Source: Desarmillaria ectypa (Eukaryota > Basidiomycota > Agaricomycetes > Agaricales > Physalacriaceae). From it: a DNA stretch of 64,000 nt. Position numbers and translations under genes: made by a program. Shown in pieces: positions 1-64,000 of this stretch (within the stretch, counting starts at the first letter, position 1; each line of letters starts with the position of its first letter). Where the stretch lies: contig JAUDYN010000004.1 of NCBI GenBank assembly GCA_030407005.1, positions 186,001 through 250,000 of the forward strand. Direction: 5' to 3'. Under the pieces are notes generated by a model, which saw only the letters and a program-made list of their open reading frames with translations, had not been told where the DNA came from and searched no databases.

Positions 1-32
1 CGTCGACGAGGGCATGCGTCTTCTGCTTCGTA

Positions 33-2230
33 ATGCTTGTCTCTCGTCTCCTCGATGGCCCTGTCGGCAATGGCGCCGCTGTGGAGGCTGTAGGGCCAGT
101 TGTGAAGACGCCCTATGACCCTAACGATGCCCTGGACGACATTCCAGGCATCGCTCACACCCTGGACCTTTTTCTCGCGTCGCAGATGGTGGAATCGGAA
201 GAATACTGCTCAAATAGCGACCCCAACAGGTGCGTATGCCGCCATGTACTTCTCTACATGGTGCTGACGGTGCCCAGGGAGCGTATGTATTTCTGTATTG
301 GGTACGGACTCATCCAATGCATCAAGGCAGTGATGTCCTACGACGACGACGACATCGTGGCAGCAATTGGGCACGCGAAACATGCTACAATAGTGGCTTC
401 GAAATACCGTAAAGTGTCGTCGTTCACCTCGAAGCTCGCTGGCTACGTCGTTCCTTCCCTTCATACGACTGGCGTCAGCCTCGTTCAGAGCATGACCCCG
501 GTCGAGCGCCACGCAGAACTCGTCTACGCAGAGAGTATCTTCGAAAAGTCCATGTTGGCGGTCATCTACTCTGGAGATTGGCTGGCATTTGTTAAAGAGG
601 CGTGAGTGCCAGTCGATCGAAACTTCAAATTTGATGTTCATTCGTTCCAGAATTAATATGCGTACCTCACTTAACATTTACCAGTTGCTATACAAGTACA
701 TCAAGACCATGGATGATGCCTCACCAAACGGTTACGACGACGCTATTGACGAGCACTTTCGCACTGGCGTCTATCTAGGTGCTGGGGTCAGCATGCTCGT
801 CCTCAGTCTACTGCCATCCAGAATTATTGCCATTGTTGAAATTTTTGGATATCATGGAGACCGCCATGAGGCCCTTGCGATCCTTGGAAAAGCAGGCGGT
901 TGGACTCCAGAATCAGACGAACCGACCATCCCTGCGTCCACGGAAGGCCTTCGTCGGCCCCTCTGCGATATGGCTCTCATTGTTTTCCACCTCGTCCTCT
1001 CCAGCTTCACTTTTGAAGGCGTTGACATTCATATGGCGGACAAGATCATTTGCTGGTACGCGAAACGATACCCAAACGGGGTTTTCTTCCTCTTTGGTTC
1101 CGGTAGGCTGGCGCTGGTGCATTCGCAGCCCCATGAAGCTATCAAATATTATACGCAGGCTATCGAGGTGCAGTCGCAATACCGTACACTGCATCACATA
1201 AGCTTCTGGGAGATGGCCATAGCCAATCTCGCGTTATGGGACATTAGAGCCAGTTTGGCCTGTTGGACGGACTTGGAAAGGGAGGCGACATGGTCCAAAA
1301 CTGTATACGCCTACGGGATGGCGGTGTGCCTTCTTGAGACCGGTGGAGACCCGAGACCACTCATGGAAAAAGTCCCAAAACTACGGCAGAAGATTGCAGG
1401 GAAGAGTATTCCACTAGAGAAGCTCGTTGCAAGGAAGGCACGCAAATTTCTCTCACAGGGTCGTCTTGCCCTTCCAGCGCTGGAGATGGCATATCAATTT
1501 CTTGCTATCGCGCGTGCGCCGAGGGAGATTGTCGTGACCAAGATGCTGGTCGAGGTCAAGGCTTGCCTGCAGAGCCTTCGAAGCAAAAACAAGAAAAGGA
1601 CGCCGGGATATTGGGATGATTTCTGTCTGGCAAAGTTTCTGGAGGGCGTTTGTCTGAGATATGTTGCGTACCCAGTTGGTCTTCCTTTTCATATCGACAT
1701 ATTTTGTGACTGACTTCCCCCTTGTGATAGGAACTTGATGCCATTCTTCCACCGAACGCTCCTTCGGTTGATGATATCACGGATATGTCCCAAGACGAAG
1801 CTGCCGCCGCTTCAATATCGGCCTTCGAAGCTGTTTTTGAGGCTGGACCGAATATTGAGCTGGACCATCATATCGTCTACCATGCTCGTACGTCCCTGTC
1901 TTTGCTAACTGGTAACCCTGACTGATTGTCGTCCAGATTATGAGCTCGGTCGCCTGTTGGCGTGTCAGGGTAAGGAAGAAGAAGCTCGGAGACACTTTAA
2001 TCTTATTCTTTCGGGTGCGTAGTCTATCGTCTTCCCTTGGCGAGAGACTGATAGATGTGTGCGTAGGCAAACATCTCGAGGTTGGGTCGTCAGGGAAGAA
2101 AGGGAAGTATAGCATGGAGGTTAGCCATTTTTCTACATTCGGATATACATTGGAACTCATGCTAACACAGAATGCTTTGCATATGCGGGCGCATGCTGCC
2201 CTTGAGTCATTGGGTAACAGAGCGCTGTGA
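33..2230 (+). CDS. Iml2/TTC39-family tetratricopeptide protein
   Basis: Seven exons join in frame: 33-229, 278-601, 651-1674, 1731-1887, 1937-2014, 2067-2119 and 2171-2230, giving about 630 aa with 48-56 nt introns. The core has the Iml2/TTC39 (DUF3808) pattern: GYGLIQC, then VERHAELVYAESIFEK, then LLPSRIIAIVEIFGYHGDR, then TPR-like helices such as QPHEAIKYYTQAIE, and a C-terminus with YELGRLLACQGKEEEARRHF and NALHMRAHAALES. In yeast Iml2 is linked to mitochondrial outer membrane/lipid-droplet biology and inclusion clearance; TTC39 proteins are the animal relatives. The ATG at 33 is the first Met, but the frame stays open to the window edge, so the true N-terminus could lie upstream. No lesion is seen. 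The family call is strong; the cellular role is inferred from relatives. Confidence 0.85.
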
Positions 2231-3296
2231 TGTTTTGATCTGTGGGAGATATATATGATTAGATTATCCCAAGGATTATGTGGGTTATTTAGATAACTCT
2301 TATTGCACTCATTAACAAGGTCGGTGGTACGATCCAAGCCACTGATCAGTCCTTCAATATTCATATATTGGTTCGAGAGAAATTCGACACTGGAGAAAGT
2401 GCCTGGGCGGAGGAATGTCGTGATAACCGACACTGAATATATCCAAAATTCAGTTATATGTCAGCTGCGTAACGCTGGTACTGATAAAGTTACGGTTAAA
2501 CCTAGTTGATGGCGCCAAGGAGGGCGATGTTGAACCTGCCAATTCACGGAAATCCTGGCATCATTAATGAAATTGGCTACTGGATCAAGTTTTTGGGAGG
2601 AGGGGGTAACACTGACCTGATAACAATACTGAATGCCCGTTTGGCCGCTCTCAGGCAAGAACCATGTCCTCTCTTCCCTCTCTCAACATGGATCATGGGA
2701 CAAATGTACGTTCATTTCTTATTTCTCCGTCAACCAGCCTGACGTCGCGATACAGCTGCAGATCAAACTCCAAGGCTCATCGGATGGGAGTTACAATATA
2801 GCTATCTTTCGACAGTCATCATAGGTGCAGTTGCCCCACCTCGCTTGAAGGTATCGTCTCGCAGCGCCAGCGTCAGAGCGTGATGAACTTCGGTTGGAAA
2901 CGCCTCGAAATAGTCATCGTCGGTGGTTGTTGGTGGGTGTCTCGTTTCACTGTATTAAAAAGCGACATGGGCTCCGTCGTCGTCCAAGACTGGTATGTTC
3001 AATGTCGTCGATTACTCGACACCATAAACAATCACAAAATTGAAAATCACGGCCTACCTTTCATCTCCCCCTGTTATTGGCACACACTAACGCCGTCCAG
3101 CATGATCAAGACATAGGGGCTAACCCGGGCACGTGCATTCGGCGCACGCAATCGCGGTGGCGTGGCGTTAAGTTTCATCCAGCTAACCACCACCAAGTAG
3201 CTGATAGTAGCCGGCGTCGCTGTTTGGTTCTCAAATCGTGCGTGTTGCTACCTTTCGTTCCGAATATATTCTTAACCTCGAATCTGCAGCATAGCC
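2231..3296. other. Intergenic, no gene recognised
   Basis: Only short overlapping open frames on both strands. None has a recognisable domain, a convincing exon chain or biased codon use. It contains the 3' flank of the Iml2-like gene and the promoter of the F-box gene that starts at 3297. Confidence 0.5.
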
Positions 3297-4838
3297 ATGG
3301 CCCAATATCTACCCCCGGAGCTCATTGATCATATCACTAACGAATGTCTTCCAGACATCGAAGCCCTTCGTTCATCCTCGCTCATATCTAAATTATGGAC
3401 TATCCCCGCTCAGAAGCGTCTTTTCTCCCGCGTCTCGATTTTTCCAAAACTCGTTCGAGCTGTTCCTCCCACTGTAGATTTTCCCGGCTCGGAAGACTAC
3501 TCCGGATATCCATTCCTCCAGTATATCCTGGATGGTAGCATAGAGAAGTTTAAGGAGCTCCTAGAACAAGCTCAGCATCTTGCAGATTTTGTACAAGAAC
3601 TTCATCTCGGAACACCCAAGATGCCCTCATATTCTGGGACTGGGTTCTATAGCGTATCCGAGAAGGTCCCCGACGGCGCGTTTAATGGTGCGAGCGAGAT
3701 CGTCGCCCACTTTAAGAGCATTGTGAGCATGTCGCTATCCTTTGCCGATGATTATGACTGGGAAAAGTTGGCGTTCATGCACGAGTCCCTTTCTCTTGCG
3801 ATGGGGTCTTCGAGCCTGCGTTATCTCAAGATATGCCACGTAGCATTTGCGACGCAATCACATTTCAATAAACTCCTCGAAAGCTGTGTCGCTCTAGAGG
3901 TTTTGATCATCGACTATGTCAAAATTGGCGCTGCTGCTGATGACGAGATTGGTCAGGAAGCTGTAGAAAAGCTTAGGCCGAGGCTGATAGAGCTTACCGT
4001 ACATGCCGAGCAGCAGTCATTGAGCCAGATCGTTCAAGCATTCATTTTACCCTCATCCCCTGTCGATGTATCTTCTTTGCTTCGTCTCTCACTCTGGTGT
4101 GAATACACTAAGAAACGAACGTACCATCTCATTGGACCAATTTGTTCACTACTTCACAAAGCGCGCTACCTGCAACATCTACAACTATTCAAGTGTCTCG
4201 TCGGTATGTCTTTTCCGCTACGATGCAGCTTTTGACATGACATACTTCAACTCCAGGTCCGCTCTATCAATACGTAAATCCCGCGAGTCTGCAATCATTC
4301 TACATCTGCAACCAGCTCGATCAACTGTCTACCACGCTGACCTGGCTCGCGAAGAGCTTTGAAGTCGGTAGTAACTCAGAACCCGGACTGGCACTGACCG
4401 AACTGTCTATCGACATCTACAAGCCCCGTGTCTACTCTTCCGAGATTATTTCCACTGATAGGACCGCTTGGGCTCATCTAGGCGCAACCCTAGAACAACA
4501 TGCCCACCAGTTACGTAGAGTGACGATCCGCAGTAAGCGCTTCAGGATGCACATAGGGGAGAATGCGCTCCGATCAGAAGATCTGAGAATCGCGTTGGGT
4601 ATACAGTGGAAGGAAGGCGTGGTAGTGCGGTTCATCCCATACTTGGCGCGATATAACGTGCCATACCCCGGTAAGGGTATCCCTTTATGATTGTGAGGGT
4701 CAAGGCTTGATTACGATATCAGGTTCTCACTGTGAAGACTTTTATGGGTATGACGAGCCGACCCTTGCTGACTGGGTGCGTAATTGGGAAGTCAAAAATG
4801 ATCCCGAGAGAGAGAGAGCTGAGAGGAATTCCAGTTAG
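3297..4838 (+). CDS. F-box / leucine-rich-like protein
   Basis: Three exons (3297-4203, 4257-4670, 4723-4838) with introns of 53 and 52 nt join in frame to 478 aa. The start is typical of Agaricomycete F-box proteins: MAQYLPPELIDHI, then DIEALRSSSLISKLW, where SCF substrate adaptors bind Skp1. The rest has leucine-rich, repeat-like segments (SSSLRYLKICHV, CVALEVLIIDYV, RYLQHLQLFKCLVG), as expected for a substrate-binding solenoid. The last exon ends in an acidic/charged tail with NDPERERAERNSS. The frame is intact. These families are greatly expanded in mushrooms and their substrates are unknown; role in an SCF ubiquitin ligase is inferred from the family. Confidence 0.75.
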
Positions 4839-5398
4839 GTGCATACCGATCCTTCTATCCGTTGTTGAGCCACCAATTAATGACCGTTATATGCGAGGTC
4901 TGACTTGCAGATAGAATACTGCAGAACTATGTTCGCTAGAGTTTCCAGTCATGTACATTGCTGCTGTACATAAAAGGTCACAGATCTGCTGATGTCGGTT
5001 TATTGACCAAGGAGGGCGCAGTCAAGCTCACTGTGAAGAGAATATCTAGGAGTATCGTCAGTGACAGGCTGAGATCTCGCCGTTTCTTCCTAGTGGTCTC
5101 TGTAGCCTTCGTTGCTTTGCTGCCGCCGTATTCTTTCTAGTCCGACTCAGCTGCCAAGTGAGAAGCTTATCGTTCTGCGCTCGCAAAATGTGGGTACTCC
5201 CATGATTCATATGGTTTTTTATTGGTGTCCATGACACGATGCCTGCTCGAATTTACATATAAACCCCGGCCATCAACATCTTAGGGCTGAAGTATTTCAA
5301 GTGAAGAAATCAACTAAACATCCTACAAGTAGTTTATTCCTTAGAAATACACTCATCGCCTAGTTAAACCCTAAGATCATTACATAGACATGCTTATA
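4839..5398. other. Intergenic between convergent F-box and P450 genes
   Basis: About 560 bases between two convergent genes. Holds both 3' flanks and short frames without recognisable domains. Confidence 0.5.
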
Positions 5399-7683
5399 TC
5401 ATACTCTTCTCACCCTCAACGGCATCCTCGCACCCTCTTCGCCGACGACTTTCGGTCTAGGCAAGATACTCCCCGTGTACTTGCCAATAGCAGTATCACT
5501 TTCACCAGGGAATTCGAAGGAAAAGTTCCGGGCAACGACAGAGAGGACAGCCTAGATAAACAGATCTTAAACAAAGATGCACTCTTCTTCAAGAAATCGA
5601 CTCACCTTGAACTCAGTCAATGCGAACGTCTTCCCAAGACACGTCCTAGGGCCGTCCACGAACGTCAAGAGATGTCGATGACCCTGTATCTCCCTTGCTC
5701 TCGGCGCACTGTCCTCCAGCCATCTCTCCGGTTCGAACTCCTTTGCGTCGGGTCCCCAAAATTCCTCAGATTTATTCAGTGTACGAATGGGGGCAGTGAG
5801 GATTGTCCCTTTGGCGATGAAGATGCTGTTCACAGTCTCGCCAGACTTTGTCACCACGGGTGTAGCGAGAGGAAGGACGTCGTCCTCCGTCGCCTATGTT
5901 AGGGAATAAAGCCAGGCACCGAATATGCAGGAGGATAAGATACGCACCACCCTCGTGGATTCAGACACAGGTGGGTGCATTCGTAGGGTTTCGTGCACGA
6001 CTGCGTCGAGGTATGGAAGGCTCGAGTTGAGCTGCTCCCACGTCGGATCAGTATTGCCGAATTGTACTAGCTCCGTGCGGAGCTTGTTTTGAATGTCGAT
6101 GTTCTTGCACAGTTCAATGAGAGCCCACTGCGGAGCTCATCAATTTCTGATGGATGGTCGATAGGAGCTCACGTACCGTGAGACTAACTAGACGACATCG
6201 CTTCAGTAACAAAGCAAAGGGGTCTCATAGGGGATCACGACTTACTGCTCGTCGTTTCATAACCTGAAATGCTTAGCCTCAGAACCAAGGAACGTATTTG
6301 CGATGCTCACCCGCAAGTAACAGCAAGTTCTAGAGTTAGATACTGTGAGCAAGGAAAAGAAGAGCAAAGAACATATGTACTACCATCTGTCGCGCAAGCC
6401 ATCATCAGCAAAAGGATATATGTGCAAAGATTGACACGATACCTGAGCTATGATCTCATCCCGAGACATGTGAACGTCTGCATCATGTGTCTCCGACTTG
6501 ACTGTATATAAACAGAATCAGCTTCCCATCGTCCCTGACTGGATCTGGGAACAATCACACTCACGTAGTAGACCCATTACGGATTTGTCCTCCTCGTTTC
6601 CATGCTCCTTCGCCTTGGCCAGGAGCTGGTCGGCAATATCAGAAAACACGCGGTTCATGGTGGATAGAACCTCTTTCTTCTTGGAAGGCAAACGAAGAAT
6701 AGCGGGAAACATGGTACTCGCGATAATCATGAAGGCGAAAAAGGCGGCACCACTGCTCATGTCCAAGTCGTCGAAAATTTGAGGTTTCCCATCGATAGCG
6801 CCAAAGTCGTGGGAGAATCCTGCTATGCCGATGCTATCCATTCTAGAGGAGCAATCGAATTGAATTGAGTATCAAGGGTCACGTAGTTGAATGATAGGCT
6901 CACGAGATGCGGTTCATCCTAGGATATGAATATCAGTCAGTCACTATCACCGCTGGGCACACAAATAACATACCAGTTCTGCACATCTATCGTGGAAGCC
7001 CCGTCACTTGTCTCCAGAAGAGCATCCCACGCAGATGACGTCTAGATAAAATTTAGGGAAATGTTCGATGAACACGAGAATTGTACCTTGTGTGCCGAAT
7101 CGTAGAAAACATGAGTCAAATCACGTATAGCCACGTTACTGAATGCCGGTGTGAGAAATTTGCGTTGCCTGTATATTTTTGGGTCACCATATGGTCATAC
7201 GACGTGAAGGGAGGAGCGATTGCCTTCGATGAAGTTCCCCCTCCGCCCAGAGCAAATTTTTCCCAAACTATGAGCCAAGCTACATCAGAAAAAAACCTGA
7301 TCATACCTCCTAGAAGCAAAAAACAAACAAACAAGAATTTCAATGAACATGCGGGAGATAGGCGTCTTGATGTATCCAGAGCCCTCCTTTCCGTAGAAAT
7401 GCGCCACAGCCTTCGGGTCGTAAAGAACCAGTCGTTGCTCTCCCAGGAATCCCGAAATACTGTAGACAGAACCATACTCGGATGCCCATTGCTCATACAA
7501 GAGACCTGGGTCCTCGGCATTACGAATAGCGCGAGTAAGACCAAAAAGCCAGCTTTGACCCGGAGGACCTCGCAGTCTCGTGGTAATGCTGCTCCTACGA
7601 TTTGTTGAGATCTTGTAGATAAGAAAGACGGCAAGGAGAAACAGAAAGACGTCTGTAGTCGATATTTGATAGGCCGGAGCCAT
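5399..7683 (-). CDS. Cytochrome P450 monooxygenase
   Basis: A many-exon gene read from 7683 down to TGA at 5399. The N-terminus has a membrane anchor (VFLFLLAVFLIYKI) and a proline hinge (LRGPPGQSW), so ER anchoring is expected. All P450 landmarks appear after splicing: helix C region (FGKNLLWAEGELHRRQ), I-helix AGYETTS, K-helix ETLR with the ExxR pair, FEPERW, and the haem loop FVDGPRTCLGK with the axial Cys. The I-helix is split among exons of 3, 19, 18 and 11 nt at 6384-6386, 6311-6329, 6246-6263 and 6177-6187. One intron (7169-7223) needs a GC-AG boundary to keep frame. No inactivating lesion is seen. The substrate cannot be deduced; the style resembles basidiomycete CYP families used in xenobiotic or secondary metabolism. 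Confidence 0.88.
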
Positions 7684-8514
7684 GTTGCAGTAAGAGTAAG
7701 TCGTGGGACTAACAGAACAACATTATAGCCTTTTATGTAGAGCACCCTTAAAATATCCGAGATGTCCGAGTGACGTTGACATCGCGGCAAGAGGGATGAT
7801 CCGTCGGGTGGACAGGGTTTAGCTGACAAGGCCTGATTAGTAACAGGTGTCTATCATTTCAACCCGTCGGCATATCCGTAGCCAATCACATCTACATCTT
7901 TACTGGAAGATCTGTACCACTTAAAACGGTGTATCCGATTCAACCCTGAATTCATATCGTATAATGTAAGAAAAGGTAACTATCGCGCACATTTGTCGCA
8001 TCCTCCATCGTTGTCCTCGTCCTCTGATTGCTACTCGTCGGATTCAGGTTCCTTCCATTTTGAGTGTTCTATTAGTCTCTCAGAGCACTTTGGCTGCATA
8101 TTGTCTTCAGGAGAGTTGGAGATGACGGTGGTAGTGGGGAAGTTTGGAGGAATCACAAGGGGAGTTACGTCCAAAACGGGTAGACCAGTGATTATGAATC
8201 ATTTGTAATTAAGCTTGTGTATTCGTATGGGTCCCAGCATCTTCACCTTCCATGTTTCGGGGAAGGTGAGTCGTGAGAGCCAGCAGACGACTGCCCTTTA
8301 ATATGAAGCACGCGCATGCAACACCTCCAGCGTCGTCAGTGCGGTAAGAAGAACAGACGTCAGAGGAAGAGGCTTATCAGAGTCCCGAGTTTCGGTAATC
8401 CTGCAACTAATTTATATCAAGCTCATTGCATATACCTTGCCAACGTAGTGTTCCCAGCAAGGTAAGCATTTATACCAGCTAGTTTGGAGTTACTCTGTCC
8501 TAGAAAGACGAAGC
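7684..8514. other. P450 promoter region and unrecognised sequence
   Basis: Upstream of the P450 start. A 71-codon serine-rich frame at 7993-8208 (+) has no recognisable domain and no supporting exons. I see no gene here. Confidence 0.45.
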
Positions 8515-9340
8515 TACATGAAACGGTATGTACGCGGTTCCGAGTGACCATCCCGTCCAAGAAGACACATCGCGGGCAGGAACCCCCAACGATATCGCAT
8601 CATACATCCTCTGCCTCGTTTCCCCAGCAGCAAGAGTACATCGACGACATTAAAAGTAGCAGAGACTCCCCATCCAGAGAGTATATCGAAAAACGACGCT
8701 ATAAGAATTTCGGACCTAATTCTGGGTCCATATACTATGGAAGTTGACATCGGTGGGAGGGTTGCTGTATAGCTTAACCATACAAGCCTGCTGAACAATG
8801 CTTCGGAGCCGGAGAGTGATTGAAATGTGGAGAAAGGTAGCTCCAAATGGGCTCTTACCAGTATTAAGGCGATCGTCGTTCCAGACTGTTATACATAAAT
8901 CACGACTGTATGATCTATGGAGAGCGAGCCGTGGTTTCGATGCTCGTTCTCGCAGGCGCTGACGATGGGAATTCTGGGGTATGAACGAAAAGTATGTATC
9001 GGACCATAAACGCGGTGAAAGCCACGGTTCTCCACTGGCAGCAGACACGAGAGACCGTCCAAGGCGCCTTTCGTATGTCTAACGAGTCTGAGTTAAGACG
9101 GATACCATCCATGTCATCGGGAACATCTCGCAGCGGACGAAGCAAGGCTTGTGCATCTGATACTACTGACATCATCCTCTCTTTCTGAGCCTTCAGGTAT
9201 TCCAACAGAGTTCGAGTTGCTGCAATCTTTTTCTGCAGTTGAGCATAATCTCTGCCTTGAAATAGTATTTCCTGAAGACTCGGCTTCTCGGAGTCGTGGA
9301 GACTAGCGTTGGAGCGCAACAGTTCCTCAACTCTCCTAGG
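8515..9340 (-). pseudogene. Degenerate F-box family gene
   Basis: On the minus strand the frame reads VEELLRSNASLHDSEKP, then a coiled-coil stretch (LQKKIAATRTLLEYLKAQKE), then LLRPLRDVPDD, APWTVSRVCCQWRTVA and, in another frame, PRLWSDTYFSF. This order is the common Agaricomycete F-box layout: coiled coil, R-x-VP-x-E F-box, then CxxWRxVA and PxLWS. The F-box core after RDVP, normally PELL and following, is missing and replaced by an unrelated acidic stretch. The later part lies in shifted frames (8716-9048 and 8514-8846). Loss of the F-box and the frame change point to a relic rather than a working adaptor. Confidence 0.6.
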
Positions 9341-10006
9341 ACGACCATCGTACGAATAATCGGGTAGGGACCCGTAGAAATGGGGGGTCGAACCGAAATT
9401 TATTAACAGGGATAAGCATCCTGAGGGATGGGGACAAGTTAGTTGTACCATTCCCTATTTCATGTACCTACTTACGCTCGTTCTTTATATCAAAATTCTT
9501 GGGGAGATGTTAAGCTTCTTTTTTGCACAAGTATACAGAGTAAGAGGAGAGTAAAAGCTGGCCAGCGGCGACGATGGCCCCGGGTTACTCGGTGTGTGTC
9601 GAAGCGACCCCTTGCGCACGCACAATTGTTAATTCATTTCATTTTATCAATACCCCACATCCCAGAACATTTTTCCGGCACCAAGAAACGTAGTACTACG
9701 CACATGAATTCATTTCGCAGTGCATTGACGTGGTGCCACCGATAATGACGCCACACAAATGAAGGCATGGGATGAATTCCTAATATCTTGTGGGGACGTA
9801 TCGAGAACACCTATGTACGTATTCATATATGGGTGGATTGTACAAAGCCAGTGATGTACAATCGGAGAGGGGGGGTGCATCGAAAAAAGATATCATAGCA
9901 CGTAGAAAAACGGAATGGCCGGAAAGCGTCTGGGAAAGGCGGCCTTCTGCCGAAAGTTGCGACCTTCGCAACCTGGATCAACCTGGACCAATGTACAACC
10001 GCGACC
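9341..10006. other. Intergenic, nothing recognised
   Basis: Short frames only. Purine-rich and pyrimidine-rich patches occur, but no domain, tRNA or clear repeat was found. Confidence 0.4.
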
Positions 10007-10738
10007 CTAAAAGCTGTTGTGCCTCTCACGGTGGTGCCGCCTCTTAGCGTCCGGAGCAGGAGAGTTGGGCCGGCTCGAAGTCTTCCTCGCACCACCTGTG
10101 ATCTTATCCAAAAATCGAGATAGGGCGCTCCTTTTGGGAGTCAACGCATAGTTCGTCGGGGGACTCGGAGTCTTTGGAGGAGATCGTAGTGGGGATAGTG
10201 GAGGTGGTACCAACGCGTATTGGTGCTGTTTCCGAGATGTGGACTAAGGAAACGGGTTAGTTATTATGGGTCCATCACAGAAAGGAACATTACGCACCCG
10301 CTGAGGACTGGCATGCCCCTGAGCGTACACTACAGGAACGATAGGTCTGGTGTAGCTCTGATTTGGAATATATTGTGCTGCCGAAACGAAAGGTGGGGCA
10401 AAGGCTAGGGGCGGTGGCATCTCTGCGATGTAGTGAGCAGGATGATTCGGCAGTGTGTACTGCGAGTGGTAATAGTGAGCGGCGTAAGGGTAGTTAGTGG
10501 GTTTGACTGCTGGGACAGGCGTCCTCGACTTGGAGCGATGTCTCGACGACGTCTTCCTGCTCCGATGCCTGCTACGGCTCCGCGGAATGTCGCCTGCGAC
10601 GGATCCAGCATCGGTGGGCACGCTGGTGAACGGGTTGGTTAGGTGGCTTTCGTTGGTCCTGTCCACCCATCGACGTACACCCTGTAGCTTGGCATGGTAG
10701 GCTTGTACAGCCTCTGGGGAGTAGTCGTATTCAGTCAT
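10007..10738 (-). CDS. Disordered Ser/Pro/Arg-rich protein, conserved hypothetical of Agaricomycetes
   Basis: Two exons: exon 1 starts MTEYDYSPEAVQAYHAKL with a nearby helix QGVRRWVDRTNE; exon 2 follows an intron that begins GTGCGT and ends CCTTAG. The N-terminal YDYSPEA...R-x-WVD pattern resembles a family of small hypothetical proteins in mushroom genomes, recalled from general knowledge. The middle is an RS-rich stretch (RSRSRHRSRKTSSRHRSKSR), followed by a Pro/Tyr-rich part with PPPLAFAPPF. Exon 2 has PPPLSPLRSPPKTPSPP and a basic tail ending RRHHRERHNSF. No membrane segment or catalytic motif is seen. RS repeats could suggest RNA or splicing-factor contact, but that is only a guess. Confidence 0.65.
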
Positions 10739-13429
10739 CGTGGCGAGATAGTGATAGTCCGGGACCAGATAAGTTATCGAAAAGAAGAAGAATGAGAGTC
10801 GCAGTTATATAGCTGTGCGTTAATATGGCACCGAGCACGTGTAGGAAACGTTGTGGCTGTCGATCATCGTCATCTTAATTCCGTCTTTTGCATCATCGAT
10901 GCTTAGACACCCACTGATGCATGATGGCCGGCGTGAGCGTACCTCACGTTTCGAAGTATCGTCACAGAGACAACAGAATCTTGCACAGCCTAAAAAAAGA
11001 CAGAACCATGAGTCGATGAGCGGTCAAACAAAGGTCGAAGCGTCAAACCTTCGACCGTACTCATTCCACGCACAATGGAACATATCAGAAGACCACCGCG
11101 CAGCCGGCCATCGTCCCCGGATCTTTGAGCGGGTATTAAAGAAGGCGACATAGGGTTATCGTTGGAAGTCAACGTGGACTCTCATTGCAGCTGCCTTTTT
11201 GGACTCTCACTTCGTTCAGCAATCCTTCGAGAAGAATTCGCGTGGAACAAGTGTTCGATACGAGGATGGCCACGTTTCACAGGTTGAACGAATGGCCACC
11301 CGACATACATGCATATCATCCCCGATGTTTCAAAGTGCTTCAAGTTCCATGGGATAAACGTATTGCTGGATGCCCATGCAACCTGAGTGCAGGGCACCAA
11401 GATATCCGTCACGACCTTTTCAAACTTGTATCAGATAGAGCAAAGCAAACAGATACAGTACGAACCTTTAACAGTCTTTGTATCTTTCTCGGCGAGTTCG
11501 TGTGGAGAACATCAGCGGCCAGTGATTGAATGTTGAACTATGGTATGAGGATCTACGATATTGAGGATGGTTATGAGCATTTTTATGCAAAGAGAATCGA
11601 CCTGACCACGAACCACGCTACATACGAAACTGAGCCAGCTGTTGACTGGAGCGTCCAACATGCCGAGGTTTGATGACACCCACCTCTTCCATATAAACGA
11701 ATGTACATCTCGACATTTTTCAAGTTCCATGTCCCTGAATTTAGCTGATGGAAAGGCCTTTGGAACGTCAAAGAGTATTCCAAGGGTCCTGAAGCTGCAG
11801 TCAGCCAAACTCAATGATAGGAACCAGCAGGAACCGTCTGGTTGACTCGGATAAGCGAGGCCATTTGGGGTTAGATCAAACTGAGTCTGAACTGAGTCTG
11901 AGACCCGACGCTCCGAAGATCATGACATGCTGATTCTGACGTGGTTAAGTCCAGCTACATGGTCGCCCTCTTGCGATCATCGACGAGCCTTTCTCCTGTG
12001 TAATGGGAACGAGACAACGGTCTTGACGTGGAGAAAGCTGCCTCTGGAGCATGTGGTGAATGCCGTAGATACATGACCTCAGGGACTCAAGGTGCTGGGA
12101 AAAAGGGACTGGAAGTATAGCAATCACCGCGAGAAGAATGAATCTCCGTCTAGCCCCGTCAACATTAGCTGTAGCCAAATTTTCATTAGTCTCTCAAATA
12201 CGTGAAAAGAGCAATCAGCGTACTGGGGCTCAGGAATCGTTTGAAGATCTTCTAGGGACGTGTCTAGTCCAGAAGGAAATGTTTGGGGCGGTGTAGCTAC
12301 TTCCAGTCGCAAATAAGGGCGCTACTGGCCCGTCGAAATCAACGGTGGTATCTTTTAGAGGCCCATTTCCTCCTTCAACTACACACTGTACCATCTGAAT
12401 GGATGAGATATACACTACGCGCAAGCATAGCATCGACCCGACATGTACTGACAACTTCCGAGAGAACGGCATACTGCAGCTCTGCAGAAACTTGCCATAC
12501 ATGAGCCATGGTTAGTGAACAGAGCTCGGAAAGACGTTCGCAGCCAGTGATTGTTGAGCAGAAGGTACGAATGTAGAAGCGGGGACTTGGGATCTGACAT
12601 GGTTTCTGAGGAGATTCGGCAGAAGCTGTATGTAAGGAGGCCAGGCAACTAGTCCTGACAGGTCCTGGAAGCACTAACAATGCGCTGTACATGAGAGTCT
12701 GATCCGGAGCAAAAACTGTCAGGATTGGTGAAAACGACGCCGAGGAGTTCTCGTTGGTCAAAACTGAGTCTCCGAGTGCAGTTTTCTTGTTGTTGATATC
12801 GGATTGTCCGTTAAATTGGGTCGTGATCCGTCGGATAGCTGTAAAGAATGGCGGTAACGTCGCCGTTATTACGTGGAAAGAGCTGAAGGACCAAAAACGG
12901 GTCGTCGACTGGCCATATACGCCATCCACGTCGTCGTAACGTATCAATTCTCGTTCTCGGCGTCGTTTCCCGGTATTGTTCTGCTTCTGTCTTGTCGAAT
13001 CTATCCATCCGCGTGTCGGACGACAGCGCTCCTCCTTCGCATTCATTCCTCTATGCTAGGCTTCAAGACTATCGTCACCTGTAAGGGCTCCGGGAAGCTG
13101 CTGTGATGCACCTTTGTCGGCCGTTTCGTCGTATTCTGCCCCTATCGGGTAGAGGTCGTTCTGCCTGTTGAAGAGCAGGCTACCGGCTCCTTTCGAACAA
13201 CGAGGTAAGACATTATGGAACAAATATCGGAGAGAATACGAGGGAAAAGCTGGACAGAGCGTCGTAGCCTTGCCAGTAGTGGGAGTAAAGGTACAGATAA
13301 AGAAGTTAGGACCCATAAGAATACACAAGTCTGATTACGAATACAAAGGATTCATAATCACCGTCTTATCCCTTTTGGACGTACTTTATGACCACCATCA
13401 TCTCAATTTCCAACTGTCCTGCAGCAAAT
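10739..13429. other. Long stretch with no recognised gene; possible decayed gene on minus strand
   Basis: About 2.7 kb with overlapping short frames. On the minus strand 11945-13046 gives partly hydrophobic peptides (for example RRRFILLAVIAILPVPF) and GT/AG sites, which could be exons of a decayed membrane protein. I could not build a consistent exon chain or match it to a family. Frames at 11185-11529 and 11512-11814 likewise match nothing I know. Confidence 0.35.
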
Positions 13430-15488
13430 ATGCCGACGGGACGCTCTGCAAAAACGGCAGTTCCTTCCAAGCGGAACTGTCTTACTCAACCTGAATCCGA
13501 CGAGTGGCAATCAGAGGACGAGGATAGCGAGAAGGAAAGCAATTTCGATAGGCGCGACGAAGGTGTGCGATGGTCACCTTTTTCTACATTCTCTATTCTA
13601 AATGTTGAGATGAATAGTCGTGATGAAACCTAGTTCAGCGAAGTGAAGACGAATATCTCGAATACGGCCGGAAAGACAAAGGCTACAAAGGCTACAGAGA
13701 CCAAACGGAAGAGAACTGGGAAGAAGCGGCGAGATCTGAGCCTGTTACCTACAATGCCGCTGGATATTCTGTTCACGGTGAGTCCGACTATGTTCTTCTG
13801 TATCAATAACCAACATCAACAGATATGTGGCATGCTTTCTCCTCGAGACCTCATCAATCTATCTCGGGTCGACACAAATTTAACTGCGCATAGTATCTTT
13901 CGTTTGGAAGGTGATGAGGGATGCTGAATGGGGGATAGAACCCCCCCCCTCGGGGAATTCCTGAGCACCGTTGGGTAGAACTGTTATTTGGGATTTCAGT
14001 CTATGACGTCGGTCATTGCTCTATTTGACATTCACCCATCTAACTCGGTGCATCAGTTCTACCCTGCAAAGAATATTCCTCTTGACTGGAAGCTTCGTCG
14101 ACGCGTTTGCGTGCACTCCCGTCGGCTGCTGTACGCTCGAACTTACCGTCTCCGATAGCTTAATATACACCTCAAGGGTTAGAAGGTGTTTCACTGAAGT
14201 GAATAACGATGCCTTGACCCTAATGCTGCTCACTTGTGAACTGCGGCCTCTCCTTTCACACGTATTCCAATGATTACGTCCATCTACAAAGCTGGACCGG
14301 GAAAAATGTGCTCACGCAACGGATACTATTGGATCTCTGATATCACGGACATCCAAGCCAAGATAAATGAGGTGGAAGTAGACCCTGGATCTTCCAAGTG
14401 TCTGTCCTAATTTCGAATGGAGCGGAAAAAGTTGGTGAAGACATGACTAAAGTTAGTGCAGACTTCGTGCAGTGTCTCATTCGTCTGATGTATTCATTTT
14501 AGGGCGCGAGGCAATATGAAGAATGGACTGTCAATAACGCTCGGAAGAACGCTCGTGAATCAGGACTTCGGAAAGATGAGAGATGTTCTATGTAAGTCTG
14601 CTGTGATTTAACGACTATTACTTGTCTAAAAGCCATTTAGGATAAATATTCTCCTGCTTGACTTGGGTTATACCGAGCAAGACGTCGAGGCTGTAGGATG
14701 TGAATCATCGGTTAGGTGCGACGCTGAACTCACGTCACAGAATATACAGGTCTTCTCATCTACACCACACGATGCTCAACATTTTCAAAGCTGGACCAGG
14801 ATTCGTCTGGGTCTCGAGGCGGTGATCAAAGTCTATCGTGTTCGGGAAGCCAAAGCGGCCTGTAGTATGGCGCTATGCAGGCGTGCTTCGATCGTCGAGG
14901 GTATTCTCAAGATATACAAGCAGTAATCCTTGCCCGTAGTATGGCGAGAAATACCTTCACCCATAGACGTTTGCACGTTTCCTGTATTTAAGGACGTTTT
15001 GGAGCTGCCGACTGAGAACGTCCCAGTTTTGCCGATGCCGTGAACAAGCTCCCAAATCTGGTTACCGACTAGCAGCGACGAAGAGAATCTGAGCTGCGAG
15101 CCTTCGTCTCGTCTCCGGAAGTTGGGGAGGTCGATCCTTTGAAGTTGGCAACGACGGTATTTTCTTGCTAATTATCAAATGTCGTGCTATCATCGCGGAT
15201 GCGGATGTTTGGCGGCATCGACGTAGAATGTACGGATCAGTCGGAAGCCAAGCCGCAAACGTCGATGATCTGTATCACAGCATGGGGAACACAGAGCTCT
15301 CCTTTGATACGACGCGATCTACCGTGGCTGCTTCTCTTGTAAGGCTCGCTTCTCGTAATCCTGTTACGACGACCGCTGAGGAGATAGATGGTCTGAATCT
15401 CAAGTTTCTTTCTATGAGTGATCCAGTTGTCAGATATGATCTCACCGCCGGAATAGGCAGGTGCAGCGGGCGTCGCATCCTCTCCTGA
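13430..15488 (+). pseudogene. F-box protein relic of the large Agaricomycete F-box family
   Basis: Starts MPTGRSAKTAVPSKR, then a basic KKRR stretch and, across an intron at about 13778-13822, LSLLPTMPLDILFT joined to ICGMLSPRDLINLSRV, which is a clear F-box. Downstream, in several frames, come the usual landmarks: YWISDITDIQAKINEV, NARKNARESGLRKDE, LLLDLGYTEQDVEAV, then TFPVFKDVLELPTENV and LSFDTTRSTVAASLVRLA with NPVTTTAEEIDGLN. These collinear blocks are separated by stop codons and frame changes, for example after 13919, at about 14407 and after 15045. A disabled copy of a once full-length gene is the best reading; the ends are approximate. Confidence 0.72.
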
Positions 15489-16787
15489 AGGGAATGCGTG
15501 AGTCCATATATGGGTACCCTATGATTTATCCACAGCTGACCACTATGTTAGGTTCAAAGAGACCCCTCTCTGAGTTACGGTCAACGCCCAGACTTACGCC
15601 TTCTTACGTCCGAGGATGAGGCGAAGAAGGGGCTCGGTATCGTTTCACTGTCAGCATTGTTCCGGTCATGTTGATCCACAGACGTATGAACGCGTCTCTG
15701 AGCATCTCCAAGATGTGTGAGTAGATATCTTTGCCATTCGACGTTTGCTTATTTGATGTAAACATGACATTGACGATCCCCTGATGGATCGTGATTTGTT
15801 CTTGACGCCTAGTACAATTATGGCCACAGTACAACGTCCGCCGTTGTATATTGTGATATCTCAAACACCTTAGCCTACCAATGTCTAGCCCCCGTAGGAC
15901 TGAGTCGCTTCGGGCCTCTTGCAACTATAACCTCAGGTGTAGATGTTCCCACCTGATATGATGTATGTGTCTTGTCACTCATACGATGAACTGTTCTCAA
16001 TTTCGTGCTGGGATGTTCTCTATGGACACAGTTACTATGTATCCTTGTGATGAAACATGGATGTATTTCGCAGCTTTCCAGATTTATTAAAACTTTGAAT
16101 GTTTTGCTTATTTCTTCAGCCCTGCTCGAGATATTCCAGAAAAATACCTTTTTGCCATCATATTAGTATTTCAATGCCATTATATATATGGCAGATAAGA
16201 GAGGGGTCTTGGTTGTAGTTGCAAAGGGTGCGGGAAATGCGTTCAAGTTGACTTAAGACTTCGGTTGACTACCATCGAGTTTCAAAGATTGGTTCGAGTC
16301 TAGGTAAGGCCCTTTCTGCCTTTGTCAGCCCATTGGCTAGCCAATTCTACATCCAGGTTCCTGAATTCGTTTTCTTGTAGATCGAGGCTCGGTGGGTGAA
16401 TCGGATTCTATTAGTTCCACTACATGTTGAACTGACTGGAACCTCCTTGTCTATGGATACCATGTTAAAACGAGGAGCATAGAAGCCGGCGCATGCATTT
16501 TACGTGTGCCGTTTGCATGTAAAAAATATCAGGGTCTTTCCACCAATCCTTAGGGAGGCAGCAGGTGAGTACCGTTTGGCAGACATCTTGAGGGGCACCC
16601 CGCTAACAAATCAAAAGATTCTTCTACTGAAGATTATTCATTGTAGCATCAGGACTGGCCGCTTTATAACCCCTGCAGTCAATGTTCATCTGCTGCAGAG
16701 ATTCCGTCTTGATGCGAGATGTCTTGTCACCCATTCGATAGCCTGTTCTCGATTACGTACTACGACATTCCCCATGGACATTGTTAC
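15489..16787. other. Unrecognised sequence with a diverged internal repeat
   Basis: No intact gene. A stretch near 15,965-16,045 resembles 16,715-16,795 (shared blocks include tgtcttgtcac and an nnTGGACAnnGTTACT motif), so part of the region next to the DAHP synthase relic was duplicated long ago. A segment at about 16,385-16,440 resembles 63,290-63,350. Confidence 0.45.
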
Positions 16788-18858
<2,071 letters not shown>

Positions 18859-18860
18859 AG

Positions 18861-19292
18861 TTTTAATTGCACTCGATGTTAGATTATCAATTGTCGCGAG
18901 CGCAGCCAGTATGACTCACCTGACATGCTCGCAAAACACTCTACGGCTTTAGCCAATTACAGAATCAACTTAATTATCCCATCACAGGGCAAAGAAATAC
19001 TACAAATGTGCATTACTCTACCCCATACGATACGCCCATAAACCAGATTAATGAGCGGAGGGACTTGAACACGAGGAAAGGAGGGAACTTGAGGACCTGT
19101 ACCCACACCGCGTCTTAGTAGTAGATAGCTTACTTGGGGCAGTTAATGAAATGCTCATACCAAAAAAAAAGCAACTCCTCCGCTATCTTTTACTTCATAA
19201 CATTGATTCTATTATCTATTCATTAGTGTACGTAAGGGGGGTTGCGGCCTTGTATCCCGGCACATCGAGTCGGCCGACTCCCCCCCCCCCGG
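18861..19292. other. Intergenic between HNH gene and tRNA
   Basis: No gene seen. Contains poly-A and poly-C runs; the end adjoins the pol III terminator of the tRNA. Confidence 0.5.
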
Positions 19293-19300
19293 AAAAAAAA
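19293..19300 (-). terminator. RNA polymerase III terminator (T8)
   Basis: A run of eight T on the minus strand lies 15 bases beyond the 3' end of the tRNA-Leu, the usual pol III stop signal. Confidence 0.75.
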
Positions 19301-19315
19301 GGGGGAGGAATCACG

Positions 19316-19425
19316 TGACAACGGTGAGGTTCGAACTCACGCCCCGGAGGACTGGATTGTTCCGTAAGTTCCCTTTTGGGGAAACCTCCTAATTCCAGCG
19401 CCTTAGACCGCTCGGCCACGTTGCC
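19316..19425 (-). tRNA. tRNA-Leu(UAG) with an intron
   Basis: Reverse complement starts GGCAACGTGGCCGAGCGGTC, which holds the A box, and the B box reads GAGTTCGAACCTC. The acceptor stem pairs GGCAACG with CGTTGTC (one G-U). The anticodon stem CTGGA pairs with TCCAG; the loop reads A-T-TAG-G followed by an intron of about 30 nt ending before the last loop base. That gives anticodon UAG for leucine. The class II variable arm is short. Isotype rests on my placement of the intron just after position 37. Confidence 0.82.
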
Positions 19426-20126
19426 ATCATGAATAACCTATTGGTTTCCGTTACGAATAGAAATCAGATTTTGCGTTCCACCGCGACCGACGTCCATCTA
19501 GAGTAAGTCTTAAAAAATTTCTTGCCGGTCTCAGATCCGATATGCCGACATGTCGGGACGTAACCCTCGGCGGCAGTTCCGGACAATCCCTCACCAGGTT
19601 ACGTATCATGGGCCGAGGTAGATGCGACTCTTGTCGTTTACGCCTTCGTCGTCACTATGAGCTGAAACAAAGCATCTCGACGGATGCACATATCGAGAAT
19701 TTCTGGACGATCACACTGAATGATTTCGGTTAGGATACTGCCATAGACGTCAATTGGCTCGTCTGTATAGTTTCATAATGTGCGTGAAAGCCGCCAAATC
19801 GTCTGTTGCGATGGCCCATGCAATACGTGTTCTCAAAGTTTGCTATGAATATTCGATTGTGCGCTATCGTCTTTGTATGAAGGAAACTCTGCAGATTGTT
19901 CCAAGAACACCTTTTGTGAGATCTCGCTCTTGATAGATGCGACGTTGACAAATATGTGCTCATTCCTGATCAATGGTCTGATCAATGGTATCATCAGAAT
20001 ACAGGTAACATCCCAAGGAACCGAGATCTAGTATCAGTGGGGTCCGATCGCGACATCGACAAAATGGCAGAAGACAAATCCTGGAGTGCCGTCCACCCGC
20101 TCTCTGACTCATCACCATTGCTATCC
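19426..20126. other. No recognised gene
   Basis: Short frames only; an Arg-rich frame at 19542-19733 matches nothing I know. The last 60 bases may hold the lost first exon of the PDX2 relic. Confidence 0.4.
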
Positions 20127-21198
20127 AAGTAACGATTGGCATTCTTGGTGAGGGAGGCCAATAATTTAGCCACAACAACTCAATAATGTTGAGATATTTA
20201 CTACATTTTTGCAGGGAGCCCTTTATGGAGCATTATGCGGCAGTACACCGCTTATCTCCTTCCTTTCGCGCAATGGTCGTGCTGGCCCGGACCCCCGAAG
20301 AATTGGCCGTCTGCGATGGTCTCATTATTCTTTTGCATATACAATCTACTTCATTACTGAAAGCGGTCGTTATGATCGACCACCGTTGCGCTTCTGGCAC
20401 GCCCGTCGGGTCTTCTAGATCTGCTGAGGGAATTCGTGAAAATTAAACCTGTCTGGGGGACCTGTGCTGGTGCCATTCTCCTCTCACAATCTGTCGTCGG
20501 TGCGAAAATGGGAGGGGACAAAAGCTACTGCAAGGAATATCGATATCGATTGCTCGAAATGGCTGGGGGTCGCAAGTACGAGGATTTGTCTGCTCTCGAC
20601 TGATTATCGGTGTTCACGCCGAATATCATAGGTGGAGTCCTTAGAAGTGCCATTGAGTGTTGAGGGAATGAAGGATTCAGAAACGCCGTTCATAGGCGAT
20701 TTTATACGAGCTCCGGTACGTGGTGTCATGACATCCAAGTCAGAAGAGGATGTGATTTTCGAGGCAGTTGTTGTCTGTCTTTGCAAGTTCTGCAGGACTA
20801 GAATATCGTTGGGATGCCTCCCACAAAGGTATTCATCGCCAGAACCATGGTCCGCGGCCCTTTATATTGCGTGGTCGTCTGCTCCGAAACTGGCTACAGA
20901 ATTATTCGGGCCTTCTCAAGCCCTTCTCTATTGTTTCTCGACATCGTATTAATCTGTTTTGTACAGGTTGTTCTCCAGCTTTCATGTTCTCCTGAAGATA
21001 CGCCAATACAAGTCCTCGCTCTATTACCTGCAGAACTTTTTACCTTTGGCTCTTTCAGGTCTGGACGACTCAGATCCGAAGACTATCGTATTCCTTCGAC
21101 AAGGCTACCACTTGCTTACCACCTTCCATCTTGAACTGACCCCCGACGATCGTTTTCATGACTACTTTGTCAGGCATTATGTGCTGAGCACCACTTGA
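20127..21198 (+). pseudogene. PDX2: PDX2/SNO glutaminase subunit of pyridoxal phosphate synthase, disabled
   Basis: The plus strand carries the whole PDX2 order: VTIGIL, then MEHYAAVHRL, ARTPEELAVCDGLII, REFVKIKPVWGTCAGAILLS with the catalytic Cys, RNGWGSQ, FIGDFIRAP, SPEDTPIQVLALLPAEL and LRQGYHLLTTFHLELT with the catalytic His and Glu. PDX2 supplies ammonia from glutamine to PDX1 for vitamin B6 synthesis. Lesions: the ALQ of the N-terminal GxLALQG strand is absent, the PGGESTT turn is scrambled with a frame change, there is a frameshift after GGDKSY, and one extra T occurs in a T5 run in PAELLP near 21,037. FHPE is FHLE. Two introns, at about 20,574-20,632 and 20,717-20,966, are still recognisable. 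Confidence 0.8.
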
Positions 21199-21490
21199 GT
21201 GGGTGCTAGTCGTTGATGCGTCACATTACTATGACTTAGACTTCCTTGGATTTATAGCATGCAGGGTAGCTTATCAGTAATAATTATACAGCCCTTCACT
21301 GCATGTGCTTCAGGGACGAGTCCTCACACCAGGGGACCTAAATATAGTGTCGACGCAGTATCTGCACGATGAGCGACCCACGATAGGACACGATAGGAGT
21401 CGGCAATGCTTCTCGCGCTATGCCCCGGTTAACCGGGTGAGGATATATATGCGATGTCCTCTACGCAAATGCAACCCCTCACCTATAGCC

Positions 21491-23847
21491 ATGTTCCTAC
21501 GCTTGGTGACAATTTTCCTCGGCCTAGCCACCCTCGCACACGGTGCGCGCCAAATCCGCAAGAGCGAAATTCAGGCTCGACAACTCGAGGCGGCCAAGCG
21601 ATGGCGCTCCATACCGCAACCCACCACCGGCATCGACCTTGAACGGCGTGCAGGAGTACGGAACATCACGTTCTCTAATCCCAAGGTATCCGGTGCGTTA
21701 TCATTGTCTATCTGATTTCGGCATTTGGTTTACTGGCAGCATCGATAGAGTTTTGGGTCGATGGAGCCAACATTCCTGAGGTCGACTTTGACGTAGGACC
21801 CAGCTGGTCGGGGCTGATGCCTATCTCTTCCGATCCTAATGAGTCGCGAAAGGTCCGTCCACATGGTGCAAGGTAATAATTTATGGTAACCAACACGTGT
21901 CCTGTGTTCAGCTGTTCTTCTGGTTCTTCCCTCCCGGGCCGCAAGGCAGCATGGATGATCTCATTTTCTGGTAAGGATAATGTTGACTGATATTTGCACT
22001 AGTCATAACTTACTTTTCAGGACGAACGGAGGCCCTGGATGTTCTTCCCTGGAAGGCTTTTTGCAAGAGAATGGGGTAGGTCATATCTTCAAGGCTTTTT
22101 GTTATCTTTGTTGCTCACCGTTCCATAGCCATTCCAATGGGGTGTCGGAACGGCAAAGCCCATCATCAATGATATGAGCTGGACCAATCTCTCGAGTGTC
22201 CTATGGGTTGAGCAACCAGTTGGGACCGGCTTCTCTCAAGGAACCCCGACGATAAGGGTAAGTTCCAAGATTTCTGTCGCAGTATAGGCCAATAATTGTC
22301 GCCCAATAGAATGAGGATGATCTGGCAGAACAACTTGTTGGTTTCTTCCAACAATTCTTGGAGGTTTTCTCGGAACTGAAGGGGAAGAAACTGTATGTCA
22401 CGGGTGAAAGTGTAGGTGGTATTCCTTTTTTGTGTTCGTTCTGCAATTGCTGAGGAATGATTTCAGTATGCAGGAATGTATGTTCCTTGTGAGTATAACC
22501 TGCAACCCTCAGTTCATCCAATATTTATTTGCCAGACATTGCCAATTACATCTACGAACATCCTAATGACCTGGACTTGGAGCTGAAGGGCATATGGATT
22601 GCTGACCGTACGCCTCTTGATCATAATTATTTCTGTTCCACGCGCCGATGACTGGTATAGCTGTTCTTGGATGGGATGTCGTCCAAGAACAGATTCCCGC
22701 AGTCGACTTCGTCCACAAGTATGAAGGGGTCTTCGCTTTCACGTTAGTATTACGCTACCCTGGCACCTAATTTTGTTGAACATGACGATTAGGAAAGAGT
22801 TCTTGTCTGAACTTGACAACAAAGCTGCAGCCTGCAACTACACTGGATATACAGAGACCTTTGCAACATATCCTCCTAAAGGACTCCTTCCGCTTCCCGG
22901 ACGGTCAACAGAAGCCGACAGGGGATGCGATTTATGGGATACCATATTCAATGCGGCTTTTGCTACTAACCCCGCATTCAACATCTATCGTATCTTCGAC
23001 ACCTTTCCAGTTCTCTGGGATGTCCTCGGGTTCCCGTAAGTGTCAGAGTTCCAAGGGGCAACCTATCACTGATATGATTCTAGAGGATCTTTCGAAGACA
23101 TTCAGTTGTCTCCACTATACTTTGATCGACAAGATGTTAAGAAAGCCATTCATGCTCCTGTTGACGTGGAATGGACAGAATGCTCTAATATTAATGTGTT
23201 CCCTCACGGGGATTCTAGCCTTCCCTCCTCGTTTAACGTCTTGCCGAATGTCATTGAGAAGAGTAATCGCACTGTTATTGCGCATGGCCTTGCTGACTTT
23301 ATTCTGATTGCTGAAGGGTATGTATTTTAGCATCACTGATTTACCTCGCTCTCTCATTAACGGTTACAGGGCGAGAATTGTGATCCAAAAGTAGGCATAA
23401 AACTTTCGCGACGGTAGCGCTGACTGAGTGTATACAATATCTACTTTTCAGTATGACATGTACGTGAATCTCACTGTTCGTGTTCGATGATAGCCAGATG
23501 GACCGACTGAATGCTTGATGGTCCATCAGGGAACGGATTACAAGGTTTCCAAACTCCCATCGAAGATGACAGCTTCATTGTTGATGGTGTCGGGGCTCTG
23601 GGTACATCCCACACTGAACGAGGACTGACCTTCATAGAAATAGCGCTCAGTGGACATATGTAAGCTCTTTGATATGGCGACGGTACTCTCAACTGATCGC
23701 TGCTACTTCGCAGGGTCCCGCAATTCTCTCCCGTGGTACGTAATATTCCGGAAGAGCAGATAGTTCCAGAAGCTGATCACTTTATCTTGTACATAGGCCG
23801 CATTCCAGAGTATGCAGTATTTGATGGGCTTCCGGGACACTCCATGA
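21491..23847 (+). CDS. Secreted serine carboxypeptidase, family S10
   Basis: Starts with a signal peptide (MFLRLVTIFLGLATLAHGA) and continues through many exons of typical fungal size. The catalytic layout of peptidase family S10 is complete: oxyanion loop TNGGPGCSSLEG, nucleophile motif GESYAGMYVP formed by a splice at the Ser/Tyr junction, aspartate in HGLADFILIAEG, and histidine in ALSGHMVPQFSP near the end. VEQPVGTGFSQG and QNMTWNGLQGFQTPI are further family marks. The enzyme removes C-terminal amino acids from peptides, here likely outside the cell or in the vacuole. The stop is TGA after FRDTP. No lesion was seen. A TATA-like tatatat lies about 45 bases before the ATG. Confidence 0.88.
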
Positions 23848-23991
23848 TACCGTCGTCGAGAACGTGGGGTGAACAGGATACCTGGGCCTGAGTGCTATAT
23901 AGGACAATCTGTCGCGATGTATTTTGTGGTATTTATCCATGTATACCAAATCTACTTTCACTGACACGTATGGTGTTCACGGAAAGAAAGT

Positions 23992-25027
23992 TAAGGTAGG
24001 GCTAATAATTCCCGGTCTTGTTAATAACATATTATTTAACATCGGGTCCCGAGAGGGTATTTATTCACCGCGTTATTCACAGTTAATAAACATTTTGTGA
24101 AATAATGTGAAACCCCGATTTTCTAACGAGTTAATAACAAAAGACTGGTGAAAAAATCAAGAACAGCTTAGATATTGTCCCAATAGATCTCGTCCAGGTC
24201 CCTCGACATTGTTGGAAAGCCTCGATGCTGCTGGTGACTTAACCAGTGCTGCGAAGACTGCTGCAGCATTTACTTCCGAGGCTGATGCGGGAAGAACCTT
24301 CTTCAGATGATGCATCGAGATTGATGTCTGGATCAAGTTTGAGCATGTCTGGAGTATCCTCAATATCGACGTCGACTACCATATCATCCTCGTCGTCGTC
24401 GTCAATCATATCCACCAGACGCACGGTTTCTGATGCTTCTTCTTCTGACCCTGAACTCGTGCTTTGCCTCGCTGGAGTCACTCTCTTCTTGTTCAGATCA
24501 TCTTGCATGTTGCGGAACTGGATGGTTGGTTGTGTCTCTGATTTTTCACCTTCCTTCTGTTAAGATTCATCAATGAACGTGCACCTCCCAGCAGCTAAAA
24601 CTCACCTGGTAGATGCCGTACCACTGTCCAACCTGTATCATGTTGATGAGGGTGCTAACCTTCTGGTTGCTCCGCGGTGGGGAGTTGAACCGAGTGATTT
24701 TAGAATTGGTATGCTCATCTGACATGGAATTGACCAGTACGGAGGATATCTTGATGGCAAAAAAACGTAACCCAGATCAAACTTGAATAAGAAAAATCAG
24801 CGCGTAGAATGTCTCCGAGCCTGAGAGTGATGAGAAGGGAAAAAATTTCGTGCCTTGCAGAGAGTAAGCGTTCAAACAGCCAGCATATCCCCAGCAAAGT
24901 GTTTGATATTTATTCACATTTATTAACTAGGTGCTTTAGGGTACCCAGCTAATAAAATATTATTAACGTGTTAATAACAATGTTAATAAATCGAAGTTAA
25001 TTACTATTCCTTTTTAGCCCTACCTTG
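23992..25027. mobile_element. Non-autonomous hAT-like DNA transposon (1,036 bp)
   Basis: The ends are inverted repeats: left (t)aaggtagggcta, right the complement with (c)aaggtagggcta. They are flanked by an identical 8-bp direct repeat, aagaaagt, at 23,984-23,991 and 25,028-25,035. Eight-base target duplications are the mark of the hAT superfamily. At least six copies of GTTAATAA(C/A), in both directions, lie inside both ends, as expected for subterminal transposase-binding repeats. No transposase domain is encoded; instead a two-exon frame for an acidic protein lies inside. Closest alternative: another family with 8-bp duplications, such as P or Merlin. Confidence 0.78.
24239..24725 (-). 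CDS. Small acidic protein encoded inside the hAT-like element
   Basis: Two exons (24606-24725 and 24239-24556) join in phase 0 across a GTGAG...AACAG intron of 49 nt to give 145 aa. The N-terminus reads MSDEHTNSKITRFNSPPR, then a helix with STLINMIQVGQWYGIYQ. The middle is acidic (DMIDDDDEDDMVVDVDIED) with a basic patch KKRVTPARQ before it. It has no BED finger or hAT dimerisation motif that I recognise. It could be a captured host gene, a transposase N-terminal remnant or a regulator carried by the element. It is an unrecognised protein; expression is unknown. Confidence 0.5.
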
Positions 25028-25173
25028 AAGAAAGTCTGCAACCCTTGAGCAACCCTAAAGCCATGCCGATGCATTACGTAACAATAGGCACCCTCCGGAC
25101 CTGAGTTCCGGGTTGATCGACCTGTAACGTTGACCAATCACCGCCAAGCTCTACTCAGTGCCAAGTTGTCAAG

Positions 25174-25919
25174 ATGCAAAATACCCAGATGCCGGGTTCT
25201 CGGACACGCTACGCTCTAGATCTTGATGATATTATCGCATTTCCTGATATCGCTCACGTACCTATGTTTCCACCGAAAGAGAAAGAGAGCTGGTACATCC
25301 TTACCGAGGTCAGCTGGGACCCGTATCTGCTCATTGACATACTATTGATGTCAGACATGCGCCCAGATTGTATCAAACGAATCCGTCTTTCGGCCAGTGT
25401 TTCGAGTAGAGGATAAGCTTTCCGGAAATTATTGGGTAGTCGCTTTCTACACAGACAATCCAGTCGCAGACGCCAAAGAATGCAAAGTGGGATACATGAT
25501 TTGTATAAAGAATGGGATACCTCAGCAGTTCATGGACGGGCAAAATGGGTATAGAATTGAGGATCCCTCGGACGTCGTGGTTCGTCAAGTGGGGGAACAG
25601 ATTTAATTGCTACTAACGAATAATTACTTGCAGATTCTCCCGTGCGGACTTGCAAAGCTCCGACAGCTAAACACAGAACTGCATAAGCGCTCAGATGACG
25701 GACTTCTCTCATCGTGCATAGTTTGCAACTCCAAGATAGGAAAAGGGTGCGCCAAATGCAAAACACGATATTGCTCGAAGGTTGGTGTTGTATCTGCCGA
25801 CCGTATCCTCACCTTTATTTTCTACCCAGGAATGTCAGAAATCCGATTGGCCTAGGCACAAGTCATTATGCAAGATATTGAAGACACTACATGAATGGAA
25901 CCGTACGGACTGGGGTTGA
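25174..25919 (+). CDS. MYND-type zinc finger protein
   Basis: Exons give a protein of about 200 aa. The N-terminal part has the pattern of Agaricomycete MYND proteins: FRPVFRVEDKLSG, WVVAFYTDN, CKVGYMICIKNG, FMDGQNGYRIEDP. The C-terminal finger is complete: CIVCNSKIGKGCAKC, YCSK joined to ECQKSDWPRHKSLC, with all Cys/His ligands in order. MYND fingers bind proline-rich peptides. Splicing needs a non-typical GTCAGC donor after ILTE and removal of the segment after YCSK. It starts 139 bases beyond the hAT-like element, so its promoter was probably altered by that insertion. The end is TGA after NRTDWG. Confidence 0.72.
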
Positions 25920-26775
25920 CCAGGTGGCAGCGCTCTCCGAGTCCCCCGAGCTTCGACTAAAAATACTCTACCATTCGTCTTCATGTGCGTCAAGTTGTTG
26001 TATATTTATGCATTTGGCCTGTACAGCAACCGTCTACCGCTACCAACTGAGGCCTTTAGCACTCAGGAAACCATGTGCAAGCCAACCTTATGTGTGTAAT
26101 TCTCTGCAGATCTTCTGGTACCTATTGTTCTCTACCACTTTCATCCCTGAATCCCGATCAACGGTCATTGAAATACATAAGCAAGTGATGATACCAGCAG
26201 CTATTCAACTGTGTCACCATGTTCGGTAATGCGGTCATCTTTCCAATCGCTGCCGTGCTGGACTTCGATGCAAAGTGAATGAACTACTCTGATCTGGAAA
26301 ATAATCAATTTGAGTTGAAGTATATCACCGGCAGCTGTTCAGCTGCATAGCCATACCTGTGGGCATGCACATCCTTCCAATCGCTGCCGCGTCGGACTTC
26401 AAAATACAACGGGTGTGTTGATGTAATCTACTAGATGATTTATTTGAACCAAAATATATCCCACAGTCTCTACATACGGGTTCGAAATTAAGCAACGTCC
26501 CATAGAGTCTCAGTCGGTCTTCTCGTTCTTCTCGTTCTTCTCATCCTAGTCAGCTTGATTTAAATCGCTATGTCAACTTAAGGCTATACGTTGGTTCCGC
26601 ATGGTGGACATCTGTTTTCGACATGGAAGTGGCTAGCGCGAATTATGATACCAAGTATAAGTAGCTTGGGCCATCTTGAAATCCGCCATTCCACTTTCTC
26701 CCAGACCTGGTGTCGTCCTTTTAGCTTTCTCTTCGTTTTTACTACTCCCTTGTCTTCTTCGCCTATTTTTTAACA
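25920..26775. other. Intergenic, promoter of small secreted protein
   Basis: No gene recognised. Contains a short diverged duplication (tccaatcgctgccg at 26,238 and 26,378) and CT-rich tracts with a ttctcgttc repeat at about 26,519, likely core promoter sequence for the secreted protein gene. Confidence 0.45.
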
Positions 26776-27381
26776 ATGGCTCGTTTCTTTATCACCCTTT
26801 TGTCCATAGCCTTGATGGCTTACTTCTTCCAAGTTGAAGCTGGTAGGTGGTGTTGCCAACTTTGAGAGACGCTTTATTGATGAAGTTTTTAGCTCCTCTA
26901 CACAGCCGCCAGATCGGTAACATTAAGTGCAATGTCGCGCGCCTCAAGACAGTTACCAATCTTGCGGCCACCAAATCTGCGCTCAAGGAGATTGATACCA
27001 GGTAACGCGCTATTAGACTCGATGAATGCCTGGAACACATATTGATTAATGCCCTAGCAATTCTACCACCACAGCAGCTGCAGTCAGTGACGCGCAGACG
27101 GGATTGGACTCTGCGAGCGCCGGTATCAAAACCATTGCCGGATCTCTCTTGACGGGCCAGGCTGCCCCTGCTGCTGCTCGCGACCAAGTCCAGAACGGTT
27201 TGCTTTCTGCCCAGTCGGCACTGAATGGAATCACTACGCAAGTTGTTTCTCTTCGAACCATGCCCATGCTCTCACCAGCCGATGTGACTATTACAGAGGA
27301 GACGCCGCGACTACAGAGGCCCAAACCAAGCTCAATGATACCATCTCTGCCGGAAGCGACGTCGTTGCTAACTGTAAATAG
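26776..27381 (+). CDS. Small secreted protein of an Agaricomycete family
   Basis: Four exons give about 140 aa. A signal peptide (MARFFITLLSIALMAYFF) leads into APLHSRQIGNIKCNVARLK, then Ala/Thr-rich helical repeats (AAVSDAQTGLDSASAG, RDQVQNGLLSAQSALNG) and a final Cys in VVANCK. This resembles small secreted proteins of unknown function in mushroom genomes. The last intron, 27,238-27,296, fits only with a GC donor (AC|GCAAGT...TTACAG), which restores the frame GDAATTEAQTKL. Using the overlapping GT would bring an early stop. Function unknown; effector or cell-surface roles are possible. Confidence 0.72.
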
Positions 27382-27605
27382 GTTGTGGATCGTTGGGTAG
27401 GGAAGAACTTTCGGTTAAAGTTCTTGGACTGGTTGTACTTCAGTGCTCTGTTTCTTGCCTAGTAGTAAATTGTTAGTTTCCCCATGTTGTGATTGGGTCA
27501 ATAAAACTAGGTACAGAATGAATTCCTTTGAATAGGGTTAGATGTCCCGGCCAGCTGATGCAAGCCAGGCCCAGATGATTACTAGGTCATGTCGAAGTAC
27601 TATCA

Positions 27606-28024
27606 CTAGGCACCCGGCTGCCAAATAGCCTTTCCGTCTTCATTTTCGAGGTAACCATCTTGTGTGAACAGCAGCCCTTCTTCTTTGAGTACGGCCAATT
27701 TACGGTTAACTTGTGTGCCTGTCTTAGCCTCTCATCCTCATTCACCAAAAAAGCTGCCGGCAAAGAGGTTGTTAGCAATCACCCGACGACAGGAAACAAA
27801 TAGGGCAAACGGGTTGTTTCTGAGGGCTCCTCCATCTGTCCAGAAATTAAGCTCCGGATATTCCATTTTGGAGGGATATCAGTCGTGAAACGCACCTGAA
27901 CGCGGTGGTCCTCCGATTGTTGAGCTAATATCCTTGTACGTAGTTACATTACCACAGGGGATTTTTCGCGTAAAATCATAGACATCCCATTGGTACGGCG
28001 TGACTTTCTGGAGTCAAATGGGTT
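27606..28024 (-). pseudogene. O6-alkylguanine-DNA alkyltransferase (MGMT) relic
   Basis: Minus-strand exons read QWDVYDFTRKIPCGNVTTYK, then DISSTIGGPPRS, an intron, GALRNNPFALFVSCRRVIAN, NLFAGSFFGE and NRKLAVLKEEGLL. This is the MGMT fold: the DNA-binding helix near PxGxVTTYxD and the PCHRV active site that takes the alkyl group. The active site is SCRRV: Cys is kept, His is lost. After FFGE two stops interrupt the normal EWG...K stretch (TGG to TGA is likely for the first). A small deletion precedes QWDVYD, so the frame from SRKSRRT is broken. The N-terminal part is not recognisable. It is a dead copy of a direct DNA repair gene. Confidence 0.78.
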
Positions 28025-28499
28025 GATTCTCAGACGATGCTGTCGTTGGAGGCGGCTAGATGTTCAATACCTTGCCGTCCTTGGTACGATACGAAGCTCT
28101 TTCGGAAGGTTGAATGAGGTAGAAAGTATCGCCTGGGCCGCTACGAGTTCAGTGTCGCCGACATTTCTCTAGACAGACTATAACTTATATGGCTGCTCTC
28201 GACTTGTCGCCACTTTGCCTCGAAGCTCCGAACCGAGTGGTGAACCAGGTTTGAGGACAGATGAGGAATTCACAGAAGTCCTTTATGGCTAGTATCGGCG
28301 GATAATAGTAGGAAGAACGAAGAACGCCAAATGAATGCGCTACTTTGTCAGAAGTGGTCAGAGTCAGTAGCGAACCCTAAATTCAACCTGAATTTGAACG
28401 ATGACTCGGCGCGTCTATCACGCCACGTTGGGTCACTTGACCGCGACATGCAATCCCATTTTGGACTGGTCCAACGTTGTTCTTTGAACTTCGTTCCAG
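28025..28499. other. No recognised gene
   Basis: May contain remains of the N-terminal part of the MGMT relic; no domain seen. Confidence 0.35.
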
Positions 28500-28800
28500 T
28501 TTGACTCCATGCAAGGATGACCACCCTGTCGACGATGTTCTTCGATGAGTGGCATGATAACCTTTCCGTCAGAACTTCCGCGTCCTTGACTTCTCTTGCT
28601 CACATCACTGAAATGGTGTTCTTTGGCGCATCGGATACGTTCACGAGTCCTATGTAAGGGTTGTTAAGCCATTCACTGGTCTTGTCGAAAGGACGGCGAA
28701 GCCCTGCCTCAGCGTTAAGCGATGGCTTCAAAACTTCATCAAAAGAGATCCTGGAGGAAACACGTTCTAGAAACGACTGTGCTTCAATAGTCTGAGGCAT
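28500..28800 (-). pseudogene. Unidentified conserved-looking fragment
   Basis: Starts MPQTIEAQSFLERVSSRISF, then DEVLKPSLNAEAGLRRPF and NNPYIGLVNVSDAPKNT, continuing in another frame with VIMPLIEEHRRQGGHPCM. It resembles the N-terminus of a mushroom protein family I cannot name (a pattern like MPLPE-x-RR-x-EGTPCMV). Nothing follows downstream, so it looks truncated. No function is proposed. Confidence 0.4.
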
Positions 28801-29230
28801 GTGGATGAAGGTTTGATATATCTATGCGAGTAACAGATAAAACTGACCATGAATGTGCCTGGCTTGGTCCTTAATTGGACGGAATCGAAATGAGTTGAGG
28901 AGCATCAGTACCGACGCGTTCCCTAGCAACCATCTCATATCCAGCCTCGAAAAAAGGGCAGGCGTAGGATAGGAATATCAAGTAAGGAGCACAACGGCGC
29001 ATCCCTTTCCATCTATGAGTCAACATGGGCAGACCATGACTCATAGGGAAGCCCCCAATGGTACATAGACAAAAATAATAAGTATTACACTCCACAAGAT
29101 AACCTACACATAAAGGGTATCCTCTATACACATAACTGAAATCGAAAGCAAAAAGATCAATGATGCTGAGATATAAGATCGTCAAGAATCTAGACAACAG
29201 GATACGTGAGCAATAACGATCACCAGATAG

Positions 29231-32200
29231 TCAGAAACGAACATTATCCATTTCCGCAAGTTGCTTAAAAGAACTCGCATATATTTCCCGAATTTTAGGG
29301 TGTAAACTTGTAGCATCGACGGGCCGCCCAAAAAGCATCTCGTCGACAGGATCCAACGTTGGAAGGGGAGGAGCAGCCGACTTGGAAGCTCTATACTCTA
29401 TCACCGCCAGCATATTAGACACCCCAAAATCATCCTTCGGGAGGAACGGTCGACGGATTGGACGAGGTTTTTGTACTGTACCACCGGAATGGGCGCTATC
29501 AGTGGGTGATCTAGAATATATTGCAGGCGGAGTAGGTGCGGTAACGTAACCTGAGAGGTCTGACATTACAGAACCAATAGACGGTTGCCGGCGACTTGCA
29601 GCAGAGGTAGGCTTCGCGGTGGGTGTCGTTGTTCCCGGCCTACTACGTACTTCAGGAGACGCACGGCCGTATGGGTTGACAGCAGGAATCGGCGTTCTTG
29701 AGACCAGACCCGCTGAAGCAGGCGTTGTTGAGCGCGAATGTGTTGCAATGCCTTCAATAGTGTTGTCGTCTAATGAATATTGTGAGGAAGGTGATGTCGA
29801 TCGCAATGATGGCGTCCTGCTATTGCCGCTGCTAGCGCTAAGCTGGCGTCGATGTCCGGACTTCCCAGACTTGATCTTGTTCAAGACGCGATCAAGTTTA
29901 TTGCCTCTGTTGTTGTCCAAAACACCTTCTAACAAATCGTTCTGATGAGTTCGGTCGCTCCCTTTAAGTTCCTCCTCAACGAGGTCGCTAATGTCGTACG
30001 TTTCACCATCTGGTTCAACATACGAGTAGCGCATCTTGTCATTGGCATCATATCGAGAACTACGAAGCACAGCGTTTCCCGGTAAGAGAAGATCCAATCC
30101 CCTAACGGAATTGGTTTGCGCAGAAACGATAGCCATTTGATTGGCCCGTTTGGCTTGCCGTTGAGCTTCGATGATCTCCTGACGAGAGGGTTGTAGCGGC
30201 TTGACTGCCTCTGAAGGTGCTCCAGTGGTCGGGACTTCAGAACCGGCACTAGAAACAGACTCGCGGTGAAGGTTGCGTAGCGCAATCTCATCCAGAGGCG
30301 CCGACATCCGACGACGAGAGGAGGAAGTACGATATGAAACAGCACGACGGAGGATGAACACAGGATCGTCCTCTCCGACATCATCAGCGCTACCCAACAA
30401 CTGAGCGGAATCGATAGAGCGACGTTTGTTGTCTGGGTAACGGCGCTCCACTGCACGATAATTGGGCGGTCGAGGATATGCGTCGATGATTCTGCTCGAC
30501 GGTGACAATTCTCGTTCTAAAATATTATTAGTTCAACATCGACTGATAAAACCAAATGAAAAAGTTTACCATGATTGCCAACATCAACAGTGAGACCATA
30601 ACGAACGCGAGAAATACTCCTTCTCTTAGTCGACTTGTCCTCAACCTCATCCCCACCATCCACCACACCGTCTAGGATACCAAACCTCTCCAAGCCAAGC
30701 TCAATGACCTCTGCAACAGTAACATTCTTCGGGAACACGAAGACCTTGCGACGGAGATGTTGAGTGATACCAGGGGACGCCACAGAACCAGACTGAGAAC
30801 GATGGTTCAACGTCTCCTTGAACACGATTGCCTCAGTCTGAGGATCAAACACCATATCGTCCGGTAGGTCGTCAGGGTAGATCACGAGCTGCAATGCGAA
30901 CCGGTACGACGGCGAGCTGAACCTCTCCGGTGGGACAGTGGGTCCCATAGTCGACACGGTTAAATACTGTTGATTAGGCGAAGAAAATACTTCCGAATCA
31001 CCCGAGGAGTCCGCAGCCAACAAAGTTTCCTCGTTCTCAAGACTATCTTCTTCACCGCCAGCTCTATTAAGATAAAATTTGACGGCAGAGTCATCCGTAA
31101 AGTCGTTCATCGCAAGCTTTCTGATGGCTGGATGCATCGAAAGATTGCTCGTTATCGAGCTAATGCTTCCCACACTGCTCCTCTTGACCTTCGGCAGCTC
31201 CATCGCAGCCTCCACGAGCGTCTCAAAGACACCCAAAGGCTTCTCCTGATCCTGCAATCTCGCTGACGATCCCTCAATTTGCTTCACGGTCAGATAATAA
31301 TCTTGCGCGTTCTCGGCGGAAGGTAACCGGAATCGCTGCATCGCTTGTTTGACCAGATCAGATGAAGTAGTGGAAGAATTGAGCAAGACGGTTTTGAAAG
31401 TGGCGTCGGTTTGCAGATTTTTGCCAGCGAACACACGGATGACACTGAGGTCGGGAACGCCTTGACCATCCATAGATGAGCCCGTAAGGATCAAAGAGCC
31501 AGGTCGTTGACGTGTCGTCGGCGGAGCTAAACCAGTACCAGAACCGGCAGACCCTGAGGGACTGTGATACGAGCTTGGTGGCATGACAGCAGAGGCAGAT
31601 TGGAGTCCGTAAGAAGGCTGAGCTTCCGGTGGAGATGATGGGGAACGATTGAGATATTGCAGATACAACGCTTGTTGTTGCTGATCGCGTTGACGCAGCT
31701 GTGATACCTGGGGAGGTGAACTCGTCGCCGCGGAGTATTGTTCCTGTTGTTGTCGCTTGGCTTCAGCGGCATCCCTAGTTGCTTGTGTCTGCGCCTGCTG
31801 CTGCATCTGTTGTTGTTGTTGTTGTTGTTGCTGTTGCTGTTGTTGTTGCTGCATGATGCTACTGGTGGCTGCGGGAGGAGCGGCCAAATCTGAGGGTCGA
31901 TGGCCAGATCTGCTCGAATCTTCAGACGTCCGTCCATCTCCTTCGATTGAACCAGACAGGCTATTCTTCTCCTTGCTCCCGCCATTCTTGTCCTTCTTCC
32001 TCCCAAAGATACTGAACATACCCCCTTTCTTTTTCTTATCCTTCCCGTCATCGTCCGATTCGGTCCGTTCTTTGCGCAATTTACCACCACCAGATGTAGT
32101 ACCTGGTAGTTTCCCTTGGGAACCACTTGCAGAGCTCGTTGGCGGCGCCATCCTTTCTTTACCCTTCGGTTTCTTCCTTGCGGCTTCTTCTTCTTCTTCC

Positions 32201-33423
32201 CGAAGTCTCTTCCTTTCTTCCTCCTGTCCACGCTGTTGCATGACGGCACTAGGGGGTATTGGTCCACCGACATGCTTTAAAGTTTCATCAGAATCGCGGG
32301 CAATAGAAGGCGTGGCAGTTAGTTTTCGGGTTTCTACGACTTCGGCCGGATCAAGGTTTTTCAAGTTCGTAGGACTGTTTTGAACGAGACGCTCCTGGGA
32401 CGACGGTGATCTGAGAGGTCGTGTCGCCTGTTCTTGCTGTATTTGAAGCTGCTGTACTTGAGAGGATTGTTGCTGGGAATTTCCGGGTCGCAAGCCTGTA
32501 GAAATAACGTCGCTAGAACCTGCTGCCTGAACGTCTGTACGAGCCGCCAGTTGTCGAGCTCTCAATTCCTCTGCGGCAGAATCCTCCCATTGCATTCCAT
32601 CATCAGGTTCCATCGGCATACGAATGCCTCTCGCTGCATGCTCTTCCATCATCCTCATATGCTCCTCCTCAGCCAAATCAGCATCTTCTCCTTCATACGG
32701 TGTATCGTCCCACTCGATATCCTCTTCCTCTTCCTCTTCTTCGTGCCAGACTGCAGGAGGGTAGCGATGAACATAATACCCGGCACGAAAAGAGACGCTA
32801 CGAGTACGAGAGCGTGAACGGATGGTGCTGAATACAGGCGAATGAGACTGGTTGGAACCCTGTTGGGGTTCGACATTGATACGGTCCTGGGGAGTCATAC
32901 CAAGTTCTTCGTCTGGGGTTGCTTGTGCCAGCTAGAGAGAGCACTGGTCAAATGGCTGCTCAAGGTAGAGTCCAAGAAAACTCACGTCGACGTTACGATG
33001 CTTGTTAAGTCTTGCTAACCTCTCAAAGGGCGTCTCAATATTCTCCGCTGGAATGTATCCCACTTCCTGGGTCTTCAAGACGCGGACTAGCCACCAATAA
33101 CTGTTACTGTCGTCCATCAAGAATAGGCTATCCCCTTTGACAACGTTGGCTTGGCCTTCCACAGTCGCTGCGAAGCTGTGGAATGCATATACGAGGTCGA
33201 AATCGATAGCCTCATTGGGTATAGAGAGATCAGACGACACGTCGTCGTCCTCGTAGTGTTCCTCACCGTCAGAGTCGTCCTCGAGCACAGAGTGCTGTTC
33301 TTCTTCGTCCATATAATTGGCGGCCTCCGCGTGCGCCTCTATGTGATCGTTGTCGCCGGCACGGATTCGGTCGCGCAAGTCGTACGTGTCAGAACCTGAT
33401 GGTCGTCGTGTTTCGATTTGCAT
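29231..33423 (-). CDS. SH3 and RA-like domain polarity protein, Tea4/Bud14 type (left copy)
   Basis: Three exons (mirror of 48186-48623, 48678-51039, 51093-52378) join in frame to 1,361 aa. An acidic N-terminus leads to an SH3 domain at about residues 77-132 with VYAFHSFAATVEGQANVVKG, DDSNSYWWLVRV and GYIPAENIETPFERLARLN, a signature I know from fungal Tea4/Bud14 proteins. These place formin and type 1 phosphatase activity at cell tips. Next come a KKPKGKERM basic patch, a 15-residue polyQ near residue 505, and a ubiquitin-like RA-type domain at about 640-715 (DLSVIRVFAGKNLQ...TVKQIEG). The rest is disordered and Ser-rich. It is divergent from ADE2, with 382 bases between the start codons. 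Confidence 0.8.
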
Positions 33424-33805
33424 AGCATAAAATGGGTAATAAAGGGAGATAAATGAACGTTATTAGAGTGCCAGACCCTGGTAGAATATGTGAAATATTT
33501 TTCAGCCGAAGGGCAGCTGAAGAAGGAAGATGGTCAGCTAGCTGTTTTCCGTTCAATCCTTCTTACGCACAGATGAAATTCGTGAATCAGAAAAATGTTG
33601 CACGGAGGATAGGCACACTAGCAGAATATGAGCCCTGGGGACATCCAGCATGAATTACGAAAAAGAACGGTGGTCGAGGGAGCGGTACAGCAGGATGAGC
33701 CCCTTATTTGGTTCCTGTGCCATCATCTTCGATGCCAAATACAAATTTTCCCGAAAGTGCTATTTTTGGGCCATCATTGATTCTCTTCCCTTCATCTCTG
33801 CAGCA
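33424..33805. promoter_or_regulatory. Shared divergent promoter of Tea4/Bud14-like gene and ADE2
   Basis: Only 382 bases lie between the two start codons, so both genes must use this region for initiation. The identical mirror is 47,804-48,185. No specific factor site was identified. Confidence 0.6.
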
Positions 33806-35747
33806 ATGTCGAAGAAAGTCGGGATCCTTGGTGGGAGTAAGTTGTAGTATGGATTTGATAGCACATCACTTACCATTCCGCAGGCTTTTCTGAAATCTCC
33901 AGAGTAATACCCTAAATATCTATTTCGCTCAGGTGGTGGCCAGTTGGGTCGCATGCTAGCCGCATCGGCGTCTCTTTTAAATATCCCTGTCGTCATCCTC
34001 GATGTTGGAGAATCTGCACCTGCCAAGCAAGTCATCGCGCACAGCGGTGATCTTTCGCATATCGATGGCTCATTCACAGATCCTCAAAAGATACATGAAT
34101 TGGCGTCGAAAGTCGATGTCCTGACGGTAGAAATCGAACATGTCGATGTCGATGCCTTGGAGAACCTTGTTTCTGCCACTAGTGGTCGATTAGCTATCCA
34201 TCCCAGCCCTCGAACGATAAAAATAATACAAGACAAGTTCCACCAAAAAGAGCATCTCCGAGAGCATGGAGTCCCTGTGTCTGCTTTCAGAGAGGTTCAG
34301 TCATCTGTTGATGCTATTGCTTCAGCTTCAAACGAGCTCGGTCTTCCTCTCATGTTGAAGAGTCGAACACTAGCCTACGACGGTCGGGGGAACTACGTCC
34401 TTCGTGACATATCAGACGCTGAAAACGCTCTCGCCACCTTGGATGGCCGGCCACTATATGCAGAGAAGTGGGTCCCGTTCATTAAGGAGATTGCTGTTAT
34501 GGTGGTACGATCAGCGGATGGGACGGTTAGGTCGTATCCTGCCGTAGAGACCGTTCACAAGGAGAACGTCTGTCACCTGGTATTTGCACCTCTTCGTAGC
34601 CGGCACCCTGATCTCTCTTCGAGAGCTCAAAAAGTTGCTGAAGCTGCAGTGGCGACCTTTGAGGGCGCTGGTGTTTTTGGCGTCGAGATGTTCCTTATGG
34701 AAAATGGTAGGCATTCGTTTGATTCTTCAGAAAGTTCTCGATCTCATTTCGCAGGTAATCTGTATGTTAATGAAATCGCCCCACGGCCACACAATTCTGG
34801 TCATTACACCATAGAAGCCTGCGAAACGTCTCAATACGAAAACCATCTACGGAGTATTCTATCATTACCGCTAGGATCCACGGACCTCAAAGTCCCTTCC
34901 GCCGCAATGTTAAACCTGATCGGTTCATCCTCTTCCATGTCCAGTATCACCTGCATCACAGATGTTGCTCTAACAATCCCTGGCGCTTCCACTCACCTTT
35001 ACGGCAAGGCAGAATGTCGGAAAGGCCGCAAAATGGGTCACATAACCATTGTAGCAAACTCAGATGCCCATCTCCGCGCTAAACTCCGGCCCTTACTCGA
35101 AGCCACCTCAGGGAGCACTCCCGAGGAGCTCGAAAAATACACCCCCATCCCTCCAAGTCCCGGGTCTGGCCACTCCAACAAGAACCCCCTCGTCGGAGTC
35201 ATCATGGGCTCCGACTCAGATCTACCAGTAATGCTTCCCGCCGCGCGCATCCTGGACAAGTTCAGCATCCCCTACGAACTCACCATAGTCTCGGCACATC
35301 GTACTCCCGACAGACTCGTGGAATATGCCCGCTCGGCCTCGTCACGAGGTCTCCGCGTTATCATAGCAGGAGCAGGGGGCGCTGCCCATCTCCCCGGTAT
35401 GGTCGCTGCTATGACCGCTCTTCCCGTCATCGGCGTGCCCGTCAAGGGCAGTTCACTCGATGGTGTTGACTCGCTCCATAGTATTGTTCAAATGCCTGTA
35501 AGTTTCGTCCTCTTATACATCGATTGCCACCTCTCTCTCTCTCATGCGCACTCAGCGAGGTATTCCGGTAGCGACTGTAGCCATTAACAATGCCACCAAC
35601 GCTGGTTTACTCGCCGTAAGGATTCTCTCTGCCGGCCAGCCTCATCTCATTCACGAGATGGATGCGTACCTGAACGGATTGGAGAAGGAGGTCCTAGGTA
35701 AAGTTGAGCGCTTAGAAAACATAGGGTGGGAGGCGTACAAGCCATGA
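33806..35747 (+). CDS. ADE2: Phosphoribosylaminoimidazole carboxylase (left copy)
   Basis: Four exons: 33806-33836, 33933-34706, 34755-35497 and 35556-35747, about 579 aa. It is the fused fungal enzyme of purine synthesis step 6: an N-terminal ATP-grasp domain like PurK ([60 protein letters not shown]) and a C-terminal PurE domain ([49 protein letters not shown]). Catalytic motifs are intact. The 48-nt intron at 34707-34754 is a multiple of three without a stop, so unspliced messages would still be read through. ADE2 is normally single copy; here an identical second copy lies at 45862-47803. Confidence 0.95.
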
Positions 35748-36573
35748 TGAAAAACCAATATCATTGCATCATTGCCTTCGCTCCCTTCACCCATCCTCAT
35801 CCTTCATCCAGGGTGAATTTACTTGTCCTATGTGTCTTGTCACGTCACGTCACAGATGCATAAAAACATTGGTTTTCACCGTTTTGACCACATCAAAAGC
35901 TTGGCTTCACCTCAATTACTTCAATATTATCCGTGGTGCGACCGTATGGATACAGTCGTTGCTATCCGCGGTGAATTGCCAAGGTATACCGTTGCAACAT
36001 TTAGACGCCATCAGACTCTATAATCTCATTGATTCCGCTCTTCCAGCGTATTTTCTCAGGGTTGCTGCTCACAAGCCATAGTATTTACATGCTCATGTGA
36101 GCTGATATACTCCGATATTATAGACGAACAGCGCATTGCGGGTTAACACTGGAAATTTAGATTCTCACACCTGAGTTCTCGACCCTTCTTCTACACCGAC
36201 CCTCTTCTGTCGACACATTGCAAAGTCAAAGTATAGTTTTCTAGTGTTATACTGCCTATCCGGATACAAACAGAATGCGTCAGGCAAAGCATTTCCTGAA
36301 CTATTTCTAAAGCTATTCTTAGCAGGCATAAAAAAAATTTATCAACATCGTTACCGGCGTCTTGTTTATAACCGACAGATGTTTTCATGCCCTGCACCAA
36401 TCATCGCAATGTCGCATGTACTGGATCACCTTTTTCCCGTGGCCAAGAGTAAAACCTCAAACCCCTCTCGGTTACGGACCGCCCGCTGAGCCAAGAACTT
36501 ACGTACTCGCGAGTAGAATAGTCTATTCGTCGCACTCGATGTAGAAGAATCCGACAGATATCCGAGACTGACG

Positions 36574-36580
36574 TATATAA
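36574..36580 (+). promoter_or_regulatory. TATA box of pectate lyase gene
   Basis: A clean TATATAA lies 85 bases before the ATG at 36665, which fits a regulated secreted-enzyme gene. The mirror is at 45,029-45,035. Confidence 0.6.
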
Positions 36581-36664
36581 GGAGGGACACAGAAACATAG
36601 ACAGACAGACAACCAATCCTTGGTTCTCGTTTCTCTCTCTTTTACTCCCCATACCCGGTTCAGC

Positions 36665-38146
36665 ATGAAGTGGATCTCTCCTTTCTTCGCCATCGCTGCC
36701 TTCCAGCTCGTTTCTGTCCTGGTACGTGTTGCGTCCCCTGTGGTGGTCCGCTAACATACTCACCCGCCATTTTAGGCCGCCCCAGCGAACGAAATCGTCA
36801 AGCGGACTAGCACCAGCGAGTCAGCCTCAGTCGGTTATGCCACCTTAAACGGAGGGTATGTCCTTCCTAGTTTTCGCTCCTGACGGCATCTTCACACTCT
36901 TGCTTAGCACTAAGGGAGGAGCTGGCGGCACTACTACCACTGTCACCACTCTCGCTGCCCTCACTTCTGCTGTTTCCGGTGACTCGGCCAAGATCGTCAT
37001 CATCAAGGGTATATCAGAATAACGTTGCCATGTTTAATAACACTGACATTCTCCTTAGGAACCATTACAGGCAACACCGTTGTAAAGGTTGGCTCCAACA
37101 CCTCCGTTCTCGGCGCCTCTGGCTCTCGTACGTTTTCCTTCCATTTTTCCTGAATGACTACGCGCTCAAGGACGCGTCATATAGTCCTCAGTGGTGTCGG
37201 CCTTCGTGTCATCCAAGAGTCGAACGTCATTATCCGTAACGTCAAGGTCCAAAAGGTGCTCGCCAGCGCTGGTGATGCCATCGCCATTCAAGAAGCACAC
37301 AACGTCTGGGTTGACCACGTCGATCTCTCTAGTGACTTGAGCCACGACAAGGTATGTCCTTCCAAGTTCTAAATGAGGTGGTTGCTCATTCATCTCTTTA
37401 GGACTAGTAAGTTCTGTTCCTCCCTCCCCAGACAAGGTCCAACTGTTTTTCTTCAGCTACGACGGTCTTCTTGACATAACACACGGCTCCTACGGCATCA
37501 CTGTCACCAACAGCAAGCTGTACAACCACTGGAAAGCTTCGCTCGTCGGCCACTCCGACAGCAACGGGAGCGAAGATGCTGCTCTCAGAATTACTTTTGC
37601 TCTTAACTGGTGGCAGAACTTGAACTCTCGTGGTCCTTCCTTCCGTTTCGGTATGAGTGATTTCCCCTGTCATTTCGTGCAGTGCTCATCAATTCTCATA
37701 GGCCAGGGCCATATCTTCAACAACTAGTAAGTCGTGCTTATGAGATTCGGGACGTAAGCTCATCATCATTAGCTATGTCAACCTTAATGACGGTATCAAC
37801 ACCCGAGATGGGGCACAGCTCCTTATTCAGAACAATGTTTTCACAGGTGATTATCCAGTTTCCCAATACTAGTAGTACTTATACTTAATATTTATTAGGC
37901 ACTACCGATGCCATCTACTCCACTGATGGCGGCTACGCTGTTGCTTCTGGAAATGGTGGGTCAATCCTTTCTTTTCCCCGACAATTGTCTAAACAATTTT
38001 ATCATACAGACTTTGGCAGCGGTAAGAACACCGCCCCAGCAGGATCGATCTCTGCTTCAAGCGTCGGGTACTCTTTCACGCTCCTTGACACCGGCAAGGT
38101 TGCGTCGTACGTCCAATCCAACGCCGGCCAAACACTTTCGTTTTAA
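36665..38146 (+). CDS. Secreted pectate lyase, polysaccharide lyase family 1 (left copy)
   Basis: A signal peptide (MKWISPFFAIAAFQLVSVL) and a KR processing site (EIVKR) precede a parallel beta-helix lyase spread over many small exons. PL1 landmarks: GVGLRVIQESNVIIRNVKV, AIAIQEAHNVWVDHVDLS, YYDGLLDITHGSYGITVTNS, HWKASLVGHSDSN, then NSRGPSFRFGQGHIFNNYY. The Arg of SRGPSFRFG fits the catalytic base and the Asp residues around DYYDGLLD fit Ca2+ binding. It cleaves de-esterified pectin by beta-elimination in plant cell walls. It ends at TAA after NAGQTLSF. The whole gene with its TATA box is repeated at 43463-44944. Confidence 0.88.
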
Positions 38147-38311
38147 AGGTCACATCGTGGTAGAAATAGTTGTTAGAATTTGTCAATCGCTGGGAAGTAA
38201 ATAAAAGGATCTTATCAAAAGAAGCAGTAAATAAATAGTGCAGATATCGATCTCAACGTGATCTGATCATGATGTGACAATATCCTCCTTTCCTTCTTTC
38301 TTTCAACAAGC

Positions 38312-38780
38312 ATGGGTAAGGAAACAACAACTTCAGTAATGACTAGCAAAAGATTAACCATTTGCTTTAGTCAACGTTACAGGCGAGATTGAAATCCTCA
38401 GGGGTGAGATACTCTCTCTCATGATTATATCGATAATTCTGAAGTATTGGTGGTTACGTTCAGAGGCCATAAAGGAGCATGGCTCTCTCAATCCCAACGG
38501 GAAGAGCAGTGTCTCCTATGGGGTACTCTTCGATAAGACCGCCAACACCCGTACGTCTGATTTTTTGGAGTTGAAAAAACAGTGTCTTCATGATTGCTTT
38601 CAAAGTGGAAGCATTGAACGGAACGTTGCGTGCGGCAAAGCGTCAGAAGAAGGTAATTTTAATCTCTAGGCCTTTCCTCAAATTCTTACTGTACTGGGTG
38701 ACGTACAGATTGCCTTCGACGGCGAGCTGCTGATGATGCCTAGAGATAAAAGTGTACAAGTTGTTCTACTGGAGGCGTAG
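38312..38780 (+). CDS. Costars/ABRACL family protein (left copy)
   Basis: A small protein of about 80 aa built from four exons. The first exon appears to be only 4 nt, ATGG at 38312-38315, followed by GTAAGG...CTTTAG; this gives MVNVTGEIEILR. Next are EHGSLNPNGKSSVSYGVLFD, VEALNGTLRAAKRQKK and IAFDGELLMMPRDKSVQVVL. This matches the Costars domain of ABRACL: GKxSVxxGVLF, then EAL-x-GTL-x-AAKR, then FxGELL. ABRACL proteins influence actin turnover through cofilin in animals and slime moulds. It lies tail-to-tail with the p31comet-like gene. Confidence 0.82.
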
Positions 38781-39068
38781 TTGGTGGTCTCTTGTTTACT
38801 TACGATACCAGGCAGAAAGATCGTATATAACGTACTATGTAGCAGGACTCGACAGCACCGGAGAAACAACTAAGATATGTAGCAATTCTGCTAATCTTAA
38901 CGACGGAGGCCGTAGTAGTAATAACATGCACGAAGTTCAGCTTCAGTTGTCATCGAACCGTTGTGTGTCATGAATAATTGTCCAGATAGCGTAAAAAAGG
39001 TATATGAATACAGGTATAATGATGCTCGATGTCCGTACAACAAATCAATGCAGTGAGTATATACACCA

Positions 39069-40336
39069 TTACCAACCAGCGAAGCCTACAAGTTTACCAT
39101 CCCAACTCCACCATATCATCTCATCCTCCTCATTCTTCACGTCCGTTCCCAGATCTGTACTCGGCTTTTGACATGCGACCCACAAGCCCTCGATCTTCGC
39201 CTTTTTCTTGCTGGTCCTCGGCCCATGCCCTGCTGCCCCAAGGAACTGTTCCAGAAAGTTATTCATAGAGGCCGTAACATTCTGTCGAGGTATCCAAGCG
39301 GGATGAACAAACCGTCTTGGGGCGCGAATCAATATGTGTGTCTGTGTAGGACCTACAGTCGTCTTCGTAAAGGAAAACAGATGCTGCTGCATAAAGAATG
39401 GCTTACTTATATCAGATGCCAATCCGTTTCCGTCACAGTCTGCCGATACGAGCGCTCGCGAGAGTAGTCTGTCCGCAGTCCGAAGGATACGTTGCTCTTC
39501 GGCGAAGGCTGATAGTGGTGGTGGTGAAGATGACCGGTCGTCCTCGTCGCTCTCATCGCTCTCATCCGAGTCGGAAGGTCCCTCTTCGTCACCGTCACTG
39601 CTCTGGCCTTCTATATCATTGTTATCCTCATCATCGTCATTTTCATCGTCATCACTCTCACTGCTTCCACTCTCGTCCTCCAAATATATATCATCTCTTT
39701 GCCCCCACACTTTGGCCTCCAAACCATCCACTGCTAGCATGACCTTTGACTTTGCGGATCCGATGCTGGGTCCCACCAAGATCGCCATGTACGCTCTACT
39801 TGTATGAATGGTTTCAGACCGTTTTTCTTGAGGAAAACATCGAGCAAAAGCGGTAGATAAAGCGGTAAATGTCGTCCCTAAATGTGACAATAGCGTGTCG
39901 AAGGAATCCAGTAACTCTGACCGCAATTTCATAGCGCGGGCGTTGGCCTAGCATTCTGTAAGGTTAAGGCATATGCGTAAAAGGAACTGCACACCTTTCC
40001 CGTGATCGCTATCCGAGCTAGCTGTGGAACAGGCCTTACGGCAACCTTCAGTGACCGATCGATTCTACGAGCACCCTCAACTTACAGAGGAATCTGATTT
40101 TTCAGGAAAAGGACGTGCCCTAGTAGACTGCAGGCTATACTTGCAGCAATAGTATCCGTTATTGAGTCCATCTCGAGTTGTACTGACGGGATTTTGCTTT
40201 CCTCAACAACGTTGTCTTTGCCCCCACTCTCCTCGGCTGTTTTCGGCGCTGTGGCATTTGTTATCGGCCGCTGAGTGGACACAGGTACAGAGAAGTCGAC
40301 ATCAGAAGGTAAAAACGACGGTGCAAGCAGAGGCAT
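39069..40336 (-). CDS. p31comet (MAD2L1BP)-like protein, complete left copy
   Basis: Three exons (40086-40336, 39995-40034, 39069-39947) with introns of 51 and 47 nt give 389 aa. Candidate p31comet features in order: CSLLGHVLFLKNQIPLPVPQ, LLDSFDTLLSHL, MAILVGPSIGSAKSKVML, an acidic loop, LRTADRLLSRAL, and a C-terminal DEMIWWSWDGKLVGFAGW, which would be the end segment that threads under the fold. p31comet is a HORMA-like partner of Mad2 that with TRIP13/Pch2 turns off the spindle checkpoint. The link rests on remembered family patterns, not a search. The first 50 codons and promoter lie outside IR1. Confidence 0.6.
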
Positions 40337-40984
40337 GATGAGAAAAAGAGGAGAGCTGGCAAGTGGTGATAGAAGGTGAAGAGCCCAAAAAAGGAAGAGG
40401 CTGGTTAATTGAAACTCCGCCACGCGTCCTCTCACGTGGTTTGCCGGTGCGGCAGAACTCCAGGGGCTGTTATTACCACGGTGATCCCGCTTTCCTATTA
40501 TTTAGCTTGCCATTTACTTATCCTTTAGCAACTCCGTTAATTATAGTAACTAGATTGTATTTTACACACATATAAATCCCACATAGCTATGTACGCCATA
40601 GCTACTCGAATAGAGGTTCCTTTAACTGGTCTGTCCTCCGTTCGCCGTTCGACTACCGCTCTAGCTTCATCCAATACTACAGATATACACATTGTACCTA
40701 CAGTTCTGTTCAATCAATGTGATTTTCCACTTACCATTGCCACCCTCGCAATCCTATTCCTTGTAAAGCGGTTTGATAATGTCCTATAAACCTAGCCAAT
40801 GATTCTCGACAACTACAATGTTCCATGTTGTCCCTCAACCTTCAGTGCGAGTCATGATGCCATATAATTCAAGTCAAGGATTCTTAGATATCATAATTGA
40901 TTATATTCTTAGCTGATTATCAAACTACCTCGTATACCCAGAAAACCCTCAGATAGGGATGTGAGTTTTCGACACTTTTTGTGA
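40337..40984. other. IR1 spacer, p31comet-like promoter side
   Basis: Single-copy spacer part holding the promoter of the left p31comet-like gene and AT-rich sequence with no recognised gene. A 66-codon frame at 40589-40789 shows no domain. Confidence 0.5.
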
Positions 40985-41422
40985 TGCCCGGTTTCAAGAA
41001 GACGACGCCGTATTTCTTCTCAAAACGCATGAACTTTCGGGACCTAGAGACACAGGATATACCAAGGCAACAGGTAAAAATGCAAATAAGACCCACGCTA
41101 CGATTCTCTGCTTCTTACCACCCGAGAGCTCGGTGTTATTATTGAGCCTTTCAAGCTCAACCTGTAACGGATGCGCATCGTGTCTTTTCCCTCCTTCAGC
41201 TTGGCCAAGCAGTGCGTTGCACCACCGAGCTTGGTAGCACGGTCAATGATCGTCAAATCTCTCACATGCTGGATGCACCCTACACCGACTTTCTCACCAA
41301 GCGAAACAGGGAAGAGCGAGTGGTCTTGCGTCAGAATCGCTGTGGCCCTACTAAACTCGGACATTCGGCACTTGAACATTGGTATGCCGTCTACGATGAG
41401 CGAATCTGGACCTGATGTTGGA
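40985..41422 (-). pseudogene. ABC transporter nucleotide-binding domain fragment in the IR1 spacer
   Basis: Minus-strand frames read SLIVDGIPMFKCRMSEF, then ILTQDHSLFPVSLGEKVGVG (Q-loop region), KLGGATHCLAKLKEG, RLNNNTELSGGKKQRIV (ABC signature), a short intron, and FMRFEKKYGVVFLK. The Walker A part lies beyond the junction at 41,422 and is missing, and the Walker B part stops near 40,985. It is therefore a truncated piece of an exporter-type ATPase domain. A related, more decayed copy lies at 62,525-62,935 on the same strand. Its last codons abut the right IR1 arm directly. Confidence 0.75.
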
Positions 41423-42540
41423 TCAGTACAACTCGAGATGGACTCAATAACGGATACTATTGCTGCAAGTATAGCCTGCAGTCTACTAGGGCACGTCCTT
41501 TTCCTGAAAAATCAGATTCCTCTGTAAGTTGAGGGTGCTCGTAGAATCGATCGGTCACTGAAGGTTGCCGTAAGGCCTGTTCCACAGCTAGCTCGGATAG
41601 CGATCACGGGAAAGGTGTGCAGTTCCTTTTACGCATATGCCTTAACCTTACAGAATGCTAGGCCAACGCCCGCGCTATGAAATTGCGGTCAGAGTTACTG
41701 GATTCCTTCGACACGCTATTGTCACATTTAGGGACGACATTTACCGCTTTATCTACCGCTTTTGCTCGATGTTTTCCTCAAGAAAAACGGTCTGAAACCA
41801 TTCATACAAGTAGAGCGTACATGGCGATCTTGGTGGGACCCAGCATCGGATCCGCAAAGTCAAAGGTCATGCTAGCAGTGGATGGTTTGGAGGCCAAAGT
41901 GTGGGGGCAAAGAGATGATATATATTTGGAGGACGAGAGTGGAAGCAGTGAGAGTGATGACGATGAAAATGACGATGATGAGGATAACAATGATATAGAA
42001 GGCCAGAGCAGTGACGGTGACGAAGAGGGACCTTCCGACTCGGATGAGAGCGATGAGAGCGACGAGGACGACCGGTCATCTTCACCACCACCACTATCAG
42101 CCTTCGCCGAAGAGCAACGTATCCTTCGGACTGCGGACAGACTACTCTCGCGAGCGCTCGTATCGGCAGACTGTGACGGAAACGGATTGGCATCTGATAT
42201 AAGTAAGCCATTCTTTATGCAGCAGCATCTGTTTTCCTTTACGAAGACGACTGTAGGTCCTACACAGACACACATATTGATTCGCGCCCCAAGACGGTTT
42301 GTTCATCCCGCTTGGATACCTCGACAGAATGTTACGGCCTCTATGAATAACTTTCTGGAACAGTTCCTTGGGGCAGCAGGGCATGGGCCGAGGACCAGCA
42401 AGAAAAAGGCGAAGATCGAGGGCTTGTGGGTCGCATGTCAAAAGCCGAGTACAGATCTGGGAACGGACGTGAAGAATGAGGAGGATGAGATGATATGGTG
42501 GAGTTGGGATGGTAAACTTGTAGGCTTCGCTGGTTGGTAA
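41423..42540 (+). pseudogene. p31comet-like gene, 5'-truncated right copy
   Basis: Identical to the left copy from residue 51 onward: exons 41423-41523, 41575-41614 and 41662-42540. The promoter and first 50 codons are replaced by spacer sequence antisense to the ABC fragment. The fused frame is open upstream: a Met at about 41390 gives MSESGPDVGSVQLEMD after further codons, and an internal in-frame ATG precedes DSITDTIAAS. A shortened protein that keeps the predicted Mad2-binding core could therefore still be made. No own promoter is evident. Confidence 0.75.
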
Positions 42541-42828
42541 TGGTGTATATACTCACTGCATTGATTTGTTGTACGGACATCGAGCATCATTATACCTGTA
42601 TTCATATACCTTTTTTACGCTATCTGGACAATTATTCATGACACACAACGGTTCGATGACAACTGAAGCTGAACTTCGTGCATGTTATTACTACTACGGC
42701 CTCCGTCGTTAAGATTAGCAGAATTGCTACATATCTTAGTTGTTTCTCCGGTGCTGTCGAGTCCTGCTACATAGTACGTTATATACGATCTTTCTGCCTG
42801 GTATCGTAAGTAAACAAGAGACCACCAA

Positions 42829-43297
42829 CTACGCCTCCAGTAGAACAACTTGTACACTTTTATCTCTAGGCATCATCAGCAGCTCGCCGTCGAAGGCAAT
42901 CTGTACGTCACCCAGTACAGTAAGAATTTGAGGAAAGGCCTAGAGATTAAAATTACCTTCTTCTGACGCTTTGCCGCACGCAACGTTCCGTTCAATGCTT
43001 CCACTTTGAAAGCAATCATGAAGACACTGTTTTTTCAACTCCAAAAAATCAGACGTACGGGTGTTGGCGGTCTTATCGAAGAGTACCCCATAGGAGACAC
43101 TGCTCTTCCCGTTGGGATTGAGAGAGCCATGCTCCTTTATGGCCTCTGAACGTAACCACCAATACTTCAGAATTATCGATATAATCATGAGAGAGAGTAT
43201 CTCACCCCTGAGGATTTCAATCTCGCCTGTAACGTTGACTAAAGCAAATGGTTAATCTTTTGCTAGTCATTACTGAAGTTGTTGTTTCCTTACCCAT
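42829..43297 (-). CDS. Costars/ABRACL family protein (right copy)
   Basis: Mirror of 38312-38780 with the same 4-nt first exon (43294-43297) and all splice sites intact. Same protein as the left copy. Confidence 0.8.
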
Positions 43298-43462
43298 GCT
43301 TGTTGAAAGAAAGAAGGAAAGGAGGATATTGTCACATCATGATCAGATCACGTTGAGATCGATATCTGCACTATTTATTTACTGCTTCTTTTGATAAGAT
43401 CCTTTTATTTACTTCCCAGCGATTGACAAATTCTAACAACTATTTCTACCACGATGTGACCT

Positions 43463-44944
43463 TTAAAACGAAAGTGTTTGGCCGGCGTTGGATTGGACGT
43501 ACGACGCAACCTTGCCGGTGTCAAGGAGCGTGAAAGAGTACCCGACGCTTGAAGCAGAGATCGATCCTGCTGGGGCGGTGTTCTTACCGCTGCCAAAGTC
43601 TGTATGATAAAATTGTTTAGACAATTGTCGGGGAAAAGAAAGGATTGACCCACCATTTCCAGAAGCAACAGCGTAGCCGCCATCAGTGGAGTAGATGGCA
43701 TCGGTAGTGCCTAATAAATATTAAGTATAAGTACTACTAGTATTGGGAAACTGGATAATCACCTGTGAAAACATTGTTCTGAATAAGGAGCTGTGCCCCA
43801 TCTCGGGTGTTGATACCGTCATTAAGGTTGACATAGCTAATGATGATGAGCTTACGTCCCGAATCTCATAAGCACGACTTACTAGTTGTTGAAGATATGG
43901 CCCTGGCCTATGAGAATTGATGAGCACTGCACGAAATGACAGGGGAAATCACTCATACCGAAACGGAAGGAAGGACCACGAGAGTTCAAGTTCTGCCACC
44001 AGTTAAGAGCAAAAGTAATTCTGAGAGCAGCATCTTCGCTCCCGTTGCTGTCGGAGTGGCCGACGAGCGAAGCTTTCCAGTGGTTGTACAGCTTGCTGTT
44101 GGTGACAGTGATGCCGTAGGAGCCGTGTGTTATGTCAAGAAGACCGTCGTAGCTGAAGAAAAACAGTTGGACCTTGTCTGGGGAGGGAGGAACAGAACTT
44201 ACTAGTCCTAAAGAGATGAATGAGCAACCACCTCATTTAGAACTTGGAAGGACATACCTTGTCGTGGCTCAAGTCACTAGAGAGATCGACGTGGTCAACC
44301 CAGACGTTGTGTGCTTCTTGAATGGCGATGGCATCACCAGCGCTGGCGAGCACCTTTTGGACCTTGACGTTACGGATAATGACGTTCGACTCTTGGATGA
44401 CACGAAGGCCGACACCACTGAGGACTATATGACGCGTCCTTGAGCGCGTAGTCATTCAGGAAAAATGGAAGGAAAACGTACGAGAGCCAGAGGCGCCGAG
44501 AACGGAGGTGTTGGAGCCAACCTTTACAACGGTGTTGCCTGTAATGGTTCCTAAGGAGAATGTCAGTGTTATTAAACATGGCAACGTTATTCTGATATAC
44601 CCTTGATGATGACGATCTTGGCCGAGTCACCGGAAACAGCAGAAGTGAGGGCAGCGAGAGTGGTGACAGTGGTAGTAGTGCCGCCAGCTCCTCCCTTAGT
44701 GCTAAGCAAGAGTGTGAAGATGCCGTCAGGAGCGAAAACTAGGAAGGACATACCCTCCGTTTAAGGTGGCATAACCGACTGAGGCTGACTCGCTGGTGCT
44801 AGTCCGCTTGACGATTTCGTTCGCTGGGGCGGCCTAAAATGGCGGGTGAGTATGTTAGCGGACCACCACAGGGGACGCAACACGTACCAGGACAGAAACG
44901 AGCTGGAAGGCAGCGATGGCGAAGAAAGGAGAGATCCACTTCAT
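43463..44944 (-). CDS. Secreted pectate lyase PL1 (right copy)
   Basis: Mirror of 36665-38146 including the upstream TATATAA at 45,029-45,035. Signal peptide, Ca2+ site and catalytic Arg region are unchanged, so both copies should be functional if transcribed. Confidence 0.86.
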
Positions 44945-45861
44945 GCTGAACCGGGTATGGGGAGTAAAAGAGAGAGAAACGAGAACCAAGGATTGGTTGT
45001 CTGTCTGTCTATGTTTCTGTGTCCCTCCTTATATACGTCAGTCTCGGATATCTGTCGGATTCTTCTACATCGAGTGCGACGAATAGACTATTCTACTCGC
45101 GAGTACGTAAGTTCTTGGCTCAGCGGGCGGTCCGTAACCGAGAGGGGTTTGAGGTTTTACTCTTGGCCACGGGAAAAAGGTGATCCAGTACATGCGACAT
45201 TGCGATGATTGGTGCAGGGCATGAAAACATCTGTCGGTTATAAACAAGACGCCGGTAACGATGTTGATAAATTTTTTTTATGCCTGCTAAGAATAGCTTT
45301 AGAAATAGTTCAGGAAATGCTTTGCCTGACGCATTCTGTTTGTATCCGGATAGGCAGTATAACACTAGAAAACTATACTTTGACTTTGCAATGTGTCGAC
45401 AGAAGAGGGTCGGTGTAGAAGAAGGGTCGAGAACTCAGGTGTGAGAATCTAAATTTCCAGTGTTAACCCGCAATGCGCTGTTCGTCTATAATATCGGAGT
45501 ATATCAGCTCACATGAGCATGTAAATACTATGGCTTGTGAGCAGCAACCCTGAGAAAATACGCTGGAAGAGCGGAATCAATGAGATTATAGAGTCTGATG
45601 GCGTCTAAATGTTGCAACGGTATACCTTGGCAATTCACCGCGGATAGCAACGACTGTATCCATACGGTCGCACCACGGATAATATTGAAGTAATTGAGGT
45701 GAAGCCAAGCTTTTGATGTGGTCAAAACGGTGAAAACCAATGTTTTTATGCATCTGTGACGTGACGTGACAAGACACATAGGACAAGTAAATTCACCCTG
45801 GATGAAGGATGAGGATGGGTGAAGGGAGCGAAGGCAATGATGCAATGATATTGGTTTTTCA

Positions 45862-47803
45862 TCATGGCTTGTACGCCTCCCACCCTATGTTTTCTAAGCG
45901 CTCAACTTTACCTAGGACCTCCTTCTCCAATCCGTTCAGGTACGCATCCATCTCGTGAATGAGATGAGGCTGGCCGGCAGAGAGAATCCTTACGGCGAGT
46001 AAACCAGCGTTGGTGGCATTGTTAATGGCTACAGTCGCTACCGGAATACCTCGCTGAGTGCGCATGAGAGAGAGAGAGGTGGCAATCGATGTATAAGAGG
46101 ACGAAACTTACAGGCATTTGAACAATACTATGGAGCGAGTCAACACCATCGAGTGAACTGCCCTTGACGGGCACGCCGATGACGGGAAGAGCGGTCATAG
46201 CAGCGACCATACCGGGGAGATGGGCAGCGCCCCCTGCTCCTGCTATGATAACGCGGAGACCTCGTGACGAGGCCGAGCGGGCATATTCCACGAGTCTGTC
46301 GGGAGTACGATGTGCCGAGACTATGGTGAGTTCGTAGGGGATGCTGAACTTGTCCAGGATGCGCGCGGCGGGAAGCATTACTGGTAGATCTGAGTCGGAG
46401 CCCATGATGACTCCGACGAGGGGGTTCTTGTTGGAGTGGCCAGACCCGGGACTTGGAGGGATGGGGGTGTATTTTTCGAGCTCCTCGGGAGTGCTCCCTG
46501 AGGTGGCTTCGAGTAAGGGCCGGAGTTTAGCGCGGAGATGGGCATCTGAGTTTGCTACAATGGTTATGTGACCCATTTTGCGGCCTTTCCGACATTCTGC
46601 CTTGCCGTAAAGGTGAGTGGAAGCGCCAGGGATTGTTAGAGCAACATCTGTGATGCAGGTGATACTGGACATGGAAGAGGATGAACCGATCAGGTTTAAC
46701 ATTGCGGCGGAAGGGACTTTGAGGTCCGTGGATCCTAGCGGTAATGATAGAATACTCCGTAGATGGTTTTCGTATTGAGACGTTTCGCAGGCTTCTATGG
46801 TGTAATGACCAGAATTGTGTGGCCGTGGGGCGATTTCATTAACATACAGATTACCTGCGAAATGAGATCGAGAACTTTCTGAAGAATCAAACGAATGCCT
46901 ACCATTTTCCATAAGGAACATCTCGACGCCAAAAACACCAGCGCCCTCAAAGGTCGCCACTGCAGCTTCAGCAACTTTTTGAGCTCTCGAAGAGAGATCA
47001 GGGTGCCGGCTACGAAGAGGTGCAAATACCAGGTGACAGACGTTCTCCTTGTGAACGGTCTCTACGGCAGGATACGACCTAACCGTCCCATCCGCTGATC
47101 GTACCACCATAACAGCAATCTCCTTAATGAACGGGACCCACTTCTCTGCATATAGTGGCCGGCCATCCAAGGTGGCGAGAGCGTTTTCAGCGTCTGATAT
47201 GTCACGAAGGACGTAGTTCCCCCGACCGTCGTAGGCTAGTGTTCGACTCTTCAACATGAGAGGAAGACCGAGCTCGTTTGAAGCTGAAGCAATAGCATCA
47301 ACAGATGACTGAACCTCTCTGAAAGCAGACACAGGGACTCCATGCTCTCGGAGATGCTCTTTTTGGTGGAACTTGTCTTGTATTATTTTTATCGTTCGAG
47401 GGCTGGGATGGATAGCTAATCGACCACTAGTGGCAGAAACAAGGTTCTCCAAGGCATCGACATCGACATGTTCGATTTCTACCGTCAGGACATCGACTTT
47501 CGACGCCAATTCATGTATCTTTTGAGGATCTGTGAATGAGCCATCGATATGCGAAAGATCACCGCTGTGCGCGATGACTTGCTTGGCAGGTGCAGATTCT
47601 CCAACATCGAGGATGACGACAGGGATATTTAAAAGAGACGCCGATGCGGCTAGCATGCGACCCAACTGGCCACCACCTGAGCGAAATAGATATTTAGGGT
47701 ATTACTCTGGAGATTTCAGAAAAGCCTGCGGAATGGTAAGTGATGTGCTATCAAATCCATACTACAACTTACTCCCACCAAGGATCCCGACTTTCTTCGA
47801 CAT
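45862..47803 (-). CDS. ADE2: Phosphoribosylaminoimidazole carboxylase (right copy)
   Basis: Mirror of 33806-35747; exons 47773-47803, 46903-47676, 46112-46854 and 45862-46053. All ATP-grasp and PurE motifs are intact. A second full copy of a normally single-copy housekeeping gene is unusual and makes it a convenient copy-number test for IR1. Confidence 0.93.
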
Positions 47804-48185
47804 TGCTGCAGAGATGAAGGGAAGAGAATCAATGATGGCCCAAAAATAGCACTTTCGGGAAAATTTGTATTTGGCATCGAAGATGATGGCACAGGAACCA
47901 AATAAGGGGCTCATCCTGCTGTACCGCTCCCTCGACCACCGTTCTTTTTCGTAATTCATGCTGGATGTCCCCAGGGCTCATATTCTGCTAGTGTGCCTAT
48001 CCTCCGTGCAACATTTTTCTGATTCACGAATTTCATCTGTGCGTAAGAAGGATTGAACGGAAAACAGCTAGCTGACCATCTTCCTTCTTCAGCTGCCCTT
48101 CGGCTGAAAAATATTTCACATATTCTACCAGGGTCTGGCACTCTAATAACGTTCATTTATCTCCCTTTATTACCCATTTTATGCT

Positions 48186-51100
48186 ATGCAAATCGAAACA
48201 CGACGACCATCAGGTTCTGACACGTACGACTTGCGCGACCGAATCCGTGCCGGCGACAACGATCACATAGAGGCGCACGCGGAGGCCGCCAATTATATGG
48301 ACGAAGAAGAACAGCACTCTGTGCTCGAGGACGACTCTGACGGTGAGGAACACTACGAGGACGACGACGTGTCGTCTGATCTCTCTATACCCAATGAGGC
48401 TATCGATTTCGACCTCGTATATGCATTCCACAGCTTCGCAGCGACTGTGGAAGGCCAAGCCAACGTTGTCAAAGGGGATAGCCTATTCTTGATGGACGAC
48501 AGTAACAGTTATTGGTGGCTAGTCCGCGTCTTGAAGACCCAGGAAGTGGGATACATTCCAGCGGAGAATATTGAGACGCCCTTTGAGAGGTTAGCAAGAC
48601 TTAACAAGCATCGTAACGTCGACGTGAGTTTTCTTGGACTCTACCTTGAGCAGCCATTTGACCAGTGCTCTCTCTAGCTGGCACAAGCAACCCCAGACGA
48701 AGAACTTGGTATGACTCCCCAGGACCGTATCAATGTCGAACCCCAACAGGGTTCCAACCAGTCTCATTCGCCTGTATTCAGCACCATCCGTTCACGCTCT
48801 CGTACTCGTAGCGTCTCTTTTCGTGCCGGGTATTATGTTCATCGCTACCCTCCTGCAGTCTGGCACGAAGAAGAGGAAGAGGAAGAGGATATCGAGTGGG
48901 ACGATACACCGTATGAAGGAGAAGATGCTGATTTGGCTGAGGAGGAGCATATGAGGATGATGGAAGAGCATGCAGCGAGAGGCATTCGTATGCCGATGGA
49001 ACCTGATGATGGAATGCAATGGGAGGATTCTGCCGCAGAGGAATTGAGAGCTCGACAACTGGCGGCTCGTACAGACGTTCAGGCAGCAGGTTCTAGCGAC
49101 GTTATTTCTACAGGCTTGCGACCCGGAAATTCCCAGCAACAATCCTCTCAAGTACAGCAGCTTCAAATACAGCAAGAACAGGCGACACGACCTCTCAGAT
49201 CACCGTCGTCCCAGGAGCGTCTCGTTCAAAACAGTCCTACGAACTTGAAAAACCTTGATCCGGCCGAAGTCGTAGAAACCCGAAAACTAACTGCCACGCC
49301 TTCTATTGCCCGCGATTCTGATGAAACTTTAAAGCATGTCGGTGGACCAATACCCCCTAGTGCCGTCATGCAACAGCGTGGACAGGAGGAAGAAAGGAAG
49401 AGACTTCGGGAAGAAGAAGAAGAAGCCGCAAGGAAGAAACCGAAGGGTAAAGAAAGGATGGCGCCGCCAACGAGCTCTGCAAGTGGTTCCCAAGGGAAAC
49501 TACCAGGTACTACATCTGGTGGTGGTAAATTGCGCAAAGAACGGACCGAATCGGACGATGACGGGAAGGATAAGAAAAAGAAAGGGGGTATGTTCAGTAT
49601 CTTTGGGAGGAAGAAGGACAAGAATGGCGGGAGCAAGGAGAAGAATAGCCTGTCTGGTTCAATCGAAGGAGATGGACGGACGTCTGAAGATTCGAGCAGA
49701 TCTGGCCATCGACCCTCAGATTTGGCCGCTCCTCCCGCAGCCACCAGTAGCATCATGCAGCAACAACAACAGCAACAGCAACAACAACAACAACAACAAC
49801 AGATGCAGCAGCAGGCGCAGACACAAGCAACTAGGGATGCCGCTGAAGCCAAGCGACAACAACAGGAACAATACTCCGCGGCGACGAGTTCACCTCCCCA
49901 GGTATCACAGCTGCGTCAACGCGATCAGCAACAACAAGCGTTGTATCTGCAATATCTCAATCGTTCCCCATCATCTCCACCGGAAGCTCAGCCTTCTTAC
50001 GGACTCCAATCTGCCTCTGCTGTCATGCCACCAAGCTCGTATCACAGTCCCTCAGGGTCTGCCGGTTCTGGTACTGGTTTAGCTCCGCCGACGACACGTC
50101 AACGACCTGGCTCTTTGATCCTTACGGGCTCATCTATGGATGGTCAAGGCGTTCCCGACCTCAGTGTCATCCGTGTGTTCGCTGGCAAAAATCTGCAAAC
50201 CGACGCCACTTTCAAAACCGTCTTGCTCAATTCTTCCACTACTTCATCTGATCTGGTCAAACAAGCGATGCAGCGATTCCGGTTACCTTCCGCCGAGAAC
50301 GCGCAAGATTATTATCTGACCGTGAAGCAAATTGAGGGATCGTCAGCGAGATTGCAGGATCAGGAGAAGCCTTTGGGTGTCTTTGAGACGCTCGTGGAGG
50401 CTGCGATGGAGCTGCCGAAGGTCAAGAGGAGCAGTGTGGGAAGCATTAGCTCGATAACGAGCAATCTTTCGATGCATCCAGCCATCAGAAAGCTTGCGAT
50501 GAACGACTTTACGGATGACTCTGCCGTCAAATTTTATCTTAATAGAGCTGGCGGTGAAGAAGATAGTCTTGAGAACGAGGAAACTTTGTTGGCTGCGGAC
50601 TCCTCGGGTGATTCGGAAGTATTTTCTTCGCCTAATCAACAGTATTTAACCGTGTCGACTATGGGACCCACTGTCCCACCGGAGAGGTTCAGCTCGCCGT
50701 CGTACCGGTTCGCATTGCAGCTCGTGATCTACCCTGACGACCTACCGGACGATATGGTGTTTGATCCTCAGACTGAGGCAATCGTGTTCAAGGAGACGTT
50801 GAACCATCGTTCTCAGTCTGGTTCTGTGGCGTCCCCTGGTATCACTCAACATCTCCGTCGCAAGGTCTTCGTGTTCCCGAAGAATGTTACTGTTGCAGAG
50901 GTCATTGAGCTTGGCTTGGAGAGGTTTGGTATCCTAGACGGTGTGGTGGATGGTGGGGATGAGGTTGAGGACAAGTCGACTAAGAGAAGGAGTATTTCTC
51001 GCGTTCGTTATGGTCTCACTGTTGATGTTGGCAATCATGGTAAACTTTTTCATTTGGTTTTATCAGTCGATGTTGAACTAATAATATTTTAGAACGAGAA

Positions 51101-52378
51101 TTGTCACCGTCGAGCAGAATCATCGACGCATATCCTCGACCGCCCAATTATCGTGCAGTGGAGCGCCGTTACCCAGACAACAAACGTCGCTCTATCGATT
51201 CCGCTCAGTTGTTGGGTAGCGCTGATGATGTCGGAGAGGACGATCCTGTGTTCATCCTCCGTCGTGCTGTTTCATATCGTACTTCCTCCTCTCGTCGTCG
51301 GATGTCGGCGCCTCTGGATGAGATTGCGCTACGCAACCTTCACCGCGAGTCTGTTTCTAGTGCCGGTTCTGAAGTCCCGACCACTGGAGCACCTTCAGAG
51401 GCAGTCAAGCCGCTACAACCCTCTCGTCAGGAGATCATCGAAGCTCAACGGCAAGCCAAACGGGCCAATCAAATGGCTATCGTTTCTGCGCAAACCAATT
51501 CCGTTAGGGGATTGGATCTTCTCTTACCGGGAAACGCTGTGCTTCGTAGTTCTCGATATGATGCCAATGACAAGATGCGCTACTCGTATGTTGAACCAGA
51601 TGGTGAAACGTACGACATTAGCGACCTCGTTGAGGAGGAACTTAAAGGGAGCGACCGAACTCATCAGAACGATTTGTTAGAAGGTGTTTTGGACAACAAC
51701 AGAGGCAATAAACTTGATCGCGTCTTGAACAAGATCAAGTCTGGGAAGTCCGGACATCGACGCCAGCTTAGCGCTAGCAGCGGCAATAGCAGGACGCCAT
51801 CATTGCGATCGACATCACCTTCCTCACAATATTCATTAGACGACAACACTATTGAAGGCATTGCAACACATTCGCGCTCAACAACGCCTGCTTCAGCGGG
51901 TCTGGTCTCAAGAACGCCGATTCCTGCTGTCAACCCATACGGCCGTGCGTCTCCTGAAGTACGTAGTAGGCCGGGAACAACGACACCCACCGCGAAGCCT
52001 ACCTCTGCTGCAAGTCGCCGGCAACCGTCTATTGGTTCTGTAATGTCAGACCTCTCAGGTTACGTTACCGCACCTACTCCGCCTGCAATATATTCTAGAT
52101 CACCCACTGATAGCGCCCATTCCGGTGGTACAGTACAAAAACCTCGTCCAATCCGTCGACCGTTCCTCCCGAAGGATGATTTTGGGGTGTCTAATATGCT
52201 GGCGGTGATAGAGTATAGAGCTTCCAAGTCGGCTGCTCCTCCCCTTCCAACGTTGGATCCTGTCGACGAGATGCTTTTTGGGCGGCCCGTCGATGCTACA
52301 AGTTTACACCCTAAAATTCGGGAAATATATGCGAGTTCTTTTAAGCAACTTGCGGAAATGGATAATGTTCGTTTCTGA
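48186..52378 (+). CDS. Tea4/Bud14-like SH3 protein (right copy)
   Basis: Exons 48186-48623, 48678-51039 and 51093-52378 give 1,361 aa, identical to the left copy, including the same 15-codon CAA/CAG run near 49,758 and all splice sites. The stop lies 160 bases from the outer edge of the palindrome, so the 3' flank differs from the left copy soon after the gene. Confidence 0.8.
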
Positions 52379-52816
52379 CTATCTGGTGATCGTTATTGCT
52401 CACGTATCCTGTTGTCTAGATTCTTGACGATCTTATATCTCAGCATCATTGATCTTTTTGCTTTCGATTTCAGTTATGTGTATAGAGGATACCCTTTATG
52501 TGTAGGTTATCTTGTGGAGTGTAATACTTATTATTTTTAGCTATGTACCATTCGAGGTTTCCGTATGAGCCACATACCTGTAAAGCTTGCTGAGGATCTG
52601 CATAAACTACGCTCCCCATGCACCCATTCGACCGATGCTCAATGTTCAGCTACCCGAGCCACTTCAGATGTGAATACCTCAAATGTCTGATAACAAGAAA
52701 GCCATGTATCATCTAACTAATGAACACTTCGAAGCCAGAAAATCTCTTGCGCATCGTCCTTGTCCATTCGAGCAGATTGTCGCCAACACATAGGACTGCC
52801 CCCCCATATACAAACA

Positions 52817-53944
52817 CTATCGCCAAAAGAATGTCTGATATTTTGGTTTCACGTTCTGCTGGTTACGCTGCTGCTCCCGACGCTTCTCCCTGTCGTCTCT
52901 GGCTTTTTTGTCGGCTTCCACCTTCGCCTGGTGCTGAGCCTCGCGTTCATCCAAAGCTGCCTTTCCGCCATCACGAGTCATCTTACAGAGAATTTTGTGA
53001 CCAATGCTGTCTCACCAGTGACGAATACTGTTGTGACGGCCAGGTCTTGATCAGCGCTGAGCCGTATAGGGCAGCAAACATTGAATGAGGGGACCAGGTA
53101 CCGCGCCTGTGAGGAGAGGGTATGCGAAGTGCTTGACTAGCTGGAACATTGGAATATGGAGTCCCAGCGGAGCCTTTGCAAAACAGTGGAACGTCCAGCG
53201 ATTGGTGTCCGACGTAGTCCCAGCGACCACATCTGTTGTCGACATCGCAAAATTTGGAGTCTGTATTGAAGTAAGCCCCAGGCAACAAACCTAATACAAG
53301 TAATCCATACCTGAAGGATAGCCATGGCCTTGCCAAAGTCAGTATGTAGGTCCCTATCTATCAGAAGTCCGTTGCGCGGGTCGTCGATGCCAGTAATGGA
53401 TTCTCCTCCACCTCGTGCCTATATAAATGTTTCAAGGTACTACAGCTGTATCAGTCAAGAGAAATTAATTATTCGAGATATATACCTGATCGCCCTTGCT
53501 GTGTCCAATGATATGGGCCGCTTCACAATATCGAGCGTCGGCATGAGTGATGACACAAGATTCGTCACGCCTAACAATCGAAGCCCTGAATCTGGAAGAC
53601 CTTGACAATAACTCGGACTGGGTGGACACACTATCGTTTTCGAAGTCCGGGTCTATAGGAAATATACGCCCATGGATGTGGTAATAGAGGTCGTAAGGAT
53701 GCAATGGCGCGTCGTAATCGAAACCAGTGAAATCCGTAGAATTTGGGTCAATGGACAGGTCGCCCTCCGCTCCTATAATACAAGATGCAGCGTGGCGTGC
53801 CCATTTGTATGGCATCAAGGTGAATTCGCGGAGGCGATGGGTTGGAATCTCAAGACAGCGAACCCAGTCTGTAGAAGTCGGGAGATCTAGACCGAAGAGA
53901 GGCTGCATGTAAATGCGTAGTACAAATTCCCCTGGAGTCGCCAT
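52817..53944 (-). pseudogene. HNH-nuclease-like family gene, third paralogue
   Basis: Starts MATPGEFVLRIYMQPLFG, then HRLREFTLMPYKWARHAA, GFDYDAPLHPYDLYYHIHG, FPIDPDFEN, RRDESCVITH and CEAAHIIGHSKGDQ. The HNH core keeps both His residues, unlike the IR2 copies. After an intron it continues ITGIDDPRNGLLIDRDLH and TPNFAMSTTDVVAG with NRWTFHCFAKAP. Beyond that the family blocks are out of frame (ASQALRIPSP, TWSPHSMFAALYG) and an early stop follows HWSQNSL; the charged C-terminal helix (EREAQHQAKVEADKKARDDR) is in a third frame. At least two frame changes make a full-length product unlikely, though a truncated HNH part could be made. Confidence 0.6.
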
Positions 53945-54357
53945 GAAGGAACGTTGGAAAGAAGAGGTAGCCGCAAGCAGAACGCCAGAAGACCGACTAC
54001 TTACATCATCGCGGGGAGTGGAATATCCGAGTCCTGTGTGGCGCCAGGGCGGGAAGCGCTCGAGCGATAATGCCCAATAAATATTTCAAGTGAAAGGTTG
54101 AATGTGGGGAAAGTTGGCTTACATACTCTGCAGAAATATAGCATGTGTATACCAAATAGAAGACTCGTAGAGAAGATGGAGATGAGCAACAGGACAAAGA
54201 GACGACAGCTGCTTACCCTTTGAGCAACTTTTCTCTAAAAAAAAATAGATAAGGAACAAGTTTGGAGCGGAATTACATCCAAATCAATGAAGAGGATCAT
54301 AATAAAAATCGAAAACTGGTAAGAAAAGTGACATGAGAAAGAGAAGAGATGAGCATC
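53945..54357. other. HNH gene promoter and junction with IR2
   Basis: No gene. Upstream of the HNH paralogue; ends at the abrupt IR2 boundary at 54,358, where similarity to 18,858 starts. Confidence 0.45.
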
Positions 54358-55438
54358 ACTGAGTATCTCGAAGCCAAGGAAGCACCTTCTCCTGTGCCTC
54401 TTCGTGCGCTTTTTGAGCAGAGTCCTGCTGACGTACAGGATTGTGGGCCATACCCATCAGAAGAAGCATATCAAATGTATCCATTTCACGCTCCCGCCTC
54501 GCTCTGATATTATATTCAACCATCGCTTTGCGCTTAGCCTCATCGCGGCTCTGCTCCGCTCCTGGATAGAATGAACTTGACCAATACGATCTCACATGCG
54601 TCAAAAAATCTTGCGCAGGCCATGTCGTGATCAGCACCGAAGCGTACACTGCATCAAACAGACAACGTGGTGGCCAAGTATTCCACTCACCAGTAGGAGG
54701 TACGCGGAGGGCTCTACCAGCTGGAATATTATCATACGGAGTCCCCAGAGTATTGGGTTCCACAAAAAAAATGTACGGTTCAGCGAGCGGCATCCGGCGT
54801 AGTCCCAGTGACCACATCTGTTGTTTTCATTATAAAATTTGGGGTCTGTGTTGAGGTGAGACATAGGTGACAACCTTAGTGGAAAGTAATCCATACCTGA
54901 AGAATGGCAGCGCGTTGACCAAGGTCCCTATGGAACATTGCATTGATAAGCAGCCCGTTTCGTGGGTCATCAATGTCATCAATGATATCGTTATCTCCTC
55001 CCTCGCTTCGTCCATTTGTTAACATTCTGATGAACTAGTAGCAATATCAGCACCAAGAAATAGCATCTATTGGAGATATACCTGACCGCCTTGGCTTTGC
55101 ACAATTAAATGAGCAGCACGGCAATACCTAGAGACTATAGCAGTGGCGACACAAGATTTATCACGCTCGAAAATCGAAGCTTGAAAAGGGTATACATCTG
55201 AATGGCTTGTATAGCTTGTTTTACTAGCATTTTCAAGGTCTGGGTCGATAGGAAATATTGGCCCGTGGACATGGTAATAGAGGTCACAAGGATGGAAAGG
55301 CGCATCGTAATCGAAATCCGTATTGGAATCCGTTCCAAAAGACAGGCTGCCCTCTACGCCCATGATACAGTAGCCGGCATAACACAACCATCTATATGGC
55401 TTTAACGAAAAGTCGGCCAGCCTGTGTTGAAGACGCGC
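54356..55438 (-). pseudogene. HNH-nuclease-like family gene, IR2 right copy
   Basis: Inverted copy of the gene at 17778-18860, with one amino-acid change (Asn to Asp in FGT-x-SNTD). It shares the Gln in place of the second HNH His and the TGA in the paralogue frame, so both defects predate the duplication. The stop codon of the last exon is at the very edge of IR2, and its 3' flank differs from that of the left copy. Confidence 0.55.
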
Positions 55439-56256
55439 TCAGCCGCATATGGCAATCCGGCAATCGGAGCAACGTTGAAGCGCGCGAACCTTCGCGCACC
55501 TTCTCCTTGACTCGATCGCCTGTCTGCTCACTCAGCAATGAGTCAGACATGGACACTAGTAGATGATAGTATATTCTAGAAGTACCCACCTTGTAGTATA
55601 TATACCGGGCAGACCAGCCTACTAATAACAATAGATTCATATTCTTACTCTCACCCGCATCTCTCACACGGTCAAGTCTCGTAGTTTACCACTGCACTCA
55701 TAACCTCCGTTATACACTCTTTTACAACAGCCTGTGAATGGGGATTTCGAGACAAGGAAGCCAAGCTGCAGAAGCTGGTGTGTCATCCCGACCGTGAAAA
55801 GGTTGGACGTGAAGTCGTACGAATCCCTGCTCTGAAGTCGCCATGGAAGTACGTCGTGGAAATGAAACCGTTGAGCTTACATAAATCTGCTAGGGTCCAA
55901 AGACCTTTGTCTTACTGAAGGCTCCACAATACGGTAATATACATGACGACAACATGTCTCTCGTTTTTAGAGTTGTTGACTTATTTAGCTGTCGTAGGGC
56001 ATATTTCCTTGTTCCATTTTGATTATCACGCAAAGTAAACGAGACTAAGCCAGGCGTCAAAACCTGCACCAACCAAGCTGACGAAAACCTACTAATCGAC
56101 ATGCAAGTCTACTTTGAGAAACCCCAGACGACGAAAGGCTTGTTCAACGACCCAGAATTGAGCGGGAGTAAGAACCTTCGTATTGCGCAGATGCCGAGTA
56201 TCGCACGAAGTTGGGCTACCTGCTGGATGCGAGTTCCAGGATACAATCACGCTGCG
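54358..56256. repeat. IR2 right arm (inverted duplicate of 16,962-18,858)
   Basis: Matches the left arm in reverse orientation; see the left arm for the identity pattern. The distal end at 56,256 abuts, without a spacer, a third copy of the p31comet-like exon. Confidence 0.93.
56034..56256 (+). pseudogene. DAHP synthase 5' fragment (IR2 right copy)
   Basis: Frame reads DENLLIDMQVYFEKPQTT, KGLFNDPELSGS, LRIAQMPSIAR. It is closer to the enzyme consensus in several residues than the left copy (LRIA versus LHIA). It stops at 56,256, where the left copy goes on to [10 protein letters not shown]. Confidence 0.72.
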
Positions 56257-56882
56257 GCCCCAAGAAACTGCTCCAGAAAGTTATTCATAGAGGCCGTAAC
56301 ATTCTGTCGAGGTATCCAAGCGGGATGAACAAACCGTCTTGGGGCGCGAATCAATATGTGTGTCTGTGTAGGACCTACAGTCGTCTTCGTAAAGGAAAAC
56401 AGATGCTGCTGCATAAAGAATGGCTTACTTATATCAGATGCCAATCCGTTTCCGTCACAGTCTGCCGATACGAGCGCTCGCGAGAGTAGTCTGTCCGCAG
56501 TCCGAAGGATACGTTGCTCTTCGGCGAAGGCTGATAGTGGTGGTGGTGAAGATGACCGGTCGTCCTCGTCGCTCTCATCGCTCTCATCCGAGTCGGAAGG
56601 TCCCTCTTCGTCACCGTCACTGCTCTGGCCTTCTATATCATTGTTATCCTCATCATCGTCATTTTCATCGTCATCACTCTCACTGCTTCCACTCTCGTCC
56701 TCCAAATATATATCATCTCTTTGCCCCCACACTTTGGCCTCCAAACCATCCACTGCTAGCATGACCTTTGACTTTGCGGATCCGATGCTGGGTCCCACCA
56801 AGATCGCCATGTACGCTCTACTTGTATGAATGGTTTCAGACCGTTTTTCTTGAGGAAAACATCGAGCAAAAGCGGTAGATAA
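56257..56882 (-). pseudogene. p31comet-like gene, third copy, exon 3 fragment
   Basis: Matches 39,235-39,860 of the left copy in the same orientation. No difference was seen except two or three substitutions in the first 25 bases at 56,257-56,280. It covers most of exon 3 but lacks the first about 29 codons of that exon and the last about 55, including the WWSWDGKLVGF end. It cannot make a full protein. It lies exactly between IR2 and IR3 pieces. Confidence 0.85.
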
Positions 56883-57516
56883 TGATGTCGAACTCGCACA
56901 AATATGCAGAATACATTATTGAGGACTTTTCTAGGGCGACATTCGACAAAGTGTTGGGTACGAATTCGGACAGGACAAGAGATAAAGTGTTTCAGTGTCG
57001 TATCAAGCTGGGAGTCTGCTGCAGGCTTAGCTTTGACTGCCACTGAACCGGCAAATATTACCTCACTTACCCACGAGACTCAACTCGTTCAAACCCCCAA
57101 AAGATAACGGCCACCAATTCGGACTTGAGAGGACAATGTGCGAATATTGACCTAGTTTCAGAACTCATTTTGTTCATCAGCATTTACGTAGCTTCCAAGG
57201 CAGCTACATAGCTCTGCTTGATCATGCACATGGCCGCTATTGCATAGAACGGTGTCTTCAATGGCCATCGGCTCGCTTCCTATTCCCTTCCTCCGCATCT
57301 TTGACGCAAACAAAGTTCATTACAACGATCACCCTAATACTAGTCGCAGTACAAAGCCGGTCGTCTTTCAATATGCCTGTGTGAATACTAGGTTCAACTG
57401 ATTCCGGCCAGATTCCATATTATCAAAGCGTCAAGATGGAAATTCTGAGATGCAGCTGGTGATAGAGCAAAAAACGCAGTCCGTGGGTCATTCTCCACGA
57501 AATCGTCATGGGTTAA
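56882..57516. repeat. IR3 left arm (diverged, partner 61,299-61,975)
   Basis: Reverse complement is clearly similar to 61,299-61,975 throughout, with roughly one difference per 7-9 bases and several indels. It begins within a base or two of the end of the p31comet-like fragment. The duplicated sequence appears to be the 3' half of an unidentified gene. Confidence 0.85.
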
Positions 57517-58782
57517 ACAAAATCAAGGGTCCTTGTCTCTATTTTCGGACCTTGGTCCCATCGGTAGATGGCTAACAAAGAGATGCGACACTAGAGGTGG
57601 CTGGACATCCGAGTCGATGCATCAGATGGTCTGATACTAAAGTAATAACGTGTGATGGAATGGATAGACTCGCTCATAGATGCACCTTCTGAGAAAGAAA
57701 CAGTATCAACAAAGGATGCTATGCACCATCGACTCGGCATTCTTCTGTGATTACTTCATAGAGCATGCACTGGACAAGTGGCCCAGGACGATGGATCATG
57801 GATACTTCAAGAATCAAGAGCCATGTATAGACATAAGAAAGACGTCCGTGTCCAATGATGATGTGACAAGGAATAGGGCCGTACGAACGTACCTACCGAC
57901 TACTTGCACAAATTAACTGCTTCGGTGCTGTTTCCACTAGCCAATCGTCTTCAAGTTCTTTGAGCTCTTGGCTAGCTATCCGACATCATTGTTATGGATC
58001 TAGTCCTTAGTAGCAGCAACAATAGAAGGATTCTGAGTTTATGACAGTTGAATGGATGTACAGAGATCATGTCCCTCTCTGGACTAATACTAGGCAGGTA
58101 GGGCTCACGAGTTAGTTCGTTTCAACTTCCTCCCCCCCTACTAAACGTTGATATATATTGGCCTATGGTTTTTTGTTGGTCAAGGTTCAATTGAACATAT
58201 CATTCAAAGAATTGGTATACGCAAGAAAGATTTCAAGTTGACCGCAACGTGGGACACATTAATCTCGGAATTGCTATCCGATATAACTCTTACCTCTTAC
58301 GACGGATGAATTTATCATCTGGATCTTTTGTTTATTATACTCTGAAACAAGGGGCATTGAACCGAGCCCAGAGTATACCTTGAAGTATTGGCTGAGGGGC
58401 GGTGACCCAAAGTAACGAGAGTGATTCTGAGTTGTCAGGGGCAGTATCCAAATTACAACTGTACGTCATGCGGATGGATTTTTATCACGAGCTTCTATGA
58501 GGGTCATGTCAATGGTCACAATGCCGGCGATATGTTTAGGGTACGTCTTCTGTGAGAGCGCCCTGATATGGTACGGCTTGAGATCAACAATCCAAATTAC
58601 GGCTACTGAACACGACGATCCGGAGGACGTCTGCAAACTTATACATTGGGGAAATTAAATATATACATGAACGAGCATCGAGTTGGATGAGCACATGCCG
58701 GTAGATGTGGAAGGTATGAAGGAGAGACTGGTATTATTTACAGGATGTGCAAGACGATCAGCTCCAGCGTTGAGCTGGCGGC
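57517..58782. other. Unrecognised sequence
   Basis: About 1.27 kb with no convincing gene; a 78-codon frame at 57680-57916 has no domain. The end holds the 3' flank of the MFS gene. Confidence 0.4.
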
Positions 58783-60899
58783 CTACCCAATAGGAGCAGC
58801 ATCACCAACTTTTCGCTCATTCTCCTGGTCCACTTGGCCTTGCTTCTCAACAGCGCCCCAATCAGAGTCCACGGACGTATGAAGATCCATGTGTCGCATG
58901 AAGAGCGAAATCAAGAGTCCCAAGCCACTGATACCAGCCATAACTTGCCATATGAGCTGAATGCTAGAAGCAAATGCCGCTCGGACCTCTCCTAGGAGCG
59001 GCTCTTCAAGTTCTTTCAGAAGGGGAATGACGTCAAAAACGACATCAGTCTGCAGCGAAAATTGGGTCAGTAGTTGTTGGGGGAGTTTCTTGACGAGCTG
59101 ATTCTGAAGGATAGTACCCCCGATCGTTATACCCCATATCTGTGTACGGATCAGTCACGCACCGTACAAACAATAATGATTTACTCACTTGCGCAAATAC
59201 CCTCACAAATGAGAAGAAGGCCAGGGCATGAGCGTTAGAGGATATGGGCAAAGGCGCGAGGACTGGGAAGTAGAGACTCGAAAAGACCACGCCGAACCCT
59301 GCTCCAGCGATGATTTCGAAACCAATGACAGTTCCTACAGCGGTTGTACTGCTGGTAGAACCAAGAAGGCCCATCCCGACAATTTCTGTAATCCAGCCAA
59401 ACCAAATTTGCGGGCGATACCGTTGTGTCACTTTGACAGAGATACCAGCAATGACAGCAAATGTTGGTCCGGGAAGGGCGAGTCCAAACAACTGGACACC
59501 GGATTTGACGGGAGATGATCCTTTGCAGATCTGGAAGTATAGGGGCAGGTAATCTTTGACCCGAATGAGTACGCGAGTAACAGGGTCAGACAGGCTCCTT
59601 ACAAACAAGTGCGAGAAATGGTATCGGCAGAATGAATGTCTGCAGATACCTGAATAGGGATTAAGCATCGTAAACGCGGTGTTCAGAGTGGGAGTAAAAG
59701 AGGCATACCCGCTGAGAGTCGTGCGATTACCCATAAGCATTACAGGTACCTAAAAAAGGGTAATTAGGAGAGAAAAACAAGGTTCCTGAAGACTTACCAA
59801 AGGTTGTTTCGCCACCCGGGATTCGTAGAGAAAGAAAGCTACCAAACCTACACTACCAACGCAAAGAGGCACGAGAACGTGCCAGGAAGACCATTTATAT
59901 GTCAATCCCGCCCATGTTAGCGCAATGGCAATGGACGTCGAGCAAGATATGATCAGAAAGTTGCCGCTAAAAAAGAGATGAGCCATCAGTCTCGGAACTT
60001 GAAGTAGAATCGATACGAACGTCCAGTCCATGAGGTGCATGATTTCTGCCCATGTCCTTTCTGGGGTTTTGAGATGCAGACACGTTAAAACGAGAGCGGC
60101 GGTAACAAGAGCAATAGGAAGATTCAGATCTAGAACGTGTTACTAGATGGATGGCACAGGATAATGTCCAAAAACTCACAAAAGACCCATCTCCACTGGC
60201 CTGTCTGAGCAAGCGCACCTCCGACGATAGGTCCAATAGCAGAAGCGAGGCACCACGTGCTAAAATACTTTGGAGTCAGAAAAAGAGGACAGAGTGTAAA
60301 TGAGAACAAGAAGTGTACATCTGATATAATCCATTGAAAAGTCCACGCTCGCTCAGTGGGACAAGGTCAGAAAGAATTATAGCAGAGGTAGTAAATATTC
60401 CGGCTCCCCCGAGACCTTGCACAGCTAGAAGGAAAACGATCAGTGGTGAATGAATAGGGCTAAGCATTGAAACCCACTTCGGCCAACGATCAGCATAGTC
60501 ATGCTCGTAGCTGCACCGCACAGCGCACAGCCCAAAGAAAATAAAGTAACGGAGACTAGTGTTACTGATTTACGTCCAAACGCCTGTATATACCAATTCC
60601 ATCATCGGGATCTTCGAAAAATACAAAAATGAAATATACCTGGGCAAGCGCGCCTGTAGCAGGCATTAAAGCAGCGCAGGCGATATTATAAGCCGATCCT
60701 ACCCAAACGTAGGTATTACCACCATGCAGCGTGTCAACAATTGTGGGAAGAGCATTCGATAAGATTGTCTGGATGACACAATGTCAGTGTGTTAAAATTG
60801 GCAAAATACTGAGAACAGTCGTACCCCTTCCATGAGAGCAAGGAAACTAGACAGGTTTATGGCCAATATCACGAGCCAGAATGAGGCTGAGCGAGCCAT
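58783..60899 (-). CDS. MFS transporter, drug:H+ antiporter type
   Basis: Multi-exon gene read from 60899 (MARSASFWLVILAINLSSFL) to TAG at 58783. Membrane segments and MFS motifs follow in order: ILSNALPTIVDTLHGG, YVWVGSAYNIACAALMP, FGRKSVTLVS (motif A region), VQGLGGAGIFTTSAIILSDL, ERGLFNGLYQ, SAIGPIVGGALAQTGQWRW, LNLPIALVTAALVL, WSSWHVLVPLCVG and IWGITIGGTILQNQL. This pattern is that of fungal multidrug/toxin exporters with about 14 helices. An upstream in-frame Met at 60977 would add 26 residues. No lesion is seen; one splice uses a GTTCGT donor. The substrate is not predictable. Confidence 0.85.
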
Positions 60900-60977
60900 T
60901 TGACAGTGATGTAATCTTTCGACAAGGGCGAGGTATGGGCTGAGGGTCTCGGAGGAGAGAAAGAGAGAAGAAAACAA

Positions 60978-61298
60978 GTAGCGCTGCGCTCGAATGCACC
61001 GGAGTTGAGCTCTGGAAGCGCGCTGTGCTTCTACAATCGGAGCACATTGTTTGGACGTGATGATGGAAAGCTTCTTCGCATATACTGGTACACCGTGAGA
61101 GCGATGAAGAAGACTCGAAATGGTCTGACACGCACCGTACAGCGGTTGGCCCGTTTTGTTTGGGTTTGGTTCAGCTAATTATAGAGATCAATGCCGGCTG
61201 CAACTCCACGTAACAATCCGCAGAGGTCGGGCATCCAGTGATATATGTCCCCGGGGTTGATGAAGGGACGCCTCTGTACAGTGTGGAGTTACTTATCT
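60978..61298. other. MFS promoter region
   Basis: No gene; upstream sequence of the MFS transporter up to the IR3 arm. Confidence 0.45.
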
Positions 61299-61975
61299 CA
61301 AACCCATAACGATTTCAAGGAGAATGACCCACGGACCGCATTCTTCGCTCTATCACCGGCTGCATCTCAGAATTTCCATCTCGAGGCTTCAATAATATGG
61401 AATCTGGCCGGAATCAGTTGAACCTAGTATTCACACAGGCATATTGAAAGACGACCGGCTTTGTACTGCGACTAGCATTAGGGTGATCGTTGTAATGAAC
61501 TTTGTTTGCGTCAAAGATGCGGAAGAAGGGAATACGAAGAGAGCCGGTGGCCATTGAAGACGCCGTTCTATGCAATAGCGGCCACGACAGTCTTCGTGTT
61601 TCGGCTTGGAAGATGTACGACATGTGCATGATCAAGCAGACGTATGCACCTGTCTTGCAAGCAACGTAAATGGTGGCACACAGGAAGAGTTCCGAAACTG
61701 GGTCAATATTCGCACACCGTCCTCTCAAGTTCGAATCGGTAGTCGTTATCCTTTAGGAGTTTGAACGAAGTAAGCGCCGTAGGTAAGTGAGGTGATATCT
61801 TCCGGCTCAGTCGCAGTCAAAGCCAGGCCTGCAGCGAACTCACGGCTTGATATGGCACTGGGACACTTTATCTCTTGCCCTGTCCGAATTCGTTTCCAAC
61901 ACTCTGTCGAACCAAGCCCTACAAGTCCTCGGTAATGCATTCTGCATATCTGTATGAGCTCGACATCTTCAACAG
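61299..61975. repeat. IR3 right arm (diverged, partner 56,882-57,516)
   Basis: Inverted partner of 56,882-57,516. On the minus strand it holds frames such as VLETNSDRARDKVSQCHIK and, after a likely intron, DNDYRFELERTVCEY. These continue the frame KITFALRRSAGEPLPSSGN seen just upstream on the minus strand at 61,919-62,137. The gene is not recognised. Confidence 0.85.
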
Positions 61976-62524
61976 CATCACAGTACCTTCCCAACGCACA
62001 TCCCTGGAATCCATATCTGCACCTCCCGGACAACCATCTTCCATCTTCATCACTAGTTTTAGGTTCCCTGATGATGGCAGAGGTTCTCCCGCAGAGCGAC
62101 GTAGTGCGAAGGTTATTTTCGCACGGAGCCCTTCCATCGCTTCGCTGGGGATCCTCCCAGTCGCCCGTCGACAGGTATGGGATACCCCCTCGTACCACGG
62201 TTCCGTCGGCCGTTCGAGTTGGTGACTGCCGCCTCTCGGCCGTCGTAAAGGAATGAGAGCGCCAAATTATTCGGTTTACCTCCAGGTGCCAATGTCGGTG
62301 GGACTTGTATCCCATAGTTGACTATCTCTAGGACAAGCTAAGATGGGAGGACACATGATGGGACCGTGGATATTTTACCATACGACGCGTAGGTGTTACA
62401 CAGTCTGTGGATCCCAATGAAATTACTGCTGAGATAAAAGGTGCTAGATTTAAGGAAACGATGGAGATTGGAGCGTGACTGGGATCCAGCATGGAAGAAC
62501 GACTGGCCGGAGGAAACTGATGCG
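61976..62524 (-). other. Upstream part of the unidentified gene shared with IR3
   Basis: Minus-strand frames (61,746-62,315 and 61,919-62,137) contain LRAKITFALRRSAGEPLPSS and LKLVMKMEDG, which look like coding sequence. I cannot name the family or define exons. Confidence 0.35.
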
Positions 62525-62935
62525 CCAAGTTTCAAGAAGACGACGCTGTATTTCTTCTCAAAACGCATGAACGTTCGGGTCCTACAGACGCAGGATACAT
62601 CAAGGCAACAGGTAAAAATGCAAATAAGACCCACACCACTATTCTCTGCTTCCTACTACCCGAGAGCTCGATGTTCTTATTGAGCCTTGCCAGTTCTGGA
62701 TGTTTCTCATTCTCCGGAACATCAAGTCCATACCCCTCGTTCACCGCTGCAAGAATCATGTCTTATCTTGGCCAATCAGTGCTCGAAGCTCGGGCATTCG
62801 GTACTTGAATATTGGTACGCCGTCGAAAATGAACGAATCGATCCCGATATCGGATCATAGAGGCATGCGAGGAGCTTGATGGCGGTAGATTTAACGAAAT
62901 AGTAAGCTCTCAAGTTAGAGGCGGTTGTCCACCAG
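62525..62935 (-). pseudogene. Decayed ABC transporter nucleotide-binding domain
   Basis: Minus strand, in order: KSTAIKLLACLYDPISGSI (end of Walker A with VKST instead of GKST and no Gly loop), RMPELRALIGQD, LARLNKNIELSGSRKQRIV (signature, Gly to Ser), and after an intron FMRFEKKYSVVFLKLGASVS in place of the Walker B strand. Loss of the Walker A Gly/Lys context, a deletion of the Q-loop region and frame changes show it is dead. It is related to the spacer fragment at 40,985-41,422; the DNA match is clearest at 62,530-62,690 versus 40,990-41,150. Confidence 0.72.
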
Positions 62936-64000
62936 GGATGAAATCCTCGTTTTTTTTTTGTAGCGACGACGGAAGTCATATCGGTGATTGAGGGTGAACC
63001 ATGGCAGTATTGGTGGCCGAGACTGTCGCTGGTGACAGATTAATTGCTGGATTGCGCCATCATCGGGATATAACAAGGGAGAGCAGATGATGAGATGATG
63101 AGAGATGGAGGTAGTATTACACGGCACGGTCCTACGGGGAACGCCGGGCATGATTACAAATCGTTCCTGTTTCGTATCGAGCACATCGATGAGCACTGAT
63201 ATGCAACCGCATTATCATCTTTCCATTTTTCCGTACATGGCCGATGCTAGAAGCGATAAAGTGCGGATTCTTTTTCTTGTAAATAAAGCATCCGTAGGTG
63301 AATCAGACTCTGTTCTTTCTACTGCTGCTACATATTGAACTAACTAGAACTATTTATTTTCGGGATTTCCTCCAACCTCCGAATGGTGGAAGAATTCGTA
63401 GCATCCATTATCCACGAACTTAAGCCAAAACTAGCAATGAATACGGTAGAGTCGTCGAGGTATCTAACTTTCATAGCCGATGGATGCCGTCGTGATTGTG
63501 TGGATTGATGATGCTCAGTATCTGCGCCGACAGGGCATCAGGATCCTCCTGGACTACCTGAAGAAAGAGTCAGACAGCCAAAATGATTAGGAACTCTCCG
63601 TTCTTACAAGATGTCCAGCGGAAAGAATTCTGGATATAGACGCTATTTTGCGACCTTTGGATAGATCAGAGAGACTATCCTGTGAGTATTGTGGTCTAAA
63701 TCCCGAAGCTTAGAGTCTAGCTGAGCCACGAAAAAGTGTTGTAAAACGAACACAAGTCCATCCTTTTTGCCATAGATGATGTGGATTGGAACGACATCAC
63801 AGACTTTTTCGATCTGCTCCGTAGCCTCAAACGTCGGCTCAAAATCAGTATAACTCGCCGACTCGTGGTGCTTGGCGCATTTGGTGGTAACAGTACCAAG
63901 CGGGTCGTCGGGATTAAACGGGAGAAGACCTTGATTCTATCAAAATGAGTAGCGTGAGGGAATGACAAGCTAAATGGAATCGAAGGCACGAACAACATGG
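62936..64000. other. Window end, no gene firmly recognised
   Basis: A plus-strand frame near 63,490-63,565 reads VVIVWIDDAQYLRRQG, resembling an ATPase Walker B strand. A second near 63,765-63,890 reads FAIDDVDWNDITDFFDLL, followed by VVLGAFGGN. These could be parts of a gene that continues past the window, but no exon chain could be built. 63,290-63,350 resembles 16,385-16,440. Confidence 0.35.

Follow-up and report, generated by a model that had tools for sequence, protein, structure and literature searches.

Human and ape Y chromosomes carry palindromes with long arms, near-perfect identity and gene content. Gene blocks mirrored on one scaffold also occur in the Folsomia candida and Adineta vaga assemblies, as in the locus described here, according to excerpts of the two reports (PMC5490193, PMC5916493). 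In the fungus Candida albicans, long inverted repeats likewise contain whole genes; one example in the excerpted account is about 3.2 kb long, 99.5% identical and has its copies about 11.3 kb apart (PMC6591007). At breaks in yeast, part of one study describes how one end primes at an imperfect microhomology while the other is captured by end joining (PMC11724301).

Here, a perfect palindrome in the genome of Desarmillaria ectypa is analysed. The window, meaning the whole 64,000-bp stretch studied, is C27:186001-250000; contig C27 measures 4,127,147 bp, and the assembly 40,588,909 bp in 32 contigs. The structure of the locus suggests that the palindrome on balance probably arose as a recent inverted templated duplication, made during repair of a chromosome break. 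A literature search found no title on this palindrome, an absence that is not proof of none.

Results

Structure of the palindrome

Along their full 11,116 bp, the two arms are each other's reverse complement without a single mismatch (Table 1), confirming the original prediction of identical arms around a 1,236-bp spacer. The exact match extends 0 bases past the arm ends, inward or outward, and a repeat finder recovers the same pair together with 34 diverged bp. The absence of differences over 11,116 bp puts the 95% upper bound for divergence between the arms at 2.7e-4, and a chance origin of the identity is excluded. Within the assembly, the spacer matches over its full length only at its own location; two partial matches cover 168 bp (90%) and 187 bp (76%). 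When three arm pieces (6,918 of the 11,116 bp) are compared with the assembly, matches occur only at the two arms and, for one piece, at one 631-bp fragment; no third full copy of the arm is found with these pieces. Self comparison of the surrounding 104 kb gives no other pair above 95% identity.

Table 1. Coordinates of the palindrome, its genes and the neighbouring copied blocks, numbered from the first base of the window.
Feature	Position	Strand	Remarks
Partner or source of second block	16962..18858	+	
Left outer diverged edge	29037..29070	.	27/34 bp match right edge (blastn, 7 mismatches)
Left arm (original copy)	29071..40186	+	0 mismatches vs 41423-52538; gene across inner end conserved in relatives
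Tea4-like SH3/RA polarity gene, left copy	29157..33423	-	own gene model; Pfam RA, SH3
ADE2, left copy	33806..35725	+	approximate ends; Pfam ATP-grasp, AIR carboxylase, PurK_C
Pectate lyase, left copy	36387..38266	+	ends from own model; Pfam Pectate_lyase_4
ABRACL/Costars gene, left copy	38310..38730	+	approximate; Pfam Costars, 1.9e-16 on 57 residues
p31comet-like gene, intact left copy	39069..40336	-	crosses left inner junction; 3' end approximate
Spacer, 1,236 bp	40187..41422	.	first 50 codons of p31comet-like gene at left (to about 40336), ABC-transporter pseudogene fragment at right
ABC-transporter pseudogene fragment	41075..41422	-	cut at right inner junction
Right arm (derived, inverted copy)	41423..52538	-	p31comet-like copy without first 50 codons; ABC fragment cut at inner edge
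p31comet-like gene, right copy	from 41423	+	lacks first 50 codons, begins at codon 51
ABRACL/Costars gene, right copy	about 42879-43299	-	
Pectate lyase, right copy	43343-45222	-	
ADE2, right copy	about 45884-47803	-	
Tea4-like polarity gene, right copy	48186-52452	+	
Right outer diverged edge	52539..52572	.	proposed priming homology
Second copied block	54358..56255	-	inverted copy of 16962-18858; HNH_2 gene and 306-bp repeat
Third copied block	56252..56882	+	copy of 39230-39860 (p31comet-like gene)

Genes carried by the arms

ADE2, the polarity protein, the pectate lyase and ABRACL had been predicted to be doubled, and the domains found for each bear this out. The count of five genes stands as a gene list; the fifth, p31comet-like, is whole on the left only, its right copy being truncated at the 5' end. 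Attribution to a mushroom genome also holds, and ADE2 fits the Armillaria group: of the six best-matching records, to which the spliced protein is 90.2-93.6% identical over 499 residues, five bear the name Armillaria, Guyanagaster or Desarmillaria. For the polarity protein, residues 950-1335 are 100% covered by four records of relatives and the last residues match in three of the four; the C terminus, which agrees with that of relatives, falls within the arm. Relatives of this gene are named Tea4 in some sources.

The name of the p31comet-like gene is treated here as a label of convenience, because its Pfam labels are weak and below the cut-off (p31comet, E=0.017; RRN3 also). Relatives of the gene are found across Agaricales, in a list queried with the first model of the protein, whose false introns were later corrected from orthologues. 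In Coprinopsis cinerea, the polarity and p31comet-like genes are CC2G_011038 and CC2G_011042, and ADE2 is on a contig of equal size to theirs. On this comparison, the order of genes in the arm looks ancestral at a coarse scale.

No transposase is present among the genes identified in the arms, and those genes have relatives across mushrooms. A transposon or other mobile element was rejected as the source, since the three arm pieces (6,918 bp) occur only at the two arms and the 631-bp fragment and no transposase is found.

Inner junctions and the original arm

The two inner junctions differ in what they interrupt. At the left one, P0121 and nine of nine relatives' records read through 40186/40187 unbroken in protein alignment. 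Of 12 protein records retrieved for the gene, this alignment comprises P0121 and the nine relatives; P0131 and P0132 begin deep within the gene and were left out, and P0127 was not among the 12. Sequence of the ESKIPSVQL type is kept over the junction in all nine aligned records, which represent eight species with D. tabescens present twice, and the three that start late still span it. The left inner junction is judged to be old because nine of nine relatives keep sequence across it.

At the right inner junction (41422/41423), two unrelated genes are both cut: the p31comet-like copy and the ABC-transporter fragment. Clear similarity of the fragment to two paralogues ends at this point, and tblastx alignments run 10 residues past it into the arm with just 1/10 and 0/10 identical. 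As two unrelated genes are cut here and the gene spanning 40186/40187 is whole, comparison with relatives identifies the left arm as the original and the right arm as the inserted copy. A search beside 52539 for the missing 5' portion of the ABC gene did not find it. Paralogue L058, standing in for the ancestral ABC sequence, has TTGTACGACCC at the position where the junction has TTGTACTGATCC; the comparison suggests that joining may have taken place at TC (about 2 bp) within an imperfect GTACAA similarity slipped by one base. A search for diverged homology inward of the inner edges gave nothing beyond chance.

Outer edges

Beyond the outer ends of the arms, the flanks resemble each other for 34 bp and show no homology further out. 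Genome-wide, the edge motif with at most three mismatches is found only at C27:215040-215068 and C27:238541-238569, which are the two palindrome edges; a dispersed repeat was rejected on the grounds that the motif occurs just twice. For the left-edge 34-mer, the next best match in the 132 kb compared is 21/34. Best matches of random 34-mers depend on where these are drawn: in a first set (n=150), the best match was 23 or fewer for 98 and 24-34 for the other 52, the high-matching ones arising in stretches with a known paralogue (window 20100-28900 and 57600-61200), and all 100 drawn from window 1-16000 had a best match of 25 or fewer. Local alignment of the flanks scores 39 in one scoring scheme, where the maxima for shuffled sequence range from 22 to 33; under a looser scheme, the alignment exceeds shuffles in a 100-bp window only, not in 300, 1000 or 2500 bp. 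A once-larger palindrome was also considered and set aside, as comparison of 18859-29036 with 52573-54357 gave nothing convincing besides the 34-bp edge and an 18-bp HNH block end.

Neighbouring copied blocks

Two further local copied blocks, absent from the original prediction, are present: 16962-18858 recurs inverted at 54358-56255, and 39230-39860 recurs at 56252-56882. They measure 1.9 kb and 0.6 kb, lie within 4.4 kb to the right of the palindrome and have 4 bp in common at their contact. None of their four ends shows homology beyond it.

Differences within the blocks are clustered. The second block has 21 differing columns, of which 19 fall in the 308 nearest 56255 and two, adjacent to each other, in the other 1,590 (likelihood gain 28.8 vs a maximum of 10.2 in 2,000 simulations). 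The third has three, none of them beyond its first 20 bp, so that the remaining 611 are free of differences (p = 5e-5, 20,000 simulations). With the arms included, each of the three copied blocks thus combines a near-identical core with one edge that is diverged and another that is clean. The arms (0/11,116) are matched in this by the neighbouring cores (2/1,590 and 0/611), which are also near-identical. The idea that the arms are much younger than the blocks (0/11,116 vs 23/2,528, Fisher 1e-17) was dropped for the reason that the differences sit at one block edge. RIP-like mutation was likewise rejected, there being no arm differences and a CpG ratio of 0.88-0.99 in the seven stretches measured.

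Discussion

A model for the formation of the palindrome

The sequence and its comparison with relatives show the arms, their diverged or clean edges, the gene truncations and which of the two inner junctions is ancestral. On balance, the process that generated them was probably templated copying during the repair of a chromosome break. The break would have parted the spacer, at the ABC-transporter gene fragment, from the sequence that now starts at 52539. The right-hand broken 3' end, with its 34 bp of imperfect homology, could then have annealed and primed at the outer edge of the original block. Copying would have proceeded from 29071 to 40186, 11,116 bp, likely in the direction of the break. 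The final requirement would be joining of the copied end to the other broken end, perhaps via about 2 bp of microhomology (TC), with the 5' part of the ABC fragment lost at this step. If the other broken fragment served as template, resection of its 5'-ending strand may have made copying stop short, and the 1,236-bp spacer would then measure the resection.

In this model, the diverged edge is interpreted as the trace of short imperfect priming homology and the clean edge as the trace of end joining; the arms would be identical because the duplication is recent. Consistent with the proposal, short imperfect homology is found at one edge (27/34, unique in the genome). The other edge is clean, with no homology beyond it, and would carry a microhomology (TC plus imperfect GTACAA) if paralogue L058 resembles the ancestral sequence. 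The second and third blocks probably derive from the same repair episode, and a single episode fits because all three cores are near-identical. Several observations count against the model: the insertions of the yeast precedent measure 2 to about 150 bp and thus fall far short of 11 kb, the outer edge does not exceed shuffles in the longer windows under the looser scheme, the alignments of the ABC paralogues run 10 residues into the arm, and the 5' part of the ABC gene is not found beside 52539.

Alternative explanations

Alternatively, the palindrome could be old and its diverged edge a rim left unconverted. The arms would then be kept identical by gene conversion, and the 34-bp, 308-bp and 20-bp edges would be rims that conversion did not reach. 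This reading is unlikely but deserves some weight: the steps from diverged to identical sequence are sharp, and Y-chromosome palindromes are known to be maintained by conversion (cited in an excerpt of PMC5490193). Conversion is, however, expected to leave both rims diverged, and in every one of the three copied blocks one edge is entirely clean, which favours copying over conversion. D. tabescens bears on the question from both sides. With contigs equated by size, one of its p31comet-like genes is on a 1,539,713-bp contig with ADE2, annotated as partial and without a start, and a second is on another contig, of 640,312 bp, with the polarity gene. The two could be a sign of an older duplication. 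They are 94.7% identical to each other, as against 91.7% and 93.9% to D. ectypa (228 columns), and because they are closest to each other they may represent a separate duplication or diverged alleles. Against an old shared palindrome, the D. tabescens ADE2 and polarity clusters have one member each (in 90% clusters, where identical copies would not show), and the partial p31 gene extends about 10 residues past the point at which the D. ectypa copy is truncated. The original prediction that gene conversion keeps the arms alike describes a possible process, but one not needed given the truncated genes, the single diverged edge and the like-built neighbouring copies. More doubtful still is an ancient Desarmillaria palindrome whose arms and neighbouring inverted blocks are continually converted and whose copy the sister species resolved by reciprocal gene loss; if true, purine-synthesis, polarity and cell-wall genes of a mushroom would evolve in concert outside any sex chromosome.

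Mis-assembly, which the original prediction had also raised, appears quite improbable, whether it stems from reads that are chimeric or folded back or from the erroneous joining of nuclei or haplotypes. Perfect identity of arms known from assembled sequence alone leaves it a small weight, and palindromes of the Adineta vaga assembly had no counterpart, none being detected in the related A. ricciae in the excerpted report (PMC5916493). It is disfavoured by the unique asymmetric spacer, the different outer flanks, an outer-edge homology unique in the genome, the presence of a further, slightly diverged partial copy, the 4.1-Mb contig and the failure of the three arm pieces to match any third full copy. 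Fold-back reads in particular are further disfavoured: a symmetric centre and shared outer sequence are expected of them, instead of the asymmetric 1,236-bp spacer and flanks that are unlike beyond 34 bp. Very improbable are fusion of sister chromatids and origin-dependent inverted-repeat amplification, with part of the product later lost, even though these routes yield inverted gene blocks in the excerpted accounts (PMC10766186; PMC10622511). Just two full copies were found with the three arm pieces searched, and the 1.2-kb spacer is asymmetric. To our knowledge, neither route predicts a homologous outer edge, and one is present. An inverted triplication (ODIRA), with three copies and the middle one inverted, was rejected on the same count of two full copies with these pieces.

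Comparison with known systems

If real, the templated duplication favoured here is a natural record of a large inverted gene duplication in a fungus, in which the priming homology, the tract, the joining site and the damaged genes can be identified to the base. A single step would have doubled ADE2 together with three further complete genes. The locus could also be used to test the meiotic survival of long perfect inverted repeats in mushrooms without repeat-induced mutation.

Compared with the Y chromosomes, D. ectypa has one palindrome, on an ordinary contig, where conversion is putative. The mirrored blocks of F. candida and A. vaga are homologous but diverged, unlike those of D. ectypa; the excerpted data give a synonymous rate of 0.2 for Dscam2 in one F. 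candida palindrome. Relative to the Candida albicans repeats, as excerpted (PMC6591007), the D. ectypa arms are longer, perfectly identical and closely spaced, and the anatomy of their formation is readable. The likeness to yeast templated inverted insertions, which the excerpted study attributes to Pol delta synthesis at one end and end joining at the other, lies in the imperfect inverted priming homology and in the 0-5 bp of microhomology at the captured end, to which the joined end in D. ectypa may be comparable (PMC11724301). In contrast to the yeast fold-backs of 2 to about 150 bp in that excerpt, the D. ectypa tract spans 11,116 bp, includes complete genes and has its donor more than 12 kb from the break. 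The palindrome is most likely a clear natural example of a known repair accident, not a new system.

Sequence features in and around the palindrome

At the left outer boundary of the palindrome, inspection of the sequence by eye identifies a perfect 10-bp inverted repeat enclosing a 14-base loop, which could possibly form a hairpin. Left of the palindrome lies one copy of an inverted segmental duplication of ~8 kb, and this copy carries an inserted element of ~1 kb. Each of the two HNH blocks contains a 306-bp dispersed repeat; among the matches listed, this repeat recurs in at least 35 more places in the genome, at 93-98% identity.

Right of the palindrome, a major-facilitator transporter gene sits between the copies of an older inverted repeat, and an 84% paralogue of this gene is carried by another contig of the assembly (C3). 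An ABC-transporter gene is represented in the window by two decayed fragments, one within the palindrome's spacer and one to the right of the palindrome, and on the same contig (C27) there are paralogues with longer open frames.

Repeats and paralogous segments in and around the palindrome (window coordinates unless a contig is named)
Feature	Position	Second copy	Identity
Boundary inverted repeat	29013-29046		
306-bp dispersed repeat	17486-17792	55424-55730	
Inverted segmental duplication	20024-28504	C27:355479-363488	89-92%
Older inverted repeat	56884-57514	61301-61967	82%
ABC-transporter fragments	40991-41158	62529-62696	90%
ABC-transporter paralogues	C27:54462	C27:268215	
Pectate lyase region paralogue (L049)	78365-79007		~67-75%

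Paralogues and the sister species

Locus L049, close to the palindrome, is paralogous to the pectate lyase region. The sister species D. tabescens has two p31comet-like genes (P0125 and P0133) on two contigs, one shared with ADE2 and the other with the polarity gene. The palindrome locus may be prone to rearrangement across the genus.
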